A stretch of DNA of 64,000 nt, taken from positions 62,001 to 126,000 of the forward strand of contig VCJN01000285.1 in NCBI GenBank assembly GCA_006384855.1, written 5' to 3'. The notes under the pieces were generated by a model. That model saw only the letters and a list, made by a program, of their open reading frames with translations, ran no database searches and was not told the origin of the DNA. Of the stretch, positions 1-64,000 are shown one piece after another. Both the position numbers and the translations under genes were made by a program. Within the stretch, counting starts at the first letter, position 1, and each line of letters begins with the position of its first letter. This stretch comes from Tetraselmis striata. Its lineage: Eukaryota > Chlorophyta > Chlorodendrophyceae > Chlorodendrales > Chlorodendraceae.

Positions 1-2080
1 GTGGCCTTGCGTTGCGCCATTGTCACAATCAATGCTGAGTACTTCATACGCAACACCGGCCGCCATGAATCTAGCACTCGGGCAGCATGGCTTCACACCA
101 CTGGATGCTGCTCATGATTGCTCCGCGCCGTATCGCCTTGCACTGAGTTACTATCCATTTTAGACTGGCAACCAGTTCAGTTGACGCATGGCGCACTTCC
201 CCAGCACGTACGTATTCCCATCCTTGCTGCATGCGGCCTTGCACAGTGGCATGTTGCCGAAACCCGGAGCGTCGGTGTCATCCAACGCGCACCCCGCCGC
301 TTGCCGTCTGGCTTCGCTCGGGTGTACTGCTTTGACTTGTTTTGCTGTGTAAGTGCCTCCCCCGGCAGGACCTCCCTGCAATATTTCTGCTCGCCGTGCT
401 TGAGTTTGTGCAACCTGCGTGGGTTCAGCGCGCCGTTCGGTACCGTGTATATGTTACAAAACAAAGCGTCATTGTTTCTTTCGGGCTGCCGCCTGAGCGT
501 TTAAGCGGCGCCCTTCGTAAGCGCGCACGCCCGTGCGCATTTTCGATTCTCGCAATAATAGGGAGATTTCCTCGTAGTGAGCGGGCCCGCCGCGCGCGAA
601 CCACGGTGCGCGCGGACTTCGCGCGGACTTGGCGGGCGCGGCTGCGGGTGCGACTCAGTACCGCACACAGCCGCACTGCGACCTTATGTACTGTGGGGTT
701 GATTTGCGAGTTTTGCGCATTTTATTGCTGACTACCGGCAGTTCCCGATTTTCCGGCGCGCACTAGCGGGCGGGTATCGCTGATTTTTGAAGCGCATACG
801 CCAAGTGCAGCCATGGAGGTCGCGACGCAAGAAAGCCGTAACATCACCTCGCATGTTGTCAGAGTAGGGCCTAGATATATCTAAATGTACACCGCGCGTA
901 CATGCGATGTAACGCATCTATTTACATCTGGCAATAAGATGTAGCATTTCACCGATGCTAATTGTAAATGCGTAAATGTCCACCATATGCCATCGCATTC
1001 ATTGTGCGACTACTAGGGCCGGCTAGCTCGAGGATATGTGCCCACAAAGCCGCAATCGTCGGTCTGGCGACATGTGGCGTGCAGCCTGCGCACGGATTAA
1101 GACCTACCCTTTCACTACTTTTGACGCCTGTAAAAATCACTTGTTTATTTCCATCCCCTTTTCGCCTTATTACCCTCAGCCTCTGAACTCACGCACACAC
1201 AAGATCCGGCCTTTTATTCCGCGCTCAAAAAGAGCGCAAGTAGTGACTAGCCAATGAAAAATCATTGGGCCTTCGTGTCACCTTCGTCCGTGGCGCGACG
1301 ATGGCGCGACGACAGCGACATGCCGCCGTCGTACCGTGCCGCGCCGCCGCCTATATAAAGCGTAACAAGCTAGAATAAGAATATAACTAGCCTGCGCAAT
1401 AACTCGCAAGATGTAGTCGCTATATCTATCTACATGCTTTATTCTTTCATCAAGAAAAATCGCCAAATTTTGAAGACATTTTCTATTGCACGACGTTCCT
1501 GAAACGCGAAAAATGCTCTTTTGTACGTCCTTGTAACACAACACCACCTATCATCGGTGTTTGGCTACCACACGGCCCCATGGCTTGCCCAAAACCCTTT
1601 GTGGACCTCGTACGTGACATGTACGGGTTGATGTGCGCCACCCAAGCGGCGCGAAGCGGCGTGAAGGGCGCTCGGGAGGCGGCGGACGGTGTGGGTAGGT
1701 CGGTGGAAGTGTTGGTGGGCGTACGCGGCAGCGTGGCGACGGTGGCGGCGCGGTACCATCAGCATACTTATTGCAGCCCCTTATGCCCGACGACGAGCCA
1801 AAACCCACAACAGCCCGCCGTTGCTAGTGGCGGCAAAGCTACACGCGCAAGCGCGGCAGGTTTGGTAGCCGTCGGCGAGTAGAGGAGGCGGAGCAGCGCC
1901 AGACATCGGCGGAAGCTGCGATTGCTCAACCGCAAAATGCCAGCGAGCGAGCGGCGGCGGCGAGGACACAGCGGGCAGCAGCGGAGAGCGTCTCGATTCG
2001 CAACAACGTTGACATAACAGTAATGCAACCTATTTTGCCCCGAGGCACGCGGTGCATTGTAGTTAGGTCTAAATTAGGGT
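1..2080. other. gene-poor left flank
   Basis: I find no exon series or recognisable protein here; open frames are short and overlap on both strands. A TATA-like stretch (CTATATAAAG near 1351-1360) lies in GC-rich DNA, but no gene follows that I can recognise. Codon-like bias is absent. Confidence 0.4.
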
Positions 2081-2096
2081 TTGGGGGCAGCAGTGG

Positions 2097-2335
2097 GATT
2101 GAAAGCTTATATGAATGCCGGTAAGTTCATTTTGTGCCAAGTCGGGGAAACCAATTCCGTCCAAGCATGGACAAATCAAAAGAGTGAAGGAAACGGGATG
2201 GTTACAAGAAGTTTGCGCCATCGGGGGCTGAAACTCTGTCCAAACTGGGACAAAAAAGAGCGGGGGCCGTGATGGCTACAAGTAGTTTGTGCCGTCCGGG
2301 GCTGAAACTCTGTCAAAGCCGGGACAAAACATATG
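2097..2335 (+). repeat. degenerate tandem repeat, about 75 bp x 3
   Basis: Three head-to-tail copies share blocks such as GGGGCTGAAACTCTGTC and GGCTACAAGTAG, with a period of roughly 74-79 bp and scattered differences. The first copy is the most diverged. No long open frame runs through all copies, so this looks like decayed satellite rather than coding sequence. Confidence 0.5.
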
Positions 2336-2529
2336 AGCGGCTAATTTTGCGGAATTGTACTACATATCATCATCTTCGATCACATAATCCCCTCGGCGAT
2401 CTGCCGCCTCTTTCCTCTTCTTCTCCGCCGCAAGACGCTCTGCGAACTCCTCTCCCACGGTCATTGGAAGGGGTAGACCCGGCCACTTCTCGAAGTCACT
2501 TGGACGCTCATGCTCAACAAGCGTGTTGA

Positions 2530-3460
2530 GAAGCTGGACAAGAACGTCGAGTCGCTACTAACAAGTGAGTCCAGCTTGAGGCGGAGCGGGCGCGCTCCTT
2601 GGCTAAGGACGCGGTTGCAAAGGAGATTTGTGCGGCTGCCGTACAGGCGGAGGCTGCGCATGCGGAAAAGCTCGCGAAGGCCGTAACTCAACGCAACTAC
2701 TATGCCAAGGCAGCCCCTACGTCACATGCTGACGGAGTCAAGATTCTGGCGGTGTCGGAGAAATGCGACAGCATTTAAGCAATCAACATGTAGTCAATAT
2801 TATGCATGGAGTGCATACCTGGTGGCGGTACATCCCTTGTCCGCTCGGTTGAGCGGTCGTCTCGTACGCGAGAGGTCCGAATATCGAATGCTGGCCGATG
2901 AATTTTCGGCAATTTCGACCCGGTGTGTCCTGGGTTTCCCCGGTTGATGCATTAGCCCTTCGGGGTTTGAATGAGGCAATGGTATACGGGCTATGCCAGA
3001 CCTACAACTGCAGTTGGCGCAAGAGGTCAAGTGTTGGGGCGGCTTCGGCCGACGTCCCGTTGCGAACTTTACTTTGCTTTTACCCTGGCGGCCTCAAGGC
3101 CGACAAATGGCTGCAGCCAACAAGCTGCAGACAGCTACGGGTTCGCAGCCTTTCTGGACATTGCGAAAGTAAAGGACATCACTCCGTACATGCATGCTGA
3201 TGGAAGTGGCATGGCACTTCCTTCGATGGATGGAACTGTATGACAACCTTGACGCGTTGAGCGTTCAGTGCATGGAGCACTGCAACATGGAGATCAAGGA
3301 GGTCTTCCACAAGGGCAGCAACCACAAGCCCCATCGTCTTCTCAAGTCCGGCAAGGTGACGCTCTTCAGGACTGGCCGAGTCATGACGTCCAGCACCTTG
3401 ATGGCGCACCACCGTGACGTGCATGGACTAGCCCATCGAGCACAGCCCACTTGCCTATAA
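2530..3460 (+). pseudogene. decayed protein-coding remnant, transposase-like flavour
   Basis: Several coding-looking stretches lie in different frames. An Ala/Lys/Glu-rich, coiled-coil-like stretch lies about 2577-2777 and includes AKDAVAKEICAAAV. A downstream stretch about 3130-3460 reads DITPYMH in one frame and MELYDNLDALSVQCMEHC then HKGSNHKPHRL in the next frame. The pattern of T-P-Y-x-H followed by a downstream M-E-x-x-N and a basic segment resembles C-terminal parts of some transposon proteins, from memory only. The shift near 3190-3200 and internal stops mean it is not intact. The region between is non-coding. Confidence 0.28.
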
Positions 3461-3737
3461 TGTCTATTTGACTATGGACAGGGTCACTGGTGACCCGCAC
3501 TAAAAGCTTTTGTATTCGTCCCGGCAACCCACTCAAAGACCAATATTTTGAGGATTCCTTTATGTATGTTGCTTATCCCCACGTAAACTATTCCGTGTGT
3601 GATGGGGAATTTCAGCTTGGCTTATTTAAGTACAGCTAGCACGGCCAAAGTTGGAGTGCTTTGTTTTTATCGACTGGGTCACCGGTGACCCGCACTATAT
3701 AGTGCGGGTCACCGGTGACCCAATAGTTAAATAGACA
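3461..3737. mobile_element. short non-autonomous inverted-repeat element (MITE-like), 277 bp
   Basis: The left end TGTCTATTTGACTATGG and the inverted right end (reverse complement TGTCTATTTAACTATTGG) form terminal inverted repeats that continue through GGTCAC(T/C)GGTGACCCGCACTA, about 45 bp in all. The element is flanked by a direct ATAA (3457-3460 and 3738-3741). The 3-bp core TAA is what PIF/Harbinger-type transposases leave (established knowledge); assignment to that superfamily is inference. There is no coding capacity. The right arm contains an additional 48-bp perfect palindrome. Confidence 0.7.
3675..3722. repeat. 48-bp perfect palindrome
   Basis: Two copies of GGTCACCGGTGACC, each itself a palindrome, are arranged around a central CGCACTATATAGTGCG so that the whole 48 bp is self-complementary without a loop. 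It forms the inner part of the right arm of the MITE-like element. Such a sequence can extrude as a cruciform. Confidence 0.85.
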
Positions 3738-3912
3738 ATAAGGCGGTGGCAGATGCCGTGAAGGGAGAGATGGCAGAGAAAGCGGCGACGAAGCGACGGA
3801 AGATGTGAATGCATTAATTGCATATAGTGAGCGTGTCCCTTCCCCTTCACGTTCTCGCGCCTGTACTTGATTTGCCAGACAACCATGTCGCGTGCTCGGC
3901 TCACCCCCGCCC

Positions 3913-5230
3913 TCACCGATACTGCCCGCCTCGCCCCCCGCCTCTATATATCGCTACTTCGCGCTCCGCCTTCCTATGCATGTAGTAGTATTTCTTCACA
4001 TCCGCCCAGAGGTTTGCCACATCCCAGCAATCGTCCATGTTGTCGTAGCTTTCATGCCTGCGCCGATGTGGGTTGTTGGGCGCTGAATAATCGCCTTCGA
4101 TGGTGATGTCTGAGGTACCCGCCGACTCTCGCTCCATGAGCCCCTGCCGCTCCTTAGCGCGCAGCTTCCGAGCGCGCTCGCGCAGCTCAAGCGCACGCTC
4201 TCAGCGCAGAGTTCCAAACGTCTCCCGTTCCAGCTTGTCTGCTTCGCTCTGGCCCGGCGGCTCCCACCGGAATACAAAGCCACCCATGTGTGTGGGAAGC
4301 GGTGGCGGGATGGATGCGCTGCAGTTCCAGCCCAACACATAGCGTTGAGCATCGTTGTCGTCCGTCGGGCCCACCATGTGCATAATGTGCATGCAGCTCG
4401 CGAACTGCGTATGCTTTGGGATCATCAAAGATAGGGAGGAGGGCCATGCCTTTGGATCACTTGGGTCCACTGAGTAGCCGGTTGGAAACTTCTGGTCGGT
4501 GTCCTCCTTCGCTGCCACCAAACCGGTGTCGAAGTACACAGTCCCCTTGACCACCTTCAGCTTGCGGCACTGGCCCAGGATTGACTCCTCCTTCACTTCT
4601 AGGGGCAGAGGGTACAACGTGGACACGATGTTCCCCCCTGTCGGTCATCCTGACCCCACCGTCCATTCCTCTCTTCCAGTCCAGCTCCGCGTGTGCCTCA
4701 ACCTGTGCCTTCTTTGCATGCCGCATGGGATTTCGAACCTTCAGCGCCCTGCCGTGCATGTCCTAGAAGACGGCGACCGACCCGACTCCCTCGCGACAGA
4801 TGGTCATGTATCTTACCTTCTTGCTCATGGCGCGGGGTATGACGAGGACCTTGCGTGCCACATGTCCGGTCGTGCCTCGCAGAATAAGACGAGGAGGTCC
4901 GCTGGCACGCCGCGAAAGGTCCCCGTCGCGGGCTTATTCAAGCCTCCCTACATGTGTTGGTTGTTCAAGCGGTCGTACATCGCCTCGGTAACCGCCGAGA
5001 CCAGCGCCTCCTTGCCTACCAATGCAAGTCCGTCTATTGTGGTGGACTCGCCACACTGCCGGCAGAACTCGAAGGCGGCGGCGGATTGCTTGTTTGGCCG
5101 AAACGGCCCGAACGCACCGAGCGAAGTTATCGCGCCGCGCCATATCGTTGGGGCGCTGCGTCGGCACGATGGCCTCCAACCCCATGTATAGCATCAACTG
5201 ACAATGCGAGAGAACATCGGAGAAACTCAA
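3913..5230 (-). pseudogene. unidentified coding-like region
   Basis: Three consecutive minus-strand stretches look coding but sit in different frames. One lies about 4934-5230 (contains MLYMGLEAIVPTQRPND). One lies about 4201-4626 (contains QKFPTGYSVDPSDPKAWP and HMGGFVFRWEPPGQSEADK). One lies about 3913-4200, ending in a charged ELRERARKLRAKERQGL helix. They could be exons or a frameshifted element gene. I do not recognise the family. Confidence 0.25.
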
Positions 5231-5560
5231 AAACCCGCCACGGTAACGACCTCAGCTTCCCCTCCCTCTATCAATACTGGGTGCGTGACGGGTGGGATCG
5301 GCGCCGATTTTGTTTCGTGTGGGTGGGCTGCAACGAGTGAGTGGGGCAAAAAGGGCAGCATCCGTACATGATGCGGCCGAGTGCCCAGCCGGTGTTGACC
5401 ACTGTGGGCACCACCTGCCCGACCACCGCCAACTTTGAGTACCCAGTAGGGGACGATATGGTTCGCGCTCTGGGGGGCATGACGCGCGTAATGGCCGTGC
5501 GCGCACTGGCGTCGAGCGCGCTATGTGCCGCTCGGGGTGGGTGATGGAGTTTGTTGTGTG

Positions 5561-6832
5561 ATGGACGCGCCGCGGTATTGATACGCCGTGTGTTATTGTC
5601 AATTCTATTCTAATTGCCGCATTTGCATCCCAAGTATTAGGCCATGACACCTTTATTTGTTGTTTTAGTTGCCTATTTCTCTCCAAGAAAAAATGGGGGC
5701 GGGGGTTTACCGGATATCCGCAAACCATAAAGATGAATCCCAAAAAGTACTTGGTTCTATTTCACTGGAGCATCCGTAGCTACTTGTTTGGCCGCGCCTA
5801 TTTTTGATTCCTTGGCGGCACCACGTCGGTCTCTACGCTCCATTCCACACCCCCGCCGCATAATTATGGATGCGGTTAACTACGGTTGCGGTTAACTACT
5901 ACATGGTTAACTACCCATGCCGCGCGTGCTGCGATTGGGCATCACACCATCTACTCGCACTCACAACAGCCACCCCCACCATGCCCGCACGATTGATTGA
6001 TCATGCACCGGAGAAATGTTTTGCATGTCTAAACAATCAACAATAATAGCACAGCATGGAGCTAAACCGATCGTACGGGTGCGAGACAATTGGATCACTC
6101 GGAACGGCAGCCGCAGCAAAGCATGACGGCCATGTGTGCGAAGAGGGCAACATCTCTGCATCATTCAGCAGTTTGGCAACAGCCAACATGCGAGATAGGG
6201 CAGCCGTCTGGCGCAACACAGCCTGACGTAGTGTCCGAGAGATTATGCGACAGTACTAAGTAGTTAGCGTTATCGTAGATTTCATATCCATTATTACATA
6301 CAGTCATTATATTATGGTAGGCTTCGACTGGGAGGGCACGCAGTTAATAATACTTTTCACACTGCAATATAATGTGTTTTTTCTTATTCATAATTGCCAT
6401 GGCTTTTGTGCATGTACTGCCAATGGCGGCGCAATAGCATGCTGTCCAATGTCTGCTTGCGGGACGTCACCGGCAACATATAATACAACAGCATCTATTG
6501 GATATTTTGCAGTGCTTTTGACATTACTTTGCAGTACTTGCGGATGAAGCAGGAGAGGGAAAAAGGGGCGTTTAAAAAGGAAGGGGGCACCGGGCACTTA
6601 TAAAACGACAGATATATTTGTTTTGGCATCAAATAAGCTAGAGAATGGACTGACAGTCCGAGATATTCCCTACTGAAGGAACGCAAGGAGTTCTACGACC
6701 CCGTGCTTGACTACTTGCGCGGAATAGCGCGGCGGAAATTTATCACGGCGTTCCTTCAGCGTAAGAATAGATCACACTGATTTATGCGTCTGCTATCAAA
6801 GACAAGGAATTCCCACGCGGATGTACTACAGG
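5561..6832. other. spacer without recognisable gene
   Basis: The stretch is AT-richer than its surroundings and carries three close copies of GGTTAACTA around 5876-5922. I see no open frame with coding character. Confidence 0.4.
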
Positions 6833-9297
6833 TTTCAATCATGCATTCGAGACTGGTTTTGCCAAAAAGGGTGCGGAGGCTGTTTTACACGGAAAAGCGC
6901 CATTTTATGGCTAGGAAGGTTCAGCGAAAAGGGAGGGAATGTCGGAGGAGGAGCCCGCAGGGCGGAGGCGGAAAACGGGAGGGCGCTGCCGAAGGCAGCG
7001 AGCTGGAAGATGGCAGACGAGCTGCTGGTGGCTGTCCTAAGTAGCTCTTCGGCCGGGAGCGCAGGGCTCGCGGGCGATGGGGCAGCCCGTACCAAAACCC
7101 GATGGTAACCGCTTGAAACCACTACAGACCGTACGGGTCGCACTAGGACAGTTTTAATCCGTTAGGAAACCCCATAAACACGTTTAGATCATTTCAATCA
7201 TGCATTCGAGTCTGGTTTTGCCAGTTTACACGCGGTTCATTTACGACTGCGAGCGTAGGCTGTTGGCAGGCGTGCCGACCAGACGAAGGCGGAAGATGTC
7301 TTGAGTTGTAGAAGGTAGGGGTCTCGCGCCAAGAGGTCTTCGGTCGAGGCGCAGGCGCAACAGACGCGGACGGGAGATGTTGACGCCGGCATGACATAGG
7401 CCGGACGTGTCGCAGATTTAAGACGCCGTCTCGCGACGGCGCCCTATAGCATTGGCCGCGCGCCCTGGTGGCGTGCGGCGTGAGCCGGAACTGCAGGCAA
7501 GTAGAAGCAGGGGTAGAAGTGGCCAAGTTGGCGACGAGCGCTCAGCAAAGCAGCGGCACAGACATCAGTAAGACGAGTACAGCTGCGCGAACAAGCGCGC
7601 GAGCGCGCCGCGTACATGCAGGTGCATTACTGGTGCGATGTACCCGACGCGACGGTAACTCTATACCTGTACTTGCGATGCACGTTCCGAGGGGTGGACA
7701 CGCAACGCGCGATGACAGCGTTGTATTCTTGCTGCCATCACCAGCGGTGGTTGTTTCGCGCCCTTGCGCGAAGAGCGGCGGGTGAAACGCACAACGCTGA
7801 GGGGCGCGGGAACGTGGGACCCTGTGTGGTCGTGTCGTACCGGCTCTTAGGTGTGTCGGGGTCGATTGTCGGCGACGTCGCAGAAGACTCGCCGAGTGAC
7901 TCGGTAAGCAGTTGTCGCCGTGGCTCTTTCGTCGCGGAGAGCGATGAGCCGGCCGCCGCTGCTGCACCAGCGGCGGCTCCTGACTACCCCACAAAGCGCA
8001 GGCTTAGGATGATGCCACAAAACGCACAAGTCGCGTTAGGTGGCGGAGTTGTCCCCCGGCGGGCAGCTCGTGTTGTCACAGATGCGTTGCCGTGACGTTG
8101 GAAGCGGGTTGGCCGGCGTAGAGGCCCTTGTAGCCTATGCCGGCACGTAACGATGCCAATGATGTCGGGGCGAGGGTGACGACGAGGCGGCCGTTGTTGT
8201 TGCACCAACGACGGTCGCCGAAGTCCCAAGCCCAGAATTGGCCAGGGGTAGTTACGTACACCACGAGACGCCAGGCACGCCAGGTGGTAGAGCTGCCCCC
8301 CGGCGGGCAGCTGCAGGTTGTCGTGGTCCTTGTGACGACGACGTTGCAGTAGGAGGCGTCGGAGACGCATCGGCATGAGCCGCACAAACGCCTCCCACTG
8401 CAACCACAGCAAACGTTGCTGAAGCATGATTGGGGCGAGGGTAACGAGCCCTCTCAAAACACCGGCGCATGAGCGGCGCCACCCCCGTAACAGACCAATT
8501 ACGCGAGTAGTTCCGGAAAACCACAGCATGTAACGACCGTTGATGCCACGACGCCCTGCTGCGAGGACACGCGGACCGGGTTGCATTGTCTTGCGGGACA
8601 ACAAGTGGTCGCCCCGACGACACGGACGTCCTCCTCCGTCCGCGCCGATTTGTTGCGGTGGGCGTAGTTGTCGTCGTTGACAACCGTGACGAGCAGCGGC
8701 CATGGTGCCGAGCGCGTCCACCTCACCTAAGCCTCAAGAGTTGACTACTGCGAGAGGGCGCTCCACTGCGGGAGCACCGAAGACATGCATGTACTGCGAC
8801 TCGACTTCGGGTGTTGAGGTTTAAACCCCCCCAACGGGGACCCCCCAGCCCCAATTCCTTGCCGTGCGCATCGCTACCCGAAATCGTCCCAGCTGCAAAG
8901 CCAGGGCAAAAAGTAACGGAAAACGACCTCGGGCGCACAAGTAGGGAAAACCACATTACCGAGGGGCTGTCTGTCGCTGCCTGATGTTGTAACGCATGTG
9001 CGCGGCACGACGACTCACTACCGGGTGGATGAACCTCGGTGCGGACTTGTTCAGCCTTAGCGACCCTCGCGCGGACAAGGACGCGAAGCCGCTGCCGAAG
9101 GCAGCGAGCTGGAAGATGGCAGACGGGCTGATGGTGGCTGTCCTAAGTAGCTCCCCGGCCGGGAGCGCAGGGCTCGCGGGCGATGGGGCAGCCCGTACTA
9201 AAACCCGATGGTAACCGCTTGAAACCACTACAGACCGTACGGGTCGCACAAGGACAGTTTTAATCCGTTAGGAAACCCCATCAACACGTTTAGATCA
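6833..9297 (-). mobile_element. YR-type (PAT-like) element with split direct repeats, neither RT nor recombinase (copy A)
   Basis: Read on the minus strand the order is X1 (9297-9090), internal DNA, Y1 (7222-7190), X2 (7189-6984), Y2 (6863-6833). This is the A-internal-B-A-B split direct-repeat layout known for PAT/Ngaro-type tyrosine-recombinase retrotransposons. X1 and X2 are about 207 bp with only a few differences. Both end in the hairpin CGCTGCC-GAA-GGCAGCG. Y copies contain the core GGCAAAACCAGNCTCG. The 1.9-kb interior holds no RT and no recombinase motif, only a decayed frame, so this copy must depend on enzymes from elsewhere. Confidence 0.8.
7540..8721 (-). pseudogene. decayed cargo frame in the non-autonomous YR element
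   Basis: Frame fragments read on the minus strand recur in the truncated copy at 22.76-24.6 kb, for example GRRGINGRYMLWFS followed by RRSCAGVLRGLVTLA. Near the 3' end there is a hydrophobic, membrane-helix-like run (ALVRAAVLVLLMSVPLLC) and then an FRLTPHATRARGQ-type tail. Both copies are broken by shifts, so I cannot give one continuous protein. No known domain is recognisable, but conservation of the hydrophobic segment and tail between two diverged copies suggests a former gene. Confidence 0.35.
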
Positions 9298-9414
9298 TAC
9301 CTTCGACGACAGTATTAAAATAAAATAGTATAAACATTAAAACCTGTACTATAGATAGTAGAAGTAAAGTAAAGTTCGCCCCGGGACATCCGCCGAAGCT
9401 GGTGATAGCACCAG

Positions 9415-9600
9415 CACATCACACGTGCTCGCGTGGCCCGGACTCTGAACCGTGTGCGCATCACTCGTCCATCCCGCCTTATGCGGGATGCGGGCCGCTT
9501 TTAGGCGGCTTGCTGTGTTGATTTTCTAATTCTGGGGAACTGCCCTTTTTGTAATTCACACCAGTAGCTTTTGTAATCCAAACCAGCACATCAGCAGGAA
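9415..9600 (+). mobile_element. 3'-end fragment of the non-LTR-type RT element
   Basis: The sequence matches the 3' tail of the elements at about 50.0 kb (inverted) and 63.65 kb. It has CGTGGCCCGGACTCT, then the hairpin ATCCCGC-cttat-GCGGGAT and GGCCGCTTTTAGGCGGC, then the tail with GGGGAACTGCCC. No RT coding region precedes it, which fits a severe 5' truncation at insertion. Confidence 0.65.
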
Positions 9601-9908
9601 GCGGATGATGAGCTGGATACGAAATATTGCTGCGCCATTTAGTTTTTCCCCTCCCCCGGGACAGGCCTGACACCAGAGAAACCCTTGCAGCGTCCACTTC
9701 ATAGCATTCGGCGGGGGCGGGAAAAAAAAGCATTCGGCGGCTTGCTCGGGGAGTCGGGGCGCGCATTTTTTTCCCGCCCCCGGGACAGGACTGGCACCAG
9801 TGAAACCCTACGCTTGCAGCGTCTCTGACAGCCGTTTAGGCAGCGACCCATTTACGCGCGGCGAATTGCTGCGCTGGTGCGACTTGATGATGATGGCTTT
9901 TTCGGCGC

Positions 9909-9942
9909 TAAGGCCAGTGAGATTTAATTGTCGGTTTTAGGT
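9909..9942 (+). repeat. left copy of a 34-bp inverted repeat flanking the gag-YR element
   Basis: It reads TAAGGCCAGTGAGATTTAAT and onward to TCGGTTTTAGG. Its reverse complement is at 13870-13903, so the pair encloses the gag-YR element. Both copies also sit beside a CCCCCCCCTCCGATTT block. Confidence 0.75.
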
Positions 9943-10429
9943 CCCCCCCCCCTCCGATTTGCCCCCCCCCCCTCCAGAAATTCTGTAGCTGGGTAATATT
10001 CTATTTTAAAGTACTGTGCACCGTACTGCCAGCCCGCAAACTGCGTTTCAAAGTTGAGTCTGGTTTTGCCAAAAAGGTCGCGCAGGCTGTTTTACACGGT
10101 CAAGAGCCGAAATTGGCAGGAAGGTTTAGCGAAAAGCGTGGAGGGAAAACGGAGTCAGGGGGGGCGCTGCGTGGAACGCAGCGAAAACTGGAAGATGGCA
10201 GGCTCAGCTGTTCTGGCTGCTTTTATGTCTACTCGTGCTGCACCCAACAAGGGCGCAACAACAGTTACTAGTTCCCGTACCACTGCGCAGCACTTGTAGC
10301 TGAAAAGCGGTTAGGTCAAGGATGGAAACCCCATAAACTAGTTTAGATCATTTCAAAGTTGAGTCTGGTTTTGCCAGTCTTGAGCGAACGGAGAGAGCGG
10401 TGGATTGACGGAGAAGGGGTAGCGCCAAG

Positions 10430-12055
10430 TCATGAAGGAGGCACTGGGAAGGCCACCGCTGCGGAGTCCTGTTGGACTTGGAAGTGGCGGAGAGGGGCGA
10501 TGTGTCCAAAGAAGAACCACGCGCCAGGAGAAGGAAGAACGTTGGGGTCGATGTAGTCCAGAACGACATCAGAGTTAGTGGCCCAACCGCCCTGGTAGCG
10601 GATGTGGGACAGTGGCGCTCCAATGGCGTTTGCTGCAGAGGCTGCGCCCTTGCGTAGACTGTGTGAAGTCCAGGAAGTGCCAGCAGGGGGGGCAGCGTTG
10701 ACTAGGTTGACTGCTGTAGACAACCAGTCTGACATCGTAGTAGCAGTCCAAGGTTTCGACTGCTCAGCCACATTGACAGCCCAGAAGTTGGAGGTAGCCA
10801 AGCCAACAGTAACCAGGGGGGCAGACTGGACGTTGTCGATGAAGTAGCGCAAGAGACGTGCCACTCGAGGGTGCTCGGACACTGGAAGGAGAAGTACGCG
10901 CAGGTCGTCAGGTCCCCGCCGGCCGGCGCGACCCTTCTCGCGGTAGATCTGCAAGGTGATGTTGTAGGTGTCGACATGCACATCTTGCACTCGACAGGAG
11001 ACGCCAGTAAGGCCCCTGGCAAAGAACAGGAAGTTGACAACCGAGGCCAAGAGGGCTCGGTAGTCGAGGTGGGACTCTGGGTAAGGAGCAGACACAATTA
11101 GCTCGGCCTTTGAGACGAAGCGGTAAGCTACATCCGCAGGCAGAGGGACACGCAAAGGGGCAGCGTCCAGTCGACGCTGACGTAACATTAACCCACGTCT
11201 TGCCGAAGTGAGGTGTAGGCTGTCCTTGGCGATCGGGACGAGGTTGTGCAGCTCGAAGAAGGTGTTGATGGCAGACAGATAGGGCTGCAGCGACTTAGCT
11301 GCGATATGCCCTCGCTCCCCGATCCAGGCAACGTACCGAACAACAGTAGCAGTAGTCGCCTCTAGCGGGCTGATGTTCTCGGAGTCGTGGCGGAACTCAG
11401 CGAACTGAGCCAACCTGCCGGCGTAGCTCTTGAGGGTCTGAGCGCTGAGGGAGCTGGAGAGCAGGTCGAGCGTCCGCTGGCCTAGCTCGTCTGAGCCGAA
11501 CGCGTCCTGTAGTCGGGATCGCAGTGACGCAGCCCACGGAGCGATAGCTGCGGGCTCGTCGATTACGTAAGTGCGTCGTTTTACTGACAGAGTGCCACCG
11601 GGACGGCTACTGTTCGCAAAGTACTCGGCAGCAGCGGTTAGGTTCCCGGCGGTTGGCCGGTAGTTGCTGGACGGGTTTGCAGTAGCTCCAGTACGGGTTT
11701 GCGGGGCTAGGTTCAGGTAGGAGGGCCGCCCCGCGCGCCCTTCGCGCTCATAGCGCCTGTCCCGTGCGTAACGTACACGCGCGAAACTTGGTCGTTGCGA
11801 ACCGGTTGTAACTCGTAGTGAAACAACCGACGAACGCAGAGATGGGGTTGTAAGAAAGGCGGATGGTTGAGCCGGCATGTGCAGGTGTGCGGATGGTTGA
11901 GCCGCACTCGGCTGTAGCTGTAAGAAGCGCCGCACCGAGGAAGGTCTAAATGAAGTCTGTAAGGTGGGGGGGTCAGGTCCTGGCACAGGGCGCTCATCCC
12001 GTCGTTGAGCCGCAAGGGTGCGCCTTGCGGCGGTCACCGAAAGGTGGCCTCGCAA
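10430..12055 (-). CDS. tyrosine recombinase of the YR element
   Basis: The open frame covers up to 541 codons. Its upstream limit has no ATG; the first in-frame ATG is at 11878, so the start is uncertain and fusion to Gag by frameshifting is possible. An SAM-like N-terminal domain (DELGQRTLDLLSSSLSAQ, TLKSYAGRLAQF) precedes the catalytic domain. The catalytic domain has an Arg in FFARGLTGVSC, the box HSLRKGAASAANAIG (H-x-x-R), the downstream HIRYQGGWATNSD and the nucleophile Tyr in VVLDYIDP. This R-H-R-H/W-Y set is the tyrosine-recombinase signature, and this type is typical of DIRS/PAT/Ngaro retroelements, where it replaces an integrase. All catalytic positions appear present and the frame is unbroken. 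Confidence 0.85.
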   Translation of the reverse strand: MRGHLSVTAARRTLAAQRRDERPVPGPDPPTLQTSFRPSSVRRFLQLQPSAAQPSAHLHMPAQPSAFLTTPSLRSSVVSLRVTTGSQRPSFARVRYARDRRYEREGRAGRPSYLNLAPQTRTGATANPSSNYRPTAGNLTAAAEYFANSSRPGGTLSVKRRTYVIDEPAAIAPWAASLRSRLQDAFGSDELGQRTLDLLSSSLSAQTLKSYAGRLAQFAEFRHDSENISPLEATTATVVRYVAWIGERGHIAAKSLQPYLSAINTFFELHNLVPIAKDSLHLTSARRGLMLRQRRLDAAPLRVPLPADVAYRFVSKAELIVSAPYPESHLDYRALLASVVNFLFFARGLTGVSCRVQDVHVDTYNITLQIYREKGRAGRRGPDDLRVLLLPVSEHPRVARLLRYFIDNVQSAPLVTVGLATSNFWAVNVAEQSKPWTATTMSDWLSTAVNLVNAAPPAGTSWTSHSLRKGAASAANAIGAPLSHIRYQGGWATNSDVVLDYIDPNVLPSPGAWFFFGHIAPLRHFQVQQDSAAVAFPVPPS

Positions 12056-12091
12056 GGCTCCTGCAGCTCCGACGAGCGGCGCCCCACACCG

Positions 12092-12967
12092 TCACTCGTG
12101 CTCACCTTCGCGGCCACGTCCACGTCCGCCGCCACGTCCTCGCCCACGCCCGCGACCTGCAGCTGCAGCCGCCACTCGAGAAGTAGCGGTCGCCTTGGCG
12201 CTGCTGGCAACGGTCGCCTCGAAAACACGACGCTCGTAGTCCCGCATGAGGTCCCCAAAGATCGCGGAACCCAGATGCTCCGAAGCAGGCTGAAAATGCT
12301 GAGCTCGCAGCACATCCAGAACACCTTGGTCACCGTGCACACGCTTGATGTCATTGAGCTTCCGTAGGAAGGCCAAACGAAACCGAAACGCCTTGTCGAT
12401 GGCCTCGGCGTGGTTCCGGGCTCTCGCGAGGTAGGGGGTGAAGTCCTGGTTGCTGGAAGGGACGTAGGGCAGTAGTTCGTCGAGCGCCACAAAAAGGGCG
12501 GCCATGTGGGCCCCGAAACACGACATCCACAAGTACTCCTCCTGGGCCGGCAGACGCCGGTCATCCTGCTTGAGGTACTCGTTCGTTAGGTCGGTGCTCA
12601 AAGGGAAAAGTCCAGGCACTCGGCTGACCGGTCGAACGGCCTCGTAACCAGACTCTGCTCTCTGCAGTAGCTCTGGCACCGCGAGGTAATCATCCTCGGC
12701 ACTCACGGATTTTGCTCCGACACGGCCGCTCTGGGCTAGCTCTAGCAAGTCGGGGCGCTCTGCGGCTCCCCCGCTGCCTGTCGGCTGTCTCGCGAAGCGC
12801 TGCCCTGAGCCGGAGCCATGTGCCCCTTCTCCATCAACAACGCGATCACGAGCCGTCAATTGTGCCACAGCTGTAGCCAGCTCTCGCAGTAATGAAGACT
12901 GGGCCCTCATATCTGCGTTCAGCGACTGCAGCGTCGGCTCGGCGACGGGTTCTTCTCCATCTGACAT
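12092..12967 (-). CDS. Gag-like protein of the YR element
   Basis: The frame gives 291 aa from the first ATG (MSDGEEPVAEPTLQSL); an open stretch upstream has only a GTG. The N-terminus is acidic and helical (ADMRAQSSLLRELATAVAQL), suggesting a coiled coil. The middle (about residues 125-250) is a compact predicted domain with CFGAHMAALFVALDELLPY. The C-terminus is a Gly-Arg run (GRGRGRGRGGGRGRGREG) that would serve as the RNA-binding tail in place of the usual zinc knuckle. The same protein, frameshifted, recurs at 26.9-27.9 kb. Position upstream of the recombinase in the same strand matches gag in PAT/Ngaro elements. Function is inferred from position and composition. Confidence 0.7.
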   Translation of the reverse strand: MSDGEEPVAEPTLQSLNADMRAQSSLLRELATAVAQLTARDRVVDGEGAHGSGSGQRFARQPTGSGGAAERPDLLELAQSGRVGAKSVSAEDDYLAVPELLQRAESGYEAVRPVSRVPGLFPLSTDLTNEYLKQDDRRLPAQEEYLWMSCFGAHMAALFVALDELLPYVPSSNQDFTPYLARARNHAEAIDKAFRFRLAFLRKLNDIKRVHGDQGVLDVLRAQHFQPASEHLGSAIFGDLMRDYERRVFEATVASSAKATATSRVAAAAAGRGRGRGRGGGRGRGREGEHE

Positions 12968-13080
12968 AGTAACGCACGGACGTACGGACGAGAATATCAC
13001 ACTCGGGTGGCGAGCCGGGTGTGGTCTTGAACAACCTGGGGTGACCTTGCTCGCAACGGGTTACGAGACAGTTTTTACAT

Positions 13081-13268
13081 CGCTGCGTGGAACGCAGCGA
13101 AAACTGGAAGATGGCAGGCTCAGCTGTTCTGGCTGCTTTTATGTCTACTCGTGCTGCACCCAACAAGGGCGCAACAACAGTTACTAGTTCCCGTACCACT
13201 GCGCAGCACTTGTAGCTGAAAAGCGGTTAGGTCAAGGATGGAAACCCCATAAACTAGTTTAGATCATT
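13081..13268 (-). repeat. 5' X repeat of the gag-YR element
   Basis: It is identical by eye to 10165-10352. The hairpin 13081-13099 (7-bp stem, TGGAA loop) marks its inner end and GGTTTCCATCC next to TAAACTAGTTTA marks its outer end on the sense strand. Confidence 0.85.
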
Positions 13269-14453
13269 ACAAGCGCCTGTGTGTTCAGTTTAGGGATGGC
13301 TGAGTGCCGCCGTCGCTTTCGCCCCGAGCCGGTGACTATGTCCTCGTGCTCCACGCACACCATCGTCACTTGCTCCACGAGATCAAAGGACAGCTCCGGG
13401 TCTATGTCCTTCGCCACATGCCGCATCAGCTCAGAGCAAGTGTGTGCTTGTAGCCAGTGCTCGTCAAAGACATGCAGCGCTGCCTGCCCACCGAGTAGCC
13501 TGCCATCCGAGGTCACGGCCACTTTCACAGTGCAGTTGGCGTTGCTTGCCAGCGCGCATTTGGTACTAGCTCGACGACGCGGCCGCTTACGGACCCTACC
13601 TCCGGCGCTAGGAACTGGCACAGGTTAGTGTAATGGTGTTTCCTGCTCAGGGTTGCAGCGGCATGGAGGTGGCGGCGCGTACATACCCACACTTCTCTGT
13701 CTGAGTGTGCGCACGACAACAGTTGGCCATGTAACCATTAACATACATATTTACAATATTTGGCCCGGTTGCAGTACGGTTGGGGAAGTACTGCCAATGT
13801 ACTGGCTACACAATTATCGGGGGGATACTGAATAAATCCCCCCCCCTCCGATTTCGGCCAGAAAAGGACCCTAAAACCGACAATTAAATCTCACTGGCCT
13901 AAGAGGGTTCTGCTTAAATGTAGGCTTTTTCTTTCCTCAGTACTTTCCGTGCATTCTCTTGAAACTCTCCCTGTGACCAAAAAGAATTACTTGATGATGA
14001 TGGCGGAACTCGTCGTCAACACACGCATACCGACATCACCAGCCACCGCCAGCCTGCGCGTCGTGTCACTCAGCACTAGGGGCTTTGTCTCGCATCCGCC
14101 ATTTCTGAGAACGAGCACAGTGATTGGTCGTGTATCGTCGGTATGCGCCCGCCACTGAAGAAGGAAGACATCGCCACACCAGCTACTACCTTATCAAACA
14201 CATATTTTCGTATTATTTTGCAGTCACCACTATCACGTGCGCAACATGGGAGTACGACGCGATTCGGATGCACATACGGAATCACTGCCGTGGAACTTGC
14301 CCGCTCTGAACGTGTCGGGTTCGCGTTGTCAATCTGCGAGCGACCCTGTGCTAAACCAATCACCCTGCCCGCAGGTCGGCGTCGTCGTGAAGTCGGTAAC
14401 CGTCGTGCCCGAATAGCTCCGCCGCAGCTGCCAACCGCTCACTGCTGGCAACA
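13269..14453. other. urease 5' flank
   Basis: A minus-strand open stretch at about 13290-13620 looks partly coding (contains DIDPELSFDLVEQVTMVCVE and a basic GSGRKRRRHS tail) but has no ATG and no recognisable relative; it could be an exon remnant. The rest up to the urease ATG carries no recognisable promoter motif. Confidence 0.35.
13870..13903 (-). repeat. right copy of the 34-bp inverted repeat
   Basis: It is the reverse complement of 9909-9942, apart from an extra G near the inner end. Together the pair could be terminal repeats of an older element into which the gag-YR element jumped, or two unrelated copies of a dispersed repeat. Confidence 0.75.
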
Positions 14454-17400
14454 ATGAGGCTCACACCGCGAGAGCTCGACAAGCTGGTGCTGCACTCGGC
14501 GGGCTCGCTCGCTCAGGTGGGAGCCAGTGCAATGCGCACGGGGACGTGCACACAGGGGAACGGGCAGTGTCTATATTACTGATGCTGCCTCCGCATCGAC
14601 AGCGGCAGCCCGTACGGTCTAGTGCGGCTGATTGCCCCCGTGGATGTCCTCGGCCTTTGTCCAGAAACGTCTGGCCAGGGGGCTGAAGCTCAACTATCCA
14701 GAAGCCACAGCACTGATTGCGTCCCAGCTGCACGAGTTCATCCGCGATGGCAAGACCGTGGCGGAGCTGGCGGACCTGGGGCGCCGCATCCTGGGCCGGC
14801 GCCAGACGCTGCCCGAAGTGCCAGACCTGCTCACTGAAATCCAGGTGCAACCCCTCCCCTTCACACTCAAGCATATGTGGAGCTGCATCACGCTGGCAGG
14901 CTGCTGCCCCGGATGTGGATATTACTGCCTCCAGTGGTGCTATCCTTCCTGAACTCTACCCGCACACATCCCACCCCCAGGTGGAGGGCACCTTCCCTGA
15001 TGGCAGCAAGCTGGTGGATGTGCACTGCCCCACCGCCTCCGAGGACGGCGACCTCGAGCTCGCTCTCGCCGGGTCCTTCCTGCCTGTCCCTTCCCTAGAC
15101 GTTTTCGGCCCCCGGGAGCCCATGTCCGCCGGGAAGCTCGAGTGCAGCGACGGTGTGATTGTGCTGAATGCCGACAGAGCGGCGGTGATGCTCAAGGTGG
15201 AGAACACGGCGGATCGGCCCATCCAGGTGCGCGCCCCTTGCCCGCATGTCACATCGCTATGCCATCATCTGCCGATGTCTCCTCACGCGCCTGAGCCGCT
15301 GCCCACATGCCGCTGCTGCTCGTAGGTTGGCAGCCACTACCACTTTGGCGAAACCAACAAGTTCCTCAAGTTTGACCGCGCGCTCGCCTTTGGCAAACGG
15401 CTGCACATCCCCGCGGGCACCGCGGTCCGCTTTGAGCCCGGCGACACCAAGGAGGTGGCGCTGGTGGAGATTGCGGGTGGCCGCGTGATCCGCGGCGGCA
15501 ACAACCTCGCGGACGGCGAGCTCAGCAACGCCACGCTGCAGCTGGCCATGCAGCGCGTCGCGGCTGGCGGCTTCCAGCACGCGCCGCAGGCCGCGCCGGC
15601 AGCTGCGGCGCCGCCTCTCACCATCCCGCGCTTCAGATACGCCGCCATGTATGGCCCAACCACCGGCGACCAGCTGCAGCTGGGAAACACCAACCTCATT
15701 CTCCAGGTGAGCATCTCCCCCGGTGGAGAGCATGCCTGTCTTGCCTATCATGAGGATCAGCAGCGGCCTAGCTCGGCATCGGCGATGACAGCTGATGGCG
15801 ACGATAGGATGATGGGATCGCCAAATGCGCAGCAACTGGGCTTCAGCCATGATGTCATGTGATGGCGCCGCAGGTTGAGAAGGACTACACCGTTTACGGC
15901 GACGAATGCAAGTTTGGCGGCGGGAAGACCATTCGGGAGGGCATGGGGCAGGCCACCGGCGTCCCGGCTAAAGACACCCTCGACCTGGTCATCACAAACG
16001 CGCTCGTGGTGGACCACTCCGGCATCTTCAAGGCGGACGTGGGTGTCAAGGACGGCTTCATCTGCGGCATCGGCAAGGCTGGGAACCCGGACACCATGGC
16101 TGGCGTGGACCCTGCGCTGGTGGTGGGCGTCAACACCGAGGTCATCGCCGGGGAGGGGCTGATACTGACCGCCGGGGGCATCGACACGCACGTCCACTTC
16201 ATCTGCCCGCAGATTACCACCGAGGCTCTCACCAGCGGCCTGACCACGCTGCTGGGCGGCGGCACCGGCCCCACCACCGGCACCAGCGCCACCACCTGCA
16301 CTCCCGCCCCCATCCACATGAGCGCCATGCTCAAGGCGACTGACAGCATCCCCATGAACTTCGGCTTCACCGGAAAGGGAAACACCAGCAAGCCCGAGGG
16401 GCTTCTTGACATCATCGCCGCGGGCGCGGTGGGCCTCAAGCTGCACGAGGACTGGGGAACCACCCCCGCTGCCATTGACTGCTGCCTGACGGTGGCGGAC
16501 GAAGAGGACATCGCGGTCACCATCCACACTGACACCCTGAACGAAAGTTGCTGCCTGGAGAGCAGCGTGGCGGCCTTCAAGGGCCGCACCATCCATGCCT
16601 ACCACAGCGAGGGCGCTGGCGGCGGCCATGCCCCCGACATCATCGCGGTACGCCACCCAGAGTCCAGTGCATGCCGGCAGCAGTGCTCCCTCTATGCTGG
16701 ACCCAGCAGCAAGTCTCACTAACCACCCTTTGGCGTGCAGATCTGCGGGGAGTCAAACGTGATCCCAAGCTCCACCAACCCCACCCGACCCTACACCAAA
16801 AACACCATCGACGAGCACCTGGACATGCTGATCCACTGCCACCACCTGGACAAGAGCATCCCGGAGGACGTGGCGTTTGCGGAGTCCCGCATCCGCGCCG
16901 AGACCATCATGGCGGAGGACATTCTGCACGACATGGGCGCCATCTCCATCATCTCCTCTGACAGCCAGGCGATGGGCCGTGTGGGGGAGGTCATCACACG
17001 CACCTGGCAGACCGCACATAAGATGAAGGCACAGAGGGGCTCCCTCGCCTCGCCGGTGAGTGCCTGTTGCAGCCCCTAGTCACGCTGTGTCTTCTGGCCA
17101 TGGCAGACTTCATATCTAAGCCGCTTCTTGCATGCCTAATGCCAGGATCATTTTCGCTGAAGCCGCTGCTTGCATGCCTAATGCCAGGATCAGTTTCGCT
17201 GACGCCATTTGTTCGGAACGGATGCAGACTGGCGAGGAGCCCGCGGACAACTTCCGCATCAAGCGCTTCATCGCTAAGTACACCATTAATCCCGCCATCG
17301 CGCACGGCATGTCGCACCTGATTGGCTCCGTGGAGGTCGGCAAGCTGGCGGACCTGTGCCTGTGGCGGCCCGCATTTTTCGGGGCCAAGCCGGAGCAGGT

Positions 17401-17767
17401 GATCAAGGGCGGCGCCATCGCGTATGCTCAGATGGGCGACGCCAACGGCAGCATCCCCACGCCCGAGCCCCTCATCAACCGGCCCATGTTCCCGGCCCTC
17501 AGCGCCGCGGCCGCCGGCCCCGTCAGCATCGCCTTTGTCAGCGCGCGCGCCGCCGCCGCGAATGTGGGGCAGCAGTACGGGCTGTGCAAGCGCGTGGAGG
17601 CTGTGAAGAAGTGCCGCGCGGTGGGCAAGAAGGACATGCGGCTGAACAGCGCAACGCCCAAGGTGGTGGTCGACCCCGAGACCTATGTGGTGACCGCGGA
17701 CGGGGAGGTCCTCTCCTGCGAGCCGGCCGCCGAGCTCCCACTCACCCAGGGCTACTTTCTGTTCTAG
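14454..17767 (+). CDS. URE: urease, plant-type fused single chain
   Basis: This enzyme hydrolyses urea to ammonia and carbamate using a dinuclear nickel site; it is cytosolic in plants and algae. Seven exons join in frame: 14454-14516, 14665-14844, 14981-15226, 15326-15706, 15874-16647, 16741-17055 and 17228-17767. All introns are GT-AG, and the product is 832 aa. The order is gamma-like (1-100), beta-like (about 130-240) and alpha-like catalytic part, ending YFLF. Active-site residues fall at H396, H398 (THVH), carbamylated K479 (GLKLHEDWG), H508, H534, flap C581-H582 and D622. That is a constant offset of 11 from jack-bean urease, so the gene model is very probably correct and the enzyme functional. 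Intron 6 has a 42-bp tandem duplication. The UreD gene lies convergently downstream. Confidence 0.95.
17118..17201 (+). repeat. 42-bp tandem duplication in urease intron 6
   Basis: Two copies of a unit containing TGCATGCCTAATGCCAGGAT (17118-17159 and 17160-17201) sit just upstream of the acceptor at 17226-17227. They differ at a few positions, so the duplication is not brand-new. Confidence 0.8.
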
Positions 17768-18226
17768 TAGCCGGGCACTACCTGATGCCCACATACTGGT
17801 GACTGGCCATCAAAGGGTCTGCCGCAGCCTTAGTCGCACTCTTGCCCAGCACGCTTCCCGCACCCGCCAAGCTCGTGAACCATATTTCGCGCGGTTTCAG
17901 AGTGCGAATAGGGGGTACCAAGTCCCGAGAACTTGGCCAAGTACTGACGCCTTGGAAGGCCAATGGGGACTCCCCTAGGTCCCCGCTGCGCGAATGCTCC
18001 CTCCATAGTCACTCTTTTCAACGCATGACTGCTTGCTTTTATTACACGGGACTGACCCTGCACGCAGCTATCTATGGGCAGGCAAGATTGCCGCCACCGC
18101 GTAGAGTGTCATGGCCACCAGAGTGTTTGCAAATCAGCACAGCAGCCAGATATACACCAATAACTCTCGGATGCTTCTCCTCAACGTCGACCCATCGAAC
18201 CCCCCCCTTCCCCATCCAAACTCATG
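17768..18226. other. convergent urease/UreD intergenic region
   Basis: The stretch has no coding character. On the minus strand a TGTAA (plus-strand TTACA at 18042-18046) lies about 180 nt after the UreD stop and is the likely poly(A) signal for that gene. Confidence 0.5.
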
Positions 18227-20057
18227 CTAGCTGTGCCCGCGCTCATTGTACGGCGCCGCGCCCAGCTGCTGCGCGAGGGGGGAGAGCACGTGCTGCAGGA
18301 AGGAGTACGCGGCGGGGGTGCTCTCCGAGGCAAAGCGGATCAGGATGCCGCCCTGCACCGGGCTGCTGGAGGCTATCACCCGCGCCCCCACCGGCATGGG
18401 CTCCGGGGGCTGCCGCACCCAGCCGGCGCCGCCCCGCACGTGCGTGCGCGCGTTCTCCGCCACGATGGACTTGGCGCGCTCGCATGTCTCGGCCAGCCGC
18501 GGCCCAACAAGCACCATCACCCCCATCGCATGCACAGCACCCATCTGCTGCGCCACGGACAAGCCCGCGCCTGCAGATTCAGCATCAGGTACACGTCAGA
18601 GGCTGCCCGTAACATTTAAATGGGGGTGCGCATGTTGCAAATGCAATAAATGGTTTTGCACCATAAAGTCGGAGATTCCATACTCTTTTCACGGGTGTAT
18701 TCTGATATCTTTCTGACATCAGCAGACAAACATAATTCAAACCCGAGCGCCGGTGTGTGAAAAGATGCATGAAGATGGGTGTTGTGAGAATCAGCAAGGT
18801 CCAATCTTAGAGTCAGAGGAGACTGACGTACGACATGCAAGGGAAGTGAGCCCAGGCCCCACCTGCTTCAAGGCGGACCGGGTCGTGAATGACCTGGCGC
18901 CCATCAATCGCGACCTGGAGGACGCTCTCGTACGCCTGAAACGCCCATCGCTCGCCTGCGCCGTAGCCCACCCGCCCCGGCACCATCCAGTCTACCATCG
19001 CCAGGCTGGCGCCCCCAAGGAGGTTGATGCGCTGCAGCTGCTGGAAGTCGGCGTTTTCGAAGCAGATAATGGGGTCGGGCAGAACAGCCAGCAGCGAGTT
19101 GGCCTGCACGGTGCCTACCAGCACTTGCAGGGCTCGCCCACCGCCGGCGTCCGGCAGCGCGTGCTGCAGCCTCTGCTTATACACCTTGGTGGAGCCCTGC
19201 GTGGCCACCACGCATGCGCAGCCCGATGCTATCACCACGCGCATTCCGGTCTTGTCGCCCGACACAATACCCCCTCCGTGCGAGGAACTGTATGCCCAGA
19301 TGGCGTTTGTGCCTGGGGCCGCCGTCTTGCTGGGCACAAAGAGGCGCTGCGGGTGGGGCAGAAAGTGGTGATGAAGGGGGGGGGGGGGGGGGGCACTATA
19401 GTTAGGCGACGCAGCGCGTCTATGGAGTCGCCGCCCATCTGTCCATACTCATACGCAGGCAAGTCTCTAGCTGCATGAACACCACCTGATGCGGTGAGAG
19501 CTGCTCACGAGCAATAGCCACTTTGCTGAGGACAAGGACTACGACGATCGTGAGCTTCATCGGCGCTGGCGGATGGCGTGACCCCCGGCACCATACGCAC
19601 CATCAAGCGCATAGGATCGTAGTCGGAGTAGTGAGGTGCATGCTCGCAGTTGGGGTTAAACATTTGGTGATGCGTACCATGGGGTAGGTGCCGTACACAT
19701 GCGTGGCAGAGGACGTGCCGTTCACCAGCGCCACCTGACCGGGGCGTCATACGCAGAGTCGTGACCCAGGCGGGCCGCAGTCAGAGCCGGGCGTAGCTCG
19801 TTCGCCGACAGCAGTGCGGCTGTCACAAGCGCAACGAATCACAGGAAAGCTACGCAGGGCAGCACCTCCAGCCGAGCGCTTTGCGTCGCGGCGGCCAGCG
19901 ACGGGTGCTCGTCCCAGCACCACTCCCACCAATCAGGTGACGGCGTGGGCCGGTCCAACGGCGAGGCGCAGACCGACCGGGATCCCAGCTTGGCCTTCTT
20001 GTTCACAGGAGAGTCTTTCGCCCCCTGCGGCGCAGCTAGCGCATCTATGCTGTCCAT
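18227..20057 (-). CDS. UreD: urease accessory protein UreD
   Basis: UreD is the scaffold that binds apo-urease and recruits UreF/UreG for nickel insertion. Four exons are proposed: 20057-19866, 19734-19678, 19346-18863 and 18570-18227. Phases match at every junction, giving 358 aa. Family landmarks are SSHGGGIVSGDK, VVATQGSTKVYK (the classic ATQ-x-x-x-K-VY core), LAVLPDPIICFENADF, LDW-type MVDWMVPGR and a C-terminal helix-rich part with GVMVLVGPR. The first exon (64 aa) carries a basic NKKAKLGSR stretch and WWEWCWDEHPS. Its donor (GAG|GTGCTG) is the least certain junction. Intron 2 has an 18-nt C run on the sense strand. The target enzyme is 459 bp away. Confidence 0.9.
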
Positions 20058-20327
20058 TGACCTGCGGCGCTGTTCTGCAGCCGTGCAGTGCCCGACTGCC
20101 CGTCACCCTGCCTGGCTCGCCTCCCCGTTGGGCTGTCAGCGCGTGCCGGCGAGCAAGCCGCCCCGTTGGACCCGCACCCGCGCCCTCCGCGATGAAAGTA
20201 GACAAGTGAGCGAATAAGTCAGCAACGCCGGCACGATACCGATGAGCTTTCGCAAGCGACCACCAGAATTTTAGCCTAGAGAGGGGAGGCGGAATCGTGT
20301 GCGTTTGCATATATCTGGCGGGGAAGG

Positions 20328-20328
<1 letters not shown>

Positions 20329-20360
<32 letters not shown>
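20329..20360 (+). repeat. 32-nt poly(G) tract, longest of many
   Basis: Pure G runs to 32 nt. Other tracts of 14 nt or more are at 19376-19393, 21999-22016, 24482-24505 (C), 24767-24792, 26065-26090, 31997-32016, 32662-32681, 32889-32904, 33826-33848 (C), 35369-35391 (C), 44448-44462, 45016-45029 (C), 45048-45067, 46780-46800, 47467-47493, 48213-48234, 54676-54698 and 58689-58703 (C). Many lie inside introns. Confidence 0.9.
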
Positions 20361-20361
<1 letters not shown>

Positions 20362-20526
20362 CGGACCGCGAGTCAGAGATGACCAATAAGAACGCGATGG
20401 CGACGATGATGATGACGACGCGACAGGGCGCGCGCACCCGCAGCCGGCGATATTTAGTACAAGCAGCATGGTCTGCCGGTACCCGGGTACTGTTAATCCG
20501 TCGGCGGTGGCCGGTATAATCCAAAC

Positions 20527-22758
20527 GTGTTTATGCTGACCCACCGCCCACCCACCCACCGCCTGGGCGGCCCCGACGACCGTCCTCGGCCCTCGGAATT
20601 GCGGACCTTTCCTCCGCCTCCACCCCCGGCTGGGGATGGGGGCGGGGATCGTGCACGGGTGGCACCTTGCCTGGGAGTCTTGGCCCCGCCCGTACGTGCT
20701 GCCACTGCCACATACAGCAAATTGAAATTGAAATTGAAATTGATTACAACTGCTAGTCTGCTGCGTCCACTGGCCCAGACTGAGTTGTTCTTAGGACCTG
20801 CTATCTCTGATCAGGGTAGGGAACACTAGGTGTAATTACAGCTCAAGGTAACGGCCTTCCTACAGTGTGCCCAAGCCCCTCCTCCTTCCTGCGGGCTAAA
20901 GCTAGGACAGCAGCGCCCCCCTGTTGTCCCTACCTAAGTCAGGCCTATCCCATCTAGAGCTCAGCAGGCAAGCTTAGGCAGCCGAAGCGTTCCGCCCGCA
21001 GCTACCATGGTGTGATGGGGGAAGGGGGCTGACCGGAATAGCTATGTGGTGCTCAGTATTTATCCACCGCTGAGCCGGCTAGTATGATTGGTGGGGGCTG
21101 CGGTGCCCTCCGATATGTAATTGGGTAGGCGTTGTCTGTGGTGGCTGTGGGAATCGGCGGTGTGTGTTCTGTGTGTGTGGTGAGTTTCCGGGTGTGTGGT
21201 GGAGTATGAGCTGCACCGGGCACATGGTTATTGGTGGGCGGTGGTCTTGAGTTAGCTGGCTTGGTTGTTGTTGCAACGGCTCGCTCAGCAGCTTATTGGT
21301 GCGAGCTGTTGGACGGGTGGGCTGCATCATCGTCTGTCGTCCACTCGCTGCCTGAGCTGCGGGTGCCAGAGAGGCGTGGCTAGCTGTTGCTGTGGTTGCG
21401 GGGGGCGCCGTCCGAGCGGCTGCGGCCCCTGGGCTGCTTCTTCTTGATCTTAGTTGTTGTGGATGCCTTGCCCTTGCCTGCGGGGGTGGGCTGGCTGGGG
21501 TGACGATCCAGCTGAATGGAGATGCGCTGTGGTTTGCGCAGTTGGTGGGACTCCGCTGTCAGGCTGGCCAGGTTGGCTGCTATTGCGGGTTTGTTGGCTG
21601 GAGAGGACTGGGCGAGCAGCTCTGTGGCTGCGGTGGTGAGCTGGTGGAGTTCAGCTTTCTGTGGTGCCGCTGGGTGTGCCCTCCATGAATGTGCGGAGCA
21701 TTGTTGTGCGCAGGGGGGGATCAAGGGATATGTCAGCCGTGCCTGATGTCTCCGCTGCCTCGCCCTGGGTGGTGTCCACCTCCATGGCGCTGTCGTTCTC
21801 CTCGTGGTTGAGTTCCAGCTCCTCCTCGTCCTCCGCATGTGTTGCCGGCATGGCAGTTGCCGCTGGGGCTGTGGCTGTAGGTGCAGGGGCTGGGTGGGCT
21901 GCTCCGGGGGCGCGCTCCGTTGCTGCTCCGCGCTGGTCGATGGCTGCCACTGCGTATGCGACCGCTCCGCGCCTCGGAGGTACGTGCTCGAACCCAGCGG
22001 GGGGGGGGGGGGGGGGTGGAGCGTCTCGGACCTGGGTTGTGGTCTGGGCTGCTAGGGTCGCTGGAAGTGGCTGTTGGACTGGGTTTGCTAGTGGTTGGGC
22101 TGACGATGTGTCGGCATGGCGCCTCTCGGTTGGTGCCGGGGCTGGCGCGGCTTTGATCTTCCCGCACGCTGTCGACACGGTCTTGCGCCACTGATATGTT
22201 CTATCGGTGCTGCGGCTGTCACAGCAGTGTGAGCTAAACACCGGCGTCTTACGTTGTTGCTGGTCCGGTCAACTCCCCGTTCGTTGTTCTTTGAGCACCC
22301 TCTCCCTTCATGTCATGTCGGCGCCTCCACATCACATTCGGCTCAGCGCCGCTATTGGAGTCGATCGGCATATTGCGCGGTGAAAGGCATTCTACGTTTG
22401 GCGGAAGGGGACGCGGCCGAGCTGGCGGCGGATTTGGCGTTGGGTGGCCTGCGCATGCTGCACGCCCGCGGCGCCCCGTTCTGGGTTGGACCCCCCCCCC
22501 CTCCCCACTTCCGCTCCTTGCTGCGAGACCTCTACTTCGAAGTCCCTTTCCTATCGGCGCCTTCACATCACATTCGGCATGGTGCCGCTATTGGAGTGGC
22601 CCGGGATTGTGTGTTGGGGAGAGCGTCCCTACTGCGTGGAGCGGCGGCTGGCTGGTGGCGATGCTTGGTCGGTGGCTGTCATGGCGGTTCCCGCCTCTTC
22701 TGGCCCGCGTAGTAGCTGGATTTTCTTCTAGATTTATGTATGGATTTCTTGAATTTTG
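20527..22758 (+). mobile_element. 225-bp-repeat family element, copy with internal insertion
   Basis: It begins CACCCACCGCCTGGGCGG, resumes at about 22221 with the 225-bp unit (TGGTCCGGTCAACTCC) and ends TTGAATTTTGCAGC, matching the compact copy at 38.39-39.54 kb. Between 20710 and about 22220 an unrelated minus-strand retroelement interrupts it. Only about one repeat unit is present here. The right end abuts a truncated YR element. Confidence 0.6.
20713..22220 (-). mobile_element. 5'-truncated retroelement with (AATTGA)n end
   Basis: The insertion is absent from the related copy at 38 kb. Its 3' end is a short tandem array (20719-20744), a type of end common in RTE/L1-like elements. It contains a Pro/Ala-rich, acidic frame (DEEELELNHEEND) and, after a shift, a basic C-terminus (KIKKKQPRGRSRSD). 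This could be an ORF1/gag-type protein. No RT is present. Class assignment is tentative. Confidence 0.4.
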
Positions 22759-22761
22759 CAG

Positions 22762-24600
22762 CCTTCGGGGCTCCCGCAGTGGAGCACCCTCTCGCAGTAG
22801 TCTACTCGTCTTGAGGTTGGGTGAGGTGGACGCGCTCGACACCATGGCCGCTACTCGTCACGGTTGCCAAGACCGACAACTACGCCTACCGCTACAAATC
22901 GACGCGGGCGGAGGAGGACGTCCGTGTCGTCGAGGCGGCCATAATGATGTTGTCTCGCAAGACACTTCAACCCGGTCCGCATGTCCTCGCAACAGGGCGT
23001 CGTGGCATCAACGGTCGTTACACGCTGTGGTTTTCCGTAATTACTCGCGTAATTGGTCCATTTCGGGGGCGGCGCCGCTCATGCGCCGGTGTTTTGAGGG
23101 GGCTCGTTGCCCTCGCCCAAATCATACTGCAACAACGTTTGCTGTGGTCGCAGTGCTGGGAGGCGTTTGTGCGGCTCGTTCCGACGCTTCTCCGATGCCT
23201 CCTATATTGCAACGTCGTCGTCACAAGGACCACGACAACTTGCAGCTACCCGCCGCGGGGCAGCTCTACCATCTGGCGTGCATGACGTCTCGTGGTGTCC
23301 GCAACTACCCCTCGCCGACTCCGGATTGGAACCTCGGCGACAGTCGATGGTGCACCAGCAGCTGCCGCCTCGCCGCTCTATGCGAAGAAAGACCAACAGC
23401 GACAGCTTGCCGAGTCGGCGGGTCTTCTGCGACGTCGCCGGCAACCGACCCCGACACACCTAAGAGTCGGGAGGACCCGACCACACAGGGTCCCACGTTC
23501 CCGCGCCCCTAAGCGTTGTGCGTTTCACCCGCCACCCTGTTTCACGCGAGGCGGTGAAATAATAACCACCGCTGGTAATGGCAGCGGCCTTACACTGACC
23601 GTTGCCATCGCGCGATGTTGCATATCCATCCCTCGTATCATGCAGCGCCAGTACAGGTGCAGAGTTACCATCGCGTCGCGTACATCGTACGAGTACTTCA
23701 CGCGGAGCGCTCGCGCGCTCGTGCGCGCAGCTGTACTCGTCCTACTGCTGTCTTTACCCGTGCTTTGCTGGGTGCTCTTCGCCAACTTGGCCGCTTCTAA
23801 TGGCCTGAAAATTCGGCTCGTGCCGCACGCCACCACGGCGCGCGGCAAATGATGTAGGGCGCCGTCAGGAGACGGCGCCTTAATTCCGCGACACGTCCGG
23901 CCTATGTCGCGCCGGCGTCAACATCTCCCGTCCGTGTATATTCTGCGCCTGCGCCTCGATCGAGGTTCCTAAGCCTGAATCTCACATAACCTCTCGGCGC
24001 GAGACCATGTCTGCAACTCAAGACATCTTCCGGCTTCGTCTGGTCGGCACGCCTATGCCGTATGACTCGTCCTAGGTACGTCCTATGCCGCCTATCTATA
24101 TATGCCGTATGTCACATCTCATTCTCACATACAGTGCCTGCCGACTGCCCACGCTCACGGTCGTAAACGGACCGCGTGAAAAAGTCAAAAAACCAGACTT
24201 GATTGCATGTTGAAATGATCTAACCGTGTTTATGGGGTTTCCTAACAATTTAACTGTCCTAGTGCGACCCGTACGGTCTGTCTGTGGTTTCAACCGGTAA
24301 AGTAATTGGTACCATCGGGTTTCAGTACGGGCTGCCCCACCATCGCCCGCGAGCCCCGCGCTCCCGGCCGGGGATCTACTTAGGACAGCCACCAGCAGCT
24401 CGTCTGCCACCTTCCAGCTCGCTGCCTTTGGCAGCACCCTCCCGTTTTCCGCCTCCGCCCTGCGGGCTCCTCCTCCGACATCCCCCCCCCCCCCCCCCCC
24501 CCCCCTTACGCTAAACCTTTCTAGCCATAAAGTGGCGCTTTTCCGTGTAAAAAAGCCTCCACGCACTTTTTGGCAAACAAGGCTCGATTGCATGTTGAAA
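22762..24600 (+). mobile_element. non-autonomous YR-type element, 5'-truncated (copy B)
   Basis: It is the plus-strand counterpart of 6833-9297. The interior from about 22780 matches 8750 downward. Y1 is at 24185-24215, X2 at 24216-24435 with the hairpin GCTGCC-TTT-GGCAGC (24421-24435), and Y2 at 24571-24600. The 5' 0.5 kb including X1 is missing. A 24-nt C run lies between X2 and Y2. The hydrophobic VRAAVLVLLLSLPVLCWVLF run is again open here (about 23728-23790). Confidence 0.7.
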
Positions 24601-24681
24601 TCGCGATATTTATTCCTTTTAAGATATTTATATTGTATTTTTTTCTTATGTATTTCAGCATAATAGTTAGTACTAGAGGTT

Positions 24682-25564
24682 TTACAGGGAACGTTTGGTC
24701 TGCCGAAGATTTTCAAGTCTGGTTACAGATCGTGAAAATCAGGAATTTGCAGGCAAATATCAAGGCGGGGGGGGGGGGGGGGGGGGGGGGGGAGGGGGGG
24801 CTGCGGTGTGTTCGATGGAGCTTGCCACAGCAAAGGAGAGTGCATCGGTTGGCCGCCGTGGAGGCAGGTGGCGGCCCTGACCGGCCCCCGTAAACATGCG
24901 CGCATACGTGCGCTACGGGCGCCGCGCCAGGGCAATCCCGTAAAGTGAGAGAAACAACATAAACTAGTTAAGAACATTTCACAAGGAACGTCTGGTTTGC
25001 CGACTAGATAATGCCGGGCACAGCAGGCCACGGGCGGGGGTCACGGGCGGGATGTTGAAGGCGACGACATGCCAGTTGGGTGCACAAACGGGAAGGTTGT
25101 CCCCATACGGCCATGGATGAAGAGGTCGTACGTGGCGCGCGTTATATTATAGGAGCGCATGTCGGAGCACATCTCTAAGAGGAGCGGGTACCAAGCTTTT
25201 GTCAGGCAGGTAGGGAACGATGACAATGGCTGGGGCACCGTTGGACTCTAGTGCGGAGACAAGATTGCCGATGAGGTTCCAGGGGGGGTACTCTAGTTAC
25301 GTTTGCAACGCTATGCAGCGTCGGAGAGGCGCATGGCGTCGACGGCCTCACACCGCGGGTCACGCTAGCGGGCGTTGTAGCGGGGCAGGAGGGCGTTCTC
25401 GGACGTCGCGAAGCGGTCGATGGTGCATGCGCCCCATTTAGCAGTGAGCGAGGCAAAATGACGCGGGTGAATCGCCAGTCGTCGAAATCAATCGAAATTG
25501 AAAGTAAAATACAACTTCTAATCCGCTGCTCTCCTCCGCCCGGACCGTGTCGTTCTAAGTGCAA
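24682..25564 (-). mobile_element. 5'-truncated RT-RNase H YR-type element
   Basis: It corresponds to the last part of the element at 39.8-42.9 kb in inverse orientation. It carries the RNase H/NPPW region remnant (25100-25564), Y1 (25001-24974), X2 and Y2 (24704-24682, GGCAGACCAAACGTTCC). The coding part is shifted and interrupted. Only about 80 bp separate it from the previous element, tail to tail. Confidence 0.7.
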
Positions 25565-26064
25565 GCCATGCCATCTCTAACCATAATAGGGACACATGTG
25601 TGTACTACAGATGTAGTACATATCACACCTCTTCTTTGTCCATCCCCGCCTCCTTCCGTCGCAGCCTTAGGCTGCCCCGCATGCTTGCTTTCTCTGACTT
25701 CGCGGCGTCTCCGTCTTCCGCGCCATGTTCTTTAGGGAGCCCCAGGCAGCGTATGGGTGTTTGGTCCGCTATGTGTGCAACTTCGACCCGTTGCTCGGAC
25801 AGGCATCTAGTTAGGGCGGCGCTGTGTTGCCGTCCATTCCCACTAGTGGGGTATGTCCCGCAGAGGAAGCGCATGCGGATTGAGGCAGCCGAGGCGTCCC
25901 GCCCTGCCCTGCGCCCCGTAAAAGGGTCTCCGCCACCAATGGAGGTGCCATCTCAAGCATGTGGTAGTGGTGGTTGTGGTTAGAAGGATACGTTACTTGG
26001 CCCGAGGCCAGTGAGGGGTCGCGATCGGCGCGCCGCTGGGGCGCATGGGGGTTTTGTGTGGGCA
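25565..26064. other. unidentified, coding-like stretch on minus strand
   Basis: A minus-strand frame 25623-25874 has an even composition (QRVEVAHIADQTPIRCLGLP) but no ATG, no family resemblance and no clear splice partners. A (TTCAAT)-type end at 25483-25505 suggests it belongs to another retroelement tail. Confidence 0.2.
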
Positions 26065-26090
26065 GGGGGGGGGGGGGGGGGGGGGGGGGG

Positions 26091-28080
26091 CTCATAGGCT
26101 GTCCACGTCTACGTCCATGTAGTATTCTTCCTCGACTCGGCGCCTGGGTCTTGTTCTTCGTCGGCCATCCTCTCGTCATCGTTGGGGAGAGCGGGTGAAG
26201 GGGGTGGAGTGAGGGAGTGGATCGGGCCGCCCGTGCTGAGGGAGGCGATTATTTCTGCGATGCGGATGTGTCTGCCGGGTGAGCTGCGGGAGCTGCCCAG
26301 CTCGTCCAAGCCGAACGCTTCCTCTAGACGGATCCAAAGTTAGGCCGCCCATGGGGCGAGCGAGTCTTCGGGCTCGTCTATCACGTAAGGGCGACATATG
26401 ATCGACGTGGTAACATGGGGTCGGGCCATCCCGGCAAAATATTCGGCGGCGTCGGTTAAGTTGCCGGCAGATTAACGCAAAACGGGAAACGGTTGGACGG
26501 GTTAGACTGGTACTAGTACGGGTTTGCGGGGCAAGGTTTAGGTAGGAGGGCCGCCCCGCGCGCCCGTCAAGCTCGTAGCGCATGTCTCGCGCGTAGCGTG
26601 CACGCGCGAATGAGGGTCGTTGCGAGCCACTTGTAACCCGTAGAGTAACAACCGGCGGACGTTGTGAAGAAATTGTACGGGAGACGGGATGTTGCACCGC
26701 CGGGTATATGCGTGGGATGGTTGACAAGCCGCACTCGGCAGTAGTTGTAAGAAGCACCTCACCGAGGAAGGTCTAAATGAAGTCTGAAGTAGGGGGGTCC
26801 GGTCCGGATACGGACGCTCATCCCGTCGTTGAGCTGCAAGGGTTCGCCACGCGGCGGTCACCGAAAGGCGGCCTCGCAAAGCGCTAGCAGCTCCGACGGA
26901 AGGCGCCCCACGCCATCACTTGTTATGCTCACCTTCGAGCCCTTGCCCGCGACCAACACCACGCCCGAGTCCACTCCCGCGACCTGCGAGCGTCGCTTGC
27001 ACGCGAGCAGTAGCGGTGGCCTTGGCGTTGCTGGCAACTGTCGCCTGAAAAACCTCGGCGCTAGTACTGATGCATCAGGCAGGTCGCCGAAGATCGCTGA
27101 GCCCAAATGCTCCGCTGCGGGCTGAAAATGCTGAGCCCGCAGCACGGCCAATTCCCCTTGATCACCGTGCACACACTTGATCTCGTTCAACCTCCGCAAG
27201 AAGGTCAGCGGAAACGGAACGCCTTGGCGATGGCCTCGGCGTGGTTGCGCGAGGTAGGGGACCGGAACGTAGGGTAGCGGCTCGTCGAGAGCAACCAAGA
27301 GAGCGGCGATGTGAGCCCCAAAGCACGTTATCCAAATTAAATCCTCTTGGACCGGCAGACGCCGGTCATCCTTCTTGAGGTGGTCGTTCGTAATATTGGT
27401 CCGCAAGGGGAAAAGCACATGCACCCGGCTGACCGGTCGAACGGCCGCGTAACCACGCCCTGCTCTTTGCAATAGCTATGGCAAAGCGAGGTAGTTCTCC
27501 TCGTCACTTGTGGATTTTGAACCAACATGGCCGCTCTGGGTTGGCACTAGCAAGTCGGGGCGCACTGTGGCTCCCCCGCTGCCTATCGGCTGCCCCGCAA
27601 CGCGCTGTTCGGACCCAGCGGAGCCATGTGTTCCGTCTCTATCGACACAGCGTCCACAAGCCGTCAGTTTGCCCCACGGCGATGTGAGCTCTAACAGCAA
27701 TGTAGACTGAGCATGCATGTCTGCTTGAAGCGATTCGATCGTCGGCTCATCGGCGACGGGGTCTTCTCCATTTTGCACGGTGACGCATGGACGTACGGAT
27801 GATAATAATACACACGGATGGTGACCCGGGTGTGGTCTTAAAACAATATGTGACCTTATTGCCCGCAACATGTTACCAGACACTTATTCGTTGTGTGTAA
27901 CACAACGAAAGTGGAAGATGGCTACCTCCACTGTTGCGGCTGTTTTTATGTCTACTCGTATTGCACACAAAGGGACGCAAACGACGGGTGAACTAGTAAC
28001 CCGTACCACTCAGCAGCACAACATGTAGCTGGAAAAGCGGTTAGGAAAGGATGAAACTCCGTAAACTAGTTAAGATCAGT
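26091..28080 (-). mobile_element. decayed, 3'-truncated gag-YR element
   Basis: From its 5' end on the minus strand it has X1 (28080-27887), gag in at least two frames (27883-26858) and the N-terminal part of the recombinase (26879 to about 26300, VTAAWRTLAAQRRDERP). Then homology is lost at a poly(G) tract. The hairpin at the end of X1 is TTCGTTGTG-TGTAA-CACAACGAA (27887-27909), different in sequence but the same in shape as in the young copy. Confidence 0.75.
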
Positions 28081-28508
28081 ACAAGTACGACGTGGCGCCC
28101 GGAAATTACAGCAGTAATAACAACAAATTGCCATAGCGACTATCCTTCTATGTTAATTTGATAGTAGGATATATGTACTATTAATTTTCAAGCGTTATGT
28201 TTGTGTTTGCCCCACGGCCAAAGGGGACACGGTACACAATGGAATTGCAAATCACTAAAATTAGCGCAGTACGTTTTCGATGATTCACATATGTGTCGAG
28301 CCAACAACTTGCTTGGCGGCTTTTTTTTTGTCCGTGCAGTAGTATAGTGCAATCGTGGAGCAATCGCAGTACGTATGAGCAAGCATGAGCGTGTTGGCGG
28401 CGCGGCGCGCGCGCGGTCACACCCCGCGGGTACGGGTACTCGTACATAATTGTATCAATATCTGGGTGTGGTGATGCTCTCTAGCTACGTAAAGCTCCTC
28501 GTAAGGTT

Positions 28509-28715
28509 TCTCTCTCTCTCTCTTTCCCTCTCTATGATGTCTCTCTGTCTCTACCTCTGTCTCTCTACTCCCTCTCCCTCGCTCCCTCCCTCCCTCTCTT
28601 TCTCCCTCTTCCTCTCCCCCCCCCTCTCTCTCCCCCCCCCTCTCTCTCTCTCTCCCTCTCCCTCTCTTTGCCTCCCTCCCCCTCTCTCTCTCCTCCTCTC
28701 CCTCCCCCTCCCCCC

Positions 28716-28755
<40 letters not shown>

Positions 28756-28946
28756 CTCTCTCGCTCTCCGCAATCTCTCCCTCCCCTTTCTCCCTCACCC
28801 CCTCCCTCTCCCTCTCTCTCACCCTCTCCCCTCTAGCGCCTCTCTCGCTCTCTCTCTCTCTCTCTCCTCTCTGTCTCTCTCTCTCTCTGTCTCTCTCTCT
28901 CTCTCTTTCTGCCCCCCTCCTCCTTCCTCCCCCGCCCCCTCTCCCT

Positions 28947-28983
<37 letters not shown>

Positions 28984-29051
28984 CCCTCCTCCTTCCTCCC
29001 TCCCTCTCCCTCTCTCCCTCTCTCTGACCCTCTCACCCCCATTCCCCCCCC

Positions 29052-29088
<37 letters not shown>

Positions 29089-29125
29089 CTCTCTCTGCCC
29101 CCCCCCCCCCCCTCTCCCTCCCTCC

Positions 29126-29172
<47 letters not shown>
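28509..29172 (+). repeat. 660-bp pyrimidine tract, (TC)n-rich
   Basis: It is almost purely C and T on the plus strand, mixing long TC dinucleotide arrays with CCCT and CCTC blocks and C runs. Apparent Ser/Leu/Pro and Arg/Glu frames across it are compositional artefacts. Mirror-symmetric pyrimidine tracts of this length can adopt triplex (H-DNA) structures. Confidence 0.95.
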
Positions 29173-29175
<3 letters not shown>

Positions 29176-29276
29176 GGAGGTCTAATTTACGCCCCTATTC
29201 GATTGGATTTCAGATCACATATTCATTATCCGAGACTCGGGATGTGATTCTCGTATGTGTTCGAAAAGATGCTACA

Positions 29277-30366
29277 CACAATGCGAGTCTCGTTTTGCCA
29301 AAGAAGCGCGCGACTTTAGTAAAAGCACCCGCCACATCACCTTGCGAGTAGAGTGGGATGAAGTCAGTGGATATGCAAGAAGCGCTACGGCAGAAAGGAT
29401 ATGAGCGCAATGGACCCTCCAGCACCACCTAAGTAGTAAGTAGTGTTGGAGTGTTCCGGATTGTGAGACCTGTCAATGGTCAGCTGGCGGCAACTGTCAG
29501 CCGCCGCCACGCACTCTAGAAACTTCGGAAATTCCTAGAGTCCCGGCGCATCGTGCAAATTAGCCGCGCTAGCCGGTAGAAGTAGTGTTCGCGAGTGGCG
29601 GCGCAAATGATTGACTGACAGCGCGCCGCTCGGTATGTCTGCCTAGCCTCAGTTAACTACTGGACAATTATTACGCATCACAATGCGAGTCTCGTTTTGC
29701 CAGGGAAACTGAAGGGCGTTGGTCACGCCAGGAAACGGTAAGGGGGATTGTGGATGACGGCGCTGGCCGTAAAGCCAACGGGGTCGAAAAGGAGGAAAAC
29801 AACTTGCCGCCGGCGGAGTCCAAAATCCCGGGAACGATGTAGGTGTGGACGACGCTGCTGCCATCCACCCAGTCGCCTATCCAACAGATCTTGGGGAGGG
29901 GAAACGCCAGCCGCGGAACCGGCCGACGCATCGCCGTTGCGCAGACTGTGCGATGTCCAGACAAAGCCAGGGCGGCGGGCGCTCGTCCAGGCATGGCGGG
30001 CGACGGGAACCCACTGGGTAGCCCTATCCGATGTTCATGACCGAGGGCGGTCACCGGGTAGCTGCCAAAAGTGCGTAGCCGCCGGTAGCACGATAGCCCG
30101 GTAACGAGCGAACGCATGCATGACATCCGCAATCTCCGGGTGGGCCGACCGCGAACTCTTGAGGACTCGTATACCAATTCGACCGTGGGTTTTTGCCTCC
30201 CGACGAAAAAGCGTGATCGTACGGGAGTCAACCGCGATATATCCCCGACGCGGCCGCTGGTACTCTTATGTGACCGGTTGAGCAACAGGAAATTGACCGC
30301 GATACCGAGGCACGCGCGGAAAATGTACCAGCAATCGGAGGCATGTTTCATCGTCATCACCGCCAC
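29277..30366 (-). mobile_element. third YR-element subfamily, recombinase remnant with Y-X-Y end
   Basis: Direct copies of GCGAGTCTCGTTTTGCC at 29277-29300 (Y2) and 29680-29702 (Y1) bracket an X-like 380 bp. Minus-strand sequence 30366-29703 reads as the catalytic half of a tyrosine recombinase with shifts: an Arg-containing LTPVRSRFFVGRQKP, a degenerate H-x-x-R region and WVDGSSVVHTYIVPGI with the nucleophile Tyr. Its sequence is closer to PAT-type recombinases than to the gag-YR family here, so it is a separate lineage. It is not functional. Confidence 0.6.
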
Positions 30367-30370
30367 GCAT

Positions 30371-31096
30371 CAAGTCACGCATACTCCTCGCCGTAGTCAT
30401 CGCTACTATATGTGAATTTCGTCTACGGTCTACCCACTCTTACTGTCTACATCCATCTATGCTTCCATGACACCAGCGCAGGCACAATGCACATCACATG
30501 CGGATAGTTTAGGCACCTGCACCACAGCCGAGCTATCCGTTGCAAAGTGGTGTACAGGCAAACACCCTCGCCAGGATGAACGGCATTTTGAGCAGCACTA
30601 GCGACAGGCGCCCACCAATGGTGTAGTTCCTTCTGCAACATCGCATTACATCTTATTACGAGTACACCAAAAAACTCCAGAGCGGACGTGATTTACCAAC
30701 TCAGCTAAGACATTGCACAGGGTCTCACCGGGCCAGCACCCGTGTTTGTACGGCTCCGGGTGCCGAGGCGCAGGTGCACAAGGCCGCAACTGCAAGTAGA
30801 TGGTCGCCCGCTCCGGAGTGAGCGAGCTCAGACAGGACCCACAACGCCGCGCGCTGCTGTCGGTGGTTGGGCGTCGTGCTATCTATTGGAGCGCTGCTGC
30901 TCCATACGTTTATACAGTACATTGATGATCTCCGGCCAGCTGCCCACCAGCGAAACAGAAACCGGCCTGCGATGATCCACCGTCGACCTGGGGAAGAAGC
31001 TGCTGTCGAACCACTGCGCTCATGGCCAAAGGGTTTGCCCACATGGCTTCAGGATGCCTGCCCCCATTGCAGCGTTGCCTCTCGAGATGAGGGCTG
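30371..31096. other. 3' flank of the WD40 gene
   Basis: No exon-like sequence is evident. A minus-strand TGTAA (plus TTACA near 30645) is about 450 nt from the stop and may or may not serve the gene. Confidence 0.35.
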
Positions 31097-33343
31097 TCAG
31101 CACAGAAAGTGGTCGTGCTGACTGCAACTGCGGGTCTGCTGAAACTGGAGCAGCGATGAGTAGGTCACATCCGCCACCCCGGTGAACAGCATCTCCGAGT
31201 CGGGGCTGAAGCAGCAGCCAGAGATCTCGCCGAACAGGTCGACTTCCTGGCTCAGGCGGTAGCCAGAGGCCACATCAAAGAGGTGCACAAAGTCGGCGGG
31301 CTCCGCCATCGCCAGGAACCTGCCGTCGCCGCTAAAGCGCAGCGACCGGACCGCGCCGATGCGGCCCATGAGGGTGGCAAAGGAGGTCTTGAGGTAGCGG
31401 ACGTCCCACAGGCGGGTGGTCATGTCCTGGCTGCCGGTGGCGAGAACGCAGCCGCTGGGGTGCCACGCCGCCGCGAACGAGTAGTGCAGGTGCCCCGTCA
31501 GCCGCGCCACTTGCTTGCCGCTGTTTGTGTCCGCCAGAACGGCCTCCGCGTCGTCCCCTACAACGCACATCAGCTGCCCGTAGGGGCGGCACCAGAGAGG
31601 GGAAGGTCAGCACCCCCACACCGGGCAGTCGCAGGGCACAGTGGACAGCCCCATTGTTGCGCATTCAGATTCGCGCTGGAGGGGGGTGGTAGGCGGCGGG
31701 GGGTTCACGTCTGGGCATGTTGGGCTGGCCGTGGCGTAGTTGACCGCCCAGGGGAAGGTGAATTGGCCTGACAGTTTAAACGTCTCCGCATCAAACATGC
31801 GGACCAGGGAGTCGTTGTTGGACGCCAGGATGCGGAGGCTGCCGCTCGGGGACGTGTGGAGTTCCACGGCATTGGTGATGCCGTTGTCGCTGCTCGTCAC
31901 GCGCCCACTGCGAGCGGCCAGTGGCGTGTATTAGTGGCCGTGTACATTATAAATGGGAGAAAGTCAGGGAGGAGGGAGGTGTGTGTGTGTGTTGGAGGGG
32001 GGGGGGGGGGGGGGGGAGACCTGTAGGCCACCGCGCTGCTCTCGCTGTACAGGTTCTTGGCAACCAAGTCGCCGTGAAAGCCGCCCACGACCAGCAGCCC
32101 GTCCTTCACGCACTGCGTGCACACCTGGACGTCGCTAAAGCCGGGCGGAGCGGCAGTGGTGTTGGACCCCGACAGGTCAAGCACCTGTGGAGACACCACA
32201 CCACAGGTCAGCGGGTTTACATGTGCTGGAGGGAGCACTGCGCAAGCCCAGGGCCGGGCCATGGGAGCCAAGGGGGCGCTGCACGGGCTGGGCGCTCCGC
32301 ACCGGGGTGCTCTTGCGGGTGATGGTGCTGTAGTGCATGATGCAGTTGCGATGGTTCAGGTACACATCGTGCTTGGAGGTGGCGCTGACGAGGTTCCGAA
32401 GCTGGGGCGCGAGGAGGCATAGAGTGTCAGCTCTCGAAAAGGCAGGGGGTGGACACGTTACGGAGGGACGCAGGAGAAGCAGCACGGGCAGGGCGAGCTG
32501 GTGGGCGGGCGGCGCACCTGGAAGTGGACGATGGACGAGCGTACCGCACGCGAGTTCCTCACAAATTCAAAGAACGCGTTCCCCTACAGCAAACGGGCAC
32601 ACAGCGGCATCACTCTTGCGCAGACTATACGAACATATATTCCCAGCAGGGGGCCGGGGGAGGGGGGGGGGGGGGGGGGGGCTGCCACTGGGCGCACCTT
32701 CTCCACAGGCGGCTCGCTCGCCTCCAGGGGCGCCACGGTGATGTCCTTGTTGGCGTGCGCCTTGTAATTCCGCAGCCGCTCCAGCTGCGTCGGCAAGGAA
32801 GTAGTGTGCGGCAGGGCTCAGGCGCTTCCCGGCTGGTTTTGATCGCATGAGATGCTAACGTATCGCAGCGGAAGGGGAAAAAAGGGGCGGGGGGGGGGGG
32901 GGGGTGTTACCCTGTAATCCTTCCGTGATAACCGCAGTCTGTCCCAAGGGATACCCTGGTTTTGCGAGGGGATAGGGTGGGTGGGAGGGCAGACAAAGAG
33001 GGTTCTATCAGACAGCATGCGGGGCTGCGCGTAACAAGGCTGCATAGAGTGGGCACGAGCTAAAGGTTGTGTGTTGTTTTGAAAGAGGCACCTGGATGTC
33101 TATGCCCGCCATGGCCTGTTTGGCCGTGGTGTCCTCGCCTATCTCCTCGTCATCGCTGAAGCTCTGCGTGCGGGCACGGTCATGAGTGAGCAACAGCAGA
33201 CAAGAGGGAGGGAAGAGGGAAGTGGACGGTGGGTGGTTCGCCCCGGGGAGGCAAAAGGTTGCGCTCACCTCCAGTTCCTCTTCCTCCTCCGCCTCCATGT
33301 CGCTATATACCTCCGAGCAGGTGGGCTGGTTGGCCTCCGTCAT
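31097..33343 (-). CDS. plant-type WD40-repeat protein (C2A9.03-like)
   Basis: Nine exons join in frame: 33343-33269, 33163-33092, 32955-32911, 32784-32698, 32583-32518, 32401-32303, 32184-32021, 31907-31709 and 31573-31097. The product is 427 aa. The acidic N-terminus (MTEANQPTCSEVYSDMEAEE, then SFSDDEEIGED) is followed by GIDIQ-GIPWDRLRLSR, NAFFEFVRNSRAVRSSIVHF and LRNLVSATSKHDVYL. WD blades then follow (NGITNAVEL, ASNNDSLVRMFD, HLHYSFAAAWHPSGCVLATG, FLAMAEPADFVHLFD, DLFGEISGCCFSPDSE). This arrangement is that of a land-plant/fungal family of unknown biochemical role. Three introns carry long C runs on the sense strand soon after the 5' splice site. The gene is divergent from the LYAR-like gene with 1.46 kb between starts. 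Confidence 0.88.
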
Positions 33344-34800
33344 CGTCCTCTTCGCACCCCTGATCCCCGAGTGCTGGAGGTGGCTCCCTCCCGCCGGCGC
33401 TCCGCGGGAGTGTCGCCCTACGATTGGTGGGTGAGTATGCGGGCTCCGCCGCGCTGCGCTCCTAACGGCCGCGGGCACAGGGGGATCAGCGCGCGCACGC
33501 GTGTCGACTTGCCCACCGGCCTCCTGCTCCGCCCAGGGACTGCGCTGCTGCCGGAATCCCTCACTTCTTCCGCCCAGCGTATGGGGCGCATCTTTCTTCT
33601 AGGTGGTGCACATATAGTCCCTGTACCATGTGCGAGTAGGCTATCTGGTAGGTAGCGCGCTGTGGCAGCGGGGTCGACCACGTTCCCTTACGCCCCGCAA
33701 CCCCCGCGCGGAGATAACCCTGCCCACCCTGCCGCGGTGCGAGGCAACGAGAGACGAAACCCAGTCAGGAAGGCGCGCACATGCTCGGCCGAGTCAATTC
33801 GGGCGGCTTGGTGCGTCAACGCGCGCCCCCCCCCCCCCCCCCCCCCCCACTGCCCGGCCAGCCCAGGCGGTGTCATCGCCGCGCGAGACGAATCGCCAGT
33901 TGCGCGACGGACCGCGCGGCTAAGCAACCGTCACTGCCTGTGAAGGCGCGAACTGCGCCGCCCATGACCACCTCCCCGCCGCCCCGACAACCCACCTGGT
34001 TCGCTAAAGACACAAGCGCTGTGGGCCGGCCTGGCTGTGCTGTCCCGTCGATCCTTCTCGACGCGGATAATATTTGTCGCCTAGCCGTATCGCTGCGTGA
34101 TGGAAAGTGGAAACTGGGGCGACGCCCTCGTAGGAGTCCCCCGTCGCCGGCTCGACACCGTTGCTGCAATCGACCGTGCGCCCGTCGGACCTGGATTCTG
34201 CACTAGTCACCTGCCGGAAGCTTGCGAACTCAAGGCGCTCTGCCACCTGGTAGGGGGGTGTCGGGCAGCTCAGCCGACCCGAGGCTGTGCACTCGCAGCG
34301 GGCGCGCTCGGTGAGCGAGCAGCAGAGTCGGCAGCACAGCTTGTCGACCCTCTATGGCTAAAAGGGTTACCTGTACTCGTACGTATGTACTGTACGAGGT
34401 ACCGTCCCGTGTCCGGATGAGGCATGCTTGTGGGAAGTGACACGCATTCAAAACGGATATGCACTGCATGTGTATCTAAGCAGTCGTACGTACTACTCGA
34501 TAATCGCATCGATTATCGCATCGATTTTGCTGCCGCGCGAGCGCGCGCGTCGTCAGCAGCATCAGGCATTCATCATCGTCTGGCGCAAGGCGGCGCGCGT
34601 CCCCGCCCAAGTAGCCGCTTGCGGTGCTGTTGGAACGGCGCACGGATTGGCGCAGCACCGCGCGCCCGCGGATCGAGAGGGACGATGACGATGGCGTCGC
34701 GACGGCGCCGCCGCCGACACAATTCACGGCACCGCGCCATACAACTCAACTTGTTTTCTCTTCGCCCGTCACCTACCCTGGGCAGTTGGATTCGGGCGAT
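33344..34800. other. divergent intergenic region between WD40 and LYAR-like genes
   Basis: It must contain both promoters but shows no clear TATA box. A 23-nt C run lies at 33826-33848. Open frames here lack coding character. Confidence 0.4.
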
Positions 34801-36382
34801 ATGGTGTGGTTCTACTGCGATGGATGCGGCGACAGCATTAAAAAGCCAAAGGTAGAGTGCTTGCACGCGTCTGGCGGCACCGAGCAGCGTAGTAGTGTCT
34901 TGCTGTGCCGTCCCGGCGGTGTGCGCTTTATTATGCTTTTGGGGAGGCACATAAACCGGCACGATTTCCTTCTGCAAACGTCGTCGTGCCTCCGAGCTCC
35001 GCCTTCTTGCTCAGCATGCATCGTTTTTGCTCCTGGCATCGGCCCGACTCGCAAGCGGCCGATGGACTTACACTAACGGTGGTGTGCCACGGTGTGCGAC
35101 GCGCAGCTGACGGGGCACATGCGCAGCTGCCGCGCCGCCCACTCATTCAGGTGACCACAGCGCCCCGCCTCCCACCTGCCGCTCAAAGTTCCACCAGCGA
35201 TCGGCGTGCCTGGCGCTGACCTTAGCCTTCGCGCTGCACCAACGCAGCTGCATCGACTGTTCCCGCACCTTCGACGCACATTCTGTCCACTTCCACACCT
35301 CCTGTGTCACCGAGCACGAGAAGTACGCTCTGGGCGCCACCAAGGCGGGCGGCTTCGCAGAAAAGGTACCCCCCCCCCCCCCCCCCCCCCCAGCCAAGGC
35401 ATACATGGCACGCTGAGGTCCCGCAGCGTGGTAGGTCATCGTCAAATATTCCCAGATCAGAAAGCCGGTGCGGGCGGCGTTTCGTGAGCATGGTGTGCTG
35501 GGATCTTCAGGGCTTTGTGGGGACGGAGCAGAAGGCGGGCGAGCAACGGGAGGCCACCGGATTGCAGTTTCTGTCTACCAGACCGCCGTGGAAGTGCACC
35601 ATCTGCAACGTGGCCTGCACCTCGGAGGCGACTTTGCAGGGGCATGCTGCTGGGGCGAAGCACCTGCGGCGCGCCAAGGCCGCCACCGCGGCTGCGAATG
35701 CCGATGCCACGGCCGCAGACGGCGGAGCGGCAGAGGCGGAGACGCAGGAAGCTCAGCCGGCCGCGGAGGGTGACAAGGTGATCGACACAACGGATGCTAC
35801 CGATGTGGGGAAGAAGGGCGGGAAGAAAAATAAGAAGCGGAAGGCAGAGGAGGAAGAAAACGGCGCTGAGATCCCGGTTGGTGAGGAGAGCCCGGTGAAG
35901 AAAGCAAAAACAAAGAAGGAGAAGAAGAAGAAGGGGGAGATGCCAGTTGAGGCTGATAAAACCCCACAGGTCCCGTGCCTGCCCCTTTTGCCTCCTGCTG
36001 TGACAGTCTCCACGCAATGTGCGGCTGTCCAAGGTGGCGTGCGGCGCTGACAGATCTGTTTGCGGGCAGAGTGGCAACAAGGAAGGGAAGAAGTCGAAGA
36101 AAGACAAGGAAACGGTAACAGCCAACAGGCCCCCATCTGCGGTGGTCCAACGGCCAGTCAGCGGCTGTGATGAGCTCAATTCGCGGCAATTGTACTGGCG
36201 TCAGTGAACGGGCATAGGGATTGCTGACGGCACGAGTGGCGTTAATTCTTCAGGATGGGAAGAATAAGAAGAATAAGAAGAAGCCCAAGGGGAATGCGGA
36301 GGATGAAGGGGGTACGAGCATCAAGCCGGCTACGCCTGAGAAAGGTGCAAAGAAGAAGAAGGCGAAGGAGGCAAAGTTGTAG
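34801..36382 (+). CDS. LYAR-type nucleolar zinc-finger protein
   Basis: Six exons join in frame: 34801-34851, 35107-35150, 35248-35365, 35511-35969, 36070-36114 and 36254-36382. The product is 281 aa. MVWFYCDGCGDSIKKPKL, TGHMRSC and SFSCIDCSRTF followed by HFHTSCVTEHEKY make the tandem C2HC fingers of the LYAR family (growth-regulating nucleolar proteins linked to rRNA synthesis). After them comes the plant-type C2H2 finger PPWKCTICNVACTSEATLQG with H-x5-H (HAAGAKH), then a long Lys/Glu-rich tail with repeated KKNKKRK-type clusters, consistent with nucleolar targeting. Intron 3 begins gta followed by 23 C. Start: the ATG at 34801 gives the family's exact N-terminus. Role is inferred from the family. 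Confidence 0.88.
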
Positions 36383-36850
36383 AATGCCGCTGAAGGGCAA
36401 GTTGGGTAGGGCCAGGAAGCTGCAGTGTGATATGACTTGCGCTTCTTCACCTTTTACCAAACGCAATTATGGCGACCGGCAATCAAGGCTTCAACGGTGT
36501 GCAAATTCATATGACAAGCAGGCAATATCCGATATCTGCACAGCACTCTTGCATACTACATGTATGTGTGTTGCGCATACAGTCATTCGCTATAGGGGTA
36601 GTGAGGCATCCGACTGTGCAGCATCCAGCACGACCCTACCAGGAGTTAATGTCACATTCAGGGGGGTCGGTATCTATGAGGTCTTTCGCAGAGAGCATCA
36701 TTCCAGGATGCAGCGATGGCCGCGCCTGGCGAGCAGCAGCCAGGAAGCGCGGAATTTCCTCTGCGCGGCCCAGCCGCGTGCTGAGTGCCTCACAGGAAAT
36801 CTGTCGCCAACCCAGCGCAGCATTCCGTCATGTCAACATAAAGCTAAGTG
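36383..36850. other. LYAR 3' flank
   Basis: No exon, repeat or clear TGTAA was found. Confidence 0.3.
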
Positions 36851-37683
36851 ATCCTGCTGGAAGATGAGCGTGCAGAGATGCGTGGGAGGTTGCTGAACCT
36901 TGATGAGCGCGAGCGCCTCCGGAGACTCGTCCTCAAAGTCTGACAGATGTGCAATACGTGTGGGTTAGCGGATGGGACACCTACGTACACGCCGCGGTTG
37001 GCTGCGTACTCTGTGATGTCCTGCCATCGCGCACCTGCGTCCCAGAGTGCAGCCATCACCATGGGCAGGATGTCCGCCTCCCGGCCGCGGCCCTGCCTCA
37101 TCAAGTTCTTCGCCAATAGCAGCCTGGGGTACAGGTCGGATGGCCGCGCCTGTATAAAGCAGGTGCGGCAGACGGCATCGCAATGAGAGCGAGTTGAGAA
37201 GCATCGGAACGCACAGCGACCGATAACGCTGTTTGCGCACGAAACGAGTCGGCATGTGGGGGGATTACCCGTATGCAGCACCCCAGCCGGCGCTCGCCAT
37301 CCTCCAGAACGCATCGCCGCCCGCGGCGTCCGTGTGTCTGCCGCACGCAAGAGCGGCCATTAGACGCCACTCCGAAGATGGAGAAGTGTGCAGGCTGGTG
37401 TGTGAGTATCTTTCTGAGTGCATCTGTATCTACGAGTGCCCTCCTGTGTAGATGGCCCGGGTGCTGCATCCAATGCTCCGGTCATCACCTGCCCATCTGG
37501 GTGGTCGAACGTGTCCCTTATCGATTCCTGAACAAGCATTACAAGATATCCGTCAGGCCTGCGTCAAGGCCGGCATGATGTCGCGCAGAAAGAAGGCGGC
37601 ACACGTACGCAGTGGGCAGGGTGGAGCTACCCAGACTCACCGCCAGCAGCTGCTCATACGCTGACTGCTCCATCGCTTTCAGG
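36851..37683 (-). CDS. unidentified multi-exon gene or remnant (partial)
   Basis: Exon-like pieces with proper splice borders occur on the minus strand. One of 14 codons (37683-37641, LKAMEQSAYEQLLA) is followed by gtgagt. A longer one at about 37200-36995 contains DLYPRLLLAKNLMRQGRGRE and ILPMVMAALWDAGARWQDI. Another begins after a CAG near 36945 (FEDESPEALALIK) and runs to about 36851. I could not join them with certainty, and I do not recognise the protein. It may be a real conserved gene with small exons or a decayed one. Confidence 0.35.
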
Positions 37684-38394
37684 CTCAGCACGCAGAGCAC
37701 AGGCCTTTGCCTGTCTCTCATTGCCAGCCAGCGTCTACCGGACGGGAACCGCTGAATTCTAACCGCGCGGCTGCCGCTGCTATTGGGGCTCGCCCTAGGC
37801 GCACCCGCGCCAGTCATCACGCGGCCACTCCGGCAGGAGCTTGGGTATATCATCTGTGTAGGACGCGAAGCCTGTCGCTCGCATGTCCGACCTCCGCGCA
37901 TCTGCCGCGGGCGAGGATGTTGCGGAAGCGTTTGGCACAGGCCGGCAGGGGGTGGATGGCGGGGGAAGGGGGGGAGATGGCTTGAAGAGAGGAATTCGCT
38001 CGCATACCTACCAGAACCCTCGACGACGCAACGCCGGCGATGATATAACCAACCGAGGCGCGAAGGAGGCGCCGGCGTCGCCGACGTTTCGTCGACCGCG
38101 TGAGACCGTTGCGTCGTTGCAGACCGTCGTCGTATCCCGGTATTGTTTGCGCGCTTCAGCACGCTCTCCGATCCACAGCAGTAACGTGTCAGCGCGAAAT
38201 AAACGCGATATTAACCGCCAGCGCGATAACCAGCGCGATGAACACTACTGTACATACGCGAGCAAGCAGCGCATCAATATATCGCAGTCGTCAGTAGAGC
38301 AGGACAGCAGTTAGTACTAAGGTACCGGTACCTGTACTTGTAGCGACTAGAGGGTTCATACATCGTCGTCATTAATGCTCGTATGAGTACTGTA

Positions 38395-39540
38395 CGGGTA
38401 CACCTACCCACCCACCCACCGCCTGGGCGGGCCCGACGACCGTCCTCGGGCCTCGGAATCGCGGGCCCTTCCTCCGCCTCAACCCCCGGCTGGGGATGGG
38501 GGCGGGGATCTTGCATGGGTGGCGCCTTGGTAGCCTTGGCCCCGCCCGTGCTTCCACTGCCGCGGAGGAGCAGTGTGAGCTGGACACCGGCGTCTCACGT
38601 CGTTGCTAGTCCGGTCAAGTCCCCGTTCGCTGTTCTTTGAGCACCCTCTCCCTTCCTGTCCTGTCGGCGCGTCCACATCACATTCGGCCTAGTGCCGCTA
38701 TTGGAGTGGCCCGGGATATTGTGCTTGGAAGGGAGTTCTACGTTCGGCGGAAGGGGACGCGGCCGAGCTGGCGGCGGATCTGGCGCTGGGCGGAACAACG
38801 CGCGCTGGACACCGGCGTCTTACGTCGTTGCTGGTCCGGTCAAGTCCCCGTCCGTTGTTCTTTGAGCACCCTCTCCCTTCCTGTCCTGTCGGCGCCTCCA
38901 CATCACATTCGGCCTAGTGCCGCTATTGGAGTGGCCCGGGACGTTGTGTTGGGAAGGGAGTTCTACGTTCGGCGGAAGGGGACGCGACCGAGCCGCCGGC
39001 GGCGGATTTGGCGCTGGGCGGAACAACGCGCGCTGGACACCGGCGTCTTACGTCCTTGCTGGCCCGGTCGGCTCTCCATTCCCTACTCGTTGAGCACTTT
39101 CTCCCTTCCTGTCATATTGGCGCCTCCACATCGCACTCGGCCTAGTGCCGCTATTGGAGTGGCCCGGGATGTTGTGATGTGGAAGGCGTTCTACGTTTGG
39201 CGGAAGGGGACGCGACCGAGCTGGCGGCGGATTTGGCGCTGGGTCTGTTGCACGCCCGTGGCGACCCGTTCTGGATTGGACCCCCCCACTTCCGCTCCTT
39301 GCTGCAAAACCTCTACTTCGAAGCCCCTTTCATGTCGGCGCCTTCACATCACATTCGGCCGAGTGCCGCTATTGGAGTGGCCCGGGATTGTGTGCTGGGG
39401 AGAGCGTCCCTACTGCGTGGAGCGGCGGCTGGCTGGTGGCGATGCCTGATCGGTGGCTGTCATGGCGGTTCCCGCCTCTTGTGGCCCGTAGCTGGATTTT
39501 CTTTTGGATTTCTGCATGAATTTCTTGAATTTTGCAGCTA
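38395..39540 (+). mobile_element. 225-bp tandem-repeat element
   Basis: After a unique 170-bp head (CACCGCCTGGGCGG, shared with 20.53 kb), the unit starting CTGGACACCGGCGTCT repeats at 38580, 38805 and about 39033 with a 225/228-bp period. A diverged tail follows, ending TTGAATTTTGCAGC. The plus strand stays open for 270 codons across all units (about 38637-39449), so indels have kept the frame: VLSAPPHHIRPSAAIGVARD recurs every 75-76 residues. No known domain. It could be a satellite-bearing non-autonomous transposon or part of a repeat protein. Confidence 0.55.
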
Positions 39541-40710
39541 GCACATGTAATCATATATAGTACTTTACGGGTAGCACGCGCAGTGTTGGAAATTCTGTCA
39601 CTGCCATCAATTCGTCTTGCAGAATGCTACGGCATTTTGCTTCATGACCATATTGCGGAGCGTCGACTACCCAGGGTTTTCCGTGATTGGATTGCTGCCA
39701 AAACGGCCGCCGTCGTAGAGACGCTGCAAGGGTTTCACTGGTGCCAGTCCTGGCCCGGGGCGGAAAAAAAAACACGCGCAGCGGATGTGTTCTAGTTTAT
39801 GTGGTTTCTCTATCTACCTGCACGAGATAGCCCTGGCACGGCGCCCGTAGCGCGTGTGTGCGCGCGCATGATTGCGGGGGCCGGTCAGGGCCACTACCTG
39901 CCTTCACGGCGGACCGACCGGTCACTCTCCTTTGCTGTGGCACGCTCCATTGAGCGCACCACAGCAAAGTCGCGGCAGTTTTGCCGTGCAGGGTGCCGGT
40001 CTTCCGCCATTGTACCATGTACGGTGAGCGGAGTCTTTCGCCCCCCCCCCCCCTGGGAGAAACCCGTTAGGGTTTGTGTGGTTAATGGACGCGCGCCGCT
40101 TGCGACGTGCTAACTACTACCCGCGAACGAGCTGCTGATTACTCGCCCAACGCGAGGAGAGGACGAAACCGCAGCGCTTCCCCATTCAGTGGAACAAGGT
40201 CCAAGCCCTTCGACCAATGTCGACCAACAGTAACCCCTGGCTGCCCCTTGCTTCCCGTGTGGGCATGGCTCGACCCGTACTGGCCCCTACTCGGCGTAGG
40301 TGTCGCGATGCGCTCCGACTGGGGCGTATGCCGACGCACGCCCGCCGTCTAGTACAGATTCGAGTACAAAGTGACAGTACACTGCCAGTGGCCAAGCCAG
40401 CGCCCAGTGGCACATGGCTTCTCCCACGCCGCGGCACTCCTACTGTGCCGCGCACCGTGGACCCTGACGCCGACGCGGAGGGGGCCAGCGGAGCGACAGG
40501 GCGCTCTGCTCGCCCCCCTCGCGACATCCATCCCGCCAATTCATGTACTCCCGACTCCCCCTTGCTTTATGAGACAAACATCGCGTCCGTCGTAATCTCG
40601 GCAACTGGCAAGCCGCTGGTGCGAATCGCAGTGTTCTCAACTGGATCTCCAGAGGTGTACGCGTTCTTTTCTTGGACGGGCTTGCCCCACTTTCTTTTCA
40701 TCAGGGGGTG

Positions 40711-42544
40711 TCAATGGGGGATGCTACTGCTGCCCAATTGGAGTTTATGGACGGTGAATTGGCTCGCTTCCTGGCCGTTGGGGCCTGGGAGCGAGGCTAC
40801 TGCGCAAAATGGGTGTCTCGGTTGTTCTGGGTTCCTAAGCCAGGAACAAACAAATGGATGCTCATCATTGACCTTCGCCCCCTGAACCGCTATTACGAGA
40901 CGCGTGATCTTTCGTTCGAGACGCTTTCGCATTTGCGCAATCTTGCGCGCCCTGGGGACTACATGTTGTAGACGGACATGCAGGATGGGTTTAACGCGAT
41001 TGGAATCGCCCATGAGGACATGGACTTTTTCACCGTCGATTACCGCGGCACTCTGTACCGATTGGCTGGCCTTCCCATGGGCTGGTCTCTGTCCCCATAT
41101 TACTTCTGCCAATTCACCAACGTCCTCACTAGGGCATTGCGTCGTAACCCGGCTGAAGCAGACGGCACGCCTATTCCCCGGCGCCGATTTGGCCTACGCA
41201 TGTTACCCTACATGGACGATTTCATGTTATTTCTAACTCGGACTCGGGCTGAGGCTATCTGGCAACGTGACTACATCGAACGCCACCTTTCGGGATTTGG
41301 TCTGCTGCGCAACCCCAACAAGGGCGTGTGGGAGCCCACCAAGAAGCTCGTGCACCTGGGCTTGGAAATTGACACATCGGGGTCGCCTACTCTTCGTGCG
41401 CCTGCTGAGAAACTCGTTGGCATTGCTCGCGCGGCAAAATGCCTAATCCAACGAGCAAAACGCAATCGTCGGTGGCTGCCGGCTCTCGAGTTGGCCGCTC
41501 TCGCGGGCAAATGCCAGTTTCTCTACTTGGCCATCGCCCCTGCACGTTTCTATCTCCGCGAGCTGCATGATGTGCTCAAGACGCGTGACTCTTGGTATGG
41601 CCGCGTCAAGCTCACCCGCCAGCTCGAACGCGATTTGAAATGGTTGGGTGGCCGTTGTGTTGGGTGAACGTGCCCACCCAACACAACGGCCGGCCCATTA
41701 ACCGCCCTGTCGAAACCGGATACCTACACGTTGACAGTTCGTCGTACGGTTGGGGTGCCGTTCTGAACGAGCACCATGAAGCTCGGGGGTTTTGGTACGA
41801 CGATGGCCGCACTGCGCACATTACTCTGAAAGAGCTCAAAGCCGTCCGCGTGGCTATTGAGTCCTTCCTCCCCATGCTCCGTAACCGTCACATCCGCTTG
41901 CACGAGGATAACCAAGCGGTTGTCAGCGTCCTCACCCACCTCACTTCTCGCTCTCCGCGCCTCATGGCTGAGCTACGCAAAACATGGTACCTCGTGTACA
42001 CGCACGGCATTACCCTTTCCGTGCGCTACATCCATTCTGCGGCGAATATCTGGGCTGACCGCCGTAGTCGCGAGGTTGACTGCGACGACTGGCAGTTCAA
42101 CCCTCGTCGATTCGCCTCGCTCACTGCTAAACGGGGCGCTTGCACCATCGACCGCTTCGCGACGGCTGAAAACGCCCTCCTACCCCGCTACAACGCCCGC
42201 GGTGCGAGGCCGTCGACGCCCTGCGCCTCTCCGACGCTGCGTGGCGGTGCGAACGTAACTGGTGTAACCCTCCATGGAACCTCATCGGCGATCTTGACTC
42301 CAAACTGGAGTCCAGCGGTGCCCCAGCCATCGTCATTGTTCGCTACTGGCCTGACAAAGCTTGGTACCAGCTCCTCTCAGAGATGTACTCCGACATGCGC
42401 TCATGGAAGCCGCGCCACGACCTCTTCACTCCTGGCCGTACTGGCGACCGCCTTCCCGTGGGTGCACCCCGCTGGCCTGTCGTCGCCTTCAACATTCCCA
42501 CCCGTGACCCCCGCCCGTGGCCTGCTGCGCCCGGCATTTTCTAG
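40711..42544 (+). pseudogene. reverse transcriptase - RNase H polyprotein, broken
   Basis: The RT domain runs from about 40729 to 41645 with SRLFWVPKPGT, LIIDLRPLN, LPMGWSLSPYYF and the catalytic YMDD (LPYMDDFML). RNase H (about 41720-42100) shows HVDSSSYGWG, LKELKAV and HEDNQAVVSV. Then comes the conserved post-RNase H segment with CNPPWNLIG and DLFTPG (42203-42544), characteristic of DIRS-like elements and reminiscent of an adenine-methyltransferase NPPW motif. Lesions: an in-frame TAG at 40969-40971, a frame change at the RT/RNase H boundary near 41645-41667, and a small deletion shifting the frame near 42201. Stop at 42542-42544. Confidence 0.85.
41650..41691 (+). repeat. perfect 17-bp inverted repeat at RT/RNase H boundary
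   Basis: The left arm 41650-41666 (GGCCGTTGTGTTGGGTG) is exactly complementary to 41675-41691 with an 8-nt loop. The RT frame ends inside it and the RNase H frame passes through it. Confidence 0.9.
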
Positions 42545-42856
42545 CCGGCAAACCAGACGTTCCTTGTGAAATGTTCTAAACTAGTTTAGGTGGTTTCTCT
42601 ACCTGTACGAGATAGCCTGGCACGGCGCCCGTAGCGCGCGTGTGCGCGTGCATGATTGCGGGGGCCGGTCAGGGCCACTACCTGCCTTCACGGCGGACCG
42701 ACCGGTCACTCTCCTTTGCTGTGGCACGCTCCATCGAGCGCACCACAGCCCGCCCAACCCTCCCTGGCTATGGATTTGTATGCCAGCAAATTCCTGATTT
42801 TCAAACCAGTAACCAGACCTGGAATGTTTAGGCAAACCAGACGTTCCTTGTGAAAT

Positions 42857-43457
42857 ATTTAAATCTAGATTTAGTTCCGGGCGGCAGCAAAAAACAGATA
42901 TTTTTATCAAGCATGGTCATGCAGGGAGTCGCGGAGAAATGCTCAAATAAGAATATAATAATTACATGAGCTAGCAGCAGAAGGCGATATCGGAAATCAC
43001 CAAAATAAAAGAATATGAATAAGAATATAATCACATGAGCTAGCAGCAGCAAGAAGGCGATATCAGGAGATCGATCACCAAAAAAATGCTCAAATAAGAA
43101 CATTGGCCTAGGTAGTCCTGCTCGCTCGGGGCGTTCGCGTGCGGCGGATCGCCGCGGCCGGGCGACCGTCACACCACCAGTCGGCTCGCTGCGACCGGTC
43201 ACAGCGCAGTGAAGGCAGCGAGACTTCAGGTCCTTTGGGGAACACACGCTGACCTGAGCTTACTACATCGACTAGCTGCACCCAGCGTCCACGCATCACA
43301 TTCCCCCCGCACTCGCATCCGCGGGAACCCCTGCCTCCCCACGAACACACCCGCCGCTCCTTCCAGCCCGCCTCGAGCGCCGCGGCGGGCCCCCGTTGCC
43401 CAGCTGCAAAGAAGCGTCACAGCTCCGTCCGTCCGGCTCAACGACAACCCGTCGACC
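42857..43457. other. 5' flank of FAM177-like gene with dispersed motif copies
   Basis: Two copies of the dispersed motif GAGCTAGCAGCAG...GCGATATC...ATCACCAAAA lie at about 42966-43003 and 43034-43080. The remaining DNA upstream of the ATG is open in the gene's frame from 43209 but contains no ATG, so I treat it as 5' untranslated. Confidence 0.4.
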
Positions 43458-44154
43458 ATGACCACCTCCGCCGCGGCGTTCAAGCCGCAGGCCTGCGGCG
43501 CTATGTACGACGCCGCTGCCACCGACTCCCCCGGCAGTGTCAGCAGCTCCCACGACACCCCCAACGGCGCGCTGCTTGGCGGCGTCCGCCCCCCCGCGGC
43601 CTCCTCCGGCCTGGCACCGCGCTCTCTGGAGACCGCGGCCTTCGCGCCCCGGGCGCAGGTGAGCCCCGCCCCCTCGCCTGAAGCTTGGCGTAACCGGCCA
43701 GCGACCGCCTGCGGTGTTGAAGCGCTCGGGAGGGGAGGCATGCGGGGCCGCAATGGGCAGGTCGCAAGGCTGCAGGTGGGGGAATAGATAGCAAGGCTCT
43801 AATAGTGTACATTTTTGAACACCGGCGAAACTTGCCAGCGCCCGGAGGGCCGGCAGCCACTGACGCGAGATGCCCCCCTACATCCCCGCGGTGTAGGAGG
43901 GCAACCGCTCCATGTTTAACAACCTCGTGGCAACAGTGCGCCCGGGCAGCGCGCGGCTGTGGGACCGGGTTAAGAGCACGGCGGGCTGGATGGAGGAGGG
44001 TCTCGCGGAGTTCTTCGGCCTAAACGAGTCCAAGTACGAGTGGGCCATCATCGAGCGCGAGTACCAGGCCAAGCAGCGCGCGGAGGAGGCGGCCATCGTC
44101 GCGGAGCGAGAGGCGGCGCGGCGGGAGGAGGCCGCGGCGCGGGAGATGGCGTAG
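43458..44154 (+). CDS. FAM177-like protein
   Basis: Two exons, 43458-43658 and 43897-44154, give 152 aa. The first exon encodes a low-complexity Ala/Ser/Pro-rich region. The second holds the conserved part: LWDRVKSTAGWMEEGLAEFF followed by GLNESKYEWAIIEREYQ and an Ala/Glu/Arg-rich helical tail (EEAAIVAEREAARREEAAAR). A Trp-rich helix, a GLN/GIT-type turn, then S-K-Y-x-(W/Y)-A-I-x-E is the core of FAM177 (vertebrate FAM177A1, a Golgi-associated protein of poorly known role). The match is recalled, not computed. The ATG is the first in this frame. Its 3' end faces the CFAP52-like gene. Confidence 0.55.
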
Positions 44155-44480
44155 CTGGAGGGGGGGGAGGCCCGCCCAGGGAGGAGCAGGCGGAGGGTGG
44201 CCGACCAGCTGCCTGCCCCCCGGCGCGCCCTTCGACCCCAGCCCCTTGGCTACATTCAGTCGCTGTACATATAGCACAACCTCCCTGCCGATGAACTCCC
44301 CACCTCCCAAGCAGGCCTTGCGGAGCTTTGGGAAGAAGCAGCGGCAGTTTTTTTTAACGTGTGTGTACCCTTACAGTCAATCTGGAGATTCTGCTTTCCG
44401 GCGTATGCCTTTTCAATGGGGAATCCAGGAGGAGGTGGGTGGGTGAAGGGGGGGGGGGGGGGCTCTGGCGCTGCATCGCG

Positions 44481-47400
44481 TCACTGCTGCCCGCCGGCGG
44501 ACGGCATCACCACCTCCCAGAAAGTCACGAAGCCGTCCTCCCCGACGCTGACCACCCGGCGCCAGTCCTCGTCGCTGAAGGCGACGCGGTTGACGGCGCC
44601 GCTGTGCACGTGCCCCTCGCACAGGAAGCTGCCCGTCTTGAAGTCCCAGACGCGGACCACCTGTCCCGCCAGCACGCACACAGCCCTGCGTCAGAGCCAG
44701 CTCCTGCTGCCGCGACATTGGCCCCTCTGGAGCGGAGGACGCTGGGGCCCCTTTCAGCCGGGATGGAGGGAGGCGGGGGGGTGCACCCACCCAGTCCGCG
44801 CCGCCGGTCGCCACGATCTCGCAGCCGGGGCTGGCGGCGACGGCGGTGCAGATGCCGTCGTGCGACTTGTCGATCACCTGCAGCGGCGACTGGTTGCGCA
44901 CGTCCCAGAACTGCAGCTTGCGGTCCAGCCCCACCGTGACCACTTGCACCTGACGGGGAGAGAGGCAAGTGGGGTGGGGGGGAAGGGGGGGGGATTATTT
45001 GCCAACTATTATAATCCCCCCCCCCCCCCTTATTATATTAGTCGGGAGGGGGGGGGGGGGGGGGGGGTTATTCCTCCCCCACTCTCCTCGCGCTCTCCTC
45101 CGGTTTCACCATATACTGCAGATTTCGACTCCCTCTCACAGAGTGAAGAACCGTATGTATCTCTCTGGTAACCTCTCAGAATACATCGTGGATACTGAGC
45201 GGTGTCTGTGGTCGATTATTTGTGCAACTTACTGGAAACTCCTTTCATATGAAGGGTATTGTTGCTTTCTCAGCATGTGCCGGCGGTGTGACAAAACGTT
45301 ACCTAGAGAGCAAGTTCATCATTACTTTCTGTGAAACCAGTGATTTGCTTCACTTGGACACAATAATCACTCGTTTATCATTTGCGTGATAAAAAGAGTA
45401 GGCAGCCTGCTGGCGCTCCAGCCTGGCGCCGCGAGGAGGGTGAGAGGCAGCGGTGTGCCACCCTGTTCGCCCACCTGGTCGCTGGCGAGCTCCAGGCCCA
45501 TGAAGCCGCCCGTGGGGCAGATGTGCGAGGAGATGCGCTTCTCAGCAAATACATCCCAGATGATGAAGGTGCCGTCCCTGGCGCCAGAGATCACGTGGCG
45601 GTCGTCGTGGTACACCTTCACGTCACACACCGCGTCCTTGTGCTGCGTCATGTGGCTCACCAGCTCGCGGCTGCCCTTGTCCCAGATGCGCACGTCGCCA
45701 TTCTGTCCGCCTTCCAGAATAGGGGGGGGGGGTGAGGGAGGGAGGCGCAGAACAATTGGTCGTCTCAGTCTCTGCCAGTGCGGACGGTTGACAGCACCGA
45801 GCAGGAGCCCTCCGTGCCCCCCGCCCTGTTCCCCGGGCGCCGCCTGCTGTGACAGAGATGCCAACCCCCACATGTGAAGATCTCCCGGTACGTCATTGAC
45901 GGCGCCATCGTTCTGCCTCGCCATACACGCTGCACCTCCGCCTCGCAAGGACCTCCCCACCCGCACCGTCACGCTACTCGGACAGCGCAACACTACCCCT
46001 TAACCCCCACCCACCTGCACACCCCTCTGCATCGGAGCTTGCAGGGCGCACCTGTGACGAGGAAGCGCCCCTCGTGGGAGATGTTGACAGCGGTGACACC
46101 CTGCCGGGCAGCAAGCCGCGCAGGTCAGGCCATGCTTCCCGGGGATGACTCAGGGTGTGGGTGTGGGAGGGGAGGAAGGCCGCACCGTGCTGTTGGCGGA
46201 GACGTGGGCGCTGTGCAGGTGCCAGCGGTAGTTGCCGGCCAGGTCGTGGCACCACAGCTGGCCGTCCGTCCAGCCGGACAGCACCTCGCCCGCCTCCGAC
46301 ACAAAGACGCACAGCGGCAGGGTGCCCCCGCGCCGCGAGGGGTTGTTGATCTGGGCGCGCAGCTCCATCGTCTGTGGGGTGGTCGGGCAAAGTCAGTTCC
46401 TCTACACTGATACAGCACGCCACAAAATATCATGCTGCGGAGATGCCTGTGACGTTTGATTGGGTTAATTATTAACTGTGCGGGTCCCGAAAATGATGAA
46501 TTGTTTGACAGGATCGAGTCGGAACATCCCAGTGGTATTTGTGGCACGTTCTGGTACATTTCACCAAGGGGGGGGTTGTCCAAAACCATAATAATGTACC
46601 GCACACACCCCCAAATATTGTACTGAATAAGCGTGGTGGTTACGGTATGTATACAGCACGCCACATAAGATAAGGCTTAAGGTCTTATTACTATAGGTGG
46701 GAGAAAGGGAGGGAGGGGCTGTGCATTTGGTACAGCTGTTGAGATGCGGCAGTTTTCTGAGGGGTAAATCTAGCAGGAAGGGGGGGGGGGGGGGGGGGGG
46801 ACCTCCACATCCCAGATCCTGACGCTGGCGTCTGCGGAGCAGGTGGCGAGGTGGTGGCCGCGGTACGAGACGCCGCGCACGGCTCGCTCGTGGCCGACTG
46901 AGAGGATGGTGACCGCCATGGAGCCGGCCTCCACCCTGCGCGCGCGTGGAGATGGGGGCAGTAGCGTGAGCTACTTGGAAGGAGCGGGCGGGCGAGGACG
47001 AGATAGGGAGAGGGGAGGGAGGCAGGAGCGCACCGAGCGATGCGGCCCGCCTCCGTCCCGGCGATCAGCCCGCGCCCGTCCGCCGTCCGGCAGAGCGAGG
47101 TGACGCCGCCGGGCAGCACGGCGCGCGGCTTCTCGGCGGTGCGCATCTCCAGAGGCCGCAGTAGCGTGACCGAGCCGTCGCCCCCGCCCACCAGCAGGTC
47201 GTCGCGCTCAAAGAGTAGCGCGCCCACGCCCAGGCTGCACACGGGGTGGGTGGTCTGGATGGCGCGCCGCACTACGTTGACGCCCGCCACGTCGCCGCTG
47301 GCGGAGCCCGCAAAGAGCCAGGCGCCGTCGCGGGAGAAGAGCGCGGTGGTGAAGTCCCGGATAACGCTGCCGGGGGTCACCTTTACGGGGGTGACGATGC

Positions 47401-49060
47401 CCCTGTCGCAGACGCAGCCGGCGCGGCATTCCCCTCAGCCAGCCCGCCCTCCTGACCCCACCAGCCGGGGGGGGGGGGGGGGGGGGGGGGGGGCATGCTG
47501 CGCCGCACTTCAATTGTCACGCTGCTACGGGTTCCCACGCGGTCATAAGAGCACTGCAAATAACAACCTGCCCTGCCCTGCGAGCCAGAGCTCCAATGTA
47601 GACATTTAATTATAGCGGAACTTTATTAACTTCTCTTATAGGTTGCTAGCAAGCCCAATTAGAGGCGTTTACCGAGGCTGCTTGTGTGTGCGCTGGCACC
47701 CGCAGGTAAATACCACCACGGTGTTAATACATGTAATTCTAATTCCTGCCCAGGCAGGCACCGGCTAACGTGTGGGCGGGTACGACACCGCGCGGTGCCT
47801 CCGCCGGGGTGGGGTGAGGCAGCGCGCACCGGAAGGGGTCCAGCCGCCAGAGATAGATGTCCGGGCTGCCCACTGTGGCCAGCAAATAGTCCGAGTCGCC
47901 AGCCGGTGGCGCCCACACGGCGGCGGCCACGGCATTGGGGTCGTTGTTCATGGCGGGCGGCACCGGCGCGGTGGCCACAATGTTCCCGGTCTTGAGGTCC
48001 CAGATAAAGAGTTTGCCATCCCTGGCCGAGGGGGGAGCGGCCGCCTGCATTTAGCATGACGTGCAATGTGGCAATATTAATGGGGGCCAGAATCACAGGA
48101 GGGCTGTCTCACTTGGCTGCGCCCACGCTGCAGAGGAGCCGCCCATCCGGCGAGAAGGCGACAGCAGCCACGCGGTGGTCGTGCTCCGAAAAGCTGCATG
48201 GGGGTAAGCAGAGGGGGGGGGGGGGGGGGGGGGGCATCGCCATGGTGAGGATTAGGCAATGGATATGCCACCGCGCAGTGAGCTGCCAATGACACTGAAG
48301 ATGCGGCTGTATCACACACGGGGCGGGTGCGGTACATACCGGAAGATCTCGCTGCGCGAGGCGGCGTCCCACACCACCACGTCTGACTTGCGGCCGCAGG
48401 ATCCTGAGGCCAGCAGCGCGCCATTGCCCTGCACACAGCCGGGCCCGGCATGGTGAGACAGTGTTGCGCCACGGTGAGGGCATACAAATGGAGAGCAGGG
48501 CGAGGGGGAGCTCACCGAAACCGCCAGGCATGTCACCTCGTCCGTGTGCCCACGCAGGAATTCCTGACTCTGCAGATCGTCCTGTATGCGAGCATCCGCG
48601 TGCACGCCCATCAGCCGCCAGATTCCGCTGCCTCATGCTGAGGGACGACTCACTCCATGCCCGAGTACACAGCCAGCCAGCCATAACGCCAGCCGCCATA
48701 ACGCATTAAAACTGGCCACTGTGTACACTATTGGTTACTCTGTCTACTTTGCTGCAGCTAGCACGATACCGCTATGCCCCTGCTCCTGGCAATATTCCGT
48801 TACTACTGCCGGTGCTATTGCCGATGCTGATGTCAACGCCGGGTTGGCCACGTGCGATCGCTGGCGGATCGCACCTCATGGGCGCACACCACCACGCTGC
48901 CGGCCGCGTAGTAGATGGTCCCGTTGTTGGCGGGGCAGGTTATGACGGAGCCGCGCGTCTTGCACCTGTCGTTCCGGAGCGGCGGATCGGGCGCATGCTC
49001 CGAAGCCTCAGCAGGTTGAGCGCGCCGTGCGCTGCTTATCACAACGGGTATTGATGCCAT
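44481..49060 (-). CDS. CFAP52/WDR16-like WD40 protein
   Basis: Twelve exons keep phase: 49060-48875, 48569-48516, 48428-48340, 48193-48113, 48021-47830, 47402-47034, 46935-46803, 46371-46186, 46100-46052, 45710-45475, 44949-44791 and 44660-44481. The product is 637 aa. Landmarks follow the CFAP52 order: SQEFLRGHTDEVTCLAVS, KSDVVVWDAASRSEIFRF, VAAVAFSPDGRLLCSVGA, FAGSASGDVAGVNV, LLVGGGDGSVTLL, PGGVTSLCRTADGRGLIAGT, SGWTDGQLWCHDLAG, GVTAVNISHEGRFLVTGG, HVISGARDGTFIIWDV and VGEDGFVTFWEV. CFAP52 is an axonemal microtubule inner protein of about 620 aa built of two WD40 propellers. A paralogue of CFAP52 is equally possible. The first exon start is the weakest point. A minus-strand TGTAA (plus TTACA 44371-44375) lies about 105 nt past the stop. 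Five introns carry poly(C) on the sense strand. Confidence 0.78.
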
Positions 49061-49976
49061 CCAGTGCACTCAGCCGCCGGCAACATGAGCTGGCGGTGTC
49101 TTGATATCGAAAGGCGTGCACGCATTGAGGCGGGGGTGCGGTCAAGGCGATCGCCGGGGCGAGATGGGTCTACGTATGCGGCATGTTGTGGAGCAGCGGC
49201 ATGCCTGTGCGTGAGGCGGTCTCGGAGTGACATAAATAATCCGCTCCCCGTCGAGTGGGTGCTTCCGAAACGTGACGACACATTTCACGTCTCGGAAATG
49301 TACGGGGAGAAGAGTGCGGGAGAGAGTGCGGGGAGAGGGGCAAGGGGGCCATACGCGAAGCCTTTCACGTGGCGGAGGGCGAGCGTGGGGGCCGCCATCG
49401 GTGGAGTCCTGCCCGCCCGGCGCTCGGCTGCAGGATGAGCAGGACCGCAGCTGCGCTGGTGGCAGGCGAGCGGAGACGTCAGGACCCTGGAGGGCGCTCA
49501 GCTCCGAGCGAGCTGGCCAGCGATGGTGAGGATATTTAGGTTTTCACGACGTGGGATGGTCGGAGCGGTGTGGGTGGTGTAGGCGATCCGCCTGTGCACT
49601 CCCTGGTAAGGATGAGTCGTTGGTAGGAACAGGTGCCATGCAGACTACCAGTAGTGCCAAGTGGCGCGGAGCCGCGGGCGGCAGGTTGGTGGCGGGGGCG
49701 CCGCCGACCGTCCGCAATATTACTATCGACTATATAATCCATAATCCTTAACTATTGACTATTACTGCTCTACGATCCAAAATGCCTGATATATATTTAC
49801 ATGAGCTAGCAGCAGAAGGCGATATCAGCAGGAAATCACCAAAAAATCCTGATATATGGACGGTGGATGATAGACATACGGATATAAAACCATTTCTCAT
49901 CGCACAAAGGTATAAGAGACGGAATTCATTCGTGATACTATGGCTGGATCGTCGACGATGACCTCAATCCGAGCAG
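49061..49976. other. spacer with one dispersed motif copy
   Basis: A copy of the dispersed motif (GAGCTAGCAGCAGAAGG) is at about 49799-49846. No gene-like exon series was found. Confidence 0.35.
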
Positions 49977-52262
49977 TACTGCTGGTACTGGTGTGAATTA
50001 CAAAACGGGCAGTTCCCCTGAATTAGAAAATCAACACAGCAAGCCGCCTAAAAGCCTAGAACTGCTGGTACTGGTGTGAATTACAAAAAGGGCAGTTCCC
50101 CATAAATAGAAAATCAACACAGCAAGCCGCCTAAAAGCGGCCCGCATCCCGCATAAGGCGGGATGGATGAGTGATACGCACACGGTTCAGAGTCCGGGCC
50201 ACGCGTGCACGTGTGTGTGTGGGTGATCCTCGGACGTGCTGTGCAGCTTCAGCAACGGGATGGCAGACGAATCTGCGCCGTCTGATGAGGCAGCGAGCGC
50301 GCTCTCGAGCGGCCACCAAGCTCAGGACCCCGAGGAAATCTCTTGCGAGCAAGGCCTCCTGGTGAGCCCGGGTGATGCACCGAGTGCCCCGCGATGAGAG
50401 GGCACCCCGATCCGCAGCCAAGCATGCGATACCACGCACTGTGCGGTGCACCCCCTTGCTCACCTCACCCACTGTGCCGAAGACCATGCCCGTGTACTCC
50501 GACATATCCAGGATGTCTCGAAGAGGACCCTTCTGTCCGGGCTCCGTGTTGTGCCACGCCGCATCCCGCGCGGCCAACCCCCGTTGTATGTCGCCCAACA
50601 GGGAGCGCTCAAACCGATCCACAGCCGTGGCCCAGGGCACTGAAGTGTACTTGACCCCGTACCGCATAGTCTTGAACTCCAGCAGCGTGGACTTCAAGCT
50701 CCGGGGATCATAACTCCCGGTCACGACGTTGAACGCCGGAAGGGAGAGCTCTGCGTCCGGCACTAGGTCCTTGAGTTCATCCCTGGGTACGGTGTTGCCG
50801 AGAGGCACTGCCTGCTGGAACAAGTCATCCACCTCCCGCCGTACCGCGATACCTAGGTCGTGAACACAGTGATCGCGGAAGGCATCTGCGATAGCGTCGT
50901 GCTGTACACGCCAGTGAGCGTCTCCAGGCGCCGGGAGGTTCATGAGCGCGTCGCCGTATAGGTCAACAGTGACGGAGTTGTGCTCCGTCAAGGGCAGAGT
51001 GATCAGGCTCCCAACCACGGGGGCCAAGCACGGGCTAGGCAGAAAGAAGTACCCGGCAGCGACCTCCCGCAGCTCAGCATGCGGAGTCATGGCTGTCCGC
51101 GCGGTGGGGATGGCCACTGTCCACATGCCTGACGCCACGTCGAGCTGGTTGAACAAGATCCGTTCCCTACATGTGGCATGGAGAGCGCACACCTCATTTC
51201 GAAGCCGAGAGTTGTTGGCCTGGTCTAGAAATGCCGTCAGCTCCTTTTGCGAGCCCGACGCAGCCTCCACTTCCCGCTCCATCAAGCGCGCATCTGCGTC
51301 GCCGATCGAGATGGCCAGCAGTAGCCGCTTGGAGGCGGCCCCACGCCTCGCGCATCTCCGCGGCGTAGCTGTCCGACCCATGAGCATCGTTCAGGAAGTG
51401 GTCATACTGGCCGGCGGAAGAAGTTGCGTTGAAGCTGCCTCGGCCAAGTACGGACCCGAGCTGTGGGTCGAAGAAACCAGGGGTGGGGGTGTTGGTGCCG
51501 GAGTTCCTAGTCAGGAACCTTGGGAGGATGGCATTCATGCAGCCGATGAAGGCGGCATCACGAACGGGAGCCATGCGGCGGATGCTAGCTCCCTTCAATC
51601 GAGTGGGGAGGTGAAGCCTGCTGCGCGCCCTGGCCACTGCATCCTCGCTCAAGGTAGCCACCTCCGCTGCCATGGGGTCGGGGTCGTGCAAAAGCTCCGC
51701 CAAGAAATCGGTGACCACCGGATTGGTGTCGGTGCCGTACGTGGAGGGATCAAAAGAGACCCCTAGCACCCGTTCGACCGCCGCGAGGATGGTGGCATCC
51801 ACCGCCTCCGCAAAGGCCTCCACCTCGGACGGAAGACAATTGCGGAGCCAATACCCCGCCTTGTGTTGCATGCAATGCTTGAGCAAGGCCCATGCGTGGT
51901 GATGCAAGGCGTGGGTGTACCGACGGCTGGGCTTGGCAGACAGAAGCTTGCTCAGGCTAGCGTCCACCTCCTCTCGTAGCTCCTCCGCCTTGCCGCGCAT
52001 GTACGCCTGCACATACTCTGGCGATCCGAGCGGCACGTTGAGGACCGCGATGCCGTGATGGCCATCTAGCTCGGGCCACTCGATGTCGGCCGGAGCCTCA
52101 CGCCGCGTGGCCTCCATTTCAGCGCTGTACGCCTGCATCTTGTCGAAGCGCACCTCAAGCCCCACGGACGCCTTGATGGACGTGCGGAAGGCGTGAAGAG
52201 CCGGCCAAACGTGCTCCGGAAGGCCCACCAAAAATCCATCGTCGGCGTTGAAGCGCAGTACT
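49977..52262 (-). mobile_element. 5'-truncated non-LTR-type retroelement with RT and PD-(D/E)xK-like domain
   Basis: On the minus strand the sequence opens inside the RT at the catalytic NADDGFLVG motif (about 52250-52222) and continues through the thumb region (GLEVRFDKMQAYS, PLGSPEYVQAYM, KAGYWLRNCLPSEV, AAFIGCMNAILPRFL). After a frameshift near 51370 comes a second domain with HWRVQHDAIADAF, VPDAELSLPAFN and LLEFKTMRYG, a PD...E-x-K layout like restriction-type endonucleases of some non-LTR elements. The 3' tail has the hairpin ATCCCGC/GCGGGAT. The last 80 bp are tandemly duplicated (49977-50055, 50059-50137). Confidence 0.75.
50131..52250 (-). pseudogene. RT + endonuclease-like polyprotein, partial and frameshifted
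   Basis: Two overlapping frames (52250 to about 51370, then about 51387-50131) together cover the RT palm end, thumb and the C-terminal nuclease-like domain, about 690 codons. The N-terminal two thirds of the RT palm are missing, as expected from 5' truncation during target-primed reverse transcription. The same protein is seen, more decayed, at 60.6-63.5 kb. Confidence 0.7.
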
Positions 52263-54045
52263 GCTATAGAGACTACCTGAACTTTATTTCGTCACCTTCG
52301 AATCGACTACATGAAGATCCATGTTGTCCGTATTTAAAATGTAATTATATACATGTCATCTGTACTAAGTACATTAATAGTCGCTCCGCGCCTGCCGCCG
52401 CCCGCCACGGCACGGACGACATCAAATAATATATAATTACATGAGCTAGCAGCAGAAGGCGATATCGGAAATCACCAAAAATAAATAAAATGAAAGGACG
52501 ACATCAAATGAAAGGGACGAACACTGCGCCAGAAATACACTATGAGCGACGAGCGCCATGTCAGGTGGCAATTCCGGCGGTGGCGCGGTCCCTATCGCCA
52601 TACCACGTAATCCACCCACGGTGGCCGATATCGAGTCGTCGAGGAGGCACTGCTTATGACCCGCACAGTCATAAGCACAGACAACGGCCTGAGCAATTAG
52701 AGCGGGATAGACATAGCGCGGCGGAGCGGCACGCAGCCGCGCCACCGCCACCCGCCGCGGGTACGCGCGGCACCTCATCCCCGCCCCTCCCGGACAACAT
52801 GCGGGGAAAAATAACCGAGAAAAACCGCGGGAGGCGGGGAAGTAACGCACGAAAGTACTCCTCCTACTTGTGGTCGCGAACGCACTCAGCGCGGGCGGGT
52901 CATTCTCGATACGTCAGCCATTAGGGTCAACAGCGGGGCCGCCACAGATTCAAGGGACGGACAGGACAGGGGGGGCAGTGACGGAGCGTTTTGGCCCTCA
53001 GGTCCAGGATGACAGGGATCCGTGGAGCCTGGCCGCGGCCCTGAGAACGGGTCGGTAGTGGGCCGGGCTACCGCATCGTGTCCTGCGGCGGGGTGGAGAC
53101 AATATCACTACCGGCTGTGCGGAGGTGGGGCGCGGGGAGGTCGCCGCTGGCGGTGCGGAGGTGTGGCGTTGAAGCGTCTTCAGCAGGGTGAAGACTCTGA
53201 GGGACGGCGCAGGCAGAGAACGGCCGCGATGGTGGGGGCGGAGAACGGGGGTAACTTGGCAGACATAACCTGAGTCAGTTCGAGGTGATAAAACCAATAA
53301 TGATTTAGGTTGTAATTAATGCTGTAATGCAACAGACTCTAAGCTGACTTCTAAGCAGAAACTATGAGGTAAGCAGGCGCTTTCCGGTATTCTGTGGTCA
53401 GAAGTGCAAGGGAGGGGGAAGCCTCTTGCTAATCAGCTTCGGACTAAGGCCCACCCACGGGGGCGCTGCTGGCAGGGGCAGGCGGGAGCATGGCGCCGCT
53501 GGTTACGGAGGCGGAGCCGGGGCGGCAGGGCTGGGGCCGAGCCGGCGTGGTTGGGTCCGGCGGCAAGGCCGCGCCAGCTGGCAGGCAAGGCAACAACCGG
53601 CGGATGATACCTGCCCTCCACGGCGCATCTGCCCCTTCACCCACCGACGCTCCGGCAGAGCAAGCATCTCTCCCCATCAGTGCCAGCGCATGCCCCTCAG
53701 ACTCCACTCTCTCTGCCGCTGTTAGGGGCGTGGGGCGCTGTGAGGGATGGCATCTGCTGACCCTGATGATCACGCCTGCAGTGGGAGCGGGTATGCGCGG
53801 GGGGCCGCCGGGTCGCGGCGCACCTCAGCGCGGAGCCAAAGCAGCGGCAAGGCGGCTGCGGCGTCCGGCGCGGAAGCTGTGACGCCGGAGGAGGCCATGC
53901 TGGCCGAGCTGCTGGCCTCGCGGCTCAGCATGAAGGCGCGCCTCCGCCCAGCCCCTTTTGCCTCCGCTTGATACTTATTGCTCTCCTAATAAATCGCCGC
54001 CATGAAGGCGGGAGCAGTATTCGTCATGAGACGGCTGTCCTCGGC
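52263..54045. other. spacer and possible TTLL 5' region
   Basis: 52.43-52.48 kb holds another dispersed motif copy. From about 53747 a plus-strand frame with an ATG (MASADPDDHACSGSGYARG, then EEAMLAELLASRLSMK) looks coding and may be a 5' exon of the TTLL gene, but I find no convincing donor linking it. The rest shows nothing recognisable. Confidence 0.35.
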
Positions 54046-57000
54046 ATGTACTATGCGCAGGGGTGGGAGGTGGCAGACACCGCGGACAACGGCGAGGGCG
54101 ACCTGTTTGCCGCCTTCAGAGACGTCCTGCCCAGCCCGCAGGACAGCCGTAGCCGCGGCAGCGGCGGCTATGGCATGGACTTCCGCGGCAGCGACGCCAG
54201 CGACACGGGCGCCTGCAGCACACGGGTGGACGAGGACGACAGCGGCAGCGACCCGGGGCTGGACGACGGCGGCAGCGATGACGGCGGCAGCCTGTGCGAC
54301 GGCGAGGTGGACGACGCAGACGATGGGATCGTGGGCGCAGACGGTACTGCGCCACCCAGGCAAAGCCAGGCGCCGGTGATGCCGGAGTGCCTGCGGAAGA
54401 TCTGCGAGCCGGGCGCGGCGGGGAGCCGCAGGGAGCGGCGGCTGAAGGAGCTGGACGCGGCCAGCGAGCACTACACCACCTACCTGCGGCCGCCCGCCTT
54501 CCCGGGGATGCTGCCCACGGTTGCCTTCAGCGCGGACGAGACCTCCTTCCAGAGGTGTGAGGCCTGACCTGCACAGCGGCGGCATTGCCTCTTGCGGGTT
54601 GGCGCTTGGGTCATGGGGGGTGCCTGCCCTCCCAAGCGGGTGTCCAGGGGGTTTGCGTGGGAAGTTGGGATTAGTGGGGGGGGGGGGGGGGGGGGGGGTA
54701 GCTGAGGTGTCCCGCTGCCGCCAGGGAGGGGCTGGCGCCCATCACGAAGAAGATCTGGGTCCGCTTTGGCGGCATCGCCAACAGCCCCGTCAAGAACGCG
54801 CTCAAGCTGGCGGGCCTGCGGCGCACCAAGGCAGCGCACTTCAACCTGTTCTGGACCGCCGCGCTGGGGCGCGACTCTGCGTGGTGGAAGATGCTCAACA
54901 AGCACCAGCGCGTGAACCACTTTCCCGGCACCTGGGAGCTGGGCCGCAAGGACAAGCTGTACAAGAACGTGGCGGCCATGCGCCGGGCCAAGGTGGGTCC
55001 GAGGCACGCCAAGTCATGCCGCCCCCAGGGGGGGGGGACCATGGGTGCGACGCAACAATAAGAATTGTACCCTCAGCCTTTCATTGAGCCTGCATGCAAC
55101 CTGCAGGAGCATTCGCGATAGATCTGCTACTGGTGAGTCTATATGCAGCCTCTGGCATGTGGGGGTGGGTGCGTCGCAGGGTTTTTGACATGGGCCAGCA
55201 CCCATAGGACGAGGGGGGAGGCTGAGCGGCTTGCCACGTGGCCGCAGGGCTCGGAGTTTGACTTTGTGCCCAGCTTCTACATCCTGCCGCGCGAGTACGA
55301 CGAGTTCCGGCACGACGTGGAGCGGCACCCCGCCGCGATGTACATCCAGAAGCCGCTGGCCAGCAGCCGCGGGCGCGGCATCAAGATGGTGGTCAAGCCG
55401 AGGGAGATGCCGCGCGACGCGGCGTGCCTCGTGCAGCGCTACATCCGCAACCCGCTGCTCATCGACGGCTACAAGTTTGACATCCGGCTGTACTGCGTCG
55501 TCACCTGCTTCGACCCGCTCAAGGTGGGGTCCACGGTGGAGGGAGGGGAACGGGGGCGTGGCGCAGCCCACTCGGGGACAGCTCCAACAGGCTGCGGGGA
55601 CACGTGCACCCATGGCACTGTCTACATGTGCGAGGTTGGATGTCTGAGACATGGTGATACACGGGGGCAAACAGGGGCATGCATCCCTGATTGACCCGCG
55701 CCGGCTCAGCAGACTGCGAGGTCTGCGGGGGTAAGCGTCATGTTGTGTTGGCCTCGGGCGTGTGCGGCCATGTTGGGCCTCCTTGAGGTGTGTATGGGCG
55801 CGGTGGGTGAGCGCCTCCTGCCACCGCTGCCAACCTGGGCCCTGCCCGTGCGCTTGTCGCTGGCAGGTGTACCTGTACGAGGACGGGCTGGCGCGCTTTG
55901 CAACAGAGAAGTACACAGCGGACGCGAGCCAGCTGAAGAAGCGCTGCGTGCACCTGACCAACTACAGCGTGAACAAGAAGAAGGAGGGCTTCGTGCACGC
56001 GGAGGAAGACGAGGACGGGGTGGGCAGCAAGTGGAGCCTGGGCGCGCTGCGCGCGCACCTGGAGGCGGGCGGCACGCCGTGGAGCGTGGTGTGGGACCAG
56101 ATGCGCGCGATCGTGGCCAAGACCATCATCGCGGTGGAGCCCAAGATCAACACGCTGGTCAAGATGGTGGTGCCGCACCGCAACGTGTGCTTCGAGGTCT
56201 ACGGCTTTGACATCATGCTGGACACGGCGCTGCGCGCGTGGCTGATCGAGGTCAACACGGGGCCCAGCCTGGGCGCCACCAGCCCCATCGACCGCAAGGT
56301 CAAGTTCCCCATGGTCGCGGACATGCTCAACCTGGTGGGGCTGGTCCCCTACGACCGCGCGGGCTTCGAGCGCGAGGAGGAGGCGCGGCGGCAGGCGCGT
56401 CTCACGGGGCTGGGCGAGCGCGAGAGCCGCGTGCGGCACCGCGACGTGCGCGAGGCGCAGGAGGCGGTGTTCCGGGCGGGGCTGGCGCCGGAGGAGCTGC
56501 CGGAGGTGGTGGCGGAGGCGGAGGCGGAGGACGGCCGCCGCGGGGGCTTCCACCGCGTGTTCCCCGTCCCCGAGGACCCCGCCCGCTTCCTCGACCTCTT
56601 CGACGCGCCGCGCTACGACACCACGCTCGTCTGCCGCTACTACGAGCAGAAGCTCGCCGGGTTCGGCAGTGGCCGGGCGGAGGGGGGGCGCCCGGGCACT
56701 GGGCGCCGCGCCGCGTCGGCCAGCCTGCGCCGCTCGGCCAGCGTCTCCTCCACCTCCTCCGCCGGCAGCGCCAGCGCCATGGGCAGCGGCGCGCCGCCTC
56801 TGCCGCGCGGGCAGCACGCCAGCGGGCGGCCGCCCCGCGAGCGGCCCGCGAACCTGCCGGGCGGCGGCCGCCCCGCCGCCGCCGCGCCACCCGCTTCGCC
56901 GTCGCAGCTGCCGCGGGGCGCCTCGCTTGGCGGCGGCAGCAGCGGCGAGGCGCTGGGCCGCTCCAGCAGCGTCAAGCGAGTGGGCCGCCCGCCCACCAAG

Positions 57001-57099
57001 GATGCGCCGCTGCCGCCCGCGCGCCGCCGCTCCAGCAGCATCAGCCGCCCCAAGGCCAGCGCCCGGCGGCGCCCCGCGGGCCAAGCGGCTGCCGGCTGA
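54046..57099 (+). CDS. TTLL4-like tubulin polyglutamylase
   Basis: TTLL enzymes add glutamate chains to tubulin tails, notably in cilia. Proposed exons: 54046-54554, 54725-54992, 55248-55523 and 55867-57099. The product is 761 aa. An acidic Asp/Gly/Ser-rich N-terminus precedes the catalytic core: NHFPGTWELGRKDKLYKN, FDFVPSFYILP, ATP-site QKPLASSRGRGIKM, VQRYIRNPLLIDGYKFDIRL, VHLTNYSVNKK, EVYGFDIMLD and LIEVNTGPSLG (about residue 477). Then comes the TTLL4/5-type C-terminal block with FHRVFPVPEDPARFLDLFD and YYEQKLAGFG, then a Ser/Arg/Pro-rich tail. All ATP-grasp landmarks are present. The start at 54046 is the first in-frame ATG of that exon; an additional upstream exon is possible. A plus-strand TGTAA at 57406-57410 follows the stop. 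Confidence 0.87.
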
Positions 57100-57405
57100 G
57101 CAGAGACACGCGTAGAGGCCGCTGGCTACCCGATGGGGTGGGATACTACTGCGCTCCCCCTCGGTGGCCTGTCCCTTGATAGCAATACCGCAGGCCGCTG
57201 TGCATCTCCAGCGCGGGTGGGTTGCACTCCAGCGGTCAATAGCGGCTGACACACCCGGCAGCCCACTGGTTGGGCTAGGGGCAAGGCCGGGGGGGCCGGT
57301 AGCTGCTGCGGGTAGTTAGCGGGGCTGTGCATGGGCAGCCCGTAGGAGGGCGCTGAGCTATTGCTCGGTGGGGATGGGGCTCCAGTTCAGCCCAATCCAG
57401 CTCTG

Positions 57406-57420
57406 TGTAACAATATTACA
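57406..57420. terminator. back-to-back poly(A) signals (TGTAA / TTACA)
   Basis: TGTAA at 57406-57410 serves the plus-strand TTLL gene (about 307 nt after its stop). TTACA at 57416-57420 is the same signal for the minus-strand SDHAF4-like gene (about 196 nt after its stop). They are five bases apart. The chlorophyte TGTAA signal is established; use here is inference. Confidence 0.5.
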
Positions 57421-57615
57421 TTCGTATTTAAACCCATTCCCGTGCCGGCGGCCCCCGCCCCCTTCCATGTTGACGGCTGCCCCGCAGAGGGAGCAGCTAC
57501 CTCCTGCGCCACCTCAATGGGGTTGCTCTCAAATTTGGCCGGCCAGCCCCCTGCTGGCGGCCCCCATCCCCGGCAGCGCGCCGCTTCGGCCTCCCTCCCA
57601 CGCAGCAAGGCAGCT

Positions 57616-58229
57616 TTAGAAGTCGGTGCAGCGCCCGTTGCGCTCCCAGTCCCCTGCGCACACAGTCAGCCGGAGGTAAGCCACCGTGTCGCAATCCCAG
57701 GTCCGAGGGAGGGCTCTTTTTCCCCCGCCACCGGGACAGGACTGGCAACAGCCAGGGGGGGCTTGTTCGGTCGGCCCAACGAGGTTGTCCAGGCGGGCTG
57801 ACCGCACCGAAGCGGGTGGGCTCCTTTCCCTTGGGACCGCCCACCTCCCCGTTGCCGCCGCGTTCCTCGGAAGCCGCCTCCTGCAAGCCGGAAGCCGGCA
57901 CCGTCCAGCTCAAGTGTCGAGCACCGGTGCGGGTGGAGCCCAGGTAGAGTGCACATATGCGAAGAGGGCAGCCGCTGGGCCGGCCTCACCGACTCCAGCT
58001 CCGCCGACTGCTGCGCACCCCCCTCCGCCTCGCCGGCAGCGGCCGGCTTAGCCGCCTGATCCTCCATCAGCCGCCGCAGCTCCTGGACAGCCTTTGCCTC
58101 CAGGTTGGACACCAGGCCGGGAGCCTCCGGCTGGAAGGACGACAGAGCGCGCGAGCCGCCGGTGACGCTCACCGCGGGTCGCAGCTGGAGCAGCGCCGGC
58201 CCTGCCCAGCGCGCCAACGCAGCGGCCAT
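57616..58229 (-). CDS. SDHAF4-like succinate dehydrogenase assembly factor (DUF1674)
   Basis: Three exons, 58229-57990, 57880-57808 and 57653-57616, give 116 aa, close to the family's usual length. The N-terminus (MAAALARWAGPALLQLRPAV) is basic and amphipathic without acidic residues, a mitochondrial presequence. The C-terminal exons encode the family signature: GEVGGPKGKEPTRFG joined to GDWERNGRCTDF at the very end of the protein. SDHAF4 binds flavinylated SdhA and helps form complex II. The last splice falls inside the G of RFG|GDW and both phases agree. The gene is convergent with TTLL, 517 bp between stops. Confidence 0.85.
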
Positions 58230-60640
58230 AGCAGCTACCTGGCAGGCGGTTGCTGTGGGGGTTGAAGGTCCCTGCAGGCTGTCTTCACGGCTGCTGCGAC
58301 GGGAGTAGGTTGTCTCTACTCGTTGGCGGTCGCTCCTTTATCTAGCGATTGGTCCTGTCTCGTCCTTCTGTTTTATCAGTCTTTTATTTGTCTCCTGTTT
58401 CTCCTTTTTTCAGGGCTCTGGCTGACGTGAGGTGGTGCAGTGCTAGCGACGCAACGACAATAACGGTGGCAAGATGGGGTGAATAATAGTCACGACGTGG
58501 ACGAGTGAGTGGACCTGACAGTGCTTGGGGATAGTTCCGTCAGCGACCGGGTGTCTCGTGGCGTGGTGTTAGCGGCAGCACCGCCTCATCTGCCTGCTGC
58601 CACGATGTACCCGCCGCAGCGCGCAAATGCAAGGCGACCGGGCCCGATTCTAGAAGTCTAGAGCTGTGCCCTTGGGGTTTCCTCCTCACCCCCCCCCCCC
58701 CCCGGACGCCTCCAGCCCTACTCTAGGGTATGCGATTGGTATGCGGGTGTCGACAGTTTCGACACCTCCTGCTACCCGTACCGGCGGACGCTGCGCGCCA
58801 CGCTAATTTGACGTGGCGGCCACAGAGCAATTGCACTTAACCAAATAAGTGCTACCCGTACCTCAAATGATGTAAACGGGCAGCCGCGGCGGGTGTTTGA
58901 ATTTTAAATAGAGCACCTTCGCTATTATGCGGACACCCAAAATATGGACAACCATATTGCGCCACGTCGCCCGCCTCGTAGAAAATCAATGTAATCGTTA
59001 CATACACCCCTCCACATTAGTCCGGGTCAGGATTTTCGACCGCAAAGCGCATGCACGGGCGAGGATAACGCCGGCTGCATGTGCATACATGCTAATTACA
59101 GCGGGAATAGTTCGGGGGAACGCCTATTGTGCGCTTTATACCCACCCGCGCGACAACACGACCATATGTGGGCGGCCTTTAAAAAACGAGTCAGAAATCG
59201 GTGCATGATGCGTTGGCGCCGGAAAATTGTGGGTTGCGCCAACCGTCCAAACCTATGGAAATAGCGGCACTCGTCGCTACAAACTCGGTGAATACGGCCC
59301 TTGGCCTAAGTTGCACACACCGTGCGTGTAGGCCACTGAAAGCATGTCGCTTTAGGCACGACGTGACACCCCAACGACAAGTTGGCCACCGTGGGGACCA
59401 GTTTTGGGGTAAAAATGCTGCTGTTTCTGTGGCAATCGCACGTAGGAGAGGCGCTCGATGGCGCCCTTGGCGTAGGGCGATGCTCTACTATGGGGGCGCG
59501 TGGTGGAATGCCAGTTTCACCGTTTCGTGGGCGGGGTGGCGCGGTAGGGGCGTGGACTTTAATTAATATGAAATTCCTTGAAAAATGCTTTGGAAAATGG
59601 CATGTTGGCTGGTAGATGTGTGTATCGCTAGGAGGCGGCACATGCCAAGTGTTGGCGGTCCGTGGTCATCCACACACATAACGCTCTCGCACAGCTGGGA
59701 ATGGGGCTTAGACACGCACTTGGCGCAAAGCCACGCGCCTGACATGGGTGGGCACATGAGGCAGTGAGGGGCAACTTGGATGATCATCTTTGGGGATTTT
59801 TTCCGGGGCCCCAAAAATCAAATATTGATTTTAGAAGACTGTTTTCGACGCAGATTTGAGCGAGCAATCGCGTGGTATTTTTAAAACAATTTTCTGAGCA
59901 AATCCTGAGAAGTTATAGCGTTTTAAAGCCAAAGGGGTGTTGCTGAGCGTGGCCGACAATGATGCCATGCCAGTATCCCAACGCGACATGTACTAGCCGC
60001 CGCCCACACGGCTGCACCCCATCCAAATGCACCCGAGCCCCTCGCCAATGTGTTTCCTCACGCGTTCATGGCCATCCCGCCGTTTGGTTGTCTATTCACG
60101 CGCGTCGGCGTGTGCGTGATACCGACCCTGGTTTTGGTGCAGTTGCAGGCGACGCCCATCCACGCACCAAGTGCAGCGTGACACCCTAGTCAAAGGTCTT
60201 TAAGCTTCGGTTTGAGCCACTCGTCATGCAGGTTTTATAAAACCCTCTGAGATTCCAGGGTTTCATCTCATATACCGTACGTTCAGGTACCCTAGACTTC
60301 TGAAGTCTTGAGACTACCGAAAAGGGACCCCAAACTTATGTGCAGGGGTGTATATCATCTATCGTGGTCAACAGGTAAGCGAGACATCTATCGAAATTGA
60401 AATTGAGTACAACGTACCAAAATTGATGACATATCTATCGACTACCTTTACCGTGGGCTGAAGCATAGCATTGCGTGAATGCGCGGGAGGTGGCGGCGGC
60501 GGGGGCCGCTGACCATGTATGTGGTGTTGGATAGGGAGATGAAATGGAAGTACATGTTGCCACAGCGGTTGCTCATGGGCCCGGGCCCCATGGCCGACGG
60601 GTAGCGGCGGTAGCAAGCCTTAGCGTGGCGCTTCCGCGCA
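58230..60640. other. AT-richer spacer
   Basis: It begins with a candidate SDHAF4 promoter and a 15-nt C run (58689-58703). From about 58.8 to 60.3 kb the DNA is clearly AT-richer than the gene exons and I see no exon. A short (AATTGA)-type array at 60391-60412, like the retroelement end at 20.72 kb, marks a possible retroelement terminus. Confidence 0.4.
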
Positions 60641-63600
60641 TTCGCCGAGTAGAGGCGCATGACCGAACTTGTGCGGTCATGGGACGACGCCCGCACCGAG
60701 GCGCTCTATGCCAGAACCGTCCGCAAGCGTCAGGCGGATATGCGGACCTCTTCCCGGCGTTGCTCTGACTTGGACAATGCGGACACCGCTGTGGCGTTGG
60801 TGGAAGACGGAGAGTTCTCCCGATGCAGCGGAGGGCCGCATGTCTTCCATGGCTCACGCAGCACGTGGCGGCAGGGCCCGCCTCAGTAGGCATATGCGCA
60901 ACGAGTGTCTCCGCTGCTCGGTAAGAGACTACGCCCCGGCGTTGGGGCCCGCTGCTGCTCGCGCCATGCATATGTCGAGTGTGGCCTCAATGTCGCCTCC
61001 AAGGTCGCCAGCCCGGCTGGTTTAACCGGCTCTTCGCCGCTGGAAAACTTGTGGCCCCTGTCAAGAAGCCGGGTGCGGAGGTACCCCGGACGTTCGGCCG
61101 TGGCAGTGGGGGAGGCGGCGCGACCGCGCGCGGCGGAGCGGACGGTGGTGGACAACATGAAGGGAGCGTATGTGTCGTTGCTTGCGTCGTCTCAACTCGG
61201 CGCCCGCATCTCCTCAAGGGATTCCGTGCTTATCTACGGTGTTCGCCTCATCGCCGAGAAGCTCGCCGCCGCCGCTCATCGCCCGCACGCCGTCATCTTT
61301 CACACCGATCTTCGCAACGCTTGCGAAGCATGGCGCCGCACCAGCATTATCCAACGCCACATCGATTGCTCCCCTCTTCACCCCGCCGTCCCTTCGCTCA
61401 TTGCCTCCCTTTCCACGGATGCGTTTCTGTTTGTCGGCGATCGGTCCGCCCCTCTACGGTCGGAGGACGGCGTGCAATAGGGCGCACCGTTGGCCACGAC
61501 ATCCTTTTGCGTCGCGATTCATCCCGAGGTAGAGGAGTGCAACAACAAGCTGGAGGCCAACGGGGGGGAAGGGGCGCTTGAATGCGGACGGTGGGTATTT
61601 GGTTGGCATGCATGAGCAGATCTGGCAAGCCCTTCACGCCTTCCGCGCGTCTATCAAGGCGTCCGTGGGGCTTGAGGTGCGCTTCGACAAGATGCGCGCG
61701 TACAACTTGGACATGGAGGCCGCGCGGCGCGAAACCCCGGCCGACACCGAGTGGCCCGAGCTGGATGACCAGCACGGCATCCCGGTCCTCACCGTGCCGC
61801 TCGGATCGCCAGGGTATGTGCATGCCTACATGCGCGGCAAGACAGAGGAGCTATACGAGGAGGTGGACGCTAGCATAAGCAAGCTCATGTCTGCCAAGGC
61901 TAAGTAGCCATCGGACCACACATGCCGTGCATTACCACGCATGGGCCTTGCTCATGCATTGCATGTAACACATGGCGGGGTATTGGCTCCGCACGTGCCT
62001 CCTGTTCGAGGTGTAGGCTTTCGCATACGCGGTGGATGCCATCGTCCTTGCGACAGTCGAGCGCGGGTGCTAGGGGTCTCTGTGGATCCCTCTACGTGTG
62101 GCCTTGACACCAATCCGGTGGGCACCGACTTCGGGTGGAGCTCTTGCATAACCCGGACGATCCTGACCCCATGGCAGTGGAGGCGGCTACTTTGAGTGCG
62201 GATGCAGTGGCAAGGGCGCGCATCATGCTTCACCTCCCCACTATATATATCTTGAAGGGCGTTGGCATCCAGCCCATGGCTACCGCGAGTGATGCCGCCT
62301 TTTTCGGCGGCATGAACGATATTCACCCCACGTTCCTCACTAGGAACTCCGACAATGAACAACGCCCCCACCCCTAGTTTCTTTGACCCACATCATGAGT
62401 CCGTGCTTGGCCGAGGCAGTTCCAACGCAACTTTCTCCGCCCGCCAGTACGATCACTTCCTCAACGATGATCGTGGGTCGGCCAGCTACGCCGCGGCGGT
62501 GCGCAAGGAGTGGGGGCGCTTTCAAGCGGCTACTGCTCGGCACCTCAGCGACGCGGACGCCCGCGTGATGGAGCGGGAGGCGGAGGCTGCGTTGGGCTCG
62601 CAAATAAAGGAGCTCATGGCATCCATGAACCAGGCCAACAACTCTCGGCCTTAAAAAGAGATGGGTACTCTCCTTGCCACACGCAGGGAATGGATTCTGT
62701 TCGACTAGCGCGACGCGGCGTTCGGCATGTGGACGGTGCCCATCCTGAATGCGCTGGCGGTTATGACTCCGCAGGAGCTGCGGGAGGTCGGTGCCGGGTA
62801 CTTCTTTCTGTCGAGCCGATTCTTGGAGCCCCGGTGGTTGGGAGCCAGATCATTCTGCCCTCGACAAAGCACAACCCCGTCACTGTCGACCTCTATGGCG
62901 ACGCGCTCATGAACGTGTTGGCACTTAGAAACGCTCATTGGCGCGTACTATACGATGCTCTCAGACGCTTTTCACGATCAAAGTGTTTACGATCCGGGGA
63001 TCGTTGTTCGCCGGGAGTAGGTAGATGACTTCCTCCAGCAGACAGTGCCTCTCGGCAACACCGTACCTAAAGATTAACTCAAGAAGCGGGTGCCGGACGC
63101 AAAGCTCTCCCTCCTGGCCTGAAACATCGTGACCGGGAGCTACGACTCCCCGAGCCTGAAGCCCACGCTACTTAAGTTCAAGACTAAGCGGTATGGTGTC
63201 AAGTACACGGCGGTGCCCCGGCGGGCCACGGCGTTGGGTCAGTTAGAGAACTCCATGTTGGGCGATATGCAACGGGGGCTGCCAATGCGGGATGCGCCGC
63301 GGCACAACACGAAGCCGGGACGACACAAGGGCACACTTCGAGACATCCTGGACATGTCGGAGTACACGGGCATAGTCTTCGAGACGATAGGTGAGTTGAG
63401 CAGAAAAGGCGTGCGCCACGGGGTGCGCGTCGTCGCATGCTTAGCCGTGGATCGGGGTGCCCTCTCATCGCGAGGCACTCGGTGCACCACCCGGGCTCAC
63501 CTGAAAGCCTAACTCGCAAGAAGATTCCTCTGACTCTGAGTTTGGTAGCGCGGCTCGAGAGCGTTCTCGCTGCCTCATAAGACGGCGCAGATTCGTCCGC

Positions 63601-63745
63601 CATCCCGTTGCCGAAGCTGCACAACGTGTCCGTGGATCACACTCGCTCACACACGTGCCCGCGTGGCCCGGACTCTCAACCGGGTGCGCGTCACTCATCC
63701 ATCCCGCCTCGTGCGGGATGCGGGCCGCGTTTAAGCGGCTTCTGT
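60641..63745 (+). mobile_element. longer, decayed copy of the non-LTR-type RT element
   Basis: It extends further 5' than the 50-kb copy. It carries an upstream helical region with YARTVRKRQADMRTS and LVEDGEFSR, then RT palm motifs (ISSRDSVLIYGVRLIAEKL, VIFHTDLRNA with the first catalytic Asp, LHPAVPSLIASL, LRSEDGVQ). After a frameshift comes NADGGYLVG where one catalytic Asp is replaced by Gly. The thumb, the HWRVLYDAL region, LLKFKTKRYG and the 3' tail with the ATCCCGC/GCGGGAT hairpin follow. Several stops and shifts make it inactive. Confidence 0.72.
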
Positions 63746-64000
63746 TCATCTTTTCTTATTGCTTTTAGGGATGGATTTGTTACTAGCCTTTTGGTAACAT
63801 TTCACACTAGTACCGGTACATGTAGTCGACTATACACCCCGATTCAAATATTTCTATGAACGTGAGTAGTTGGGCGGGAGTCAGCGACTGCCACTCCTAC
63901 AACCTTGCTGCCACATATGCCGCGTCAGGTGGGATCCGGCCGTCAAGTTAAGGATGCGCGGTGCGCCATGCGCGACGTGGCGCGCGTGATCGGCGTAGCT
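63746..64000. other. right flank
   Basis: The interval is too short to judge; no recognisable coding sequence or repeat. Confidence 0.3.

Follow-up and report, generated by a model that had tools for sequence, protein, structure and literature searches.

Mobile elements that lack genes for their own movement are commonly regarded as parasitic on complete elements. The locus described here raises the question of how elements spread when a tyrosine recombinase (YR) and a reverse transcriptase (RT) lie on different elements with similar ends. We analysed a window of 64,000 nucleotides, by which we mean the whole stretch of DNA, from the 224-Mb eukaryotic assembly of Tetraselmis striata, together with copies of its elements elsewhere in that assembly. 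We infer that reciprocal help in trans between two element families is the best reading.

Split-repeat elements in the window

Split direct repeats lie where the original prediction had put them, in all three elements (10046-13266, 6833-9297 and 39788-42855). The first of these represents the gag-YR family (family 1):

10046..13266, minus strand: complete gag-YR element, A1-gag-YR-B1A2-B2, 3221 bp, from split repeats, ORFs and junction
13081..13266, minus strand: A1 repeat; left flank GTAA, then TGATCTAAAC
12092..13060, minus strand: 322-aa ORF, putative Gag from its position, without Pfam match
10430..12091, minus strand: tyrosine recombinase ORF, 553 aa, from Pfam matches, with HxxR and Tyr motif seen by eye
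10165..10375, minus strand: B1-A2 internal junction and A2 repeat
10046..10070, minus strand: B2, the right end; TTTGAAA, then flank C

Its A repeats (192 nt) are 99% identical. The recombinase matches Phage_int_SAM_1 (2.2e-7) and Phage_integrase (0.0012, under the curated cut-off), and the second ORF, which is taken as Gag by position alone, keeps its full 322 aa in 28 of 30 fetched copies. Genome-wide, the family has 566 exact internal junctions, and 78 near-identical copies with an open recombinase frame are found among the matches listed; tandem copies occur with spacings of 2916 and 3203. A genome scan with Pfam PF00589 detected seven recombinases at E ≤ 0.001. Three of these (L073-L075) are gag-YR copies, gapped or frame-broken, and L069-L072 were set aside since their neighbours look bacterial by eye. 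No relatives of the YR were found in phages, and none of the YR or RT in viral contigs.

The RT family (family 2) is represented by a decayed copy:

39788..42855, plus strand: family 2 element, decayed, A1-RT/RH-B1A2-B2; left end placed by eye, the core being altered there
40244..42541, plus strand: coding region for RT and RNase H, with a weak Dam/MT match; interrupted where relatives have a 763-aa frame
42547..42749, plus strand: B1-A2 junction and A2 repeat
42831..42855, plus strand: B2, the right end

The A repeats (134 nt) are 98% identical and the B repeats start at 42547 and 42831. RVT_1 (1.7e-10) and RNase H (1.1e-5) domains were detected and no recombinase, as had been predicted, but the coding region of this copy falls into pieces when set against open relatives elsewhere in the genome. 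Profile matches for the family are RVT_1 8.4e-17 and RNase H 9.4e-6, with a weak Dam match (0.0059, 16.7 bits vs a curated cut-off of 28.1). The matches listed include 150 copies, the 763-aa frame being open in 29; the exact frame is present in 12 of the 30 fetched loci. There are 98 exact junctions genome-wide, and the element spans ~3050 bp between its borders.

The third element appears to carry neither gene set, as expected from the original prediction, since three scanned ORFs gave no Pfam match:

6833..9297, minus strand: type-3 element, split repeats, GTG-type core, no recognised protein

Its A repeats (218 nt) are 95% identical, and its GTG-type core is found in 130 exact junctions in the genome.

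The two gene sets lie on separate elements

Thirty gag-YR loci and 30 RT loci, each consisting of the match and 1.5 kb on either side, were compared by tblastn (E ≤ 0.001). YR and gag were found in 30/30 gag-YR loci and RT in none, extending to the family the absence of RT predicted for the window element. The RT loci gave the converse result: all 30 contain RT, and neither YR nor gag was found in any of them. There was no cross-family protein match, and no copy with both gene sets, in the 60 loci. Because most of the fetched loci were those matching the window's proteins best, the sample is enriched for open frames. In all, the letters of ~71 copies were read. According to the original prediction, many intact gag-RT-YR copies between the same ends would reduce both types to deletion derivatives; such copies were not encountered in these 60 loci, most of the 1174 junctions described below lying outside the sample.

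The spacing of matches along contigs was also examined. For 79 of the 98 exact RT-type junctions, a listed RT match lies 850-1000 bp upstream; 13 have no listed RT match and one more is 8.3 kb from one. YR and RT matches (78 and 150, respectively) lie within 8 kb of each other in only two pairs, both on opposite strands. No RT match of the list comes within 8 kb of any of the 100 listed gag-YR junctions, in a contig range that holds only 27 of the 150 RT matches.

Four of the 98 RT-type junctions (C819, C1006, C1208 and C2768) are 6.4-8.3 kb from RT and were considered as possible full-length copies. The first three share a dispersed tandem-repeat element that is present at many other places. 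In C1208, the far side of the insert resumes the RT frame in its C-terminal portion, identifying a nested insertion; C819 and C1006 were taken as nested insertions from the common repeat alone.

A common junction and integration target

The pattern TGAAATGNTCTAAACNNGTTTANGNGGTTTC has 1174 exact matches in the genome vs 0 for the reversed pattern, and the junction is therefore not due to chance. Its core and orientation are common to the gag-YR and RT families. The core had been predicted for all three window elements; this holds for the gag-YR and RT elements, while 6833-9297 has TCTAAACGTGTTTA, not TCTAAACTAGTTTA.

The insertion sites of both families have the left flank G-W-W-H and only T or C on the right (degenerate GWWH|Y). 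With a matrix built from 29 gag-YR sites, 25 RT sites score +2.8 on average, vs -6.7 for random flank 14-mers. None of 20,000 resampled means reached the RT-site score, and the reverse test likewise gave 0/20,000. Each element begins with its own A1 in 30/30 gag-YR loci and in 29/29 RT loci outside the window, both borders being present in 25 of the latter 29. By eye, no target-site duplication is seen in the listed insertion flanks of either family. One short A1-internal-B form with target-like flanks was found in each family (L009 and L055). Because junction core, orientation and target preference are all common, the conclusion that one recombinase specificity serves the gag-YR and RT families is well supported.

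Beyond the recombination site the families part: only ~25 bp of their A repeats can be aligned, so that neither has the appearance of a recent product of deletion from the other.

Selection and renewal of the repeats

Selection was estimated separately for the two families, as the original prediction had proposed. The pN/pS ratio is 0.22 for YR (30 copies), 0.30 for gag (28 copies) and 0.29 for RT (12 copies with the exact frame), and copies of both families are under purifying selection. Comparisons of divergent gag-YR copies gave dN/dS of 0.11-0.34 in 9 of 11 cases, the exceptions being one short L068 segment (0.41) and the pair L064-L068 (0.57). Selection in each set, together with the lack of a joint copy among those examined, supports the view that gag-YR and RT are maintained as two separate, functional sets of genes.

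The repeats evolve in concert within each copy. A1 and A2 are identical over 183 bases in 25 of 29 gag-YR copies, and three copies have one difference; a 190-base stretch overran the repeat and gave seven spurious fixed differences. L002 has 41 differences in an ungapped count, and L009 is without A2. Eight other gag-YR copies have an A2 with 87-99.5% identity to this repeat. For 25 RT copies, A1 and A2 differ at 2.2 positions within a copy vs 3.1 when re-paired (0/2000 permutations).

Proposed mechanism

We consider it somewhat probable that these elements form a two-part tyrosine-recombinase retrotransposon, whose families complement each other in trans. Family 1 would supply the Gag-like protein and the recombinase, and family 2 the RT-RNase H, with its weak trace of a DIRS-type methyltransferase domain. 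The family 2 RT would copy the RNA of each family, including an RNA step for family 1; the internal B1-A2 copy would guide closure of the cDNA, giving a circle with one B-A junction. The family 1 recombinase may then exchange the circle junction (TGAAATGWTCTAAAC) with a chromosomal GWWH|Y site. The short A1-internal-B forms and the gag-YR tandems resemble products of such circles. Type-3 elements, without either gene, could ride on both families. Each family would thus probably depend on the other to spread. In the original prediction one recombinase integrates all elements and one RT copies them all. The single recombinase specificity and the separate gene sets are supported; a single RT for all elements can only be suggested, because the genome contains a further RT family of DIRS type, which has a Dam domain.

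A stricter form of this proposal, which we regard as possible at somewhat less than even chance, is an obligate bipartite retrotransposon that has no autonomous member, in which two selected families must meet in one cell and type-3 elements are satellites. Such a pair, if real, would resemble a multipartite virus with its segments. One consideration runs against the two-part reading: if the work is divided in trans, it is not obvious why RT-only copies should keep their frame, barring cis-preference, and the exact 763-aa frame is kept in only 12 of the 30 fetched RT loci.

Relation to known elements

The two families described here, taken together, have the split repeats (A1-B1A2-B2), tyrosine recombinase and DIRS-type RT-RNase H of the DIRS-order elements PAT, TOC and Kangaroo. 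Both families have the split-repeat layout and lack of target-site duplication of PAT/TOC elements, and no element among the 60 loci unites gag, RT-RNase H and YR: the YR belongs to the gag-YR family (0/30 RT loci) and the RT-RNase H to the RT family (0/30 gag-YR loci). PAT, TOC and Kangaroo, in the portions of the literature consulted, carry RT, MT and YR in one element, whereas here gag-YR and RT are divided between two families with only the recombination site in common. It may be that some TOC elements of Chlamydomonas are described as lacking RT, which would make this arrangement less novel.

PAT-like DIRS elements are reported, in the excerpts available, in Chlamydomonas and its relatives (PMC8226300, PMC3266345, PMC4157794). 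Ngaro and VIPER/TATE are described in the consulted parts of their sources as A1-[ORFs]-B1A2B2 elements with Gag-like, RT-RH and YR ORFs (PMC8547959, PMC6681497, PMC12278014); the layout is the same as here, but those elements are complete. In wheat centromeres, the LTR families RLG_Cereba and RLG_Quinta have common ends and are thought to be mutually helpful; according to the section consulted, Quinta keeps an open GAG without RT and integrase, and Cereba is fully autonomous (PMC11302176). Unlike that pair, in which by this account only Quinta is deficient, each family here is without something that the other has. No reciprocal pair was found in the portions consulted of the literature on split, two-component and reciprocal retrotransposons, a scope that excludes the founding YR-element papers.

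Two families each keeping the other's missing gene, with no complete master, would, if confirmed, constitute reciprocal dependence among transposons, and would bear on how selection maintains genes with trans-acting products and on the origin of multipartite genomes. The two-part reading is testable, since its components (junction, target motif and the two gene sets) are each short and defined.

Alternative explanations

Both families could instead be non-autonomous and carried along by a complete gag-RT-YR element that escaped detection, either of low copy number or built around a 696-aa Dam-RT, their own genes being surplus; we judge this unlikely, though it has a candidate. The Dam-domain DIRS-type family accounts, in a 696-aa frame, for 20 of 122 Dam matches in the genome; RT-RNase H was read beside one of these, and the family is a possible rival helper. 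On contig C723, one copy is preceded at 5.4 kb, on its own strand, by a weak recombinase match; further weak matches of this kind form a second group (profile positions 126-167), and the excerpts seen of the literature describe complete YR elements (PMC8547959, PMC4157794). If the genes of the two families were surplus, decay would be expected, but the selection reported above acts on each of the three frames. Proximity of Dam and recombinase matches is rare (two pairs within 10 kb, from 122 and 150 matches, respectively), and around the 21 Dam matches on contigs up to C549 a range of 8 kb takes in a listed gag-YR junction once (C132, 7.5 kb, junction upstream) and a type-3 junction once (C55, where the Dam match is sub-threshold). 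No joint copy was found in the 60 loci.

It is improbable, in our estimation, that the gag-YR family is a Crypton-like DNA element moving as excised circles with no need of RT, its recombinase being borrowed by the RT family. Cryptons do resemble this family in having a recombinase without RT; tandems and single-junction short forms fit DNA circles, and exact junctions are more numerous for gag-YR (566) than for RT (98). Cryptons, however, are not known to have split direct repeats or Gag, and the gag-YR family has both split direct repeats and a conserved second, Gag-like ORF. A1 and A2 agree within copies, while A differs among other copies of the family, as expected if an internal template is used in reverse transcription. 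The A repeats would not be renewed by excision and reinsertion, although gene conversion could imitate such renewal.

The window holds three more remnants, absent from the original prediction and listed here with a repeat inside one of them:

24186..24600, plus strand: degenerate type-3 tail (B1-A2-B2)
24680..28078, minus strand: chimeric remnant, 5' part of gag-YR type, 3' part of RT type
25490..26289, minus strand: dispersed repeat of ~800 bp, exactly between the chimera halves
29269..30369: remnant with weak recombinase match

That the two families arose by simple deletion from a single complete master is very improbable. The common junction core and orientation speak for it, as does the chimera with its gag-YR and RT halves. 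Derivatives of this kind should have repeats and internal sequence in common, but no protein match links the families, and their A repeats agree over ~25 bp only, which implies that they are long separated or unrelated. The chimera itself has a gag-YR-type A1, an RT-type A2 and a dispersed repeat as its join. Its 5' part comprises A1, gag and the start of YR, and its 3' part the RT C-terminus, B1-A2 and B2. An RNA recombinant formed by template switching, or an ancestral joint element, was rejected as its origin since the join is itself a dispersed repeat, and for the same reason ectopic recombination between two nested insertions is preferred. Both boundaries of the ~800-bp repeat are common, within ~13 bases, to 23 of the 53 matches listed.

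Three split-repeat elements and their setting

Repeat comparison bore out the original prediction of three elements with split direct repeats (A1, B1-A2 and B2, from left end to right end), listed here together with two host genes:

10046-13266, minus strand: family 1 element (gag-YR), with two ORFs, one of 322 aa (putative Gag) and one of 553 aa for a tyrosine recombinase (YR)
39788-42855, plus strand: family 2 element (RT only), coding for reverse transcriptase (RT) and RNase H
6833-9297, minus strand: type-3 element, three ORFs scanned, without match
55735-57099, plus strand: host gene, tubulin-tyrosine ligase domain
31097-31606, minus strand: host gene, WD40 repeats

None of the three ORFs scanned in the type-3 element gave a domain match; its borders, read by eye in this one copy, are GGTA-TGATCTAAAC and GAAA-C, the hyphen marking the border, and resemble those of families 1 and 2. 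A 34-nt inverted repeat (9908-9941 and 13870-13903, 97% complementary) brackets the region with the gag-YR element, and perhaps marks the two termini of a further element that received the gag-YR insertion. Immediately upstream of the RT element, a 225-228-nt unit is present in about three tandem copies (38542-39243). All genome-wide counts come from the 224-Mb assembly of 2903 contigs, in which TTTAGGG/TTTTAGGG-like repeats are present; judged by these repeats and the two host genes, the window is eukaryotic, and with the base composition they hint at a green alga.

Recombinase and reverse transcriptase lie on separate families

The genome holds at least 78 recombinase matches of family 1, all free of internal stops and 97-100% identical, a lower bound with 78 of 7756 candidates scored. 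Exact copies of the family's B1-A2 junction number 566; each of the 30 fetched gag-YR loci starts at its own A1, and both borders are present in 29. The family also has more divergent copies: eight loci fetched with a loose junction pattern comprised six of gag-YR type, one of RT type and one of neither.

For family 2, 151 RT matches were found. Since most of the 150 listed are 87-93% identical to the window's copy, and 29 of them have an open 763-aa frame with no stop within the match, the window's copy is a decayed outlier. The element is about 3050 bp long, its RT frame stops just short of B1, and both borders are present in 25 of 29 loci outside the window. Of 98 exact RT-type junctions, 77 have a listed RT match at a distance of 850-950 bp, two at 950-1000 bp, two at 1000-1210 bp and four at 6.4-8.3 kb, leaving 13 with no listed match.

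By tblastn (E ≤ 0.001), RT was absent from all 30 gag-YR loci read, and YR and gag from all 30 RT loci. The predicted separation of recombinase and RT thus held in every one of 60 loci, amid 1174 junctions genome-wide. A test by position, covering 8 kb around each of the first 100 gag-YR junctions in the list and both strands, gave no listed RT match; its weight is less than the count suggests, since only 27 of the 150 RT matches are on contigs within that range. Comparison of the 78 recombinase with the 150 listed RT matches gave two pairs within 8 kb, which we read as neighbours because both are on opposite strands. Three long RT copies, considered as full-length joint elements, have a dispersed tandem repeat in common, and the one with its far side read is a nested insertion. 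A dispersed element with a 436-base unit at ~595-base spacing (L076, C1208:11000-11800) accompanies RT copies on three contigs.

Both families share a recombination site

Common to both families is an internal junction that reads TGAAATG(A or T)TCTAAACTAGTTTA, and their flanks show similar preferences.

Flank preferences at gag-YR and RT loci
Left flank, G at -4: gag-YR 20/30; RT 16/29
Next two positions, A or T: gag-YR 27 and 28 of 30; RT 27 and 28 of 29
Following position, A, T or C: gag-YR 29/30; RT 29/29
Right flank, first base T or C: gag-YR 29/29; RT 26/26

Scored with a matrix built from gag-YR sites, RT sites averaged +2.8 versus -6.7 for random flank 14-mers; 0/20,000 resampled means reached +2.8, and the reverse comparison agreed. 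The common core and flank preference uphold the view that one recombinase specificity serves both families. Outside their first ~25 bases, the A repeats of one family gave no alignment with those of the other, which argues against either family being a simple deletion derivative of the other. Ends held in common by otherwise unrelated repeats fit selection for a single recombinase better than they fit a recent common origin.

Coding frames of each family appear constrained

Purifying selection on each family separately is suggested by pN/pS of 0.22 for YR (46 synonymous, 28 non-synonymous codon variants; 30 copies), 0.30 for gag (30 and 26; 28 of 29 frames found, equal length) and 0.29 for RT (71 and 63; the 12 of 30 RT loci with the exact 763-aa frame), in a sample of mostly best matches in which open frames are over-represented. 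Among divergent gag-YR copies, dN/dS was 0.11-0.34 in nine of 11 comparisons, the exceptions being 0.41 in one short segment of locus L068 and 0.57 for L064-L068. Between the window's RT copy and L034, an RT locus with an open frame, it was 0.14 in a piece of 357 codons, the remaining three pieces giving 0.23, 0.51 and 0.65.

Probable repeat renewal and a proposed model of mutual help

In 25 of 29 gag-YR copies A1 matches A2 exactly, while the A2 of eight others is 87-99.5% identical to that of the window family (a ninth, L066, is of a different type and does not count here). RT-family A1-A2 pairs differ by 2.2 within a copy versus 3.1 when re-paired (0/2000 permutations). The repeats are therefore probably renewed during copying. 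Two short forms (L009, L055) consist of A1-internal-B without A2-B2 and have target-like flanks, and gag-YR copies occur in tandem at spacings of 2916 (contig C2249) and 3203 (C764). These observations are compatible with circular cDNA that has a single B-A junction and enters the chromosome through the recombinase; a circle is the general model for DIRS/PAT elements. RT would make cDNA, yielding the circle, and the recombinase would join its B-A junction to the chromosome. We infer that help would pass in trans both ways, the RT of family 2 acting on family 1, and the Gag and YR of family 1 acting on family 2.

The main rival helper is a Dam-RT family, read in its internal sequence. One locus of it, L078 (C2465:291000-291600; 601 bases beside a Dam match), shows RT-RNase H of DIRS type with 24% identity to family 2 across 186 aa (Pfam RVT_1 0.004, under the cut-off), and 20 of 122 Dam matches fall in a 696-aa frame, like the one beside L078. 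For one copy, on C723, the same strand holds a weak recombinase match at a distance of 5.4 kb; this pair slightly favours the rivals, and the two-part reading, in which families 1 and 2 help each other, stands at somewhat better than even.

Relation to known elements

The layout and enzymes of both families appear to be those of DIRS-order elements. In the portions available, descriptions of that order place all domains in a single element (PMC3266345, PMC6681497, PMC4157794, PMC8547959, PMC12278014), whereas here gag-YR and RT are split over two families. The open frame of L034 (RVT_1 8.4e-17; RNase H 9.4e-6) resembles the RT-RH-MT series of DIRS1 pol, as given in the part of PMC3266345 available, with the methyltransferase (MT) represented by a sub-threshold Dam match (0.0059). 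In the nearest pair, Cereba/Quinta of wheat, one partner is complete according to the available text (PMC11302176), whereas neither family here carries both gene sets in the loci read. Because a literature search of partly available texts, with the founding PAT, TOC and Kangaroo papers outside its scope, gave no report of a reciprocal retrotransposon pair, we judge the layout and enzymes known and the proposed reciprocal pair new.

Chimeric and degraded remnants

24680-28078, minus strand: chimeric split-repeat remnant, gag-YR type at the 5' side, RT type at the 3' side
29269-30369, minus strand: degraded remnant, weak recombinase match (31% over 112 aa), then two B-like repeats GGCAAAACGAGACTCGCATTGTG

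In the chimera, an 800-bp dispersed repeat links a family-1-type portion (A1, gag and the beginning of YR, 75% identity) to one of family-2 type (the RT C-terminus, B1-A2 and B2, 83%). As this stretch recurs elsewhere in the genome with the same boundaries, we read the chimera as recombination between two nested repeats, and set aside an ancestral joint element or an RNA recombinant. The degraded remnant, without a Pfam match, perhaps belongs to another recombinase lineage; weak matches place a second such lineage in the genome. Integrase genes with neighbours of bacterial look, noted by eye, lie on contigs C1804, C2009 and C396 (L069-L072), which are possibly contaminants.
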